NCBI GenBank assembly: GCA_905160935.1 | Contig: CAJHZI010000824.1 | Location: 118,501 to 182,500 of the forward strand | DNA: 64,000 nucleotides | From: Enchytraeus crypticus | Lineage: Eukaryota; Annelida; Clitellata; Enchytraeida; Enchytraeidae | Reading direction: 5' to 3' | Shown: piece after piece, positions 1 through 64,000 of the stretch | How positions within the stretch are numbered: the stretch's first letter is position 1 | Layout: each line of letters starts with the position of its first letter | Program-made: the position numbers and the translations under genes | Notes under the pieces: generated by a model | The model's database searches: none | Told to the model about the DNA's origin: nothing | What the model saw: the letters and a program-made list of their open reading frames with translations, nothing else

Positions 1-88
1 AGTGGAAATTGAGAGTTAGGCGAACGGTCAGAATTGTTCGAGGCCCCTTGGAAAGTATTTACAGGTATCCTAAATGCTAAAGGCTAAA

Positions 89-241
89 AGCTGGTAGAGC
101 TAAGGTTAAAAAGCTGGTAAAGCTAAGGTTAACGTCAGTTTCCTCACTCGAAAGCGATGCAGTGACGGGCGAGCCCAGGATTTGAACCAGCACCTAACTG
201 ATCCGCGGTCGAGTAGCTAACCGACTTCGCCACTGGCTCCC
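89..241 (-). repeat. tRNA-derived SINE, family 1
   Basis: Family 1 is the commonest element here, with about 20 copies. Read in sense it starts with a tRNA-like head (A-box-like TGGCGATGTCGG, B-box GGTTCAAATCC, and an acceptor-like pairing of GAGCCAG with CTGGGCTC). A tail follows, containing CGTCACTGACATCGC, GAGGAAACTGACGTTAACC and TTAGCTTTACCAGCT. This copy is nearly full length and its terminal AGCTGGTA/AGCTAAGGTTA segment is duplicated. Pol III ancestry is inferred from the boxes; the family is not one I can name. Confidence 0.8.
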
Positions 242-1619
242 GCCTAGTATATAATATAGGCCCCTAGCAGGGGAACGCACCTCAGAAATAATGAGAGTCA
301 AGGGAGTTCTCCTGCGTTCTACCCCCACTTTATCCACTGCATTACTCTCCTCTGTCTGGTCGATACGTTGACTGATGTGGTAACTCTCGTGGCTGCTTTG
401 TGAGAGGACCTGAGGTCGAATCCCGGTCGAGCCGTCTCTGAAAGTTCCTTGTGATATGCAATCAGAAGCGGATTTTGAACGTTTATTTTACGAAGTTCTT
501 ATTATTAGTGCTGTGAACAAGTGAGAGTAGGCTTTTATTTCTTCAATTAATCACAGTTCGTTAATCAATCCATCGGAGTTCATTAGCAATCAATCACAGT
601 TCATCAATCAATCAATCAGTTCACTATTGCACTTGTTCGCCAGCAGTGGGTATCTATCAATGACGTCATATTTAGATATTTAGCCACTCAACTGTTTTTA
701 AATCGTGCAGCTATATCTGCAAGATTCTTGAACGTTGTATTTTTACAATATACTTTTGCATATAATATATTTTCACATTCCAATTACTTTGTTCCTTGTA
801 CATGTATTTCTATTAAATGCAGTGATGGACTTCAAATAGAATTGATTGATTAATGGTGTTCTCTGCGCATCGGGAGGACTGTAGAAGCGCTTGGAAAGAA
901 TTTAACGTCATTTTCGCAGTGGCAGATTGCATGTGACGTTATTTATAAAGCAGTCGTGTATTATAGTGAGACTTGATTCGGAAGGCTGAGAGAGATAGTA
1001 AATTACAATTAAAAATATGTGCCTTCGACCGTTAGATATTAGTTGTGAGAAATGCACTGTTTACAAAGAATGCTTGTTGTCTTTATAAAAGGTTAAAGAC
1101 TGACTTTCTAACATCTATCAGAGAACTTGTCGCTCTCTATTTAATCTTTGCACTTGAACCGCAGATAACAGTGCCCCCTACACGAGGGATAAAAAAATAG
1201 AGCCTAATTTGTTGTGATATGTTTCGAAACTTAATGTAGCAAAATACTTAACATTTATCAAACCTTTATTATTGTCTAAAATTACACTGTTCAATATTGA
1301 AATTATCTTTTTATCGTTGATATACCAGAAAGTACTGACTTTAACAAATTATTAATAGTAACCTTGAACTGCAAATGTGTGTTACAAATCTTTGTACTTG
1401 AAGAGTCTCAATTATTCGCAGCACCGTGTAGAGGTCGATAAGTCCTCTATTGAGTTAATCCGGTATCTTCATGTGTGATTTCTGAATGACCCATTAATAT
1501 GAATGACCGTTAACATTCTTTAGATCTCATGTCAACTGAGAACCCGCGAGGTATTGATTCACACAGCGCATGCGCAGTAATGTTGAGTGTGTCACGTGGT
1601 GACACACCATTGTGTATAC
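242..1619. other. Intergenic stretch without a gene
   Basis: No supported exon. It contains a decayed tRNA-like head on the plus strand near 372-445 (B-box-like GGTCGAATCCC) and a reverse-oriented cluster of ATCA repeats near 545-625. The rest is unremarkable AT-rich sequence. Confidence 0.6.
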
Positions 1620-1976
1620 GGTGACGTCATGAGGTGACGACACATCTTGCATCATGACGTCACTTTTGTGCCGCATGACGTCACCTCGTGCACCATGACG
1701 TCATATCGTGCACTGTGATGTCACCTCGTGCATCATGACGTCACCTAGTGCACCATAACGTCACTTTGTGCTGCATGACGTCACATCGTGCACCATAACG
1801 TCAACTCGTGCACCATAACGTCGCTTTGTGCTGCATGACGTCACATCGTGCACTATGACGTCACCTTGTGCAGCATAATGTCACCTCGGGCAGCATGACG
1901 TCACCTTACGCAGCATGACGTCAATTCGTGGACCATGACGTCACCTTATGCACAGTGACGTCACCTCGTCGCCATG
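1620..1976. repeat. 20-bp minisatellite carrying an array of CRE (TGACGTCA) sites
   Basis: About 16 units, each containing TGACGTCA or a one-base variant followed by a CGTGCAC-like spacer. From 1676 to 1956 the site recurs on an exact 20-bp grid. I count 12 exact TGACGTCA octamers (starting at 1622, 1655, 1676, 1696, 1736, 1776, 1836, 1856, 1896, 1916, 1936 and 1956); the other positions carry TGATGTCA, TAACGTCA, TAACGTCG or TAATGTCA. The octamer is the consensus for CREB/ATF bZIP factors. Regulatory function is inference. Confidence 0.9.
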
Positions 1977-2482
1977 ACACAAGCGGCGCTGACTGAATTC
2001 TGTTTTATTGCTGGACATCACTGAGAAGTCATTGTGTACGATTTAGCAGATCACTTAAGCCTAATATGTGGAAATCTCAATCGTCTAAGAAAGTCTCCCA
2101 TTACTTACTAATTGCAAATGATTTCGATTTGCAGATTCATAGAGGGTTGTACTAGAGTGATACTTTACTATAGGGGTACTTGAGTGAGGGTTGTTAGAGG
2201 GTGATACTTTATTAACTGATTGTGTGTCTTGGACGTTAAGATAGTGAGATATTACACTGCTGTGACAGCCGAGAACAGAGCTCTGAACAAAAATCTAATT
2301 GTATGTCTGACGTAGGGTTGAATTTATCATTTCCGCATCTGAACAATCAGGATTCATTTTATACACCCGGGGGGGGTAAGTAGCACCCCCCCGGCACACC
2401 TGCCGCCCAATCCTACCCCCACATAATTGTAGTATAATGTATCTAGAAGAGATGATTAGTTTTGGGCTGTTTAACATCCCTA

Positions 2483-2680
2483 TAGCGGTTGAGCTTAACG
2501 TTAAACACCAATGTAGCCGCTGAGCTTAACGTTAAACACCCATGCAGCCACTGAGTTTAACGTTAAGCACCCGTGTAGCCGCTGAGCTTAACGTTAAGCA
2601 CCCTTGTAGCGGCTGAGCTTAACGTTAAGCACCCTTGTAGCGGCTGAGCTAAACGTTAAGCACCCATGTAGCCGCTGAAT
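2483..2680. repeat. 31-bp tandem repeat with an internal palindrome
   Basis: Six units of a TAGCCGCTGAGCTTAACG-type sequence. Most carry the perfect 14-bp palindrome GCTTAACGTTAAGC or a one-base variant. Degenerate pieces continue to about 2780. No coding function is evident; the short reading frames across it are by-products of the repeat. Confidence 0.85.
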
Positions 2681-2837
2681 TGGGTCGTTTTGCTGACAGC
2701 TCCACTGAACGAGGCGGGTGTAAGCTGTGAGCCTAACGTTAAGCTCTCGTGACACGAGCACTTGTGCCAGATTAAGCTTAACCACTTATCTCATCTTAAG
2801 TCGGTCGAATTGATTGAGAAATGCTGACGTTAACATT

Positions 2838-3062
2838 GCATCATCATCATCGTCTTTTGTGAGTCCCAGTTTAACTAGTGTCGGGATTAGAAAAATTCTG
2901 TAGCAATGTTTGGAGCTTAGATGCTCACCAGCCGAACGCCCTTTCTGACATTGGTTTGGATGTTATTGATTTGTCTCCTTTTACGACACGTGCAGTAAAC
3001 GATCAATTCTTCCGCAACCCGGACACAAAACCGGGAAAAAACATAAAAATCAGAAATGTGCG
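2838..3062 (-). repeat. Interspersed repeat with ATG-repeat tail (family D)
   Basis: On the minus strand the element ends in GTTAAACTGGGACTCA followed by an ATGATG run. Related copies lie near 22.3, 29.4, 31.0 and 59.0 kb. The body contains a GCTCACCAGCCGAACGCCC block shared with the 22.3-kb copy. It is a SINE-like element of unknown family. Confidence 0.65.
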
Positions 3063-4413
3063 AGAGGTGCGTATTTGAGTTTGAATGAATTAGAATGAAT
3101 TTAACGACAATTTCGCCGTGTGGAAGGGTCATGATCGAGCGAAGAAGAGATTAAATTGTCCTTTGTTTGCAATTTGTGATTGCGCATTGCTAAAAGCAGA
3201 TATGGATAAGATAAGATAACAGTCTAATTAATCGTCGATAATTAGTTGCCGTAAATAGGTGATAATTTTGGCCAATCTAGAATTTCTCATTTCATTAGTA
3301 TATCTTAAAACTATCAATATACCGTATGATTAGGCCTATATCATTAAGCCTTTGCTAAAGAAGTGCTCGCTATTGAGTGCTATACTGGACTGTGTAAATC
3401 TAGAACTCCTGACTAGAAGATTCTGAGAGAGAGAGAGAGAGAATAAGAAAGATAGTGAAAGAGAAAGATAATAACAGAGAGGGAATAAGACTTTTACGTC
3501 GATATTGTAAATAAACATGTTGTAAATAAAATACATCATTCATGTGATATGATAGCACTTGACCTGAATGTTTACAGCTATTCGTGTGCGTTGTTGTTAC
3601 TGATTGATTGAGTAGTAAAGTTTATTGGTATTTTGCATGGTTCAAGCTTGCCTATTATAATGTATCTATATTCTATGCCTCCCCCTCCCCCGATACAAAA
3701 GTCTAACAGGCGTTTGTACAGAATTTTACTTTTTCTTTAGTAGGCCTATATATAGTATATGTAACTTCTTAGTTTATTCAAGATTGAACAAATCTATACA
3801 ATTTGCGTATTAAGCCATATCATTAAGTCTAGATTGCACATTTTAACGATTAATTTAGCAGTATTTCATTAATTTCAGGTCCAGGTCGGATTGATATTAT
3901 ACGTTATATATAGATATTCAAAACTGACGATAAATTTAATTTATAGTCGAAGGCCATCGAGTCTTAAATTAATATATAAATGAGACGTCCCTGACATTGT
4001 CTTATGGCAAGGAACCGGACGGTAAATTCTTATTGATTGATAGATATATGCAGTTATAAGCCACCACTTGCTTTAGTTCAAGAACGCGTTCATATCTTTT
4101 TTCGAATTTCATTCAGTTTCAATCTGCTTACGACACGACAGCAACTCTTAATGCTATGCTTTGAACTGGCTTCGAACGGTATAAGTCCTATCATAATAAT
4201 ATCAATGATAATAAATATTCGAGAGTACATTGCACTTGCAGTTGATGACGTTATCAACCCCAAATGAAATAACTCAAATCCTTTGGTTCTATGCGGATGC
4301 TATATTTAATGTGCTTTATTCTTACTATACTTTGTTGCTTGCAAGCCTTGCATAGGCCTATAATTATGTTTATTTGTCATTTACTTACTCAAACTGATAA
4401 TACTTTACATCGT
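3063..4413. other. Intergenic region and 3' flank of the 1005-residue gene
   Basis: Contains a short GA-rich run (3426-3445) and a family 3 SINE tail (3984-4047, plus: GACGTCCCTGACATTG, GGACGGTAAATTC, then TTGAT repeats). Two minus-strand AATAAA hexamers at 4369-4374 and 4315-4320 lie 40 and 94 bp beyond the stop of the upstream gene. No coding exon was recognised. Confidence 0.6.
4315..4320 (-). other. Candidate polyadenylation signal AATAAA
   Basis: TTTATT on the plus strand, about 94 bp past the TGA of the 1005-residue reading frame. A second AATAAA is at 4369-4374. Either position suits a terminal exon, which supports this frame ending where its stop is. Confidence 0.45.
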
Positions 4414-7400
4414 TCACTTGTAATAGCACTGTAGCGACCTGAAATCCAGTGATTGATTGAGTCTAATGCTTGCAGTAGATCTATTTTCGAACGTTGCTCT
4501 CCGCGCTGTCGTCTCTATATCAGACTCTGCCATCATCGATTTTGATCTCATTAAATCCTCCTGGCGGCAGATGGAAATCTTACGTCTTAAGCTTCCAGTA
4601 CGGGTCATTTCTCCAGACGAATCCAAATCGTCAAGTTTGCTATCTGATTGAAGCGGAGAGGGTGATTGAAGGTGTAGAACTGTGCTGGACGAATAAGTGA
4701 CGTCGCTTAGCGATGACAAGGATGATGATGTCGATTGACTCATCTGCTGTATATACATGTAGTTTATAGATTTTCTATCTATGCCACTCTCTGTGCTACT
4801 TATACTACTTCTTAGCACACTGCTGTTCATATTGCTGCTTCCGTTACTTGCCGTGATATCTCTACTATTCCACCATGCAGGAGAGCTTCTGGATTTCAAT
4901 TCCAAAGAATGAGGTCGTATGGAAACTGATTCACTCTTGGATGGCTGAATCATATGATCAGGCCTTTTCATCGTAACTGCAATTGCTGATGATATTTCGT
5001 CCCCATTTCTCTCTGAATTGCCATTCGAAACTGACAGTTCAGGGTGTTGCTTTTTCGCAACAGCATTGTCGTGCATTCTATCTCCAGTATCCGTCGTATT
5101 GAAGTTTTGTTTGACGACAGCATTAGTTCCTCGACGTTCAGCTCTTGTGGTGCTGCTCACTGACCTTCGAAATGCACTATTCCTATTAAGTCTCGGTGGT
5201 GGGCGCGGCCCATCAATGTTTACGTGCTCGAATACTCTGCGCCTTGCTTCCATTTTCTCTCCTGGGCTGGTCCATTCCGTTTCCTCCTGATCTACCGGTT
5301 CAACTGCGACTTTCTTTTCTTCATTTGGATTCACTTTTATATTCTCAAATGCTCTTGGATTAGTGAATGTTACCGGAGTTGATTGTAGAATGTTTTGTTC
5401 TGCTTGTGATTGATTTGGGTTATTTTGAAGCGAATTCTTGGGAGAGATCGTCGACAACCGCATTGTTGTTGACTTCATTTCCATCTGCGATGCATTTTTC
5501 ATCGTCTGCAATGATTTTCTAGGCAACGGTGTAGGACCTTCAGGGTTTTCTTGAATTTTCTGAACAGTAGACGGAACGTCTTGATTTGGTCCGCAAGTTG
5601 CTTGACTGTCGTAATTTGTTATGTCTGTAGATTTTGACTTATAGCGAGAAAATGTCGACCTCAGGGAGCTTAACGAGGTTGATGAGAGGGTTGGTGATGT
5701 CTGATCAGCTGATCCGTTCTGAAAGCTGGAAGCAATTTCCTTGACACTTGATAGTTGAAATAATGAAGAATTTGTTGAGCTGCTTTTGGACAATCCCACT
5801 TCTGGCTTTACCTTGGCGTTTTGATTGCTAATAGGATTTAATTGTTGAGAATCTACTGTGGTTGAAATAGGAACAGTGACGTTCTTATCAGCCAGCGTTT
5901 GTTTATCATCTACTTCTAAACCTTTCGGGATTTTTATAATGCATTTAGTAGACTTTTCATCTAAAGCAGAGTTACGCTTTGAAATCAACAAATTTCTGGT
6001 CTCGACAACGCCTATCTTGTCATCTACTAATACATTACCTCTTTTCGTTGTAGCTGATGATTTACTTGCTACTTCGTTGCTCACCTCACTCTTAGTTGGT
6101 TCAGATTTGTTGACTTGAGGAGAGTTTTGAGCGAATCTGGTTGGTTTTACCTGCGAAGTATTTCTGCCATTGGACCAAGTAAGAGCTCTCATTGGTCTGC
6201 CGCCTAGACCCACTTTGTTCTCTACTTCAGCCAGAGTTCTGTTCTGCAACTCTTGCCACATTTTAAAAACACCTTTAATGCCACCGGTGTTCTTGTTAGC
6301 TGCAGGCTCAGCCTTTGATGGAGCATCTTTCAAATCATTAAGATCCTTCGTTGAATTATTTTCGTCTACAACTTTCGTCGAAATGGATTCCGTCTGTGGC
6401 GGGATCTCTTGACGTGGTCTGCTGTTTGCTTTGCTGGAAGTAGAGGATGAAGGAAAAAGACTGTATCTAGCTAGTTGAGTGAATTGTTCGCAGAGTTTTC
6501 CCACTAGACTCTCCTTTCTCGCAACAACTGCCTGCTTGTCTGAAGAGGTCTGGCTTGATGTCTCAGGGTACTCAGTCGATTTACTTCTATTTGTTACTTT
6601 ACTTTTGTCGTTGACTTCATTCCTTACCAAGGGCGTTTCTACTTTCTCTGTTACAGTTTTCTTTTCTTTTGTTATCATAGTGTCATAGGGTTTCATGTCT
6701 TTTGACCTTCCTGGAAGGGCTTCAGTAGTATTTTTGTTTTCTTTGGTTTGATTATGTGAAAAGTTGTTATTTATTTCGCCTGAATCACTGGCAATTCCTT
6801 GCTTCAGCTGATTCACGGAATGACTAGTGTTATCCCTCAGCTTATTAACGTTTATTTGACCTTCATTGGCTGGTAGTGAATTATTAATATTCGTCAGCTC
6901 TTTATCAATCCCGTCAATAGTTTTCCTAGTTTCACTCTCTCCCACAACAGCGTTTCCACTACGTCGAATCGTTTTCTCCGTGCTTTCCATCCCCACAACT
7001 CTCCTATCCTGTCTCACTGTTCCAGTCGTTGTAGTTGCTGGCCATGAACTGCCTTTCTTCATCCTTGCTAATTGATCAGGTTGATACCTTTTACGTACAA
7101 ACGGTGATGCTTTCTCGACAACTGACGGCACCGTTTGGACAGGAACTCTTCTGCGAATAGCTCGGTTGGGAGAAGTACCACCCGAAGATCTTCCAGATAG
7201 TCTGAAAAGATTCTCCATAAATATCAAATCAATATCATTATCGTCGTCGACATTCCAGGTGTTAGCTCTACTAGACCGATGTACCTCGTATTCCCGCAGC
7301 TCTCTGCTGTAGATACGTAGACACTGGGTCACTTCCTCGGTCCAGATGAGATCGCAGTCGATGACCTCTTTATGGAGGACTGGAGGAGATCCGTTGTTTA

Positions 7401-7431
7401 TTATACCGCGCAGTTGACGCACTCGATCCAT
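4414..7431 (-). CDS. Large serine-rich, mostly disordered protein, 1005 residues, unrecognised
   Basis: The longest open frame in the window and the only long one not made of simple repeats. The ATG is immediately preceded by an in-frame TGA, so the start is well defined unless an upstream exon is spliced in. Residues about 1-80 look most ordered (acidic and aromatic, with IWTEEVTQCLRIYSREL near 29-46), and a second helical-looking patch lies near 390-420 (KMWQELQNRTLAEVENK). The rest is rich in Ser, Thr, Asn, Lys and Gln. It carries SH3-type proline motifs (TPLPRKS; GPRPPPRLNRNS near 740) and basic-Ser sites typical of kinase targets (FRRSVSS, RTGSLRRKIS near 945). There is no signal peptide or membrane segment. 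A cytoplasmic scaffold or cytoskeletal adaptor is possible, but I recognise no family. Two AATAAA signals follow the stop. Codon use is mixed and non-repetitive, favouring a real gene. Confidence 0.75.
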   Translation of the reverse strand: MDRVRQLRGIINNGSPPVLHKEVIDCDLIWTEEVTQCLRIYSRELREYEVHRSSRANTWNVDDDNDIDLIFMENLFRLSGRSSGGTSPNRAIRRRVPVQTVPSVVEKASPFVRKRYQPDQLARMKKGSSWPATTTTGTVRQDRRVVGMESTEKTIRRSGNAVVGESETRKTIDGIDKELTNINNSLPANEGQINVNKLRDNTSHSVNQLKQGIASDSGEINNNFSHNQTKENKNTTEALPGRSKDMKPYDTMITKEKKTVTEKVETPLVRNEVNDKSKVTNRSKSTEYPETSSQTSSDKQAVVARKESLVGKLCEQFTQLARYSLFPSSSTSSKANSRPRQEIPPQTESISTKVVDENNSTKDLNDLKDAPSKAEPAANKNTGGIKGVFKMWQELQNRTLAEVENKVGLGGRPMRALTWSNGRNTSQVKPTRFAQNSPQVNKSEPTKSEVSNEVASKSSATTKRGNVLVDDKIGVVETRNLLISKRNSALDEKSTKCIIKIPKGLEVDDKQTLADKNVTVPISTTVDSQQLNPISNQNAKVKPEVGLSKSSSTNSSLFQLSSVKEIASSFQNGSADQTSPTLSSTSLSSLRSTFSRYKSKSTDITNYDSQATCGPNQDVPSTVQKIQENPEGPTPLPRKSLQTMKNASQMEMKSTTMRLSTISPKNSLQNNPNQSQAEQNILQSTPVTFTNPRAFENIKVNPNEEKKVAVEPVDQEETEWTSPGEKMEARRRVFEHVNIDGPRPPPRLNRNSAFRRSVSSTTRAERRGTNAVVKQNFNTTDTGDRMHDNAVAKKQHPELSVSNGNSERNGDEISSAIAVTMKRPDHMIQPSKSESVSIRPHSLELKSRSSPAWWNSRDITASNGSSNMNSSVLRSSISSTESGIDRKSINYMYIQQMSQSTSSSLSSLSDVTYSSSTVLHLQSPSPLQSDSKLDDLDSSGEMTRTGSLRRKISICRQEDLMRSKSMMAESDIETTARRATFENRSTASIRLNQSLDFRSLQCYYK

Positions 7432-7798
7432 TCAGGCTTTATGGACTCTGACTGGAAGCGATGACTAAATTCTAACCCTTTTACTTCAGTCCTTCTTAAA
7501 GTCCGAGATGCTGCACCAGCTGAAGGGATGCTGTGGAATATTGGAGCGGATTGTGAATAAACGTGCTCTTTCGCTCTCTGATTTGAATGCTAAAGTTGCG
7601 AAAACTATATGTAGGCCTACATGTATACAATATGTAATCTTTTTTAATAACTGAAATTCAAGACGGCATATAGTAACTGTTAGATGAATACTTATACGAT
7701 ATATTGCATTAGACCTATGAAATATAAATCATACATTATATAGGCCTACATGTCTAAGCCTAGATATAATGATATTTATAGTGTTCTGTCCTGGTTCA

Positions 7799-8565
7799 TA
7801 TTTTATAGTTCAGTACTAGTTCACATTTATAGTTCAGTACTAGTTCACATTTATAGTTCAGTACTAGTTCACATTTATAGTTCAGTACTAGTTCACATTT
7901 ATAGTTCAGTACTAGTTCACATTTATAGTTCAGTACTAGTTCACATTTATAGTTCAGTACTAGTTCACATTTATAGTTCAGTACTAGTTCAGTACAGTTT
8001 TTATAGTTCAGTACTAGTTCACATTTATAGTTCAGTACTAGTTCACATTTATAGTTCAGTACTAGTTCACATTTATAGTTCAGTACTAGTTCACATTTAT
8101 AGTTCAGTACTAGTTCACATTTATAGTTCAGTACTAGTTCACATTTATAGTTCAGTACTAGTTCACATTTATAGTTCAGTACTAGTTCACATTTATAGTT
8201 CAGTACTAGTTCACATTTATAGTTCAGTACTAGTTCACATTTATAGTTCAGTACTAGTTCACATTTATAGTTCAGTACTAGTTCACATTTATAGTTCAGT
8301 ACTAGTTCACATTTATAGTTCAGTACTAGTTCACATTTATAGTTCAGTACTAGTTCACATTTATAGTTCAGTACTAGTTCACATTTATAGTTCAGTACTA
8401 GTTCACATTTATAGTTCAGTACTAGTTCACATTTATAGTTCAGTACGGGGTCACATTTATAGTTCAGTACGGGGTCACATTTATAGTTCAGTCCGGAGTT
8501 ACACTTATAGTTCAGTACGAGGTCACAGTTATAGTTCAGTACGGGTTTACATTTATAGTTCGGGG
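7799..8565. repeat. 24-bp minisatellite (TAGTTCAGTACTAGTTCACA type)
   Basis: About 30 units of a 24-bp sequence. The array is very homogeneous from about 7805 to 8440 and decays at the right edge (TACGGGG, TCCGGAG, TACGAGG variants). One 8-bp insertion (about 7989-8000) interrupts it. Because 24 is divisible by 3 and one frame lacks stops, it yields a 285-codon frame of YSSVLVHI octapeptides, which I treat as an artefact. It lies about 370 bp upstream of the start of the minus-strand 1005-residue gene. Confidence 0.95.
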
Positions 8566-9377
8566 TTTATATATAGTACATTTGGCTACAAAGATCAAAC
8601 CATGTAGCCTACGTAACTGCAACTGTGTGTACCTTGACGAGTACACATTAAATGCAGTTTTAGGGAATATGAAATTAGTAGATTATATACGATTTTCTAA
8701 ATATATAGCTCTGATGATACTAAAAATAAAACAAAACTTTCTACAAACACTTCTATGTGTCGCTCGTTACATGTAGGCCTACACATGTATATTGTGCAGT
8801 ATTTCAATTAGAATGACGCCAGACCAGCGCATTATCTATAGGGTATAGCCTACTAATTAGAATAAAATCTTTATAAAATCAATATGGTTAATCCATGTTA
8901 AGGTAGCTGTAGACCTGATCGATGAATCTCGAAGAGATTGAGTAATGAATCCTGACGTGCAATATTCTAATTAAATTAAAAGTGAACATCGAACTAGCAT
9001 ATACATGTACGCCCTATATTTAATAGACTGTTACTCCATATTACACACACAACTGTAGGTCCTATGTGTAATTACAACTATAGTCCGCGTACAACTATAA
9101 ACCAACGTTCTAATTCATAGATCATGAACTGTACGTTGTCATATCTCAACTAGTAAAACACTCGCTCTAAAGGCTTATCTCTCAAGTAGCTCTTCAGGAT
9201 TAACACAGACCTAACCAAAACCTATCTTACCTAACATTCCGCTCGCAGTAGGCTAAACTGTCAATTAGTTTATGCAGGGCTGTAAGACGCTTTCAGGTGG
9301 GATGTCGCCTAGATAGCCTAAATGGGCGTACTGCGTACGTGTGCTTCGATTATATTTTATCTAAAAATTAGCAAGAC
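8566..9377. other. AT-rich intergenic stretch
   Basis: No exon or recognisable element apart from scattered TAGGCCTAC words. Confidence 0.5.
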
Positions 9378-9508
9378 AGGGGTAAAGCTTGGGTTAACGT
9401 CAGTTTCCTCACTCGAAAGCGATGTCAGTGACAGGAGAGCCCAGGAGTTAAATCCCGCTTTTCGGATCTCCATTCGAATATCTTACCGACATAGACACTG
9501 GCTCCAGT
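9378..9508 (-). repeat. tRNA-derived SINE, family 1
   Basis: Tail and head both present in antisense (GTCAGTTTCCTCACTCGAAAG, then a damaged B-box). The B-box is mutated (TTAAATCCC), so it is an old copy. Confidence 0.75.
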
Positions 9509-9982
9509 CAGTGATCTATAGAGGGAACGTTAGACCTAGATCACGGAGAGTCAGATATAGACCACTGTGGTTTTAAATGCCAACGAAGATTAATGTGAAG
9601 AAAATCTTTTGTCATATGCCTATGTAGGCCTATAGACTAGCCTACGTTTTGTACATTAATTATTTATAGACTGTGTATGTTAGGCCTATAGGTCTTACAC
9701 AGTATATTCTCGACTACTGATCGGATGTAAGATGCCTACCATTAATTAAGTGGCTGCACCGCAATTAATAATTATAAATGATAACAGTAAAGAGTTTCAG
9801 ATATTTGGGACACATATTAACTGAAGATGAGAAATAAGAACTAGAATTAAAAGGTAGAATTTTTCAAGCAAAAGAGGTCTTCAGTAGGCCTAAGAGGGAA
9901 GAACTACTAACGAGCTGCGCTATTACTTAGTCTTTTTAACTTAAGAATTAAACCAAATATATAGGTCTGATTTCCCTCTTCT

Positions 9983-10128
9983 CTTCAGTGCACTGCCAAG
10001 TGGCAGGTTTAAGGTACATATTCATATTCAAAGTCTGCTTTCTCGCTCCATAAGAGCACTCCTTAGATCAACAAGTTAATCCCTTCACAAAGTCTATGCC
10101 TTATCCATACCTTATCTAGCCTATAGCT
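9983..10128. repeat. Interspersed repeat fragment (family F)
   Basis: This block (AGTGCACTGCCAAGTGGC, TCGCTCCATAAGAGCACTCC, CAAAGTCTATGCCTTA) recurs in the opposite orientation at 52.7-52.9 kb. It looks like a LINE or SINE 3' end; class unknown. Confidence 0.6.
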
Positions 10129-10194
10129 TGGGAAAAATACGGCTTCTGAGGTGGTTTCCCGTTTTCTTCCTCAGTTAGGTGGATTAATTACCAT

Positions 10195-10400
10195 TTAATC
10201 CTGGGGGAAAATATGTCATGGTGAGGTGGGTCCCCTCTTGCCATCCTCAGCTCCTGCCTTTAGTCGCCTTTTACGTACACGCGGCAGATTGTTTGCGGTT
10301 GCCCTATTCTGCAGTGGTCCAACCACACCCGAGCACAAGGCGGGGAATTCTGATTTATAAATCGCATATTCTGCCACATCTGGAACAGGCCTATATTGCT
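10195..10400. repeat. Unclassified interspersed repeat (family E)
   Basis: The block with GGTGAGGTGGGTCCCCTC has short relatives near 24480-24535 and 57795-57860, each just beyond a LINE A tail. It contains a GC-richer core (CACACCCGAGCACAAGGCG). Short open frames on both strands show no protein similarity I recognise. Confidence 0.4.
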
Positions 10401-10904
10401 CACTGGTATTTGGTCTCAAACTTAAGCTAATGGCTAAAGAATCGATACAAAAAAACACTATTTTGCTCTTAGAATTTGTGAACCATGGAACGTTTTATCT
10501 GATGATTACAGTTTTAAAATACAAAAGCTTTCAAAATGAAACTTTTAAAATAAATTTATATAGATTTTTAGTTTTGAAATTCATTGAAGATTAATTCAGT
10601 TGTCAAATTAGAAAAATTGTAAATAGGCCTACAGGACGATAGCATTAATAAATCTTCTATTACTGCCATATCTATTATATTAATTATTTATAGTTATTTT
10701 TCAAGTGAATATTTGCAATTGTATATTGATATCTTTTTAAAATTTTATTGCAGAATTTGTGGACATGCGCAAGAGCCTTTGGGCCTGTGTGCCCATTTGA
10801 TGTCGTTCTTTGCATAGTGTAGCCTACAATGTCATTGTGACTTTTGTGAAAATAAAATATCTGTAACAAAACGTTTAAAGAAAACCACGAAGGTAGAGAT
10901 CATA

Positions 10905-11300
10905 AAAACTTTAGTGTTGACCACGCTACTGTAGGTCTGCGGTTGTGAAACATGGACGTTAAGAAAGGAGGCTATCAGAAAACTGGAAGCATTTGAATGT
11001 GGCTATGTAGAAGAATGGAGGTCAAATGGACTGACCATTAAAATTATGAACTAAGAAGAGCTAAATCGGGTTTGCATTAATAGTTGATAGATAGGCATAG
11101 AGGGAAGATAAGGAATAGAGGTAAGAAATAGATGGTTCGTATACTGAGAGGGAATGGTTTACTGAAAGAGGCAATTGAGAGAAGAATTAATGGAAGGGAA
11201 AATGCTAGAGGAAGACCAAGACTTGGGATGTTACATGATTTGATAACTAAATGAGAAAAGCAGAGGATAAATAAAAGGATAAAAGCAGAGAAAAGCGGAG
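10905..11300 (+). mobile_element. Decayed LINE A fragment (reverse transcriptase C-terminus)
   Basis: The broken reading frame keeps GCGGTTGTGAAACATGGACG (CETWT) and ATACTGAGAGGGAATGG, followed by GGAAGACCAAGACTTGGGATG (RGRPRLGML). These match the better copy at 36.2 kb. Several stops and frameshifts make it inactive. Confidence 0.7.
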
Positions 11301-12064
11301 ACTTCACAGTGTATATCGTAGCAGCAGCAATTGCATTGTATTTAAATACCATATTGTATTTTGACTGGAGTAATACTGTAAGCAATATCAAGATTTATTT
11401 ACAAATATTCTCTATTATACACCTTCTGTACTTTCTATACTGCAAGACTGAGTCTTTGCAGTCTTTTATGCAAAATAAAGCATAAATATGTGCTATATTT
11501 TTTTATTGGCCATTCAATATGTCATCAGCTTTATTATCTAGTACTTAGCCATTAATAACAAGGAGTTCTATAAGACAGTTGCAGCTCCATGGACCATGGA
11601 TATGCTAAACTCTCACACCACACCACATTCAACAGCCTAGTTTATACATTAGCATCACAGCTCTATTGACGAATTCATTAATACCCACATTTACTAAACT
11701 CGTCGTGATCAACAGATCACTTACGCATCTGTGGTGGGTTAAACTACTGTTCAGAAATTTCTGTATTCACTAATAATGTTGCAGGGTTGTTAATTACAAA
11801 GTCAATCGCCAAAAATTATACCGCTCAGCCAAAGACAGCGCACTCCTTCAGGCTGATCGACCAATTAGACTACTTTGTAAACAAAACTAGAATTTCAGTT
11901 TCTAATTGGTGGTTTAAGTAATCAGCGGTGTAAACATATGAAAACAGGAATGCAGCTAAGCATTGCTTCACACAGCAATTCAAACTTGCAGAATATCAAA
12001 TTGTGACTGCACAGTAGTTTACGCCACTGTTGAGGTTTAAACAGCTGATTATCTCACTAGTGGC
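11301..12064. other. Intergenic stretch without a gene
   Basis: AT-rich with no supported exon or repeat family. It separates the LINE A fragment from the 3' flank of the ATP synthase gene. Confidence 0.5.
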
Positions 12065-12195
12065 TGGAGCCAGTGGCAATGTCAGCAAGATATATATATT
12101 CGACCGTGGATCAGTATGTGCGGTGTTCAAATCCTGGGCTCTCCCGTCATTGACATCGCTTTCGAGAGAGGAAACTGACATTTTAGCTTTTTATA
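12065..12195 (+). repeat. tRNA-derived SINE, family 1
   Basis: Sense copy with a B-box GTTCAAATCC and the tail CCGTCATTGACATCGC...GAGGAAACTGACATT. It lies just beyond the polyadenylation signal of the minus-strand ATP synthase gene. Confidence 0.8.
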
Positions 12196-12265
12196 GTGAA
12201 TACGGTCCTAAGTTTGACTCTATAACACTAGTGAAGACTCAAACGACACACAATAGCTTACATGA

Positions 12266-12271
12266 TTTATT
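12266..12271 (-). other. Candidate polyadenylation signal of the ATP synthase gene
   Basis: AATAAA on the minus strand about 113 bp past the TAG stop at 12384-12386; no competing hexamer is nearer. Confidence 0.6.
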
Positions 12272-12383
12272 GTATTATCTCTAGAATCAACCTGTGGCAG
12301 CAACGAAACATCTCACTAATCAACGAGACTTACAAACATCACCCAGTTCTCAGTGTCTAATCACACGTGATCTATGCTGACAT

Positions 12384-12547
12384 CTAGAAAGCAAACAGGA
12401 TGAGGAAGGCCATCATGAGGCAGAACAGACCCATGGCCTCTGAGAGAGCGAAGCCGAGGATAGCATAGGAGAAGAGCTGCTGCTTCAACACTGGGTGACG
12501 AGCATAACCCATTACCAGGCTGCCAAACACTGAGCCTATACCAGCTC
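12384..12547 (-). CDS. ATP5MC: ATP5MC exon 4 (terminal coding exon)
   Basis: Encodes the end of the first helix, the loop with Lys43 and the second helix with Glu58, then TAG. The acceptor reads GTTGTTACAG before GAGCTGGTATAGG. The first 45 or so bases of this exon, with the acceptor, are copied twice more in the upstream intron. Confidence 0.96.
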
Positions 12548-15500
12548 CTGTAACAACAACAACAATTAGAGTGATACTATCAACTATGACAAGCATAGCC
12601 CATGACCAGGGTATCAAACACTGAACCAATACAAGCTCCTGTAACAACAAAAACAATTAGAGTGATACCATCAACCATGACTAACATAGCCCATCACCAG
12701 GCTGCCAAACACTGAACCAATGCCAGCTCCTGTAACAACAATAACAATTAGTGTTACCATCAACCATGACAAGCACACAACAATTCCTCCAAACACACTG
12801 TCAACCAGTACAGTTTAATTAATGACACATTCATTAACGTGCAGAGTCTGCAAGTGACGTCCCTGACATTACCTTTTGGCAAAGAACCGGACGTTAAATT
12901 CTTACTGATTGATTGATAATGAAGTACTTTTCCTAACATCAATGTTAAATGGTCTGCACAGAATCTCGTCTAAAATAGATGAATTAGATTCCTAGGAGTC
13001 AAAGGCATCTCTGAAGCAGCCTAGACATCTGTACAGCAGATCAGCGGCACTCAGTCAAATACTGCCGGTGTACTAGACTAGTACTACAAGATACTACACA
13101 ACTAAACATCAGCGGCTGGGTATCTCAGTAGAACGATCATCGACACTAACCCTGGAGACGGTTTCAATGTCGGCTCCTCTCATAGGAACTGATTAATTAT
13201 AAAACGAAAGCTGGTAAAGCTAATGCTAACGTCAGTTTTTTCATTCAAAAGTGATGCCAGTGACGGGCGAGCCCAATATTTGAACTCCGAAAATCTTTGT
13301 TGCTTATATTTTTTAAGTAATATAAATAATTTAGCATATATATATTGATTGATAGCCCCACCTGATCCGGCTACTCCGACAACTGCATATCATAATAGAT
13401 TTATCCATTGGCTCTAATCCAACAGACGGTTTCAATACCAGTTCCCCTGATACAAACTGATTAATTAATATAAATAATTTCCTATATATACTGATTGATA
13501 GACCCACCTGATCCGGCTACTCCGACGGTGGCAGCACCGGCCCCGATGTACTTGGCAGCCTGATCGATATCTCGCTGCACGGCGCTGGTCTGAAGCTGCC
13601 TGAGCTGAGCTCCCAGCATAGCCAGTGCAGAGGTGTGGGGTCTAACAGTGGCTGAGAGACCAGTGTAGTGTGATAGTGTGCTAGGCCTACACATCGTCTA
13701 CAATCAATCAATCAATCAATCAGCTATTCCATTGAACGGCAGTCGCTGCAAAAGCAAAATACTTTACATAAATGGTTCTATCAGGCACAGAATTAACAGT
13801 AAAATTTAGACTGAAAATTTTTCTCGTAAACTTTCTACAAATGCACTGTTGTGAACACATGGAAAAAGAAACTGCAAGAAAATTGCAGCACAACGGAAAC
13901 TTTTTTTGTTACAGTTTAGCATGTAAAGCGAGTTATACTAAAAATAAACTCAACACGTTTAACTGAACACAAAATTTGTATATCCTTAATATTTTAACAT
14001 TTTATGTGTTTTACAGTTGCCGCATCAGTTGCAAGGTCTGCTAGATTTCGAAGCCTGGATTCAAATGACTGCTGTTGCAATTAAATCTTAGACTCGTCTG
14101 TCTCTGAAGACTTTTTAGAGGTTAAACTAGCACTAAACTCAGCGTCAAAGATCCTAAGAGATCATCCTTGTGACGTACAACTGAATTTAAGTGCAAACAT
14201 AATAGTTGATGGTTAGCAATTTTTAAGCTGATATAACAAAATAAAATGCTTGTCTTATGAGACCAAAGGAGTTTTTTTAAATTTATTTTTTATTCCGTAT
14301 AGTTACACACATGGCATACCGCATGTGTTTACAATGTTTCCTTTCTTAAGTTTCTGTTTTTGTAGTTTTCGTTATTTCCTCCATTCCTTTCCATGGTTAT
14401 TAGTAATCATTGCCTGTTGTTGGCGCTCCAATAGCAGCCGGCGCGGATTTAAGAATAACCTCCAACACCCTGGGGATTGTTTACTTTCAAAGCTGTCTAC
14501 ACGCGGTCTTCCAAAGTGGTCGCCCACAATTTACTAACCGCGTGGCTTTACTTCGTTCAACTGACGCGCAGCTTAACTGAGTGCGCTAAATCCCCCCCCT
14601 ATAGGTACCAAGGTATTAGTTGGTACCTAATATCTATATATAGGTACTTAAAAATATTGCTTCAAATGATAAAGCTACATAATAGTACCAGATAATTATA
14701 AGCTGAGAATATAAGTACAACGAAATTACAATATTTTTGCAAAAAATCCTAAATAAATTCAAGTAATAGAATATCAACAGATATTTGCCTAATAATAATT
14801 AACAATATCCAGAGTTCACTAGAAACCTATCATATTCTCAGAATGCATAGCGTATGAATGACTAACCTGAGTATCGTTCTGCCGGGCTACGACAGAGAGA
14901 GATCTGGCAGCCTGACCGCTGGCCTACAGACAACAAATATACAACCACAGTTTGTACTCAGATAAGTATATGTACAACAACAACAACAATACGATTAGAG
15001 CGCTACTGTTGTCCATGACAACATCAAAAACTGCGGAACCAAATTAAAACCGATGAGCAAAGTGAGGGGTCCATAAACGGTGCGAGCCAAAATCCACGCA
15101 GTCAGTCCAAGGAAGGGTACTAGCGGAATGGAGGTTTATGTGTTGGTCTCAGGTCATAGATATTTAGTGGATAGAAAAAGTCCAAGAGAAAAGCTTTCAA
15201 CCGCCTAAAAGTACATACAGAATAATCATCACCTAGAAAGCATGATCTCGTAGAAAGGCAATTTGAGATATGGCAGTTCAAAAACCTTTAGATCCCTGTT
15301 CCTGGAGTGTATAACAAGTTTGACATCAATGCACAATCACATCAAGAGTCCTTAGTTTGGGGAGTGACCTCACCTGCCCACAACTTTTAACATTAGTCGA
15401 GAATGCTTAACTAAACCCTAAATAAATCCTATATAATAGTATTTTATTTCACATATTATATATAGATTAATTTTTACTAATCATACGTAATCTAGAGAGT

Positions 15501-15647
15501 GTTCAGTTTAGTAACATTTAGAAATCAGGCCTTTGCACAGTTGTCCTTGCGCCGGGTCATTCAGTATCACAAACCAAATTAAAAGGTTGCAAATAGACTC
15601 ACCGACGAGCGAGCGACTGGGGCGACGAATTTAGCGCAGGCGTACAT
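12384..15647 (-). CDS. ATP5MC: ATP synthase F(0) complex subunit C (c-ring), mitochondrial; four exons
   Basis: Exons 15603-15647, 14867-14923, 13508-13697 and 12384-12547 join (phases 0, 0, 1) into a 151-residue protein; all four donors have GT and all acceptors AG. It forms the proton-carrying c-ring of mitochondrial ATP synthase in the inner membrane. Residues 1-76 are a mitochondrial targeting presequence ([15 protein letters not shown]..., rich in Arg, Ser, Ala and lacking acidic residues near the start). The mature part begins at [12 protein letters not shown] and is exactly 75 residues, the family's usual length. It has two hydrophobic hairpin helices, the Gly-rich first helix ([16 protein letters not shown]), Lys at mature position 43 (ARHPVLKQQ, trimethylated in animals) and the essential proton-binding Glu at mature position 58 (FALSEAMG). 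It ends in LFAF. Identification rests on near-complete identity to the known family pattern. Confidence 0.96.
12548..12776 (-). repeat. Two tandem copies of the exon 4 acceptor edge, 91-bp period
   Basis: On the minus strand the junction GTTACAG before GAGCTGG recurs with exon-like first bases at 12638 and 12729, each exactly 91 bp further upstream than the real one at 12547. Each unit carries about 45 bp of exon and 45 bp of intron. The copy nearest the real exon has changes (AGIG to ACIG, FGSL to FDTL). The outer copy still encodes [14 protein letters not shown] in the same splice phase. Both keep the AG acceptor. Confidence 0.9.
12855..12917 (+). repeat. SINE family 3 tail (TTGA-tailed) in intron 3
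   Basis: GACGTCCCTGACATTACC, a short hairpin, GGACGTTAAATTCTTAC, then TTGATTGAT. Related copies are at 3984-4047 and 47635-47710. Confidence 0.7.
13208..13290 (-). repeat. tRNA-derived SINE family 1, truncated, in intron 3
   Basis: The tail AGCTGGTAAAGCTAATGC and the central GTGACGGGCGAGCCCA are present; the head is lost after the B-box region. Confidence 0.75.
13317..13381 (-). repeat. Copy of the exon 3 donor edge inside intron 3
   Basis: About 62 bp nearly identical to 13461-13526, spanning the donor. It contains exon-like CTGATCCGGCTACTCCGAC (plus strand) with an adjacent donor-like AC, 146 bp from the real one. Flanking intron blocks (AGACGGTTTCAAT...ACTGATTAATTA) are also duplicated (13150-13205 and 13420-13475), with a SINE inserted into one copy. 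Confidence 0.85.
13508..13697 (-). CDS. ATP5MC: ATP5MC exon 3
   Basis: Encodes the rest of the presequence and the start of the mature protein through VAGSG. The acceptor TGTAG follows a TTGA repeat tract and the donor is CAG/GTGGGT. The alternative acceptor eleven bases downstream would put an in-frame TAG after one codon, so the upstream one is chosen. Confidence 0.95.
14285..14600 (-). repeat. 5S rRNA-derived SINE in ATP5MC intron 2
   Basis: On the minus strand the head contains a damaged 5S core (GTTAGTAAATTGTGGGCGAC, then GACCGCGTG). It is followed by a body ending in TTAAATCCGCGCCGGCTGC and a tail ending CATGTGTGTAAC. Better 5S similarity is seen in the 27.3-kb and 34.3-kb copies. Confidence 0.75.
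14867..14923 (-). CDS. ATP5MC: ATP5MC exon 2 (presequence)
   Basis: Nineteen codons, [19 protein letters not shown], bounded by TTGTCTGTAG and CAG/GTTAGT, phase 0 on both sides. The Arg/Ser/Ala-rich composition without acidic residues before the last few codons suits a mitochondrial targeting sequence. Confidence 0.9.
14972..15200 (-). mobile_element. LINE B 3' end in ATP5MC intron 1
   Basis: Starts (plus strand) with an ACAACA repeat and TTAGAGCGCTACTG, then CCAAAATCCACGCAGTC and CCAAGGAAGGGTACTAG. It is the same 3' untranslated tail as the 20.5-kb LINE, 5'-truncated. Confidence 0.75.
15603..15647 (-). CDS. ATP5MC: ATP5MC exon 1 (start of coding)
   Basis: [15 protein letters not shown] followed by the donor GTGAGT; the start matches the MYACAKF opening common in animal c-subunits. 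The upstream 130 bp (to about 15780) is probably 5' untranslated region and promoter; no TATA box is evident. Confidence 0.93.
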
Positions 15648-15919
15648 TATAGCTGTTGAATTGATCGGTAGCGGAACAGGACTGACGAATAATTAGGCGA
15701 TTATTTGTAGCCGGACAGCGCGAGACCTAGCGACCTTCTACCAACTCAACCTTCTACAGACAGGAAGCGGATGTAGTAAAAGTAATCAGACAAAAAGTAA
15801 AAGAGAATTGTTGCAGAGTTTAAATAAAGACTGAAGAAAATAAGTGAACAAAATTAACAACAACAGAATAATTATAAAGCTATCTACTACTGCCAACATT
15901 GCCGTCAAGTCATGTCATA

Positions 15920-16128
15920 AGAGGGAATGATTTATTAATTACGAGAGGTAATCGAAGAAAGAATGCAAAGAAAAAAGGTTCTATAGAGGAAGACTGAGTT
16001 TTTGGATGCTGGATGATTTGTTAATTATAATTCGTATGCTGATATGAAGAGAAAGAGATTGATAGAAATCTATGGAAGAGTCAATATCCATGGACCTGCC
16101 AATAGACAGTGTACTAAGAGAGAAAATT
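15920..16128 (+). mobile_element. LINE A 3' fragment, decayed
   Basis: Keeps ATAAGAGGGAATGATTTATT (LRGNDLL), GAGGAAGACTGAG, GCTGATATGAAGAGAAAG, and the non-coding end ATGGACCTGCCAATAGACAG with GTACTAAGAGAG. Confidence 0.7.
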
Positions 16129-16540
16129 AAAATTGTAGTACGTGTAGGGAATCCCAGCTATATTAACATTTAAATCCAGATTAAGGATTAAATCCCAGAT
16201 TAAGGATTAAATACAGATTAAGGATTAAATACCAGATTAATAGTAATAGCGCTAATACGCGCAGCTCTGATAACAGACTTTTTAGGAACAATTCAAGTAC
16301 AATCAAACTGAATCAATTATTAGACTTTGGTTATTTTGTTTGTGTTTATAAATCTCAATTCCTTGCAGTAATATACAAGTATAGCATATAGGCCTATTGA
16401 TCTATTGTAGTTATTGAAAAATTCCTTTACACTTGATACCATTTATGGAGTTGGATAATCACCTCAGATGTCATATTCTTCAAATCTATAAACAAATAAG
16501 TTATACGTATAATTGCGCAGCCTCTAGTTAAGTGTCTCTA

Positions 16541-16800
16541 GTTAGAATGTCTCAGTAGCGCAATGGCTAACGGTGTAGATAACGTCATAAAGTTTAAAAT
16601 GACAGACCCTGAGGTGAATCGAACTCTCGTGGGTTCGATTCCCAGCCGCGCTGATCTGAGAGTACAATCTCGGACATTCACTGGATTGGCTACACGGAAA
16701 GTGGTCTAAATTGCCTAATGGATATAACATGTGGTATTAAAAGTGATAGATATCAACATTGTTGATAATTTCACTCTAATGTATGTTATTATTAAGTGAT
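16541..16800 (+). repeat. tRNA-derived SINE, family G
   Basis: Head with an A-box-like TAGCGCAATGGCTAACGG and a perfect B-box GGTTCGATTCCC. The body is GCTGATCTGAGAGTACAATC, and the tail contains a GATATCAACATTGTTGATAA hairpin. Other copies lie at 51722-51880 (plus) and 56695-56930 (minus). Confidence 0.8.
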
Positions 16801-17375
16801 AAACTTATTTATCTAGAGAGAGCTCTTTATGTCATAGAATGTAGATTTAAAGTAGAAGTTATGATTGAGTAGAAGTATGATTTAAAGCATTCAATCTCTT
16901 AGTGTGTAAAATAGGTAGACTTTGACTTTGGATCTACAATTACTTACCGAAACTCGAGAGAGAGAGAGACAGGCAAACAGATAGATAGATAGAGTGACAA
17001 AGAGATAAACAGACAGAAAGGCAGGGGCATCTAGACTTCGATATATAGGCGATGTAAGCGATGACGCAGCTTTGCGTCACGAAATTCTCAGAGGGTAGCC
17101 TTTACCTGAAAACTTTTTAGTGGGTACCGTACTATTGTACTGTAAGTACCCCCACTAAATTGCGTTTTACGTCATAGGCCAAGGGGGGGGGACGCCACTG
17201 CAGAATGGCGCCATGCTAGTTTTAACATGTAGTCATGTAACTAATAATTATATGAGTACATTGGCTTTCATACATGTATATACAACTGTATATGGGTACA
17301 TTGGATGACCATGCTAATTTTTTCGAGTACACGCATCTACATCTGGTGACCCTACTATTCTTGCACTTACAATAT

Positions 17376-17935
17376 TGTGCTAATCACTGATTACAATCCA
17401 TATTCCCTATTTAAATCCATATCACTGATAACAATCCTTATCACTGATTACAATCCTTATCACTGACTACAATCCATATCACTGATAACAATCCATATCA
17501 CTGATAACAATCCTTATCACTGATTACAATCCTTATCACTGACTACAATCCATATCACTGATAACAATCCATATCACTGATAACAATCCTTATCACTGAT
17601 TACAATCCTTATCACTGACTACAATCCATATCACTGATAACAATCCATATCACTGATAACAATCCTTATCACTGATTACAATCCTTATCACTGACTGCAA
17701 TCCATATCACTGATAACAATCCTTATCACTGATTACAATCCTTATCACTGACTACAATCCTTATCACTGATTACAATCCTTACCACTGATTCCAATCCTT
17801 ATCACTGATTACAATCAGTAGGCCTATCACTTATTACAATCCTTATCCCTAATAACAATCCATATCACTGATTACAATCCACATCACTGATATTAATCCT
17901 TATCACTGAAAACAATCCTTATCACTGAAAACAAT
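17376..17935. repeat. 19-bp minisatellite
   Basis: About 29 units of TTATCACTGATTACAATCC with regular alternation of GATTACA, GACTACA and GATAACA variants, which suggests a higher-order repeat of about four units. Confidence 0.9.
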
Positions 17936-18117
17936 ATGGGTACCACAGGCCGAGTGCTGTTAAATATTTTATTACTACGAGTTGATCGACTGGGGTGAGT
18001 TATCAGTTCTACATCACGACCACAGTTCTACAGGTGTCAGAGACTCGTTATTTATGCATCAGTTGATGCTGACACTTCTCGTTCTGCGTGATGCGCTTGA
18101 TTGGACCGTCTGATAGC

Positions 18118-18440
18118 TCACCTGTGGGCAGTAATCAACTGTGAATTACCTGTAGATTAACGATGGATTACTTTGACTTACCTGTGGATTACATTTAGAT
18201 TACCTGTACCTTACCTTTAACTTATCTGTGGATTACTTTTGACTTACCTGTGGATTACTTGTAGATTACCGTTGGATTAGCTTTGACTTACCTGTGGATT
18301 ACCTGCAGATTACCTGTAGATTACCTTTGACATACCTGTGAATTACCTGTAGATTGCCTGTAGCTTACGTTTAACTCGCCTGGGATTACCTGTAGATTAC
18401 CTATGAATTATTTTTGAATTACCCGTATACCTTGTATTAC
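18118..18440. repeat. Degenerate 11-bp minisatellite
   Basis: Units of TTACCTGTGGA / TTACCTTTGAC type, followed by a TCA trinucleotide run at about 18455-18491 and two GATTCTGTGATGTTG repeats to about 18600. Confidence 0.8.
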
Positions 18441-18460
18441 CTTTAATTATCATCATCGTT

Positions 18461-18494
<34 letters not shown>

Positions 18495-18734
18495 TGTGTT
18501 ACGTTAAGCGATCTGTTCTAATCTTGGAGCTCCTTTGATTCTGTGATGTTGCTGTTGCTTAGAGCTTTTGTGATTCTGTGATGTTGTTGTTGCTAAGAGA
18601 TCACGTGACTTTATGTTGTTGTTGTTGTTGTTAAGCTGAAGTCAGCGCTGAGCCGGTATATCACCATTACTGGACAGTATAAGAGATATCAAGCACATCT
18701 ATTACTGATCAGTAAGGCGGCATTCCAGCTCAGC

Positions 18735-19160
18735 TTATCACATCACGGCTTCATCACATCACTGCTTTTTCACATCACTGCTTTATCACTTCACGGCTTT
18801 ATCACTTCACTGCTTTATCACTTCACTGCTTTATCACATCACTGCTTTATCACTTCACTGCTTTATCACATCACTGCTTTATCACATCACTGCTTTATCA
18901 CATCACTGCTTAATCACATCACACCACTGCTTTCTCTCATCATATCACATAGCTGCCATCTCTCATCACATAACTGCTTTTCCTCATCACAACTGGTTTT
19001 TCTCATCGCATCATTGTTCTTCCTCATCACATCATATCACTTCTTTATCACATCACAGCTTTATCACATCACTGCTTTATCACATCACAGCTTTATCACA
19101 TTACTGTTTTTCCTCATCATATCACATCACTGCTCTATCATGCACATCACAGCACATCAT
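18735..19160. repeat. 16-bp minisatellite
   Basis: Units of CTTTATCACATCACTG with decayed copies toward the right edge. Confidence 0.85.
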
Positions 19161-19360
19161 AGCTTTTTCTCATGACGAAATTTATGAAGCACCTTAATAT
19201 TTGACTGTCTCAGTAGCTCAGTGTGCAGTGTAGCGCGTCAAGTAACGTTAACGAATGTTTCTTTGGTTTCTTGGTTCTATTCCTGATGAAGCCTGAGAGA
19301 AAATTCGTGAGAATTGTTTTCATTTTGTGTGGTATGTGCTGTGTTTCGATCTAATAAACA

Positions 19361-19398
<38 letters not shown>

Positions 19399-19576
19399 AC
19401 GTGAGCATTAGCAAGATCCATACCACTGACAATTTAAAGCAAACTTTCAAACAGCAATCAGTATCTCCTCAGCACATTTCGTTTGCAGATTGGTCTGGGT
19501 GAATTGATCTGTAGTGATATGTGCTGTTGGGGACGTCCCTGACATCATCCCTGGATGAGGAAACGGGCGTTAAACC

Positions 19577-19615
<39 letters not shown>
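19361..19615 (+). repeat. CT microsatellite and TTA-tailed SINE (family 2)
   Basis: A CT run (19361-19397) is followed at 19528-19615 by a family 2 element: GGACGTCCCTGACATCATCC, GGATGAGGAAACGGGCG, TTAAACCTTTATTATT. The tail can pair ACGTCCC with GGGCGT and, inside, TCATCC with GGATGA. Confidence 0.8.
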
Positions 19616-19616
<1 letters not shown>

Positions 19617-20453
19617 TTGTCAAGAGAGTGCTTTCTGTGCGAGAAACCATTATGAACGAAGACTTCGCTACAATGCTTTTTTATTAGACCATTTCTTCAC
19701 ATCTTAGCTTTCTCTGACAGTAATACCTCTTAATTTTCCGGAGCTATCTCGTATCTTAATTTCTTTTGATGCCGCAACACTTCAGAAATGTTCAATAACA
19801 CTAGCTCTTGTCGCGATGTAGTCTGTAGATTTTGATGATCATCTTCGCCACTGACCACATCTCAGTATTACGCGGTCTAAAACAATATCATTTGTACATG
19901 TATATTTAAATAATAATAATACAGTACGTTGTCTACAACAATTATACGTTGAATATTTATATTATTACACCATGACACACAATAAGCGCACAAATATTTT
20001 AAACAAAATTTTCAACAACCAGTAAGAACAGAGATATTAGCCTGTATACCTAATAAAACAATAGGCATATATGCTTTGTGATATGCTAGCGTTCTTTAAC
20101 AGTTATTAATGAGTGTTAGTGAATCATAATGATCGTTAATGACTATTGATTACTGTGAACGGTTTCTAATGCTGTTGTTGCTTTTGTTATGAACTGTTTC
20201 TTTTAATGATTAAACTAGTTTTATTTTTATTTATAAATTGCAACTGTAGAATTTGACTAATAAATTAGCCTATTTGAAGTGACAAAGAAAAATAAAAAGG
20301 CATATTAAGATTAGCTCTTGTCTCGTTAAGTAATAACAAAAAATAAATAATAAACAAAACAAGTAACACTTAACAAAAATGCAAATACAAATACTTTATA
20401 GTCTGTCAGTTTCCTCATAATTGTTAGAAGTTGAGAGTTATTCTAGCCAGTAG
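19616..20453. other. AT-rich intergenic stretch
   Basis: No exon or repeat family recognised. Confidence 0.5.
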
Positions 20454-20556
20454 CTATTCTTTAGATGTACAATAGCGATATAGCATGGGTTTTTTATCGA
20501 GGTTTTTAAATTGTTGTATTTTTGAATTAGTTAGAAATATAGGCTCTAAATGCTTG

Positions 20557-20599
<43 letters not shown>

Positions 20600-21235
20600 C
20601 AATTAGAGTGCTACAGTCATCAATGACAACATCGAGCACTATTGAGACAAAATCAAGCCAGCGAGCAAAAAAAGAAGGTCCAAAAGCGGTGCAAATTCCA
20701 AAATCCAGAAATTCAGTCCAAAGTAAAGGGAGTTCAAGAAAAGGTGGTTTAGGCGCAGGTCGCTGCTCATGAACACTGGATGGAAAAGAGAGATGGAAAA
20801 GATAGGTCCTCAACTGCCTATGGAACTGCTCATAGGAAAGCAAAGGCTGATGCGATTCAAATGAAGATTTCCGAAGATTGGATGGAAGAGAATTCCAGAT
20901 CTGAGGTGCAGCATGCTGGAAAGAACGATTAGATAGCTTAGAGCGCGAAGGTAAGCTAGGTCTCACAAGAGTAATTAACTTAGAAGACCGAGTAATAGCA
21001 GGCTGCATCACTTTAATCAAGTGAGACATACAAGTTTGTCCAGGGATGGTGATGGACTTATAGGCTAACGAAGCTGTTTTGTAAATGATACGCTCTTTAA
21101 TCTTTAGCCAGTGCAAAGACTTCAAAATAGGCGCAACATGTGAGCACTTGGAACTACAAAAAATAAGAGCTGGAAGCCTCCTTTGGTATAGTTTAAAATG
21201 GTCACCTCTTAGATTCAAGCAGTGTCTGCACTGTC
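20454..21235 (-). mobile_element. LINE B: reverse transcriptase C-terminal part and 3' tail
   Basis: A 254-codon frame on the minus strand. Its first 150 or so residues match the C-terminal part of CR1/L2/jockey-type reverse transcriptases: HVAPILKSLHWLKIKERI, then YKTASLAYKS, FQHAAPQIWNSLPSNLR and FHRQLRTYLF. After this it runs through a 3' region ending in TAGCACTCTAATTGTTG and a long ATT/GTT repeat tail. The element is 5'-truncated near 21235 and lacks the catalytic YxDD part, so it cannot move alone. Six other 3' ends of this type are in the window (14.97, 28.5, 35.3, 45.1, 48.4 and 58.0 kb). Confidence 0.85.
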
Positions 21236-22108
21236 AAACAAAGCGTTAGGCGATATGATACATTTATGTGAGTCTACTGAGTGTGGACTGTCGATAGTTA
21301 TCTTAATTAAAGAGTTTTCCAAATAGGTTTTACCATCAGTTTAATTCCTTTAGAGCCAGTAGCTTTATTGCTTATAATGATTAATTTAAAATCATCTGAC
21401 TTCATTTGATCACTGATAGTTTACTATATCCTGGTGCTTCAAGCGCAAAATACCATTTTAGGTCTATAATTTAGGAATATTAGTATTAGGACAAGGCTAA
21501 CCTTGGCCTAATACTATGCATATAGGCCTATCTAATATATGCCTATACATGTAATGCATCATTCGAAGCAATGCCAATTAAATATTACAGAAAATAATTC
21601 TGTGTGAACGCTAAGTAAGTATCAAATTAATAGTTTATAATTGTAATCCATTTTAACATTGAATATTGATTAAATTAAAGCAATAATTAGGCATATTATT
21701 TTCAAATATCAGCAATTAATTATGCAATTAATAATTTATAACTTAATTCTTGGTTCTAAGGAAGGTGCTGTTTATTTTTTTCGCCATAATAAAAGGACAT
21801 TTATAGCATATTGATATGCTATAACTGGCTAATGCTGGAACTTAGTTCAACATTCTGTAGAATATTAGCCATGCAACTTTCTGTACTGCATGTGGTCAGG
21901 TTCCCTCACAATATTGACAGGAATACTAAAACCATTCATCTGTATTATTTGCAGATAGATAGAAACGACTAACAAATATAATTATAGCACATATTTTAAA
22001 TTAATCTTCAGTAAAATTAAGTCCTTGATAACATCTGTAGCTAGTAAGCCTGAGCGAGATTCGAACCCCGAAAAGATATATCCCGGGCTTAAATCCAAAC
22101 CATTATGT
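21236..22108. other. AT-rich intergenic stretch
   Basis: No exon recognised. Confidence 0.5.
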
Positions 22109-22240
22109 AAAGCTAAAAAGCTAATGTTAACGTCAGTTTCCTCACTCGAAAGCGAAGTCAGAAACGGACGAGCCCAGGATTTGAACCCCGCACCTACTGA
22201 TCCGCGGTCGAATATCTTACAGACATCGCCACAGGCTCCA
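22109..22240 (-). repeat. tRNA-derived SINE, family 1
   Basis: Near full length: tail, GAGCCCAGGATTTGAACCCC (antisense B-box) and GATCCGCGGTCGAATATC head. Confidence 0.85.
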
Positions 22241-22334
22241 GCTGACTAGCTCTATATAACTAAATATACAGCTAAATACCTGCAGAGTACGGCTGTTAAA
22301 TAAATAGCTCTCAAAGCGATTGTCGGGCGCATTT

Positions 22335-22600
22335 TAGTGATCTCAATAAGTCGTCATTATTATCATCCTCCCTTAAATCCCAGTTTAACTAGGGTCGGGA
22401 TACAAACAGACTATTTCCATTCGTTTAAGTTTTTGTTGCAATTTCTGGAGCCTAGGCGCTCACCAACCGAATGCCCTTCCTGACGATGGTATGGATCTTA
22501 GTGCTTTAGTCACCTTCTACGGTACGCCCAGTTACCGGGGTTGGTGTCTATCCTTCAAACAACCCGGACACAACATGGGGAAATGATGTTAATAAATAAC
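22335..22600 (-). repeat. Family D element
   Basis: The fullest family D copy: TCCCAGTTTAACTAGGGTCG, GCTCACCAACCGAATGCCC and ACCCGGACACAACATGGGG in plus-strand orientation. Confidence 0.7.
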
Positions 22601-23074
22601 AAAGATAAAAATAAATAACTAAATATACAACTGCATACCTGCAGACTAGAAGCGCTAAGTTAACACAACACAGGCCTGTAGAGAGGCGGGTATTGTTAGA
22701 AGCCCGTGTAGTGCATGGAAAGAGTTCACTTCTCATCTCGTTCACTAGTGGTGAATGACGACCACGCCTTCAACACGTCGTCTTTATGCGCCTCACCTGA
22801 CGAGTGGGGAGGGGTGGGGGTGAACCCACAGTGCCGGGTGGCGACGAGCTGAATCTAAATCATCTAGATCTAGGGACTGCTTCTGAGAAAATATTAGAGC
22901 AGGCGCTGGTTTAAAATAAACATACGTTTTATTTTAAAACTGTAAGATTTGAATTTTTTATCTTATTTAAACTTAATTGATATTAAACTAAATAGACCGG
23001 CTTCAACAAATCACCTGAAAACTAGGAGCGCTTTGATTTGTTAATGATCGCAGTACAGCCTTCGAAATCTGAAA

Positions 23075-23370
23075 TTGTATGATAGGTTAATTCACTGTAT
23101 GATTGGTTAATTCATTGTATGATAGGTTAATTCATTGTATGATAGGTTAATTCATTGTATGATAGGTTAATTCATTGTATGAGTGGGAAATGGAGCATTA
23201 AGGTCGGCTATCCATGAAGCCATCAAGTGTACACGACTAGGTTTTTATTCGCCCCTCGGAAGAGAAAGTCCCACGTCGCTACACAGTCTCGAACCCGTGA
23301 CCTCTCGTTCAAGCGGCGAGCTCTCTACAACTGCGCCACGAGGCTTTCCTATGATAGGCTAATTCATTAA
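23075..23370. repeat. 20-bp minisatellite interrupted by a SINE
   Basis: Five units of TGTATGATAGGTTAATTCAT stop at about 23182 and resume with TATGATAGGCTAATTCATT after 23350. Between them lies a separate tRNA-derived element. Confidence 0.85.
23183..23350 (-). repeat. tRNA-derived SINE (family H) inserted in the minisatellite
   Basis: Minus strand: GCCTCGTGGCGCAGTTGTAG (A-box-like), then GAGGTCACGGGTTCGAGAC (B-box), then a body ending at GCTCCATTTCCCACTC. TATGA flanks both sides as a possible short target duplication. The anticodon arm is imperfect, so it is not a functional tRNA gene. Confidence 0.75.
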
Positions 23371-23402
23371 GTCTTATTTTTATCGGCACCTACTGCGTGT
23401 AG

Positions 23403-23540
23403 GCTGGTAAAACTGGTAAAGCTAAGGTGAACGTCAGTTTCCTCACTCGAAAGCGATGCCGGTGACGGGTAAGCCCAGGATTTGAACCCCTCATATACTG
23501 ATCCGCGGTCGAGCATCTTACATTGCCACTGGCTCCAGGC
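23403..23540 (-). repeat. tRNA-derived SINE, family 1
   Basis: Complete tail and B-box; the head has a small deletion (CATCTTACATTGCCACTGGC). Confidence 0.85.
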
Positions 23541-23809
23541 TATTTACGTCGAATATATCAGATGGGGTTGATTTGTACCCCCACCTTTCAATCGTACTGC
23601 TTGAGGAGTAAAGCGCTTGATAGCATGACAGTGACATCGATCTGCTAATCTCATAATTTATTGAACAACTAATCAGGTGTTTTTATTGCGATCAAGTCGA
23701 TTAGATTTGGGCACGTTGTGAAGCCATTCTTCCATGCAGTGTGTAATTAACAGCAGCACGCTATTGCGTTCAGGCAATGGATGATATAGACCTTTAACGT
23801 CGGTGTCTG

Positions 23810-24165
23810 ATGCCGTACGAGATATTACATTGGAATAACCATTGGAATGCTTCTCTAGTTTGGTAATAAATGTATACAGTTTTTTATATATAGTTTTGAA
23901 ATAGGCTAAATAATGATAATGCAAAAATCTCAAAATAATAAGTTAATTAGGCCTATAGATATAATGAACCACTTGTCGGTCCCTGTTCGGCATTTGAATG
24001 GAAGAGATATTACATTGGAATTACCTTTCTATCCATCTCTAGTTTTGAAATAAATGGAAATAATAATAATGGTAATGTAAAAATATAAAAATAATCAGTT
24101 ACTTGTTGATATAGTGAACCACTTGTCGCTCCCTGTGCGGCATTTCAATAGAAAAGACATCCATT
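23810..24165. repeat. Local direct duplication of about 150 bp
   Basis: The block CACTTGTCGGTCCCTGTTCG with GGCATTTGAATGGAAGAGAT recurs about 148 bp later as CACTTGTCGCTCCCTGTGCG. Flanking ATTACATTGGAAT segments also repeat. No coding content. Confidence 0.6.
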
Positions 24166-24344
24166 TAACATCGAGCACTCTACGAGCAGTCCAGCGATTC
24201 CATCCCGTATTAAACAGCCAATTAAATGTTGTCTCAGAGGATGAAGATGATGATGTGGAATTTTGACAGTGCTGTTTCTGACATTAACTTATATTAATAG
24301 ACTGATTAAAGCCAAAACTAAAGCCAAGTTTAACGCCCGTTTCC

Positions 24345-24722
24345 TCTCTCTCTTAGTCCACTGCCTACCGGCAGGTCCATGGTATATACCGCCTCCACTC
24401 ATCTCTACTATCCGTTTTCCTCATGTCCACATATGAGTGGATCTATTAATCATCTAACATTCCTTTTGATATGCCATTATTCTTGGAGGATTCTGCTAAT
24501 GACGAGGTGGGCCTCTTGTGTTTCCTCTCTATGGTTGCAAACATCAGCATCTCAGTGACGGGGAGAGCAAACTGCAGGATTTTAACTCAGCACCTACTGG
24601 TCCATTGTCGAAAAAGTTACCAAGAAGCCACTGCTTCAGTTCAATACTTGAGTATACGTCCCTGACTTCATCCCTGGATGAGGAAACAGACGTTAAACCT
24701 TAATTATTATTATTATTATTAT
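24345..24722. repeat. Cluster of repeat fragments: LINE A end, SINE 1, SINE 2
   Basis: Minus-strand LINE A 3' end (24345-24460, ACTGCCTACCGGCAGGTCC), a family E scrap (24475-24535), a diverged minus-strand family 1 SINE (about 24535-24625), and a plus-strand family 2 SINE with TTA tail (24655-24722). Confidence 0.65.
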
Positions 24723-25052
24723 AGAAAGAGCAATATTTGCATGAGGAGAGAACATATTTAATATGATGAGAGTTGAAGATTAGCAGTAGAGTGTTTGGCA
24801 TAGCGTGCCGCTTGATTGATTGTGAGTTTATGTCGATTGGATGTCAGAATGGAATATAGAATATCCCAGCGAATGTGGTCCACTGGAAAAGCTATGGAAT
24901 TATTAACAAGCTTCATGCACACAGGTATGTAATTAATGGCAGAGTTGCCACTTCCATACATGGAACTAAATCCATTCATAGCAGCGCTGCCACGTATCCC
25001 GTTTAATTGTTCTATCCGCGATCAGTCAGGGATATGTGAAAACTGAAATTAA

Positions 25053-25363
25053 TTAATAATAATAAAGGTTTAACGTCCGTTTCCTCATACAAGGACGATG
25101 TCAACATTACAAGGATGATGTCAAGGACTTTGAAATTGAAATCTTTTTAGTGATATATAGGCCTACATGGCCAAAAGAGTTGGTAACGCTAATGTTAACG
25201 TCATTTTCCTCACTCGAAAGCGATGTCAGAGATGGGCGAGCCCAGGATTTGAACCCCTCACGTACTGATCCAAGAGAAGACAAGCAAAAACTTCTCCAAA
25301 CAAGAGAAGTTAAGCAAAGAACTGAAAGAAGAGCATCAGGACATGATCCTGCTAAATATATGC

Positions 25364-25424
<61 letters not shown>

Positions 25425-25430
25425 TAGAGA
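25053..25430 (-). repeat. Family 2 SINE, family 1 SINE and GA microsatellite
   Basis: Antisense family 2 tail (25060-25130), antisense family 1 tail and B-box (25182-25275), then a GA run (about 25363-25430) whose frames give meaningless RERERE or SLSLSL proteins. Confidence 0.75.
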
Positions 25431-25934
25431 GAGATAAAAAAGAGAGACAGATAGAGGGAGAGTGGAGAGAAAGGAGAAAGAGAGAGAGAGATAGGTGATT
25501 GTCATCTAATCCCAAAGCTAGAGAGTAATTTAAAAATGGAAAAGAATTAAATACAAACCAGTCGCATAAATATTAACGAAAGGGTTTAACGAGTGAGAGA
25601 GGGACAATGTAGTAAAGCTGAATGTATATCTTCAAGCGTAAGAGTAGTAAGATGAACCAATCAACAACAACTAAACATACAGTCTTTATTACAGAGTAGA
25701 TAACAATAAGTCATGAAATAGCTAAAGTACGTAACAACGGCTTTGAACATCAAATTCACACTCCCTTAGGCAATTAACAAAAATAAATTAAATAATCCGA
25801 ATTCAGTCAAAATAATGGCCCTGCATTAATAGTTAATAGCGATAGGAAAAACCAATTAGTTAATCTATTTCAGTATTTTATCATAGTCTGACAACGGTAG
25901 AGAGTTACAGTAAAATATACAGCATAAGAGTAAT

Positions 25935-26010
25935 AGGGTATTATTATTATTGTTATTATTATTATTGTTATTATTATTATTGTTATTATTATTATTATTA
26001 TTATTAATAT
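25935..26010. repeat. TTA/TTG trinucleotide microsatellite
   Basis: Repeated ATTATTATTGTT units. Confidence 0.85.
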
Positions 26011-26099
26011 TATTATTAGGCATTGAACAGATAGAGAGGCCCTACCATAGGAACAAAGGTCCTTGTACTACCATAGAAACTACGAGGTGTCAATACGTC

Positions 26100-26338
26100 A
26101 TGATCAGCTGACTGAGTCAACACATTAGCTGACTGAGTCAACACATCATGATCGTCTGAGTCAGCACGTCATGATTAGTTGAGTCAACACGTCATTATCA
26201 GCTGAGTCAACATATCAACTGACTGAGTCAACATATAAGCTGGCTGAGTCAACATATAAGCTGACTGAGTCAACATATAAGCTGACTGAGTCAACATATA
26301 AGCTGACTGAGTCAACATATCAGCTGACTGAGTCAACA
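26100..26338. repeat. 21-bp minisatellite carrying AP-1 (TGAGTCA) sites
   Basis: Eleven TGAGTCA heptamers from 26113 to 26335. The last six units have a regular AGCTGACTGAGTCAACATATA repeat. TGAGTCA is the consensus for Fos/Jun-type bZIP dimers, and GCTGACTGAGTCA also resembles a half Maf element. Function is not shown. Confidence 0.85.
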
Positions 26339-26341
26339 CGA

Positions 26342-26420
26342 TTAGAGTGTTCGCCTCGGATGCAAGAAGTCCGGGTTCAAAGCCCAGGTAAGGCAGTATT
26401 ACGCCTCTAAAATCAAGAAA
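26342..26420 (+). repeat. tRNA-like SINE head fragment
   Basis: GATTAGAGTGTTCGCCTCGG and GTCCGGGTTCAAAGCCC (B-box). A related head is at 38835-38910 (minus). There is no closed acceptor stem, so it is not a tRNA gene. Confidence 0.55.
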
Positions 26421-27227
26421 TTAAACAACTACGATATAATAAAAATCAAAGTGAGGTAAATGTACAAGTACTGTTACCAAAGTCCGATAAGCTTGCTACT
26501 GTACTCTGGCACGACCCGAGAGGTAATTGGAGGAATGACGTCATGTATTGACATCTATGCGTATGTTTATACAATATGCAGGAGAAGTTTTATAAATAAA
26601 ATAATGAAATCAAATGTGATGTAAAATCACAGATGGTTTTACTGACTAAATTCATTAGACATTTGACGTCTGTTGCTTCCCTATTAAGTTATAATAAAAA
26701 CTCTGATGATTCACGCAACCCACGGACCCGTGGACAGCAATAAAAAGATAAATCTCATAATACAGGACTAGTTGTAGATAAAGTCACGAGGTCATTGAGT
26801 AAGTTCAACATTTAATATAACAAATAATAATATAATAATAATATATAATATTATATTTAATATATAATATTATGTCAACATTTAGAGGATCTCAAGACAT
26901 GCAGTTAAAACTGGTTAAAACCAGTCAATACCAGTCGATCAGTACAGGTCTGAGCGATAAAAACCAGATAAAAACTAACGAAGTTACAGTACACACAACA
27001 ATGCATTTTACGTAAATATTATTAGTAATCCATATTATGATGACAAGCCGCCATTAATATTTGATAGCTAAGTCGTTCAGTATGTGTCTTGGCAAATGAA
27101 CTATGATACGCACAAACATGGAGGTTAAATGAGCTTGCTGAAGGCTGCTACTGCGTGAAAGCACAACGATGTAATGACATCATGACGAGTAGCCTACAGT
27201 GCTATGTTTCTTTAACTTCATTTTTGT

Positions 27228-27540
27228 TCATGCCGTTACACGCACGACAAACTAGAACTTATGTGCTACAGAGTTTTCTTGCTTAGGTGTTGTTTTTCGT
27301 AGTTTTTCGCAATTTCCTCATTATTTTCTATGATTAATAGCAATCATTGCTTTCTAATAGCGCATCGACTGCAGCCAGCGCGGACTTAAGAATAACCTTC
27401 CAATGCCCTAGAGAATTTTTCATTCAAAGCTGTCAACACTCGGTACTCCATCGTGATCAGGCATCCATGTACTAACTGAGCTCAACGTAGCTTAACTTCG
27501 TTTATTGATGCGCCACTAGTCAACAGGCGTGTCAGTAGTA
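27228..27540 (-). repeat. 5S rRNA-derived SINE
   Basis: Best 5S resemblance in the window. On the minus strand GAAGTTAAGCTACGTTGAGC, then CAGTTAGTACATGGATG and GGAGTACCGAGTGTTGAC follow the order and spacing of the 3' half of animal 5S rRNA (GAAGTTAAGC, GGTTAGTACTTGGATGG, GGGAATACCGGGTGTTG), covering the A-box, intermediate element and C-box. The unrelated body continues with TTAAGTCCGCGCTGGCTGC. Confidence 0.85.
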
Positions 27541-27596
27541 AACAATCAGAGAATTTAAATGCATAACAACACAACAACAGACAGTATGCTCTCCTC

Positions 27597-27730
27597 AATG
27601 GCGATGTCGGTAAGATACTCGACCGCGGATTAGTATATGTGGGGTTCAAATGTTGAGCTCGCCCGTCACTGACATCGCTTTCGAGTGAGGAAACTGACGT
27701 TAAAATTAGCTATTTTTTAGCTTTACTCAC
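27597..27730 (+). repeat. tRNA-derived SINE, family 1
   Basis: Sense copy: TGGCGATGTCGGTAAGATAC head, GGGGTTCAAAT B-box, full tail. Confidence 0.85.
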
Positions 27731-28428
27731 CTCATCTCTACAAACAATACTAGCAGCTTTCTTACCGGCTACCAGCCTCAAATCTCGTTAAAATTACATC
27801 ACAACAATAAAAACAATCCAGCCAAACTGTCAAATCGAAGGTATCGCTATACAAGTTATAATAAAAGAATAATTTCCTCTCATAAGTCATCTTAAAGTCT
27901 ACCAGCAGTGCTAGAAGCAAATACTTATCAGCAGATACATCTCAACAACAATATGGACAATTAACCACAAATAATGACTTCAACATAGTCACAGAAAGCC
28001 TGCAGCAAATAGACTATTAAATAAAAATTTTCGTCAACCATTATTCCACAACTCCAGGCAACAAGAAATTATAAACCCCACTAACTAGAAATTTTGTTAA
28101 ATAAGACACAATTTCTTCAATAAAATAAAAAATATTAACAATTTATAATACTGAGTAGTTCTTGTTAATATTATTTTTCAAGTAAGTGTAATGTACAGTA
28201 TAAAAGAATTTCCCTTTTTTAACAACTGTGACTGAGACGAGTGAACCTATGCAGATGAAGCACCACTGACGTCTACTGCCACTTTAGTGACATCACGTAG
28301 TGTAAGAAAACTGAACTTTATCTACAGCTAATTGCTTGAAAAAGAAAAAAAAAGAAAAATTCCCTCATAACGAGTTATCAAATCTCAGATGAATAGGTCT
28401 TTGATTATTCCTCCCGTACAGAATCTAA

Positions 28429-28740
28429 CAGAGACTCAAAGTTTAAAGTCAGTTTCACAATCACTATAGATACAAACATCAGGTCAAATAGGACTCTAAA
28501 TAACAGCTGTAATAATAATAACAGCAATTAGAGTGCTATAGTCACCAATGACAACATCGAGCACTATTGAGACAAAATCAAGCCGGCGAGCAAAAAAAGA
28601 AGGTCCAAAAACGATGCAAATTCCAAAATCCAGAAATTCAGTCCAAAGTAAACTTTGAAAACTTTTTAAACTTTGAGTCTCTGTGTAACAGCCCATGTAA
28701 CATCAGGTCAAATAGGACTCTAAATAAATAACAGCCGTGT
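28429..28740 (-). mobile_element. LINE B 3' end flanked by inverted and direct repeats
   Basis: The LINE B tail is at 28509-28655. A 19-bp sequence at 28429-28447 recurs inverted at 28665-28683, and ATCAGGTCAAATAGGACTC occurs in direct orientation on both sides. The arrangement points to a rearranged insertion rather than a simple one. Confidence 0.65.
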
Positions 28741-29159
28741 TGTCATATAACAGCCCAATGGTTTACAACCTCGCTCAGTAAGCAAGACGTCTCTAGTTCT
28801 CTTCACACCTGAGTCACACACATTATTAGCAGTCACAAAGCACACAAGCCACGAGAATGAGATAATATACAGCCTATAGTCAGCCAGTCTGCCTGTAAGC
28901 ACATCGGTGACAGATGAGACATAAATCCACAGCACCCATCACTCAGTCGACTGAAGAAAGGTTTCTATTTCGCACAAGAGAGAGAGAGAAAACTGACGGA
29001 ATAAAAGAAACAACGAAATGAAATTAGTTCCGGCGCAGCATCTTCACGCATAATCAACAACACGGATTAATTATGCTAACGGTTGAATGAATACGGTATT
29101 CAATTGACTAAATACTCTAATAAATTATTACAAAACTTCGACGTCTATTTGACTAATCG
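28741..29159. other. 3' flank of the RGS gene
   Basis: Probably 3' untranslated sequence of the minus-strand RGS gene. It has a short GA run; I found no clear AATAAA. Confidence 0.4.
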
Positions 29160-29387
29160 CTAGTGAGCGGCGCCACCTGGTGACGAGGTGGGCGGGGCAG
29201 GAGGCGGGGCTAGTTTTATCTTGTACCGAGCGAGGAGAGACCGGTAAGCTTCAGAGCGAAGGAAACGCGGGTAAGAGTCGCGCTCCATCAGCGCCTGAAT
29301 GCGCCGCTGGGCTGGTTCAAATAGCGTGGCGTCGGGCGTGCTTAGTCGTGCTGCCGTCTCTTCTCTCGTCTTAGAGTCGAGGTTTAT
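29160..29387 (-). CDS. RGS exon 4 (terminal)
   Basis: Seventy-five codons from INLDS to the TAG. The acceptor GTTTTGCCGTGCAG is strong. R4 RGS genes typically begin their last exon at this same VNLDS position. Confidence 0.93.
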
Positions 29388-32067
29388 CTGCACGGCAAAA
29401 CAGAATATCTGAGATATAATCATCATCATCATCCTCCCTTGAATCCCAGTTTAACCAGGGTCGGGATACAAATAGACCGTCTCAAATTCGAGAAAATCTG
29501 AGATATGAAATCTGCCGTTTCCTCATCCAGGCAAATATGTGATTTGTAAATATGCAAAATATCAAGGCAAAATATGCAGATATGTAAATATGAGAAAGAG
29601 AAAACATGTTTATCAGAACAATTTGTTATTATCACAATCATAGAATACTCATCCTGGCATTCATAATATTAAAGTTTAATTTCAAAATTGCAGTTAATTA
29701 CTCTAGTGCATATCCCTTTGTCTAATGCTTACCCAAGTGGCAGGTCCAAGGTATATATTCCTACTAAGAATCTAAAAAAGTATAAAACAAATATGATAAA
29801 GAAAAGAAAAAATGTGAGTTAAAATTATACATGTCCTGTTCTTTAAATATTCGTTATAGGGGCAGACAGCAACTGTATACCTGAACCTGCAACTTGACGG
29901 AACACAAGAGACAGAACGTTTCTTAATTGTAAATGTCCGTTTCTGTATCATACGAAACACTCTTATCCTTCATAGGTCGTCACAGATACTTCAGCAGATG
30001 GTAGGACTACCAAGAAGATAGGACAAATGTTAGACAGACAAGACAGACAGATAAATAAACAGAGATAGAGAGACAGATGGATGGATATACAGCCAGATTG
30101 ACTCACAGACTTGAACCTGCCACTTGACCAAACACAAGAGAGAGATAGACAGACAGATGATAGCTATACAGACAGACGCTATCTGTTTCCCAAATTACGC
30201 CGTATTAACAGATACCATAGCAATCAGCCATGTACTAGAAACAGCGGTAAGGAAAGCATTGACACGACAATAGTAAACTATAGACATCCTTCAATACAAA
30301 TCTCTCTAGCAGCCTATGTTGACATAAAACTATAGAGTTCAATTCAAAAAACCTCTCTAGCAGCCTGTGTTGATATTAAACTATAGAGTTCAATACAAAC
30401 TTTTCTAGCAGCCTGTGTTGACATTAAACTATAGAGTTCAATAGAAACCTTGCTAGCAGCCTGTGTTGACATTAAACTATAGACATCTTTCAATACAAAC
30501 TTCTCTAGCAGCCTGTATTAACCTTAGTTAACCATAGACAGAGTTCAAAACAAATCTTTCTAGCAGCCTGTATTAACCTTAGTTAACTATAGACATCGTT
30601 CAATTCAAACCTCTCTAGCAGCCTGTATGGTAACAAAATCTGAGAAAATCTTCTGCGAGAGAGGGGCAAGTTTTTCCGGTGCTGTAGAGGCTGTTGTCTT
30701 GTAATCCTCACACGCTATATAGAATTCTAAGTTCTCCTCGCTAAATTCACTCCGCAGAAATTCTCGAAACATGTCCAATCCATCTAATCAATCAATCAAT
30801 AGTCTAATCAATCAATACATAGAGTGACAACGTCTAATAAACTGAGTGAAATCACTAATCAATGCATCTGAGGTCAAGGACGTTCCTGACATCAATCCAT
30901 AATGAGGAAATTGATGTTAAACCTTTACTACTATTATTACTATTATTATATATTATTATCATTAAACGAATTGAAAGACTGAAACAGGAGATTGGCTGGT
31001 GGTGTGGTGTAGGACACACAGGATTTGAGACAGTCTATTCGTATCCCGACCCTGGTTAAACTAGGATTCAAGGGAAGAGAATCATGATTATTTTTACTAT
31101 TATTATCATTACATCATTGTGCTACAATTATATATTATATTATATATATTATATATTATATTATATATATTATATATTATATTATATATATTATATATTA
31201 TATTATATATATTATATATTATATTATATATGAAAGCAGATCTTCTATGGACCTCTAATATCTTAATTAAAATAAATATGTCATAAATATCATCAGAAAC
31301 GTTCACGGTTTATTTACATTATCCACAAGTAATTCATGTATGTTCATCCAGGTTATAAGAATCTCATGGGTAACAAATGGATAACATTGTGGGAATTCTA
31401 ATATGCTAAAAATTAATTGTTGAAATGGTCAACCTGAACAGTCTATGATGACATCGAGCATAAAGAGCCGAACCACCTTTGACAAATCCTTAGATGAGAC
31501 TCGCTGGCTCAACTTTTATATCCATATATTTGACCATTTCAGAACTTAAGGTTATGATAAACTTCTAATCTTTCTATTTATTTACCACATTTATGCAATT
31601 ACTGGCTTCAGTAGGTGACGATGTTGGTTAGATATTCAACTGCGGATCAGTATGTACAGGGTGCAAATCCTGGGCTTTCCCGTCACTGACATCACTTTCG
31701 AGCAAGGAAACTGACATTAACATTAGCCTTACCAGCTTTACTTTACACTTAGAGACATTTGAACCTCAAGGATTGTAAATGACTATTGACAAATGTTTAC
31801 AATCAATTAATTACATTATATGGTAGTCAAATCACTGGTTAGATTTACTTTTATCGTTGATCAGATTGTCCAAACTCTTACTCCAACTTCTTACATCGTC
31901 TGCTGTGGGTCTAGTGGGTTTTCCATCTTTGGGCATTCCCGGAGCACCAAAATCCGCATGCTTGCGTAACATCGCAAATCTGTCCTTCATGTCTTGAGCT
32001 CTGTTGTATCAATCAATCAATCAGTCAATTAATTAATTTATCTGTAATATCAATCACTCAATAAATT

Positions 32068-32099
<32 letters not shown>

Positions 32100-32135
32100 T
32101 ATAAATAACAAGAGAATATATATAACAAGAGAATT

Positions 32136-32169
<34 letters not shown>

Positions 32170-32181
32170 ATATAATATATA

Positions 32182-32229
<48 letters not shown>

Positions 32230-33089
32230 TATATATATTTATTTATTTTAAGTTTAAGTTTATTTCAGAATCACACGCCACTACAATATTACATACAAGT
32301 TATAAAGAGTCCAAAATAATATGAATTCATATCAGAATAAATATTCCAGTCAAAAACATAGCCAGCACATAATTAATAAATTGTCTATTCTATTAGTAGT
32401 AGTAGTTCTATGTATTTGATCAGAAACAGAGGCTACCAAAACAGCGACTAGCGCCATCTAGTCGGTTACCTCAAAAGTACAAATGAAAACTTACAAATTA
32501 AATTTTAAAACTAGCGCAAGTCAACAGAAAAATAACATAAAAACATAAACTTGTGGGATAAAACAAAAGAAAGGAAATCAGCTATGTCATATTCACAACG
32601 TGTTCCTTAATTTTCCTTAAATAAACATTGGTGGAACTGATTGCCTGTATGTTTTCAGGGAGCATATTCCACAAATGGGAACATATGTAACTGGTAGTTC
32701 TTTTTCCATAGTTAGTATTTGTATAAGGTTTGTGTAAACTCAACGGTTTCTTCATATTATAATGGGAGAGAGAACTGGCGAATCTAAGCTTTTCTATGAA
32801 CATTTTTGATATTTTTTTCGGGCTATGAATACATAGATGAGCAAGTTTTAATAGCTTAAAATTACATAGTTGGCGTAGAGGAAGTGAATTTACTATTTCA
32901 TATAATTCAGAAGTTTTAGTTGTTAATTTTTTCTTAAATAGAATTCTTAGTATAGAATTATTCATTGTTATCAAATTACTCAAGTGAGTGGAGTAGGTAT
33001 TTCCATAGATTTCAATGCAATACTGAGTCTGACTGTGAATAAAAGAGTAGTAAAATTTTTTGAGGCAGTGTTTTGGTAAGAAATCACTT

Positions 33090-33144
<55 letters not shown>

Positions 33145-33285
33145 AGAATAAACAAAAGCAGCTAATAACTTCAACTAGAATAACTGATTAGCTTACAAAT
33201 TCTTTTTCTTCTTGTGTTGTTTATCGGGATCTGTGGCCGCAAGCCTATCTTCAGCATCTGAACCTGACATTGAGTGACGATCCAT
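29160..33285 (-). CDS. Regulator of G-protein signalling, R4 (RGS4-like) type; four exons
   Basis: Exons 33197-33285, 31849-32000, 30611-30783 and 29160-29387 join with matching phases (2, 1, 0) into 213 residues, close to RGS4 and RGS16 length. It would act as a GTPase-activating protein for Gi/Gq alpha subunits at the plasma membrane. Residues 22-28 are a basic cluster and 30-43 ([14 protein letters not shown]) match the membrane-binding helix of RGS4. The RGS domain spans about 65-190: [34 protein letters not shown], then [11 protein letters not shown] and [13 protein letters not shown]. The Galpha-contact residues Glu96 and Asn98, Asn140, Asp175, Ser176 and Arg179 are present. The usual Trp after EEN is Tyr102. 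A Pro-rich tail (199-205) ends the protein. The start follows an in-frame TGA 27 bases upstream. Confidence 0.94.
29405..29495 (-). repeat. Family D fragment in RGS intron 3
   Basis: CATCATCATC run and TCCCAGTTTAACCAGGGTCG, directly upstream of the exon 4 acceptor. Confidence 0.65.
30245..30610 (-). repeat. Six tandem copies of the RGS exon 3 donor edge
   Basis: On the minus strand each unit contains ACAGGCTGCTAGAGAG plus the following GTTTG or a variant. This is the last 16 bases of exon 3 and its donor, followed by about 30 bp of intron. The TAGCAG core (plus strand) lies at 30307, 30358, 30406, 30454, 30506 and 30561; the real one is at 30616, so the period is 48-55 bp. A donor GT is kept in four copies and lost (GATTTG) in two. 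Confidence 0.9.
30611..30783 (-). CDS. RGS exon 3 (core of RGS domain)
   Basis: Encodes GLDMFREFL through VTIQAARE, with the SEEN motif. The donor is GAGAG/GTTTGA. The acceptor ATTGATTGATTAG lies directly after a TTGA repeat. Confidence 0.93.
30872..31228 (+). repeat. SINE 2, family D copy and AT microsatellite in RGS intron 2
   Basis: Family 2 SINE with TTA tail (30872-30955, plus), family D 3' end (31000-31095, plus: CCCGACCCTGGTTAAACTAG), and an AT-only array of about 20-bp units (31125-31228). Confidence 0.7.
31602..31745 (+). repeat. tRNA-derived SINE family 1 in RGS intron 2
   Basis: Sense copy with diverged head (GGTGACGATGTTGGTTAG) and full tail. Confidence 0.8.
31849..32000 (-). 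CDS. RGS exon 2
   Basis: Encodes [18 protein letters not shown] through SLDNLINDK. The acceptor ATACAACAG lies behind a TTGA repeat; the donor is AAAA/GTAAAT. Flanking phases fit exons 1 and 3. Confidence 0.92.
32065..32235. repeat. AT microsatellite
   Basis: Long TA dinucleotide runs in RGS intron 1. Confidence 0.95.
32580..33092 (-). mobile_element. LINE C: reverse transcriptase C-terminal fragment
   Basis: A continuous minus-strand frame from [20 protein letters not shown] through [18 protein letters not shown] and [13 protein letters not shown] to [11 protein letters not shown]. This is the familiar end of a jockey-like non-LTR reverse transcriptase. It is open over about 170 codons, so rather young, but truncated at an AT run (33093-33139) and lacking the catalytic core. 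It is distinct from LINE A and LINE B. Confidence 0.85.
33197..33285 (-). CDS. RGS exon 1 (coding start)
   Basis: [20 protein letters not shown] and a KQHKKKKN basic end, then the donor GTAAGC. It ends two bases into a codon that exon 2 completes as Leu. An in-frame TGA lies just upstream. Confidence 0.85.
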
Positions 33286-34234
33286 CGATGCCAACAGGAA
33301 CTGGTACCAAGATCACAACCGCTGAGTATCGTTAATTGCTGCAATTAGGTCCAAATAACAAAAATTAAATCATCTGAGTTAGCTTGTGCGCAAATAATAT
33401 AACTGGTATGAAAGAAATAACGTTAACTGAATTCATATATTTAAATTTTCAGATTTGGCAACCTTTAAAGTGCAAAATCTGTTAAATTATCTAATAGTAT
33501 TTATGCGTTGTATGAGTTGGTAATTTTTAGATAGATTAACTTATCAAAGTTTGTATTTTTCATTTACAATTTAAGCATGATGAGGTATAGAAATATGACT
33601 GGCCTGGTGGTACAAGACTTCAAGACTTTCTTAACCAGTATAATTAAGTTAAATCAAAGTTATAAAACATTAAGCCAATAGAAATGTATAAAAAAGTAAA
33701 CAAGAGAATTTATTATTCAAACCAACAACTGGTTGGTTTAACAACTCATAACACCTATACGAAATTAGAGAAGAGAATAAGTTAAGGTTCTCGCCAAACC
33801 TTTTCTTCGCCTAACAGATCTTCATAAAGTCGTCGGTGAAGAAATCAAGTTTAACATAATTTGTAATGAATCCATTATTGACATTTTAACAACAAATTGT
33901 CAAGTTGGCACCGATTTCTATTTTTCGAGCAGAGCCACTTTGTTTATCATCATGAGCATATTATCTTCTTTTCTGTGCATCGGACAACATCAACAGCAAC
34001 AAAAATTTAGAGTATTTTTTTCGTAAATGACTTATATGCTATATAGTATATGCTATAAGTATATACACCATACAGTATAATTATATTTCTGTAGTTCCAG
34101 GAATTCATATGTTACACCTATTTTAAAGGTTTTGGTCTGGCTGAAGAATAAAAAATATTCACACCCTAATTATAGCATAACTTAACGGCACACTGGGTCA
34201 GGAAGCACAGATGCTTGTTTAATACCTATTTCCT
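33286..34234. other. 5' flank of the RGS gene
   Basis: AT-rich; presumably 5' untranslated region and promoter. No TATA box or CpG cluster stands out. Confidence 0.4.
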
Positions 34235-34470
34235 CCATTATCTCCATGGTTTTTAGTAATCGTTGCCTTTTGATGGCGCATCAATTGCAGCCGGCGCGGA
34301 TTTAAGAAAAATCTTCCATCACCCTGGGATTTTTTCCTTCCTAAGCTTTTACCAACACTCGGTCTTTCAAGGTGGTCACCCACAAAGTACTAACCAAGGT
34401 CGATGCAGCTTAACTTCGATAATTGACGCGCAACTAAACCAAGTGCGCTAATCCCGCCGCCAATTTAATT
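34235..34470 (-). repeat. 5S rRNA-derived SINE
   Basis: Minus strand: GAAGTTAAGCTGCATCGACC, then TTGGTTAGTACTTTGTGGG, TGACCACCTTG and GACCGAGTGTTGG, in 5S rRNA order. The body has TTAAATCCGCGCCGGCTGC. Confidence 0.85.
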
Positions 34471-34782
34471 AAGCTATCCAATCGTTCATCAACGATGAAG
34501 CACCAGATATCTGGAATTTCTCCTCCATCTATTCTTCGGAAGTTTGCATACGTTTGAATCACATATATAGGCCCTTGCTTTCGTATGAATAGTTATAGGT
34601 AGTTGAATGAAACCTCTTCCATCTCTCATTTCCATCCAATGTCCCTAAGTTAATTGCGACCATCACGTAATCCTTCTTTTTTATATTTTCTGTATCTTTG
34701 AAATGATTTTCTGGATTTTGGAATTTGAATACCTATAATATGGACCTTATTTTACTCACCATTTAGATTTAATTGCAATAAT

Positions 34783-34838
34783 AATAAAGGTTTAATGTCG
34801 TTTCCTAATAGAAGGATGATGTCAGGGACGTCCCACAA
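34783..34838 (-). repeat. TTA-tailed SINE, family 2
   Basis: Antisense tail AATAATAAAGGTTTAATGTC and GATGTCAGGGACGTCCC. Confidence 0.75.
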
Positions 34839-35029
34839 TATTTGCCTAAAAATTAGTAGACGATAACAGCAGCTACAGGGTCCAGTATATAATTACTGCT
34901 ATTGTGTTATGAATTCTCAACCAATGCATTTTATTGCACCTACCTGCTAGGCGGCTAAATAAATATTTAAGAGCTAGAAAAGGCAATTGGTATATAGTGT
35001 CTGCATGCAAATTACAAATATTGTCATAA

Positions 35030-35110
35030 AATATTGACAATATTGTCATAAAATATTGACAATATTGTCATAAATATTGACAATATTGTCATAAAATATT
35101 AACAATATTG
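35030..35110. repeat. 22-bp tandem repeat
   Basis: Four to five units of AATATTGTCATAAAATATTGAC. Confidence 0.85.
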
Positions 35111-35202
35111 TAAAGGACTGACGGAGGAGGTCCAGTTTGACCGCTGGGTGATCGGTGAAATACTCTTGAATATCATATCTGCATGCAAATAATAAATATT
35201 AC

Positions 35203-35288
35203 CTGACCCTAACCCTAAACTTAACAATAACTCTAGCCCTAACCTTAACCCTAACATTAACCTTAACCCTAACCCTAACCCTAACCTG
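35203..35288. repeat. Interstitial telomeric repeat tract
   Basis: About 80 bp of CCCTAA units with CCTTAA and CATTAA variants, ending in four near-perfect units. CCCTAA/TTAGGG is the ancestral animal telomere repeat. Confidence 0.9.
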
Positions 35289-35295
35289 TGAAACA

Positions 35296-35555
35296 ACAAC
35301 AACAATAGAATTAATTATAGAGTGCTACTGTATCAGCACTCTAATTTAATTAATGTTGTACGTACAACAATATTGTAGCCTACAGTTGTTCAACATTAAG
35401 CACTATGGTGCAATAAATCCAATCCGATGAGCACAGTGTGGGGTCAAAAACGGCGCATGCCAAAATCTGGGAAATCAGTCCGAGGAAGGGTACTATAGTG
35501 AAATGAAGGTTTGCGTGTTGCTCTCAGTTCCAGTGCAGTGGTTGAATAGGAGAGG
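35296..35555 (-). mobile_element. Rearranged LINE B 3' end
   Basis: AACAACAACA tail, then TAGAGTGCT followed after 8 bases by its inverse AGCACTCTA, then the usual tail blocks (CCGATGAGCACAGTGTGGGG, GTCCGAGGAAGGGTACTA). Confidence 0.7.
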
Positions 35556-35627
35556 TCAAAGAGAAAAAATCAAACAGACAGTACATGTAAAAATATATGC
35601 CTTGACACTGCCATTAATCAGAGCACT

Positions 35628-35661
<34 letters not shown>

Positions 35662-35742
35662 GGACAGACAGACAGAGAGAGCGAGAGAGAGATAGAGACA
35701 GAAAGAGACAGACAGACAGACAGAGAGAGAGAGAGAGAGAGA
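35628..35742. repeat. GA and CAGA microsatellite
   Basis: Mixed GAGA and GACAGACA runs; the open frames through it are artefacts. Confidence 0.9.
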
Positions 35743-36037
35743 GCCGGGGATGATATAATGATGGACAGGACTGATTGGGGTTTAGCCGGGGCTAGGCGAG
35801 TGGCAGGGGCTGATAAAAGCCTCATCCTGGTCTCTGGGACTCTACCGGACGTCCCGAGTCTCCGGGGTCAACGGTCACACAGGATTTAAACCAGTGAAAG
35901 ACTTTCGGTGGAAGAGACTATAGAGGACTCTCCCACAATTAATCTAAGAGCGATTGTGTGAACTAATAATAGACGAAGAATGTGTCCGTTAATTAGAGCT
36001 GATTTATAGCCAGAGAATTTCTGTTGTTATTGAAATA

Positions 36038-36054
36038 GGGGGGGGGGGGGGGGG
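36038..36054 (+). repeat. Poly-G tract of 17
   Basis: Uninterrupted G run, capable of G-quadruplex formation and prone to sequencing error. Confidence 0.9.
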
Positions 36055-36179
36055 CTACTGTTTTTGCAAACACTTTTCCGTCAGCTTTTCTACATTTTTA
36101 TTCAGCTTTGATGAATATACCACGCCCGATAATGACTATGCAAGAGCAATAGACATATACACATTTTTAGAAAACAAAA

Positions 36180-36225
36180 GTTTTGACAAAGCTTAGTGTT
36201 ATTTAACACTAAGCTTTGTCAAAAC
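36180..36225. repeat. Perfect 22-bp inverted repeat with 2-base spacer
   Basis: GTTTTGACAAAGCTTAGTGT and its exact complement fold into a hairpin with a TT spacer. It abuts the left end of the adjacent LINE A fragment. Confidence 0.95.
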
Positions 36226-36705
36226 AAAGATAATGATAGTGAAAACTTTCACAAAGTTAAAGATAGTGAAAACTTCGTTTTGGACCACGCTTTTGTATGG
36301 ATGTGAAACATGGACCTTAAGGAAGGAAGATATTAGGAAACTGGAGGCATTGGAAATGTGGATTTGGAGAAGAGTGGAGAGGATTAGCTGGACTCATAAG
36401 GTTACAAATGAGGAAGTCCTGGAGAGAGTTGACACAGAGAGACAGTTGATAAATGTATTAAGAAATAGGAAGAAGAGATGGATAGGATACATTCTAAGGG
36501 GGGAAGGTCTATTAAAAGAGGTCATTGAAGGTAGAATGAAAGGAAAAAGAGGCAGGGGCAGGCCGAGATTAGGTATGTTAGATGATTCACAGACCCACTC
36601 ATATGTGGAAATGAAGAGGAAGGCGGAAGATAGAGAAGAGTGCAGGCGTTAGGTACCATGGACCTGCCAGTAGGCAGTGCACTAAGAGAGAGAGAGAAAG
36701 TGTGT
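36226..36705 (+). mobile_element. LINE A 3' end, best copy
   Basis: A 139-codon frame matches the C-terminal end of an invertebrate endonuclease-reverse transcriptase: LLYGCETWTLRKEDIRKLEA, then RRVERISWTHKVTNEEVLER, KKRWIGYILRGEGLLKEVIE, and RGRGRPRLGMLDD. The 3' end reads ATGGACCTGCCAGTAGGC, AGTGCACTAA and a GA run. The catalytic polymerase core is missing, so it is a dead 5'-truncated copy. The GA tail explains why GA/CT microsatellites border most LINE A copies. Confidence 0.88.
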
Positions 36706-36837
36706 GTTATTTAAAAGATAACAACGCAATTAAATGATATTTAATATGGAAAACAAGCAACAGCTTTTCTCCGGCATCCCGGCTATAACTTGAGCCTTAT
36801 CTTCATGTTAGTCTATTGTATAGTCCTATAGGCCTAC

Positions 36838-37132
36838 TGAGCTGCTATATATTAAAATAGGCAGTACAGAGATGGTATATATTAAAAGATGTAGTACAGA
36901 GCTGGTATATATTAGAAGAGGTAGCACAGAGTTGGTACATATTAAAATAGGTAGTACCGAGCTGGTATATATTAAAATAGGTAGTACAGAGCTGCTACGT
37001 ATTAATATAAGTAGTACAGAGCTGCAATGTATTATAACACATAGGTAGCAGCCTACAGAGCTGCTATGTCTTAAAATACATGGGTTGTACAGAGCTGCTA
37101 CGTATTAAAATACATAGGCAGTACAGAGCTGC
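36838..37132. repeat. 30-bp minisatellite
   Basis: About ten units of GAGCTGGTATATATTAAAAT with AGGTAGTACA; a few have small insertions. Confidence 0.85.
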
Positions 37133-37224
37133 ACACATTCGCTTGACTGTCGCTGACTAATTTCAGCGTGTGAGATAGTCCCACAATTGTTCTACAGTAT
37201 ATCAGTGGAGTTTTAATCCGACCA

Positions 37225-37330
37225 GTCTAGGTCTAATCGCATCAGTCTAGTTCTAGCCAGATATATCTAGTTCTAGTAAGCTGGATCCTCTAGTTCTAAT
37301 CAGATCAATCTAGTTCTAACCAGATAAATC
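37225..37330. repeat. Short degenerate tandem repeat
   Basis: Units of CTAGTTCTAATCAGATCAAT type. Confidence 0.7.
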
Positions 37331-38059
37331 ATCAGCTGTTGCTCGTTGCAAAACTCGTACACCTTAAATTTAACTCAATTCTATTTGTACAAAGGAGTAA
37401 GAGTTGCTAGATGTCAGGATCTTCGTTTAATTTAAGCGTTGTTGTCGTAATACATGTAATAATCTGTTAATAAAGTTTCAGAATATACAGCTAATGCTTT
37501 ATATATCAATAGGTCTATGTACATCTATAAGTGATGAACATTTGACTATTTCTGTTTAGCCAATATGCATTCGCTGTTAGGCTTGCTAACTAATAGGCCT
37601 ACAGTTAGTAAATTAATAAAGTTTAGACAATGTCGAGTAATTCGAATAGAAATCATTAAGTTGCAGTTAATTTTAAATTCAACGTGTATTGGCCTATCTT
37701 AAAGTAAACGGATATTAGATAAATATGGTTTCTTCGCTTCTTCTTTTTTCCACTAGCTAGGCCTGTTAGTAGCAACTATACTTAACTTTTATGATTAAAA
37801 TACTATTATCTCTTTGTGATTTGGCGTGTTAGGCTACTATTAGTATAAAGATGTCAGAATCGTGAGACCCTAGGATCAAATCTCGAGCTAGTCAGCATGA
37901 AATAGGCCTTGAAGGGATTCGGTTAGTTAGGTTATTATTTAATCGGCGCAATAGAGCTGTTAAAGTTGCTATAAAAATGCAACAACTATTGGTTAGCAAT
38001 ACTTAGGCCTACATGGATTGTCAAGGAAACAATGGAATAACAAAAACAACAACTACAAG
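37331..38059. other. Stretch without a gene
   Basis: AT-rich. A weak tRNA-like scrap (near 37820-37900) is the only structure seen. Confidence 0.45.
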
Positions 38060-38118
38060 TTCTCTCTCTTAGTGCACTGCCCACTGGCAGGTCCATGACA
38101 CATAACGTCATGGACCTG
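38060..38118 (-). mobile_element. LINE A terminal scrap with foldback
   Basis: CACTGGCAGGTCCATGACAC then CGTCATGGACCTGG: the 12-bp CAGGTCCATGAC is followed, after 7 bases, by its inverse. Confidence 0.7.
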
Positions 38119-38169
38119 GCAACTACAAGTAGTAAATGCAAACATATCTAACACAAGCGGTGTAATCTT

Positions 38170-38395
38170 TTGGTTGTCTCGTTACACACATGACAACCGC
38201 ACTTGCTAACAGTGTTTTCTTTCTTAGTTGCGGTTTTTTTGTTTTCTTTATATCTGTCTTTTTCCCATGGTCATTAGTACATGTAATAGGTGCAAATGAT
38301 AGCGCATCAATTGCAGCCGGCAAGGACTTAAGCATAGCCTTCAAACACCCTCGGGATTTCTACATTCAAAGCTGTCAACACTCTGTCCTTGAAAT
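38170..38395 (-). repeat. 5S-SINE, 5'-truncated
   Basis: Body and 3' tail (GCAGCCGGCAAGGACTTAAG in plus orientation) with only the end of the 5S part (ACAGAGTGTTGACAGC, minus) left. Confidence 0.75.
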
Positions 38396-38834
38396 TCATT
38401 ATCACTTTAGTCATTTGCATACATATATAACTAAACGAACGAACAAGTTGTTAATCTACGGTGTAAAACCAGAGTTATTTACATCAAAATAGTAAAATCT
38501 TAAATAATTCATTACATGTAGATAGGCCTACTATAGTTTTGATCTTCTTAGCGCATGTGGCACTCGTTCAAACTTTGCATAGACGTCATTTTACGTCATT
38601 TGACGCCATTTGACGTCATTTGACGTTATTGACGTCACTTAATGTCATTTGACTGTTGACTGTGATACGAATTGCTGTTGAGAAAGAGCGTGGACGAGAT
38701 TCTTTAAATTTGTTGTGAAATTCGGTCGACTGGTAGTTTCTAATCCCCCGATGATATTCAAGTTTGTGCATGGAAACATTTCGACTGAGCACGTCCTGAG
38801 TTATGAACCTGCGCTCACGTGGAGTGTGTGGCGT

Positions 38835-38910
38835 GTTGACCGACCTGGGCTTTGAACCCAGGCTACTTGAATCCAAGGCGAACACTCTAACCATTACGCC
38901 AAATCCTATC
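38835..38910 (-). repeat. tRNA-like SINE head
   Basis: Minus: GATTTGGCGTAATGGTTAGA (A-box), CCTGGGTTCAAAGCCCAGG (B-box with a good T-arm). The acceptor stem does not close. Confidence 0.6.
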
Positions 38911-39051
38911 GTTTAGTAGTCTTTATAAATATATAAATTTACAGTAGACTGAAGTAAAACAATACTTGCTAATTGGCCAATCAACACGAAGTTTAACTAT
39001 TATGATAAAAACTGTTTAAAATTATTCTGCCAACTCTCTGAGCTGACACTT

Positions 39052-39112
39052 TAATAATAAAGGTTTAACGTCCGTTTCCTCATGCAAGTATGATGTCAGG
39101 GACGTCCCACAT
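39052..39112 (-). repeat. TTA-tailed SINE, family 2
   Basis: AATAATAAAGGTTTAACGTC and GATGTCAGGGACGTCCC in plus orientation. Confidence 0.8.
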
Positions 39113-39404
39113 CACATGTCACTATAAATCGATTCACACCAGACGATCTGAAAATCATGTGCTAAAGAGAAAGAAAAAGAACCTAACAGGTTCCTAACCG
39201 GTGATCAAAAACAGTCAGACAAGATGAAAAAGTCTCTAGGGGAAGAAATGTGTTTTCAACCTACAACGGAAAGCGTAAGTAGTAGAACATGAGCGAAGAT
39301 CAAGAGGCAGAGAGTTCCAAAGAGTAGGAGCTGATATAATTCTGATATATTCCACTATGTTATTGTTTTGTTTCATTTCAGTGCAGCCCCGTGTCTAACC
39401 CTCT

Positions 39405-39485
39405 GTAATCCTGGGCTCGCCCGTCACTGACATCGCTTTCGAGTGAGAAAACTGACGTTAACCTTAGCTTTACCAGCTTTTTCAA
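39405..39485 (+). repeat. SINE family 1, tail half only
   Basis: CCTGGGCTCGCCCGTCACTG through ACCTTAGCTTTACCAGC; the head is lost. Confidence 0.8.
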
Positions 39486-39930
39486 TGAGTAAGACCGAAC
39501 CTTTATATGCATAAAATATTATTATAATTTATATATATTATAATTAATTCTATTTTCTACTTTATTAGACATTAAATCGACACAGGTTGCTCACTTTCGC
39601 TGAAACTAATGCACTGATATTCTGCTATTAACAAAACAGATATCTCGACGAAGTCATAGGATAACAACGACAACTGAGGAATGTTATTTTAGATGTTGAG
39701 AAATCTTGGACGCGGCAGTTGGCGGAGCTTGATTTCGACTATTTTAGCCGGACTAGATAGATTAGATAAGTATATAGGTAGATAAGTAGATTGATAGATA
39801 AAGAGAGAGAGAGAGAGAGATAAGGCTAGAGAGGTGGTCCGTGAAGAATTAGGATTGACTGCCTGACAGTTGACGCACAAACAACCAGTACTAATCATTG
39901 TTTGATTGATTGGAGGTGGAAGTCTTAATC

Positions 39931-39992
39931 ATGATCAGTCTGATTGGATTAACGATAATGCTGGCTCTCTTCATATCATCTGTTTCGTTCAG
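39931..39992 (+). CDS. Candidate signal-peptide exon, possibly exon 1 of the receptor gene
   Basis: MISLIGLTIMLALFISSVSF followed by a strong donor, TTCAG/GTAAGAGG. This is a textbook signal peptide: a hydrophobic core of about 13 residues and small residues at the likely cleavage point. An in-frame TGA upstream fixes the start. It ends two bases (AG) into a codon. The receptor exon at 62304 starts with T, which would give Ser and keep the frame, so a 22-kb first intron is plausible, and animal nicotinic receptor genes often isolate the signal peptide in exon 1. No transcript links them. It could belong to another secreted protein. Confidence 0.55.
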
Positions 39993-40049
39993 GTAAGAGG
40001 AGTTCAACTACATGTATAATTATATACAATACCACTCTATTAGTGACAA

Positions 40050-40118
40050 TATCTCTCTCTCTTACTGCACTGCTTACCGACAGGTCTATGGTATATAACG
40101 CATCCACTCTTCTCTGTC

Positions 40119-40171
<53 letters not shown>

Positions 40172-40250
40172 TATATAGATAATATAGGCCTATATATATA
40201 TTATATAGATAATATAGGCCTATATATATATATATATATATATATATTAG
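40050..40250. repeat. LINE A terminal scrap and TA microsatellite
   Basis: CACTGCTTACCGACAGGTCT (LINE A end, minus) runs into a TA array at 40123-40248. The array contains two copies of TATAGATAATATAGGCCTAT. Confidence 0.8.
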
Positions 40251-41030
40251 GTCCATGACAACACTAACCGTGTGTTTAAGGAGCAGCGCTTTGTAAAGTG
40301 ATTATTTCGTTAATCGATGGAGTGCTCTTCGAGTATCGTGAAAGAAGAGCCTGATTTGGAATATGTGCCTTAGATCTGTCACTTGACACAGAGTATAGTC
40401 TTAATAATGTTTAACTTTTAGCACTAATTTACTTAACAGTATTTTGTTAGTTGATGAAATGATTAGTAATCGAGACCCAAAAAGTTTTCCCGTTCTAATT
40501 GGCGATAACTTTAACCATATGTCATGAAGGAAATATAAAAACTGGGAGACTATCTGTTTGTTATTTTAATAGCACAATAATAACTACGGAATCTACATCC
40601 AATTTTGATTAGTACATGGAACTGTTTATTGTATGGTTTACAATACATGTATGTTATCAAATCTGTTAGACTAAATTTGTGCATATCGGCTAATTTCTGT
40701 CTTTTCGTTTATTTTTAGTTTCGTTTTGTTTGTTTGTATATTTGTGTCTGCCATATAATGGTGAATAAAAGAATATACCGAGAAACCAACGATAAGTTAA
40801 CCTTAAGTTAAAAATACATGTACATGTAGATTAGTTTCAAGAGAAATACATGTGCAGAACCTTGGCTACAACTCTGTTCTTTTGGTGTGGAATATCTCTG
40901 TAATTCTCAGATTAGTAAAGTCATTTATTAAGTAGATAGGCCTATGGTAAAGGTAAAATTAGAAACTGTCAATAAAGGATAGACAAAAGTGGAAAATTAT
41001 GATATCCTTGATTCTGGACTTGCTTGCATG
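40251..41030. other. Stretch without a gene
   Basis: AT-rich, no exon recognised. Confidence 0.45.
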
Positions 41031-41111
41031 AGAGAGAAAGAGGCAGAGAGAGAGTGTGTGATAAAGTGAGAGAGATGGAGAGAGAGAACGAAAAAGTGAG
41101 AGAGAGATAGA

Positions 41112-41150
<39 letters not shown>
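41031..41150. repeat. GA microsatellite
   Basis: GAGAGA runs with interruptions; the frames through it are artefacts. Confidence 0.9.
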
Positions 41151-41154
<4 letters not shown>

Positions 41155-41454
41155 ATGGGTTCATAAAGTGCAATATAATTTTTGCGCTGAAGTGTAAATC
41201 TTGACAATACTTTCTATAAGGTGAAAATGTCTCGAAAGATTTCACGAGAGTTACGTTGCACTCTTTTGGTTTTGCATCAAAGCTGTAATGTTTGTAGATC
41301 ATTTTTCTCTTCCTGTACCTGAAACAATAGGTCACAACGAAGACCACATAGCAACCAATGAGCTCTTTATCTATACAATTATCAAGAGCTGCTAGCACAC
41401 ACAGTCGAACTTTTTCGATTTTCCTAAGGATTTTTGAAGGTAAGAACATTTAAT

Positions 41455-41665
41455 GACTCTCTCTCTCGCTCTTAGTGCACTGCCTACTGGCAGGTCCATG
41501 GGCATATAACGCCTCCACTCTTCAATGTCTTCCGCCTTCCTCTTCATTTCCACAAATGAGTGGATCTTTAAATCATCTAACATAGCTAATATCGGTCTGC
41601 CCCTGTGTCTTTTTCCTTTCATTCTACCTTCTATGACCTCTTTTAATAGACCTTCCCACCTTAGA
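41455..41665 (-). mobile_element. LINE A 3' end
   Basis: The minus frame has MKGKRHRGRPILAMLDDLK and SFVEMKRKAEDIEEWRR, then the ATGGACCTGCCAGTAGGC end and a GA tail. Confidence 0.85.
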
Positions 41666-41847
41666 ATGAATCTTAAAATTTAAAACAATTTAAAGACTAA
41701 AATAGGATGAAAAGACTTCGAGGACGATGTTGATATCGTCACTTAAGATTCTAAATTGGTCACAACGTCTAACAGCTTAGGCTCGAGCTAGTTGATTATT
41801 GCGGGATGAGCTAATGGTATGCTTGTGGTAGAGTAATTAGCAAAATA

Positions 41848-41905
41848 ATACAGGTTTAACGTCCATTTCATCATTCTACGATGATGTCAGGAACGTCATG
41901 AACGT
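41848..41905 (-). repeat. Family 2 SINE tail, diverged
   Basis: AATAATACAGGTTTAACGTC and GATGTCAGGAACGTC. Confidence 0.65.
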
Positions 41906-42364
41906 GGCAGAGTTATTAGCATATTTGAGATGGAGCTAATGCATGTATATTTAATAAACAAGAGTCTTGGGATTCGATACTCCGTCAAGCCAAGGAATGA
42001 TGCAGCAACAACCACTATTAGTTAATATAAGTCACGGGATGTTGTATGAGATGTTGTATGAAATGTTGTTTGAGTTGCAATGTTGTTGTTGTTTCCTTTG
42101 ATTGGTTGAGATCCTCCGATTGTTTATATTTTATGACTTTAATTAGAAAAGTCGATGCGGTTAATTGCAAAGCCTGCAGTAAATAAGGACTGTGAATAGA
42201 GAAGCAGATAGCGTTGTCGTATAATCGATTACAAATCATAATGAACAAAATCGGGTTTCTAAATGGAGAGATGATGGAATAGGGAGAATTGAAAAACAGT
42301 CAGCTGCATATGAAGTCCTTGACCGAGTTGCCCATTATATCATACGCAATCAAATTGTTGAAGT

Positions 42365-42672
42365 AGGGTATAACTAAATAAGTCTATGGGTACTATATCC
42401 CGCTATATCACACACAAGTTCTCTAAAGTGATATACATAGCTCTAGATTATACTCTGTTATATCACATACAAGTTCTCTAGCGTGGTATAAAAAACTCTA
42501 GAGTAACTAGACTCTGCTAAGTTCTCTAATGTGATGTAAATAACTCTATGGGTACTCTTGAGCTACAAACAGAAGTTCTCTTGAGACGCTAATGGCGTCC
42601 AGTCGATAGCTGAATTGATTTCTAACGGTTACAGTCTTTCTTGTCGCGGCCTTGGTTCGATTCCCGCTCGAG
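42365..42672. repeat. Degenerate tandem repeat and a tRNA-like head
   Basis: Three units of about 60 bp with ACAAGTTCTCTA and GTGATATA blocks (to about 42560), then a tRNA-like sequence (42590-42672) with CTTGGTTCGATTCCCGC as B-box. Confidence 0.6.
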
Positions 42673-42920
42673 CTTCTAACAGAATCTACGCAGAAACACC
42701 CATATCCTAGAGAACATCAAGTGTTTACTGATTTAAATTAATTCTATCCCATACTCTTTCGATGGTTACGCGCATCAATGAGATGGTCAACTACTTCAAT
42801 TGTGTATGTGTGGTGGTGACTGAAACTTTTATTCTTATATGAATAATTATTCATGTGTAAATGTTGACTTCATTTCATTATTGTGCAATATAATAGTAGC
42901 ATGTATTTCTGAACTAAAAT

Positions 42921-42924
<4 letters not shown>

Positions 42925-42955
<31 letters not shown>

Positions 42956-43030
42956 CCTCCACTGTTCTTCTTTCTTTCTCTCTCTCTCTCTCTCTCTCCC
43001 TCTCACTCTCTCTCTCTCTCTCTCTCTAGC
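42925..43030. repeat. CT microsatellite
   Basis: Two long CT runs with interruptions. Confidence 0.9.
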
Positions 43031-43346
43031 CTTCTCCCCCTCTCTCTACTTATGTAATGCCATTTTTTCGTATTGCTTGTTTAAGTCATTACATAATCTA
43101 AAGGGTATGAAGAATTTACGCGTATCTCATGATATTGTAGCGAATGAAGATTACTTCCATAGAAAGATTTGACGAAATAGGAAGCTACACTGCTGTAATA
43201 AAATCAGTGTTACCTTTAACCAAACTACAGGAGTGGGTATTAGTATAAAATACTTATTACTTTTTATAATTAACTAATATTTACCTGATATAAGGTCAAT
43301 TGGCAACATCTACTAATAACCACGTAGGGAAGAAGGAGAGCTAAAA

Positions 43347-43354
<8 letters not shown>

Positions 43355-43389
<35 letters not shown>

Positions 43390-43575
43390 GTGCACTGCCT
43401 ACTGGCAGGTCCATGGTATATAAGGCCTCCACTCTTCTCTGTCTTCCGCTTTCCTCATCATATCCACATTTGAGTGGGTCTTTAAATCAACTAACATACC
43501 TAATCTCGGCCTGCCCCTGCATAATTTTCCTTTCATTCTACCTTCTATGACCTCTATTAATAGACTTTAAACAGA
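43355..43575 (-). mobile_element. LINE A 3' end with CT/GA tail
   Basis: CACTGCCTACTGGCAGGTCC followed by CTTCCGCTTTCCTCATCAT and CCTTCTATGACCTC, antisense to the coding end seen at 36.2 kb. Confidence 0.85.
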
Positions 43576-44007
43576 AAACTATCCTGTTTAACTAAAATAC
43601 AGCAGCTGCTAGAGAGAACTTTGCAACAAAAGCGGTATGTTGTCGTTTGTGATGCGTGCTGTTAAAGAAAGAAGAAGACACAGCTATCCCAGCAGTCCCA
43701 TGAAGATGAACGTCTGGCTCATAGAGGGCAATACTCGCATGATTTACTCATAACCTCTCATAGGTGGACGTCGAGTGTTTCACCATACAACTGCTAATAA
43801 AAACATCGCTCAATGGATGAGATCCCGTCAATGTTAAATTTAGTATCTGTCGTGTTCAGTAACATAGAATCTCTGCTGACCATGAGTAGCTTTATTCCTA
43901 ATAAATTTAACCTTCGTCCACCCCTCTCTCTCTCTCTCTCTCTCTGTCTGTCTCTCTATCTCTCTCTCCATCTCCCTCTCTCATCTTGATAACTTATCAT
44001 TCTCAAA

Positions 44008-44360
44008 ATGCTATTAGCAAATAGATCTTACCAATAGCTTACCCTCCTACTAAGCTATTAGCAAATAGATCTTACCAATAGCTTACCCTCCTACTAAGCT
44101 ATTAGCAAATAGATCTTACCAATAGCTTACCCTCTTCACTACTCTAGTTGTAAATAAAGCTTACAAGTAGCTTACCCTACTCACTACGCTATTAGTAAAT
44201 AGAGCTTACAAGTAGCTTACCCTCCTCACTATGCTAATAGAGTATAGCGTTTACCAACATCTTAGACTCCTCACTATTCCAGGAGCATATAAATAGCCTA
44301 CACTCTTCGTTATGGCATTAGTAGATAGCGCTTACCCATAGCTTAAGTCTCCTCACTATG
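44008..44360. repeat. 44-bp minisatellite
   Basis: Seven units containing AAATAGATCTTACCAATAGC and TTACCCTCCTACTAAGC. The first three are almost identical; the later ones are diverged. Confidence 0.85.
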
Positions 44361-44696
44361 TCACTTATGACGTCCATGCAAGATAACATGGTCACGTTGG
44401 GCACAGACTAATACTAACTCTCATAACATTAGCTTCAACAGCTCTTGTAAACATCCTTCTTATTCTACTACCATGGCGGCCTAGAGCTATTCCAAAACTA
44501 TTTCATCTTCATGTCTGAGAGGTGCATGCCTCCTGGCTGCTCAATAGAGCGTGAGTTCTGAGCACAGAGATATTAAAATCAGCTAGAACGAGGGGTCATA
44601 GGAGTGAAGTGGTTATGCGCATAGAACACATCATTATGCATCTTATATACAGGCACCAAAGCACCACACGATGACAATGTACATATACTTACAGTA

Positions 44697-44740
<44 letters not shown>

Positions 44741-45094
44741 CATGTATATGTATGTACAGTGTATCTTTTGCAGGCCTCAAAAAGGCGCATTATTCCTTAT
44801 CGTAGTGGATTATTGAATGAAAATAACACTTAATTAAGTCTCATTAATTAGTTTATTAATTGATTCGCCTAAATTGATTTCTAACATTGGCACCTAGTTA
44901 CAATTTTTCGTTTTATTCTATTTCAGAACCTTATTATTTTATACATTATGCGCATAATTATGGCGCTGACTGTAACATCTCACTTGTTAGCGACTAGCGC
45001 AGGTTTGAGATTAATAGTCCTGTCTTCTGAATCTCTTGTTTAAGTAAGGAATGCCTCCACATCACCGAATCAGACGTGCAAGAACTATGCAGCA

Positions 45095-45310
45095 AAAATA
45101 ACAGAATTAGAGTGCTGCTGTCGTCCATGACAACATTGAACAGTGGCGTACTAAATCCAGTCCGATGAGCAGAGTGTGGGGTTCAAAACGGTGCAAGCCA
45201 AAATCCTGGAGTTCGGTCCGAGGAAAGGTACTAGTGGAATGGACGTTCACGTGTTAGTCTCAGTTTATGTGCAATGGTTGAACAGGAGAGGTCATAGAGA
45301 TAAAGCATAC
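45095..45310 (-). mobile_element. LINE B 3' end
   Basis: TTAGAGTGCTGCTGTCGTCC, CCGATGAGCAGAGTGTGGGG and GTCCGAGGAAAGGTACTAG, then a SINE directly abutting. Confidence 0.75.
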
Positions 45311-45314
45311 CTTA

Positions 45315-45483
45315 TGCCAGTGGCGATGTCGGTAAGATACTCGATCGAGGACCAGTATGTGCGGGGTACAGATCATGGGCACGCCCGTCACTGACATCGC
45401 TTTCGAGTGAGGAAACTGACGTTAACCTTAGCTTTACCAGCTATATGCTCATATAGCTGGTAAAGCTAAGGTTAACGTCAGTT
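45315..45483 (+). repeat. SINE family 1 ending in a perfect 34-bp foldback
   Basis: A nearly complete sense copy. Its last 34 bp (45414-45447, ending ACCAGCTATATG) are followed after only two bases by their exact inverse complement (45450-45483). Confidence 0.9.
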
Positions 45484-45804
45484 AATATGCTAACACCTCA
45501 TGCTTCATGTAGCATATTAAAATCTCCAATTCCATCCAACTCTATGGACTATCAGTCAACTTAAACTGCACAAAATCTGGACTTAATCAGACGGATGCCC
45601 ACCCATCTCCGGTGGCTGTTCTAGAGTTGACTGACTGGCTCTACATGCTTATACCGTTTGCCTAGTTATTTTTCAATTTGTATGATTGAAGGGTGGTCAA
45701 CTAGATAGGTTACTTGTGACCTCTTTGGCGGCCTTGTTTGTGTATGTAACTGTATATTTTGAGTGTATTGAAATAAACATAGTTATCTCTCTCTCTCCTT
45801 CTCC

Positions 45805-45840
<36 letters not shown>

Positions 45841-46145
45841 ACGGTTTGTACTTTGTTCTACTGTATTCCACAGTCTTGACCCAGTTCGCTCAGCACACAG
45901 TTCGGTGTGTCTGAACTAAAACTCGTCGATTATTAATTCACTGTAAAGTGTTTTTTGTAGCATGTGCAGTCATCGGCTGGTCTAATCTCCACTCAGCGAG
46001 CAAATCATTGCATGGTAGCGCAGTGAACAGAGCTGGATTTACTTAAGATTCTAAATGATGAATGATGATTGGGCTTTTGATTGAATGCTTGAGGAATTTT
46101 ACCCAATTCAATGTATAGTGGAACTCCGCTGTCAATGTATTGTAA
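45484..46145. other. Stretch without a gene
   Basis: AT-rich with a CT run near 45786-45840; no exon recognised. Confidence 0.45.
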
Positions 46146-46372
46146 CGGCTATACACTTCTACAGTAAGCACTTCTACTTCAAGTGTATCAGCACTTCTAC
46201 TTCAAGTGTATCAGCACTTCTACCTCAAGTGTATCAGCACTTCTACTTCAAGTGTATTAGCACTTCTACTTAATGTACTTCTACTTAATGTACAAGTGTA
46301 TCAACACTTCTAATTAATGTACAAGTGTATTAGCACTTCAACTCAATGTAGAAGTGTATCAGCACAAAATGT
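46146..46372. repeat. 23-bp minisatellite
   Basis: Units of AGCACTTCTACTTCAAGTGT plus ATC; AAGTGTA and ACACTT halves make parts self-complementary. Confidence 0.85.
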
Positions 46373-46559
46373 ATTTTGTGCTAGAACTTTATCATAGGTT
46401 CTTATGGATAAGTAAGACAAAATATGAAAGAAAAAGTGTAGACATGTTCTCGTAGAATTGTCGACATTGATATAAATTGGATTGTCGCTGTTTCTAGTTT
46501 TGTAATTGTTTAGTTACTCTGATCACATAGTAACGAATGATACGAGAGACCGCCTGTCT

Positions 46560-46645
46560 TCATCACGAGCCAATTCAATTGTCACTTGATGACCTCTGTC
46601 TGATCCTAAGGTCCTGGGTTCAAATCCCGGCCCCGCCACTGAAAT
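46560..46645 (+). repeat. tRNA-like sequence
   Basis: CTGGGTTCAAATCCCGG forms an excellent T-arm with B-box, but the D-arm and acceptor stem do not fit a functional tRNA. Probably a SINE head. Confidence 0.5.
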
Positions 46646-47259
46646 GATTTCAATCAAAGCTGTTGACAGCAACGCTGTGCGTGATCGAGTCACCAGAGAG
46701 AAAAATATTGATTGATTGATTGACTGATTGATTGAGAGACAATGATTGATTGATTGATTGAGTGATTGATCGATTGGTTGCTTGATTGATTGAATTTTAA
46801 CTATCTTGGTTTTAACTTTTAAATAGAACATTTTTACAATTATTTAAGTGCCAATGCATTGAATGCATCTTCATATTGCTTTTACAAGTATGCACATACA
46901 TGTTGTGATTGAATCAAAGAATAGAAATAGCAGCTGTAATGAATTAACGAATGAAAGTATACATTGAATAAAAATGATGAATGATTGATTGAAAGTGTGA
47001 AGAACACAAAAAGTAACGAATGAATGAGAGAACGAGGAGTCATACAAGAGAACATTGCAGTATTGTGAAGCAGTATTGTACAGATATTAATGAAACATTT
47101 TGAATTCAACAGCTCCCTGGCGTCAACTTCCGGCACGACTGACCTATGAACTCTGTTAAATCTCGCGTCATACGCGATCATCTGTAACCCACCGGGTACC
47201 CTAACGTTTATTGTCATGAGTGACGGTGTTACTGATGATACCTATGTCACGATTTCAGC

Positions 47260-47470
47260 GTGACTGTACCATGGGGTGCAAGATACGTACGGGGTGCCAA
47301 ATAGGGTGCAAGATAAGTATGGGGTGCTAAATAGGGTGCTCTAACACAATGGTTTACTATAGGGTGCAACATAAGTACAGAGTGTGAATAGGTGGTTATA
47401 GTGCAATAGTTTACTGCAGGATGCAAGATTGGTTCAAGGTACCAGGGTGCAAGGGTTTAAAGTATACAAG
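47260..47470. repeat. Degenerate minisatellite
   Basis: Units with GGGGTGCAAGATAAGTAT and GGGTGCTAAATA. Confidence 0.7.
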
Positions 47471-47634
47471 AGATTATATCTACATATCTACATATATGTA
47501 TGGTGCTACTATAGATACACGACATTAATATTACATTGTGACATTAACTAAACGATACTAAACTATATAAAAAAACGATTGAAAAACTCTAGAATTCTCA
47601 GCTTCGGCGTAGTATAGATAGGCCTAATATTTAG

Positions 47635-47720
47635 ACTCGTCAATGACATTGCCATACGGCGAGTAACCGGGCGTTAAATTATTGTTATCGATTGCCTGAT
47701 TGATTGATTAATATACTTGG

Positions 47721-47770
<50 letters not shown>
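47635..47770 (+). repeat. SINE family 3 and TA microsatellite
   Basis: CTCGTCAATGACATTGCC, ACCGGGCGTTAAATTATTG and TTGAT tail, then a TA run at 47722-47769. Confidence 0.75.
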
Positions 47771-47772
<2 letters not shown>

Positions 47773-48189
47773 GACTGATACTTTGATATTTCACTCAAAT
47801 ATGCTAGGCCTATATTTCGCTGGCTCTTCTTGCATTCTACAAGCAAGCGAACATTTTTATCAAGTTTATGATCAACTTTAAAAGCAGGTCACACGTTTAT
47901 CAATTCATCCATCTCAAGGTATCCAACCAGCAGTGTTGCAACTCGCCTGCGGCTGAGTTTTTGTGAAGAATATTGACTGATAAAGCCCGTTAGATATATT
48001 TCCACTCGCTCCCTGCTCGGTACTAAAGTCTTCTCGTGCTTGGAGACTCTCAGTCCCCCCGGGTTGTCAGCGGAGTGATGGTTAGGACCAGTGTCCGGGG
48101 GCTAGAGGTCATATTAGAGGCTTGAACCAAGAATTGGAAGCATCCGTTAATCAATCTATCAAAAATCAGGCTATTATTCTCATAAGCTA

Positions 48190-48372
48190 TTCAGAAGGTA
48201 TAATGGAAGGAAAAATAGGCAGAGGCAGGCCGAGATTAGCTATGTTAATGTTAGATGACTTAAAGACCCACTCGTATGTGGAAATGAAGAGGAAGGCGGA
48301 AGACAGAGAAGAGTGGAGGCGTTATAAACTATGGACCTGCCAGTAGGCAGTGCACTAAGAGAAGAGAGAGAG
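48190..48372 (+). mobile_element. LINE A 3' end
   Basis: The frame has MEGKIGRGRPRLAML and KTHSYVEMKRKAEDREEWRR, with the standard GGACCTGCCAGTAGGCAGTG end. Confidence 0.85.
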
Positions 48373-48394
48373 GCTATTTAATGGTAAACGTCCA

Positions 48395-48585
48395 CGAACT
48401 GAGACCAACACGTAAACCTCCATTCCGCTAGTACCCTTCCATGGACTGACCACCCGGATTTTGGCTTGCACCGTTTATGGACCCCTCACTCTGCTCATCG
48501 GCTTTGATTTGGTATCACAGTGCTCAATGTTGTCATAGACAACAGTAGCACTCTAATCGTATTGTTGTTGTTGTTGGTGGTGGTA
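48395..48585 (+). mobile_element. LINE B 3' end
   Basis: ACGTAAACCTCCATTCCGC, GGATTTTGGCTTGCACCG, CAGTAGCACTCTAATCG, then TTGTTG repeats. Confidence 0.8.
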
Positions 48586-49044
48586 TAAAATAGGTCCATA
48601 CAACTCCAAGAGATCTTAAATCTATGACAGTGTAATCTCTAATTAAAAAGTGGACCAGAGGTAATAATGAATCGATCAAAAATTTGTCTATAAAATTGGA
48701 ATGGAACAATCAATTGAGCCTTAAAGTCGTGCGAGCTTTAGATATTCTGACAATTCAGACAAATGATCTCTGAATAGATAAAATGTGTATATTAGTCTCT
48801 CCTAGGAACACTACCAGCTGTCAATGGGTATCAGCTTCACCTGTAAGAAGCATCTCAAAGTCCTTGAGGTCAATATAGAATCCTGGCATGCTTCACGGCA
48901 CTGCCGCATGCCTGAGGATATTGATAAAATCTTAGCACATCGCCAAGTCACGCTTCGACCCTTCATGTCTCTATAAAACTATGCATGGTTAAGCCTGAGT
49001 GGCGCTGTCTGGTGTTCCAGAGAGTTAGTGAATCTAGCATGCCT

Positions 49045-49175
49045 GGTGTTCAGCTGGTATAGCTAAGGTTAACGTCAGTTTCCTCACTCGACAGCGATAT
49101 CAGTGACGGGCGAGGATTTGAACCCCGCACATGCTAATCCGCGGTCGAGTATCATACCGACTTAGACACTAGCTC

Positions 49176-49217
<42 letters not shown>

Positions 49218-49220
49218 GTG
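49045..49220 (-). repeat. tRNA-derived SINE family 1 and GA run
   Basis: Full antisense copy (head CATGCTAATCCGCGGTCGAG) followed by a GA run at 49182-49214. Confidence 0.8.
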
Positions 49221-49641
49221 AGTTTGAGTGTTCCATAGAGTTAGTAATTCTAGCATGACTGGTGATAGAGCACTACTGGCTGTAGAAGGGTGACTTTATA
49301 ATGGATTCTAGTAGAGTGTCAAAATACTGCTAAAAAACCGATTATTTAAAGACACTTGTTATTATTAAATTTGCACCATTATTTCCATTCTCACTGGAAT
49401 ATATAAATTGCATACATCCCATCGCAAGGGTACGGTCTTAGCTAGCTATGTCTAGGTCTTCGTGACAGGAGAATGTTATGGTTTTTGGAGATTTACTGAG
49501 TTGTCGTTATTTCAAGATTTCTGTGTTATAATCACGTCTGCAATTGATGCGCCATATCAAAAGGAAAGGATTACTTATAACCATGGTGAGGACGGAGGAA
49601 ATGGGTCTTACAAGCATCTGTGCTTACTGACCCAATTTGCC

Positions 49642-49710
49642 GTTATGTTACGTTATGTTATTTTATGTTACGTTATATTATGTTATGTTATGTTATGTTA
49701 TGTTACGTTA
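49642..49710. repeat. TTATG pentanucleotide repeat
   Basis: Repeated GTTATGTTACGTTATATTA. Confidence 0.85.
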
Positions 49711-50189
49711 AAATCTGAAGATCTGATTTGAAGAAAATCAATCCATAGAAGACGTGTAATTAATTGACTAAGGGTCAGAAGTAGTGGACGTTATATAGGT
49801 ATATATCTCTAATAAAGTATCTGCAACGATTTCCTAGTTATCTAATTCCAATTCCCTGCCTCCAATCAATTAACTTAATTACTCTCTCACAGTTTATCGC
49901 TATAGTTTGTCAGTCACTGTCTGTGACTCCGCTGCTCTTTCAATCCTAATTGATGAGACCGGAAGGAAATGATCCCATCAGTCGATCCTGGAATCCTTGA
50001 AGATGCCCGGAATACATCAAAGCTGCTAACAATGGACCTGGAGCCACCCGCAGTCATCCGCCGCTTGGTCGACAATTTGCATATATTCAGCCGCCGGCCA
50101 TTTATCTCTCTCCCCCTCCTGGCCTTCACCCCCCTCCCAAAAATCCTACTCTCTCCACAGACAGGCTAAATAGATGTGCCTATTCTCGC

Positions 50190-50255
50190 TAAAAGCTAAG
50201 GTTCACGTCAGTTTCCTCACTCGAAAGCTTTGTCAGTGACGGGTGAGACCAGGAT
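50190..50255 (-). repeat. SINE family 1 tail
   Basis: AGCTAAGGTTCACGTCAG and GTGACGGGTGAG; head lost. A more decayed second copy follows to about 50380. Confidence 0.65.
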
Positions 50256-50544
50256 ATATCTTTATCTGACGCTAAAGCTAAAAAGAAAATGCCAAGTTTA
50301 AAGGCTGTTTTCTGTGTCGAAAGCATTTCAGTGACAGACCGAGCACTGATTTGTTCACTGAACGTCCTGGTATGTGGTTGAACGGCTTAACGAACCTAAC
50401 ACGGGTTCAACCAATCATCATCAACATATCACTCAAGACTTGTGATTCCTCAGGCATTGAATGTGTTCGCGCTTTACTGAGAGAATCACCTAGTCGTCAC
50501 TTTAAATAAGAGCCTTTTTCAAAAATTCATATTATATATATATA

Positions 50545-50552
50545 TGTACATG

Positions 50553-50610
<58 letters not shown>
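50545..50610. repeat. TA microsatellite
   Basis: Long ATATAT run. Confidence 0.95.
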
Positions 50611-50614
<4 letters not shown>

Positions 50615-50879
50615 ATATATTTGGATTCATTTAAGAATATTGTAGAACGGAAGGTCCATTCATAAAAATATTTAAATGAATTTTGTGTTTGTGTATCGTT
50701 GCATACGAGTTTGTTATTCAATCTTTGAATATCCATTGTATCGACCACAAACTTAACATTCACTTTCAGTCCTCCTTCTATTTTATCTTTCAGAAACTAT
50801 ATTTCTTTCTATAGCCCCTGCAAAAATATATAACAATCCCGATTACCTACTTGTTCTTCACTTTCCCCACTGGCTGCCT

Positions 50880-51225
50880 CTGCTGGTAAGTTGTTAGACA
50901 GCGGATCAGTAGGTGCGGGGTTCAAATACAGTACTCGCTCTGTCACTGAAATGCTACCGAGCAATTTTTACTAACGTAAAACTTGTTTGTGACTTTTTTA
51001 GCCACTATATTCGTTCAGTCTACTTTAATTTAAGGGGAGAAAGTCTATTAAAAGCGGTCATAGAAGGTGGAATGAAAGGAAAAACAGGCAGAGGCCGGCC
51101 GAGAACAGGTATGTTAGATGATTTAAAGACCCACTCATATGTGGAAATGAAGAGGAAAGCGGAAGAGAGAGAAGAGTGGAGGCGTTATATACCGTGGACC
51201 TGCCGGTAGGCAATGCACTAAGAGA
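50880..51225 (+). mobile_element. SINE family 1 head and LINE A 3' end
   Basis: SINE head (50880-50955, B-box GGGGTTCAAAT), then LINE A (51030-51225) with ESLLKAVIEGGMKGKTGRG and the usual GGACCTGCCGGTAGGCA end. Confidence 0.75.
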
Positions 51226-51721
51226 GACCAAGAAAGAGACTTTAATTTGTAAATCAATCCAAAATATTCTGCGAAAATAAATACTTTTAACTTTTAGACC
51301 AGGATTTTAATGTTGAGAATTTACTGCAGGGAATTCAACGTCTATTTTGTTTTATTTATTCCTAACGTCTCATTTTTAAACTGAACACAAAGCTGTCTGT
51401 AAGCCGGTTCCTGAACCTAATTCATCCTGACAAACGACCTGACAAAGGACCTGACTAATTCCAACGGGTGGGTCATGGGAGATACGATAAGGGTCTGCGG
51501 AAAAAACGTTACCATAGAATTGTCTCGAGCTTCCGCCATGAAAGGGATGAATAACTAATCAGAATTAAAGAGCTCTCATAGGCCAAACAGTCAGTTCCAA
51601 AGTAGCTCATTGGGTAGAGAGTCAGGTTATGTCGACGTAACATTTTATCTTATTATTTTTATTATTTTTTATTTTTATTATTATTTTATTTTATTTTCAT
51701 TTTTTTATTTTATGATTTTAT

Positions 51722-52225
51722 CCCAGCCACGCTGATCTGAGAGTAAAATTCTCGGACATTCACTGGACTGGCTACAAGGATAATGGACAAAATTGCCTAA
51801 CGGATTTAACACGTGGTATTAAAAGTGATAGATATCAACGTAGTTGATTACTTCACTATAATGTGTGTTATTTTAACCCTTTCTTTACCAGGATAATTTT
51901 TGGAGACTAGAAGAAAGCGACGCTATTGGTCAGTTTTTATGCTAAGCATTCTGGATAGTTAGTCTCTCTCGCAACCGAGCTGCAAGAACATCTTAGTTGC
52001 GTATGTGGACTTTCAAGTACTGCTGGTAATATAAGGGATGATTAATAAAAATCATAGATATAACCTGTAACTGAGGCAAATGGAACCATCGTGAGTTCGA
52101 TTCTCGCGTGAGCTGGTACGGTCTAATTCTTATCAGTTAATTAGATATCATCATGGGCTGATTACCCGTTCAATATTTTGTGAATTTACTCAAGTACAAC
52201 GTAATTAAGTGAAAATGATATTTGT
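51722..52225 (+). repeat. SINE family G and a tRNA-like scrap
   Basis: Family G body and tail (51722-51880, GATATCAACGTAGTTGATTA hairpin; tRNA head lost) and a separate B-box-bearing fragment near 52080-52120 (GTGAGTTCGATTCTCGC). Confidence 0.65.
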
Positions 52226-52369
52226 GAAAGTCTGCATAAAGTGTTGTTATCAGTGTTATCCAACTGCTTTATTCGTGAAATATGTTTCTGAACACAAATT
52301 CCGACACTTTTGAAACATTTTTTAATTTCACAGTTACAATCATCGCAGATTTGTTAGAATTAAGTCTTT

Positions 52370-52545
52370 GTATTGTTCATGATTTAGATAATAAACATCG
52401 TGATTTAGATCAAAGCGCCATGATTTATATAATAAACATCATGAGTTACATCAAAACATCATTATTTAGATAATAAACATCCTAATCTAGATCAAAAGAT
52501 TATGATTTAGATCATACACACCGTGATCTAGATAATAAATTATTC
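52370..52545. repeat. Degenerate tandem repeat of about 20 bp
   Basis: Units such as CATGATTTAGATAATAAACA. Confidence 0.7.
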
Positions 52546-52674
52546 TCTGATGAAATATTTAGCAGGGTGAAAGCTCGAATCTTTACTCTTCCCAGGACAG
52601 GCATAAAACATCTAATCACACATCAGGCTTTTACGCCTAGATATCAAGCCCTAACTATAGACTAAGTCTTCATG

Positions 52675-52895
52675 TATATGCATCCCAAGCATATAACCTA
52701 TAGCTTTTATGTAGCGTATACCTTTTCCAAAGCTATACGCTACATAAGGTATGGTTAAGGCATAGACTTTGTGAAGGGATTAACTTGTTGATTTAGGAGT
52801 GCTCTTATGGTGCGAGAAAGTAGACACTGAGTATGAATAAGTACCTTGAACCTGCCACCTGGCAGTGTACAGAAGAGAGAGAGAGAGAGAGAGAG
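52675..52895. repeat. Family F repeat with 14-bp foldback
   Basis: Same block as 9983-10128 in the opposite orientation. TTATGTAGCGTATA at 52707-52720 is followed after 13 bases by its exact inverse at 52734-52747. It ends in a GA run. Confidence 0.7.
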
Positions 52896-53054
52896 ATCAA
52901 GCCTTACTCAATGGCCTTGCACTGTTTTAGATTTAGCTTCTCTTATGATGGCTGCTTACACAACAGTCTTCTGATTATGTAACAATCTCTTTCTATTAAT
53001 CTACCAAATGGCAGGTCCAAATATTATTCCAAATCACAATCTTTCTAACTCTCA

Positions 53055-53365
53055 CGATCGAACTGTGTGATCGGAGAGCCCAGTGTTTGAACCCATACAT
53101 GCTGATCCGCGGTCGAATATCTTACCGACATCGCCACTGGCTGTAGCCCATTGGCGATGTACTTGAATTTGCATTTCTTGTTAATTGTCGTTATCAGGTC
53201 TGATCTCTGTCTCTCTCTCGCTCTCTCTCTCTCACTCTCTTTCTCTCTCTCTTAATGCACTGCCTACTGGCAGGTCCATTGTATATAACATAACGCCTAT
53301 ACTCTTTTACCGCTTTCCTCTTCATGTCCACATACGAGTGGATCTTTAAATCATCTAATGTAACG
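53055..53365 (-). repeat. SINE family 1 head and LINE A 3' end
   Basis: Antisense SINE head (53055-53150, GCTGATCCGCGGTCGAATAT), then LINE A end with CT-rich tail (53205-53365). Confidence 0.75.
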
Positions 53366-53937
53366 GGCTGATCTAGCTTATTGTTAAGTATATTGGCCAC
53401 AGAAGCTTTTAGTAACATAACGTTCAGAACTCGGAAACGCTAGCGAAAACGACCACAGTTTCCTAGCCTAAAGTGTCAATGTGTCACAACTACTGTGTGA
53501 TGCACATAATATACTACCTTTATTCCATGGATCTACAATTACGACTCCAAGGAATATTTGTTTATTTTATTTATCTACATGTATATTGACTAATTGATGC
53601 GAATGGTTGATTCTTTGAACTAATCGCGTAACAGTAGATTTGAATCATACTCTTTCGTTTTTTAAAATCACGCACATCACGTTTATAATTCTAATAACAA
53701 TCGCGATGCTTAATAGTTAAATTCTAGCGGTGTCGTATCTTCGGCACTTAAGAGCGAAGACTTTGAGTGTAAACGAGCCATTACTACCAGCTTGAATCTT
53801 TCCAATCTGTCACCCGAACTATTGCGATCCTCTCTGCTAATTGGAAGCTGTTAAAATTTCGAGGAAATATATTGTAAAGAGGCAATAAAGAGGCGGCCAT
53901 TAGAGGGCGGCAGTTTAGGGTGGCAGTTCTACAATGT
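53366..53937. other. Stretch without a gene
   Basis: No exon or repeat recognised. Confidence 0.45.
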
Positions 53938-54293
53938 GACGCCTGGTCGTCTGTTCGCCTGGTCGTCTTGTCGCCTGGTCGAATGGTCGCCTGGTCGTCT
54001 GGTCGTCTGGTCGTCTGGTCGATTGGTCGTTTGGTGGATTGGTCGACTGGTCGTCTGGTCGATTGGTCGTCTGGTCGATTGGTCGTCTGGTCGTCTGGTC
54101 GATTGGTCGTCTGGTCGATTGGTCGTCTGGTCGATTGGTCGTCTGGTCGATTGGTCGTCTGGTCGTCTGGTCGATTGGTCGTCTGGTCGATTGGTGGATT
54201 GGTCGTTTGGTGGATTGGTCGTCTGGTCGTCTGGTCGATTGGTCGTCTGGTAGATTGGTCGTCTGGTGGATTGGTCGTCTCGTCGTCTGGTCC
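53938..54293. repeat. 8-bp minisatellite open in all three plus frames
   Basis: About 44 units of GGTCGTCT or GGTCGATT, with GGTGGATT and GGTCGTTT variants. An 8-bp unit without stops encodes the same RLVVWSSG-type octapeptide in every plus frame, giving overlapping frames of 162, 105 and 105 codons. These are artefacts. Confidence 0.95.
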
Positions 54294-55289
54294 CGATATT
54301 ATTTCATCGGCTGTTATGTTAATTTCAATTATAGGCGAATATTTGTCATTCTCTGATCAAGTGCATTTTTATAGAATACACTGCATGGCTTGTTTGCAAT
54401 ACTGTTAGGATAACATTATATTACATACTACATGGATAGTAGATACCTCTGGACGGGATGTGAAGATATTTCGGAATTATTTGCTAGTTTATGTCCTCTT
54501 TGTGCTATTGATCGCTGAAACATAGTCTAATATTTGAGCACATCTGGTGCTAAATTTGTTTTAGAAAAATTGTTTGCGTTTTAAACCAATTAAATAATGT
54601 TTTGTAAACAAAAAGTATATTTATTCAATAGAAAAGTTATAACTTCTCATCCGGCAATTATCCTTAAAGATGACTGACTTCAGTCATTTACTAAATAAAT
54701 ACTCCAAGGTCCATTATCCTATAACTGCAATATTATTACATCATAACCAATCCTACTAGGATCAAAATCTACTCTATACAAATACGGAAAAACCTAATAA
54801 TTAGCAAAAGTGGTTCTTTTAGCTTCTATGAAGATTCGTCAAAATAGGAGAATATACTCCACTATAAGCCACACCTGATGAGGCTCATCAAAGAAGAAAG
54901 AGCTTTAATTCATAGGATTCAACAAATCTGAAAACTACATAAGGCGAATAGAAAATAATTCTGACCATGTAATGCATGAGGCGCTTTAGTCAGCTCCCTA
55001 ATTTTGACTTGTTTGGTCTATTCTTAGTTTTCCAGGGCTCGTATCAGCGTAGAGAGAGAGAACTGTGTTTATTGAAGTACACATACAAGTATACATACAA
55101 TCACAAGGTCATCAAAGAGGGTATATATATCCTATCTATTTGACATCCAGCAAACACGCAAAAACAGCCAAACATACATGTGCATTTAAAATTAGCAAGA
55201 GTAGACCCCTATCTCATTTAGGCAAGAATTTATATTTCAAATGCACAAAATATCAGCATTAAAATTGTTTTTAAAATTAAAATCCAATA
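54294..55289. other. Stretch without a gene
   Basis: AT-rich; no supported exon. Confidence 0.45.
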
Positions 55290-55375
55290 AGAAGTTTAAC
55301 GTCAGTTTCCTGCTCGACGACTCATCAGTGACAGGGTGAGGTCTGGATTTGAACTCAGCACACCGAGCTTAAAAT
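55290..55375 (-). repeat. SINE family 1, diverged
   Basis: AAGTTTAACGTCAGTTTCC, CAGTGACAGGGTGAGG and GGATTTGAACTC. Confidence 0.65.
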
Positions 55376-55511
55376 TTAATTTAAAATCAAAAATGTTCAA
55401 AACTCTCATCCGTACAATAGTACAAATAACAAGCTGACGAAGTCTGGCATCGAATTCACAGCCTCTTTCATACTAGTCAACGTCGTTCCATTGGTTTAGG
55501 GATCAACGCAC

Positions 55512-55758
55512 AATAAAACACTGCTAAATAAAGCACTTCTAAATAAAGCACTTCTAAATAAAGCACTTCTAAATAAAGCATTTCTATATAAAGCACTTCT
55601 AAATAAAACGCTTTTAAATAAAGCACTTCTAAATAAAGCATTTCTATGTAAACCACTTCAAAATAAAGCACTTCAAAATAAAGCACTTCTAAATAAAGCA
55701 CTTCTAAATAAAGCACTTCTAAATAAAGCACTTCTAAGTAAAGCATTTCTAAAAAAGC
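55512..55758. repeat. 15-bp minisatellite of AATAAAGCACTTCTA
   Basis: About 16 units. The plus strand presents AATAAA in most units; the minus strand gives an LYLEV pentapeptide frame, an artefact. Confidence 0.95.
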
Positions 55759-56164
55759 ATATCTAATATATTCCAATTACCAATTTCCAATATGACCGAC
55801 CCTAGGAACTCCCTCCAGTATATTGTGCGTCCGTGGGCAGAGCGTAGGCTCCAGAAACAAAGCGAGTAATTTGTAAATGAAGGCAGTAATTTTCCAGTGT
55901 GAGGGAACCTGTATGAGCGACAAATGACTCTACTGTTTTGTACGTGGGGTTGAACTGAGATAACGTCACAAAACAGGATTAGATTTGGAGACAAGCTGAT
56001 TGATATTAACTACGTCTGATTGTTAATTATTCTCTGGAACAAATGAAAAAAATTATATTTTTATTTATCTTCTGCTTTAGTTAATTTTAGTTAAGCTCTG
56101 TTTTTCTTTGTCTGTTGCTTTTTATTATACTTTCACTTGACGTTTATATCGTCAGAATTTCTGC

Positions 56165-56260
56165 AGTTTGGTAAAGTTAACGTCAGTTTTCTCACTCGTA
56201 AGCGATGTCAGTGACCGGAGAGAGCCCAGGATTTGAACCCAGGAACCTACTGAATCGACA
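56165..56260 (-). repeat. SINE family 1
   Basis: Antisense tail (GTTAACGTCAGTTTTCTCAC) and B-box (AGGATTTGAACCC). Confidence 0.75.
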
Positions 56261-56694
56261 GTTCCTTTATGTATTTGAGTAAGTTTAATTTATTGCCAAT
56301 ATTGCCTGGTAGTAGGGCCTATACATGTACAAGTAAATTTTCTAATATTTAAATATAACTATTAATTATATTATGTTAATTACAATTGAAAGGGAGGGAC
56401 TATTTTAAATAGCATCATGGATGCGGTTTTGAATACATACATTTATATTAAAGTTGTCAACTCACAACATTATTTAATGAGCTCAGATTATTGTTGAACT
56501 GCTCCCTTAGGTTGCTAATATTTTATAACAAGGTTTATCTTAACTAAAGGCTGAGTCCACTTACATCATAGTTATTTTACTGAGGCCAACTCAGGAATGA
56601 AATTCTTATTTCGGTAGATCCTAGTACTGGTTAGAACTTCAGTGTTTTCCCTAAAGGCAGTTTTGAGAAAGTGTATGTATTACGTAATATTAAA

Positions 56695-56930
56695 GTAAAC
56701 ACTCATTATAGTGAAATGATCAACTATGTTGATATCTATCACTGTTTAAAAATGCCACATGTCTAAACCGTTAGGCAATTTATTCCATTTTCCGTATAAC
56801 CAGTCAAGTGAATGTCCGAGATATTACTCTCAGATCAGCGCGGCTGGGATTCGAACCGGCGAGAGTTCAATTCATCTCAGGATCTGTCATTTAAAACTTC
56901 ATGACGTTACCCCTACGCTATTCAGACATT
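56695..56930 (-). repeat. SINE family G, near full length
   Basis: Antisense GATCAACTATGTTGATATC hairpin, the CAGATCAGCGCGGCTGGGAT junction with B-box, and the head to CTATTCAGAC. Confidence 0.8.
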
Positions 56931-57107
56931 CATGCATACAATATTACGTCATTATGTCTTCATTCACCTTGAAAGCCGTTACTAAGAATATTTCCGGAAA
57001 GAGATTTGGTTTTCTAAAAGTATAAAATGTAAATGCATATTGCAATATTTTGTTCTTTGATCAGGTTGTGTCGCAGACATGGACTTGCGAATGACAAGTT
57101 GCTGTAA

Positions 57108-57235
57108 ATTATTTAATTAATAATTACTTAATTAAATAATTAATAATTACTTAATTAAATAATTAATAATTACTTAATTAAATTATTAATAATTACTTAA
57201 TTAAATTATTAAATAGTTATTTAATTATAACTTTT
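57108..57235. repeat. 23-bp AT-only tandem repeat
   Basis: Four units of TAATAATTACTTAATTAAAT. Confidence 0.85.
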
Positions 57236-57671
57236 AAAGTAACTTCTGTAACTTTCGTCGAATGGCTTTAATTTAATATTATATCATCTGTAGTCAGACG
57301 GAATTAAATGTGAGATCCGAGTCGAGATTTGAATCCACGCCGTATATTCTATCGGATATTGCAGTCTTCGCCAATTCTTCTTTAAGGCTGATCGATAAGC
57401 TGAGAAGAAATAAGCAACCACTAAATAAGCAGTACTCACACAGTTTCAAACTTCTAGATTCTTCAAAAACACTCAATTATAAATGTCATCTGATATTTGG
57501 CAACTCTGCGATGTTATACGACCATATAAACTCCAGATCTCGAATGTTCCGTAGATTAGCAGGTTGTAGGTTTATATTCCTACCTACTTTGCTGCTTATT
57601 CACTCATAAAACACAGGAAGTACACCCTTATTCTTCTCCGCAGGGTTTTCAATATTACACCAGCAGATCAT

Positions 57672-57860
57672 CTTCTCTCTTCTAGTGCACTTCCAACTGG
57701 CAGGTCCATGGTATATAACGCCTTCACTAATCTCTATCTTCCGTTCTCCTCTTCATGCCCACAAACGAGTGGATCTTCAACTTTCCTTTTTTGATATACA
57801 ATTATTCTTGGGGGACTCTGCTTATGACTTGGTGGGTCCCCTATGCCTTCCTCAGATCAT
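57672..57860 (-). mobile_element. LINE A 3' end with family E scrap
   Basis: CACTTCCAACTGGCAGGTCC and CTTCATGCCCACAAACGAGT, then GGTGGGTCCCC of family E. Confidence 0.7.
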
Positions 57861-58027
57861 CTTCGTGAAATATTAATTACATGTATGCTAAACGATGACT
57901 TGGGAACAAGAGTAAGGAGGCAGCATTACTGAGCACACTAAGTGTCGTAAGTGTTTTTTCTTTTCTACTTTCTCTTCGACATAGCACTAAGTAATTTTTC
58001 TCCTCGACTTTTCCTATCCACCAAATG

Positions 58028-58222
58028 TTCATGACCTGAGACCAACACGTAAACCTCCATTCCGCTAGTACCCTTCCTTGGACTGACCACCCGGATTTTG
58101 GCTTGCACCGTTTTAGACCCTCCACTCTGCTCATCGGTTATAATTTGGTTCCAAAGTGTTCGATGTTGTCATGGACAACAGTAGCACTCTAATCGTATTG
58201 TTGTTGTTGTTGTTGTTGTCCA
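58028..58222 (+). mobile_element. LINE B 3' end
   Basis: ACGTAAACCTCCATTCCGC through CAGTAGCACTCTAATCG and TTGTTG tail; same end as 48.4 kb. Confidence 0.8.
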
Positions 58223-58509
58223 GTCAACAAGATATCCGAGGAGTCTTTATAATCGACAAGTGTTGCCTATAGGGAGGCACTACTGAACTGAATAGCCTGC
58301 AATCATGTTTAATGGACTCCGCTGAGAGACGGGTTTAGTGAGGTCCCATTTAACTACCGGTTAATCCGTTTCCGTGACACTGGAATTCCCATGAAGCGAA
58401 TTTCTAATCTACTTGTGAAAGTCCACAGGTACAGTGGTTGTGTGGAAAAGAGCGTATAAATAATAGAACATGACGTTCCGTCAGAGTGTAGAACAGTTCC
58501 CACATACAT

Positions 58510-58860
58510 GTAGATTGTACATTCTTCCAAGCAACTTATATATATACCGTTGTACTCAGTGTTTGTTTGTATTCTTCAAAGCAACTGATACTGTTATATT
58601 CTGTGCTTGTATTCTTCCAAGCAACTGATACTGTTGTATTCTGTGCTTGTATTCTTCAAAGCAACTGATACTACTGTTGTATTGTGAGCTTTTATTTTTC
58701 AAAGAAAATAATATTGATGCATTGCGTGCTTATATTATATTATTCAGAGTAACTAATACGGTTGTGTTCTCTGCTTGTATCTTTCAAAGCAACTGATACT
58801 GTTGTATTCTGTGCTTGTATTCTTCCAAGCAGCTGATGTAATTTGTGCTTGTATTCGCTT
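58510..58860. repeat. Minisatellite of about 40 bp
   Basis: Seven units containing TTGTATTCTTCCAAGCAACT and GATACTGTTGTATTCTG. Confidence 0.8.
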
Positions 58861-59019
58861 CTTATCTAGCAAAATGTATATAAAGCGATAAGGAAATGTA
58901 TGTTAGGTAAATTGCTAAAGATTGATATGACAATATTCTAATTTCGATAAATCAATGTTTATATCGAAGACTCATTCAATTATTCAGTATTAAGAAGGAC
59001 AAGCAAATAAGGGGATTGA

Positions 59020-59296
59020 CTGATGATAAGGTGTGGGACAGGGAGGACTGGAGAAAGTCTATTTTATCCCAATACTGGTTCAACTGAGATCTAAGGGAAG
59101 ATGATGATGATGATGTTTATTTCAAAGACTCTCATTTCTGTTTAATTGATCTGCCAAACATTTGTTGGACATTAATAATGTTTAAGACACTCGACCGCGG
59201 ATCAGTTGATGCGGGTTCAAATCCTGTGCTCGCCCGTCATTGACATCGCTTTCAAGTGAGGAAACTGACGTTAACCTTAGCTTTACCAGCTTTTTT
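59020..59296 (+). repeat. Family D copy and SINE family 1
   Basis: Family D 3' end with ATGATG run (59020-59115), then a sense SINE 1 (59183-59296) with GCGGGTTCAAATCC and full tail. Confidence 0.75.
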
Positions 59297-61835
59297 AAGA
59301 ATGTTTCAAGAATGACGTAAAGCCTGGTTTTATCTACATTATTAAAAATTAATATTATAATAATGTAGAACCAAATGTACTATTGGGATAAACTAATAAA
59401 CTAGACTGGTGCTGATTAACAAAGAGAAGAAGTTTAAGAGACGGCTTGAACGAACAGTATATAGTTTGCTGTACCTGTGTTTTCCTGCTCCTGCTAGAAA
59501 ATTATAGTGCCTACAGTAATTTCGGAATTAAGAATTTTCCAGATTTCGCTAACGTTGTGAAGAGATCAATACTCTGCTCACTTGTTGACTCTTAGCGAGT
59601 ATTCTGATGTTTTTGACAAACTCTCTGGTTCTCAAGTGACTCAATTTTCAGTGGAATTTCCAACGCTTCAAACAAACGATTTAAAACCCTCTTTCTAATC
59701 CTCATAGTTATGTTGCTTAATTTGTAATGAGAATTTGTAAACACTCAAGCGATTTCCGATTACCGGATTACCATATCGTTTAAGCCGAGAGCAGATTGAA
59801 TAGTAACAAATTAATGAAAAACTCAAAATGTTCCATTCTATATTAGAAATTTTAATTTAAGACAGAGGATTGACTATTCCTGAAAATATTAAGTTAGGAA
59901 TGTTGGTACATGCTGGACAGACTTCATTTATCTAGTCTTGATTTAGTATTCCTTGGCTTTCGAAATAATACAAAATATCAGATACGACCCCATTTGACTA
60001 TATATCTTGTGTTGAAGCCTCATTACATCACGTGCAGTAAACGATGAATCAAATATGCAGAGGTGGTACGGTGGTACTTTATATGATGGAACATTACGGT
60101 GGTACGTTACGGTGGTACAGAGGTGGTACGTTATATAGCACGGATTGTTGCTGTCTTTTATAAGTCTCTAAGATTGTTTATGAATATTTCAAATGATCTA
60201 ATAACACGTGTAGAAGTGCTTCTGTTCTAAATCGACGCTAGATCAACGTGCTTTCTACAGTCATATAAAATATCAAGTCTCCGTTTGATTTTTAAAATAC
60301 GAAGGTATCATATCTTTCCTAATCTTCTACATAGCCTGCTTTCATCATCCTCCGGCACACTAGACGATATTAAAAAATTGTCATCTTTCTTCAACAGGTA
60401 TCTTTTTGAAGTTTGTCTAATCAAATTCATGAAGAATTCTGATGAAAATAAATTGTTGTTCCAATTGTTCTAGTTCAACCGAATAAAGGAACTAAACTCG
60501 ATATTATTAGATTCGAATTCTATTCTGCTTTTTTTAAATTTCGCAACCTCTCATGCATAACATGAGAGGCTATCTCTACCTCTTCATATTTTCTTGTCCC
60601 TCACATCTCCCACTGGTGAGGAGCAGGGCGTTAAAAACTTATTCTACTGTATCGCTTTATATGTGTATCACTGCACTCTTCATTGTTCTCTAAATAAATT
60701 ATCAAGAACCTCTCTACATACCTGCAGGCTGCTTGTAAATCTCATTTCTTCAGTACTCAAGATGCTCAGTAGGATTTCTTTTTCTTTTACTCAGATCAAT
60801 AATTTAGCTTTTGCTCTTTGAATGTTTTAAATTTTTACCAAGTTTTTATTTTTCTAATCGCTCTGCGGCTATTCCCTGTCCATGCCTCAGTGCGCGGCTG
60901 ATCGTTATTCTTTCCGCTTTAACTGCGCCATTACCTCACACTCAGCATTCAAAGGTCCCGCATAAATAGTCATATACGCCGCGAACCGGCCGGCTTTTTA
61001 TCGCCTTTAAACAACCCGAATTATCGCCCGACTTAGTGGTGCCCAGACCAGCGGAGAGCGTAGAATAGGAAACCGGGTCAGAGAGTAATTGAGGCTCTTG
61101 CAAATAGCTATCAGAGTTTAGAGGGGAGGTATAGAGCTTCCAGAGGCGATGGGTGAAATTAATAACTCAATCAAATTTTAACAGTTATTAAATAAACAGT
61201 TATTGAAATATATCCATGTAACTTAAATAATTATTTTATATTTTATATTATATTATTAATCAGTCTGCAAAACAAATTAAATACATGGCTTATAAATCTT
61301 ATTTAGATATGAAAATTTACTAAAATTAAAATTACGATAAAAGATCCAGGCAAATTTCAACTACTCATATCTAGCAATCTCCTGTACGTTATTATTCAAT
61401 GGATCTAAAAATTTTGGGGGCTTGAATGCTATCCCAGAATCCCCTATATGTGGTTCACTGCTCATCTCTGACAAATATTTTTGACGTCAGAACGCTTGAA
61501 CGGTACAAATGCCCTGTTTGTTTCTGAGCCATCAGCTCAATGGCTGCGGGACGTTACGATGATTCGTGGAAAAAAGTTTAATTGATTTTTTAGTGTTCTC
61601 TGAGGCATTAGATCTTATCTCTTCAGCTATTCCATGAGAGTTGTTATATGCATGACCGATGTTATGTGTGTATGTATGTATGTATATATGTATGTATGTA
61701 TATATATATACATGTATATATATATATTTATATATATTTATATTTATATAATATATTCTTTTGTATTCATACGTATTGATTTATTAGGTTATTAGAAGAG
61801 TTGTTTTATTTTGAGAGGCGCCATATTTGATTAAT
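59297..61835. other. Long stretch without a recognised gene
   Basis: Contains a GGTGGTACG repeat (60055-60135), a family 3-like tail (60595-60640), a GC-richer unique segment at about 60880-61160, and TA-rich runs (61672-61745). If the signal-peptide exon belongs to the receptor gene, all of this is intron 1. Confidence 0.45.
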
Positions 61836-62189
61836 TGATTGATTGATTGATTGATAGATTTATTTATTCATTGATTGATTCATTGATTGACTCAGTATCG
61901 GTATCGTAGACTCGTCATCAGAGAAGCGACTGATAATGATGTTGATGGATAACTACAGACAGAGCGGGTTGGACAGATTGATTGATTTATTGATTTATTG
62001 ATTTATTAATTGATTCAGTATCGTAGACTCATCTTCAGAGAAGCGGTTGATAACGATGCTATTGAATAACTACAGACAGAGCGGGGTGGATTGATTGATT
62101 GTTTGTTTGATTAATTGATTGATAACGATGTTGATGGATAACTACAGATAGAGCGGGGTGGACTGATTGATTGATTGAATGACTGATTA

Positions 62190-62250
<61 letters not shown>

Positions 62251-62303
62251 CTGATTGATTGATTGATTGACTGATTGTTTGATTGATTGATTGATTGACA
62301 CAG
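61836..62303 (+). repeat. Tandem copies of the receptor exon 2 acceptor edge with TTGA repeats
   Basis: The sequence CAGTATCGTAGACTC followed by GAGAAGCGGTTGATAAC and GATAACTACAGACAGAGCGG, which is the acceptor and first 65-70 bases of the real exon, also occurs at 61891-61970 and 62016-62091; a partial copy without the acceptor is at 62117-62162. TTGA-type repeats fill the gaps. The first copy has a 6-bp TATCGG insertion and the second a 3-bp deletion/substitution difference. Confidence 0.9.
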
Positions 62304-62496
62304 TATCGTAGACTCATCTTCAGAGAAGCGGTTGATAACGATGTTGATGGATAACTACAGACAGAGCGGAGTGGACGGACGGCCGGTCCTCAACACTTCG
62401 CGCACTCTGCCGGTCAATATCGGCTTCTCTCTCCTACAGATCGTTCACTTCGATCAACAACGGCAAATCATATCAGTGGTCGGCTGGATTAGTCTG
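62304..62496 (+). CDS. Nicotinic acetylcholine receptor-like Cys-loop subunit, exon 2 (partial gene)
   Basis: Encodes IVDSSSEKRLITMLMDNY, then RPVLNTSRTLPVNIGFSLLQ and IVHFDQQRQIISVVGWISL, ending at a GTTAGT donor. The order matches the start of the extracellular domain of nicotinic receptors (first helix, RPV, FSLSLLQI, DEKNQ, VWL), and the exon ends where vertebrate alpha-7 exon 2 ends. It would form the first beta strands of the ligand-binding domain. Differences: DQQRQ replaces DEKNQ, and ISVVGW replaces the usual TTNVW; N51-T-S is a glycosylation sequon. The acceptor CACAG/TATC fits the candidate signal-peptide exon in phase; TCGTAG/ACTC would need a phase-1 partner. Downstream exons were not found before the window ends. 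Confidence 0.82.
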
Positions 62497-62872
62497 GTTA
62501 GTGACTCTGAAGGAATAGAGTTCATTAAATGTTTCACTTCATAAATTAATCAATAAATGAATTGGATAGGTGTAGTAAAAAAATTTTAAATTGATATCAG
62601 CAGATGCTTTATCCTAAAAACAATTCAAAATATCTCGAGATATAGCGTTAATTATCTGGAACATAGCTGTGTGTTCTTTCTGTACGGTAAAAATGTGGAT
62701 AAATGTATATTCTGTTATCTATTCATTTCAGGTTTACTTACCAGCGTATTTTATTATTAGTGTTACGTAATTTTTTATTTTTATATTCTATGCTTATACC
62801 AATTGAGAGAATTAATTATCGATTTTATGAAGTGAAACTCTTATTTTACACTTATTCTTTAGAAGAGTTTAA
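62497..62872. other. Start of the receptor's intron 2
   Basis: AT-rich; no candidate for the short next exon was seen. Confidence 0.4.
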
Positions 62873-63006
62873 AAGCTGGTAAAATTTAGGTTAATGTCAG
62901 TTTCCTCACTCGAAAGCCATGTCAGTCATGGGCGAGCCCAGGATTTGAACCCCGCACCTACTGATCCGCGGTCGAGTATCGTACCGACGTCGCTACTGGC
63001 TCCAGC
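62873..63006 (-). repeat. tRNA-derived SINE, family 1
   Basis: Full antisense copy with GAGCCCAGGATTTGAACCCC and GATCCGCGGTCGAGTATC. Confidence 0.85.
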
Positions 63007-64000
63007 CAACGAAATGTTGCCTATAAAATATCGCTCATAATGCAAATTACTATTTAAGAAATTGCAAAATACTTTAAATTGCTAATTCATAAAGTACTAA
63101 AATCAAATTATTAAGTAATAGATTATTAGGTCAAATATTAACTCTTCTTCTTTTCTCCGTGTAACGTCACTTTGTGGACACCAGAGTAAATACTAACTAA
63201 TGAATTACTAAGATGCTTATTACTGACTACTAAAAGCCATCAAAGATCTGTAAATAACTCTGCAATTTAAAGACTTTTCCGTAACAGATTAAAATGGCAT
63301 ATGCTGCCTAAAAGCAAAAAATACGCTGGTAAGTAGAGAAAATAGAAAAGTAGACCAACAAGGCGAAAAAATTAAACTAAAGTCTTATATTGCTTCGCTA
63401 TGCCCAATGGAAAACTGAGAAAACTGACGGCTTTTAAGTCGTATGACGGAATCAATTAATATTTTAAATGAGGCTGAGCGCAATGGGATTTGATCATTTG
63501 AATCTGTAAGACGAGTTATCAAAACTGAACAACCAGTCGAAAATGATTAAAGAATTTCTATTTAACTTTGTCATTCGATGCGGAATTGAATTCATCATCT
63601 AATAGCTGACTTTAAGACTTCGATGTAACATTGTAAATGCCTTGTAAAAGAGAACATTGTAAAACTAAACACAGTAAATGCCAATGTCAATGTAAAACTG
63701 ACGTTTCGTTCACTATAATTATGATATTCACCTGCGTACATCACATCCGCATCCAAAGCTTAAATTATTTTTAAACATTGCAATGCTTACTATGGAAACA
63801 ACGAAAGATCTATCTAATACGACCAAGCAATTACGATGCTAGACTCGCTTCTATGCAGAAATACGATACTTATGTAATATACATTATGTATATGACTATT
63901 ATCATATTTAAGAGAGTAGAAATAAGTTTAAATTAAATATTTTGGAGTAAAAAGAATAACTTAATACAGAATTAAGTTTCAGGAGAAGTTTCTATAACTT
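63007..64000. other. Stretch without a recognised gene
   Basis: AT-rich; probably intron of the receptor gene. No exon identified. Confidence 0.4.

Follow-up and report, generated by a model that had tools for sequence, protein, structure and literature searches.

Mirages in an annelid: tandem copies of exon/intron boundaries in genes of Enchytraeus crypticus

Local tandem copies that run across splice junctions are widespread in the genome of the annelid Enchytraeus crypticus. Such copies lie in three genes of the window, the whole 64,000-nucleotide stretch of DNA analysed here, and recur in gene samples taken elsewhere in the genome. Arrays of this kind have already been described in amphioxus, where they are called mirages; what is new here is their occurrence in an annelid. 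With a probability of roughly 0.85, we interpret them as ordinary intronic minisatellite-like tandem duplications whose unit takes in an exon/intron boundary by chance.

Two of the four arrays in the window belong to the gene for the ATP synthase c-subunit (Table 1), the last exon of which matches PF00137 in Pfam (E 1.4e-10). At the donor of exon 3, self-alignment places the copied exon edge 148 bp from the original, deeper into the intron, and the copy of this donor unit is split by a SINE-like dispersed repeat (~13200 to 13312, with a SINE core match at 13264-13285). At the other end of the intron, each 91-bp unit consists of the intron end with its AG and the start of exon 4. The real start of this exon at 12547 is thereby accompanied by decoy starts at 12638 and 12729, both of which lead to a stop after 19 codons. 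Copy 1 of exon 4 has only synonymous differences from the real exon across 15 shared codons, and three of the five differences fall on the real exon's side in the alignment as read by eye. This copy was also considered as a working alternative exon, and was rejected because it runs into TGA.

Table 1. Genes, exons and boundary arrays in the window (positions are those of the whole stretch).
Feature	Position	Strand	Basis and remarks
ATP synthase c-subunit gene	12384..15647	-	Reading frame and splice sites
ATP synthase c coding exons	15603-15647, 14867-14923, 13508-13697, 12384-12547	-	Acceptor of 13508-13697 less sure
Exon 3 donor edge, original	13461..13526	-	Self-alignment; copy covers 19 exonic bases
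Exon 3 donor-edge copy within intron 3	13313..13380	-	91% identical, GT kept
Second part of duplicated exon 3 donor unit	13116..13199	-	72% vs 13383-13467
Exon 4 acceptor array, three tandem 91-bp units	12496..12775	-	TRF (3.1 copies, 86% matches); alignment
RGS gene	29160..32000	-	Exons 31849-32000 and 30611-30783, with a third exon from 29387
RGS donor mirage, exon ending at 30611	30270..30638	-	TRF, self-alignment; 7 units of 48-55 bp
Cys-loop receptor acceptor mirage	61824..62379	+	Self-alignment; four units (real one plus two complete copies and a partial copy)
Cys-loop receptor ligand-binding-domain exon	62324..62496	+	Donor 62496/62497; PF02931 E 1.7e-4

In the RGS gene, PF00615 is matched by the two downstream exons (E 4.5e-13 and 2.4e-12), and the upstream exon is without a Pfam match. 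The first unit of its donor array is the real exon end, and GT is kept in four of the six extra copies. In the gene for a Cys-loop receptor, the repeated unit is made up of (GATT)n, the intron end and ~56 exonic bases, with decoy exon starts at 61922 and 62039 and the real exon start at 62324; a third copy (~62117-62166) has lost its AG. The PF02931 match on the receptor exon lies under the Pfam curated cut-off (21.5 vs 26 bits). For the acceptor of this exon, the site at 62323/62324 (intron end ..tcttcag followed by AGAAGCGG, reading KRLITMLMDNYRQSGVDGRPVLN) is more likely than a later ACTACAG because the frame then gives an apparent start of the ligand-binding domain, and it is the site at 62323/62324 that the receptor copies span.

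The preliminary description of this DNA had named copied exon edges in the same three genes, at donors and acceptors alike, and self-alignment recovers all four where it had put them, two at donors and two at acceptors. Its proportion of four affected boundaries in seven needs correction, as 13 junctions can be placed in the three genes, at four of which the exon edge has diverged tandem copies. Each of the window copies is real. They differ from one another by ~9-30%, and an assembly artefact, in which allelic or mis-joined reads mimic tandem copies, is therefore less credible. Errors of this sort are not without precedent: a draft genome of amphioxus contained a mis-assembled globin mirage (a passage of PMC3087553), and the published E. 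crypticus assembly is described as a hybrid built from short as well as long reads (a passage of PMC8460440). The SINE-like element, on the other hand, is present in the donor unit of ATP synthase in one copy only, and the pattern recurs across many contigs, which leaves an artefact hardly believable.

By our own count, AG or GT is retained in nine of the 12 extra window copies, approximately what 10-20% divergence alone leaves. An early stop follows all four decoy acceptors tested, and likewise both read-throughs past real donors, which suggests that heavy use of the decoys would be harmful. The retained sites and the early stops, the latter being what poison sites would produce, could also be seen as marks of function, in which case the decoy or alternative splice sites in the arrays might tune splicing or trigger transcript decay. 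Judged from the sequence, we consider such a role very improbable, as site retention matches plain sequence identity, sites have been lost in one of three receptor copies and two of six RGS copies, and both copy number and unit length vary between junctions.

Within this window alone, the clustering of copies at junctions is marginal and depends on the background chosen. Local duplications hold ~11% of window positions, and ~1.5 affected junctions are expected. Against the whole-window background, the binomial P ranges from 0.041 to 0.059 over six settings, and against gene spans only, it is 0.19-0.26; for the observed 4/13 junctions, circular shifts give P = 0.062 and independent shifts per gene give P = 0.073. 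That all three genes, within 50 kb, should be affected has a P of 0.020-0.031 in the shift tests. This last result, together with the copied edges that flank both sides of one intron, speaks for the idea that breakage or template switching, for instance by way of R-loops or repair, is concentrated at splice junctions and that exon edges are copied preferentially there. Microhomology, on the other hand, exceeds chance at only one of the three breakpoints tested (P 0.04, 0.32 and 0.71, with the receptor array left out).

Two samples extend the comparison to the wider genome, with exon edges inferred from profile matches and splice consensus rather than from transcripts. The first sample consists of profile matches of the ATP-synthase-c family, myosin and chaperonin across the genome contigs. 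From 154 profile matches, 94 were taken, 71 of these were without stops, and 68 exon matches were counted; matches with internal stops were dropped, as were contigs C373, C259 and C400, which had long matches with no evident intron. Copies are found at 10/68 exon 5' ends and 7/68 3' ends (17/136 in total), with background rates of 10.7% in noncoding sequence, 2.0% in coding interior and 0.6% in Markov-shuffled sequence. Taken together, exon ends are near the noncoding rate; the 5' ends are slightly above it, as preferential copying of exon edges would have it, and the 3' ends are not. Inference of exon edges by a generic splice matrix was also tried; it gave mostly low scores, and pairing of adjacent exons in dynein genes was used instead. 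Among the edges placed by the matrix, 19/173 have copies, vs 12.7% of control positions (3/46 at a score of at least 3).

The second sample comprises 12 dynein heavy chain genes, in which adjacent exon matches were paired and 46 introns were resolved from 49 pairs. The pairing used 64 of 82 profile matches, the other 18 being divided between genes left out (16) and sampled genes (2). Strict copies, defined as at least 75% identical over 40 bp, occur at 8/46 acceptors and 3/46 donors (11/92 junctions), in comparison to 6797 of 31959 intron positions (21.3%) and 64 of 3166 positions in exon interiors (2.0%). With looser settings, the corresponding values are 10/46 acceptors, 3/46 donors, 25.7% and 2.0%. 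Donors fall below the intron rate (P = 0.011), acceptors show no difference from it (P = 0.59), and the excess of acceptors over donors, 8 to 3, is not significant (Fisher P = 0.20). When inspected by eye, 10 of the 11 strict junctions are clear and one, the C360 donor (72-76%), is doubtful yet counted; among the 13 loosely flagged junctions, three are weak (two acceptors with <66% identity and one donor with 72-76%).

Junctions are thus no hotspot in the dynein sample. The recurrent process proposed in the preliminary description is upheld by these strict copies in an independent set of genes. Its further suggestion, that junctions are themselves the sites of breakage or template switching, runs against the lower frequency of copies at junctions than at intron positions (two-sided P = 0.03), and the enrichment over control windows that it had anticipated is absent at dynein junctions, a result that so far covers that sample and not yet the whole genome. 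Preferential copying at junctions is accordingly a quite unlikely explanation.

If the arrays are ordinary intronic duplications, as we favour, their history could be simple. E. crypticus introns hold very many short tandem duplications, and one that reached from just inside an exon into the intron would leave the junction next to the exon intact and place a spare edge within the intron. The spare splice site would be pushed into the intron while the mRNA could stay unchanged, and the event would be nearly neutral; an intronic duplication would be tolerated because one intact junction is enough. Arrays that extended further into the exon would disrupt the reading frame and be removed; in the profiles of both samples, copies fade ~10-60 bases into the exon. 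Once present, an array would be expected to expand, contract and decay as any minisatellite, and arrays at acceptors would cross the boundary almost as freely as introns are occupied. The arrays probably stem from replication slippage or unequal exchange, and we infer both their neutrality and the normal use of the real site in splicing. Three points count against this explanation, namely the window P of ~0.05, the exon 5' ends of the first sample (10/68 vs 10.7%), and the 8 to 3 excess of acceptors over donors, the last of which is not predicted by pure random placement.

Other repeats were recorded alongside the arrays. Tracts of (TTGA)n of at least 11 bp lie predominantly on the sense strand, with 92 sense vs 2 antisense among 2486 mid-intron windows of the dynein genes and 352 vs 45 among 10757 noncoding windows of the first sample. 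They are commonest 0-40 nt upstream of exons, where dynein acceptors have 6/46 sense and 1/46 antisense; upstream of exons in the first sample, for which 63 exon matches entered the tract counts, the values are 12/63 and 0/63. Downstream of donors they are rare (sense 1/46 and 0/63, antisense 0/46 and 2/63, in the dynein and first samples, respectively). Relative to the intron background, P is 0.002 for the dynein genes (7/46 within 60 nt) and 2e-5 for the first sample (12/63 within 80 nt). In the window, such tracts are found at 4/7 acceptors, that of the receptor being part of its array. The branch-point consensus is yUnAy, which TTGAT fits, making it a putative branch point. The SINE-like repeat has 11 core matches in the window, and a scan of viral contigs for the SINE core found nothing. 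An Rfam scan gave 0 matches at the gathering threshold, and ARAGORN gave one tRNA-Tyr prediction (22166-22255), which begins inside a SINE-core match; neither scan led further.

The term 'mirage' is said to have been coined in the paper on amphioxus Adh3. Although the preliminary description knew of no described name for the pattern, passages of two papers on amphioxus (PMC3087553, PMC3902484) report mirages, in which intron/exon boundaries are repeated in tandem, from Adh3, the globins BflGb6 and BflGb9, troponin C and PGBD5, without disturbance of splicing and with length polymorphism and somatic instability among their features. As far as those passages go, structure and unit size fit the E. 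crypticus arrays, which share with mirages the boundary-spanning unit, the occurrence at both 5' and 3' boundaries, and the retention of AG/GT in some copies. The differences are that the host is an annelid and not a cephalochordate, taxonomic range being outside the structural definition, and that the E. crypticus arrays are described by their frequency in a gene sample, as read from the DNA of one assembly. The mitochondrial contig of this assembly (C802) uses the invertebrate code and, over the 4.3 kb inspected, has nad3-nad2-cox1-cox2-atp8-cox3 on a single strand (COX1 assigned by profile, the other genes from their translations); passages of PMC8460440 describe for E. crypticus a mitochondrial gene order resembling that of Lumbricus terrestris and a genomic GC content of 35.41%, compared with 35.8% in the segments sampled first. 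In the open-licence literature searched, no report of a 'mirage' outside lancelets was found.

Three other known systems are related. In recent human paralogs, passages of one study describe tandem repeats that likewise cross an exon-intron border and are able to shift splicing (PMC2812944); unlike the present arrays, these lie in segmental duplications, vary in unit number between paralogs, and are linked to novel introns. The Rogers model of intron gain, as cited in a passage of PMC3087553, also starts from a short tandem duplication that duplicates AG/GT splice sites, whereas in E. crypticus no new intron is apparent, and the spare sites lie inside existing introns. The affected window introns sit between conserved exons, and the tested decoys give early stops. 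Closer in lineage, the metallothionein genes of earthworms, clitellate annelids like E. crypticus, have minisatellites in intron 1 and duplications of exon 4, but it is exon 4 that is copied, once in inverted orientation, and the passages concerned do not describe boundary-spanning units (PMC12783039).

A more far-reaching view would hold that boundary arrays are genome-wide, ongoing and independent of those in amphioxus, that they form a standing supply of spare sites, and that they are tolerated as acceptor choice does not follow the nearest AG, perhaps with a part for sense-strand (TTGA)n; we regard this combination as possible but rather unlikely. The frequency of about one junction in eight in the annelid gene sample suggests that mirages arise as a side effect of frequent tandem duplication within introns, and are not a peculiarity of lancelets. 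Genomes of this kind are well suited to learning how the spliceosome chooses among several sites that are nearly identical, and how often new introns or exons develop from spare ones.

In the dynein heavy chain gene L078 (contig C452), the donor site at sense-strand position 4069 carries a donor mirage, a tandem repeat unit spanning the exon/intron boundary, with copies downstream at seven multiples of 52 bp (104 to 416); the GT is kept in all seven listed copies.

Across the 64 kb window, a dispersed SINE-like family, perhaps tRNA-derived, is represented by 11 matches to a 22-base core with three or fewer mismatches, while 100 shuffles yielded no match to this core. Fragments resembling mitochondrial cox1 and containing stops lie in nuclear contigs, at locus L082 and four other places, and are probably nuclear copies. 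The long open frame in the window has no Pfam match at E <= 1. Additionally, both strands of the minisatellite carry a long open frame running through the array.

Features in the window
Feature	Position	Strand	Details
(TTGA/GATT)n tract	13701-13722		
(TTGA/GATT)n tract	30786-30800		
(TTGA/GATT)n tract	32008-32023		
(TTGA/GATT)n tract	62190-62298		
Open frame	4414-7431	-	1005 codons
Minisatellite	7774-8561		24-bp unit, ~32 copies, 95% matches
SINE-like core match	166-187		
SINE-like core match	12125-12146		
SINE-like core match	13264-13285		
SINE-like core match	22165-22186		
SINE-like core match	23466-23487		
SINE-like core match	25233-25254		
SINE-like core match	27644-27665		
SINE-like core match	31661-31682		
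SINE-like core match	56217-56238		
SINE-like core match	59215-59236		
SINE-like core match	62929-62950		

In the window, the 12 dynein genes (L069-L080) and the loci of the first genome sample (L001-L068), intronic (TTGA/GATT)n tracts show a strong sense-strand bias and reach their maximum frequency directly upstream of acceptors. These tracts may be repeated branch-point-like units.
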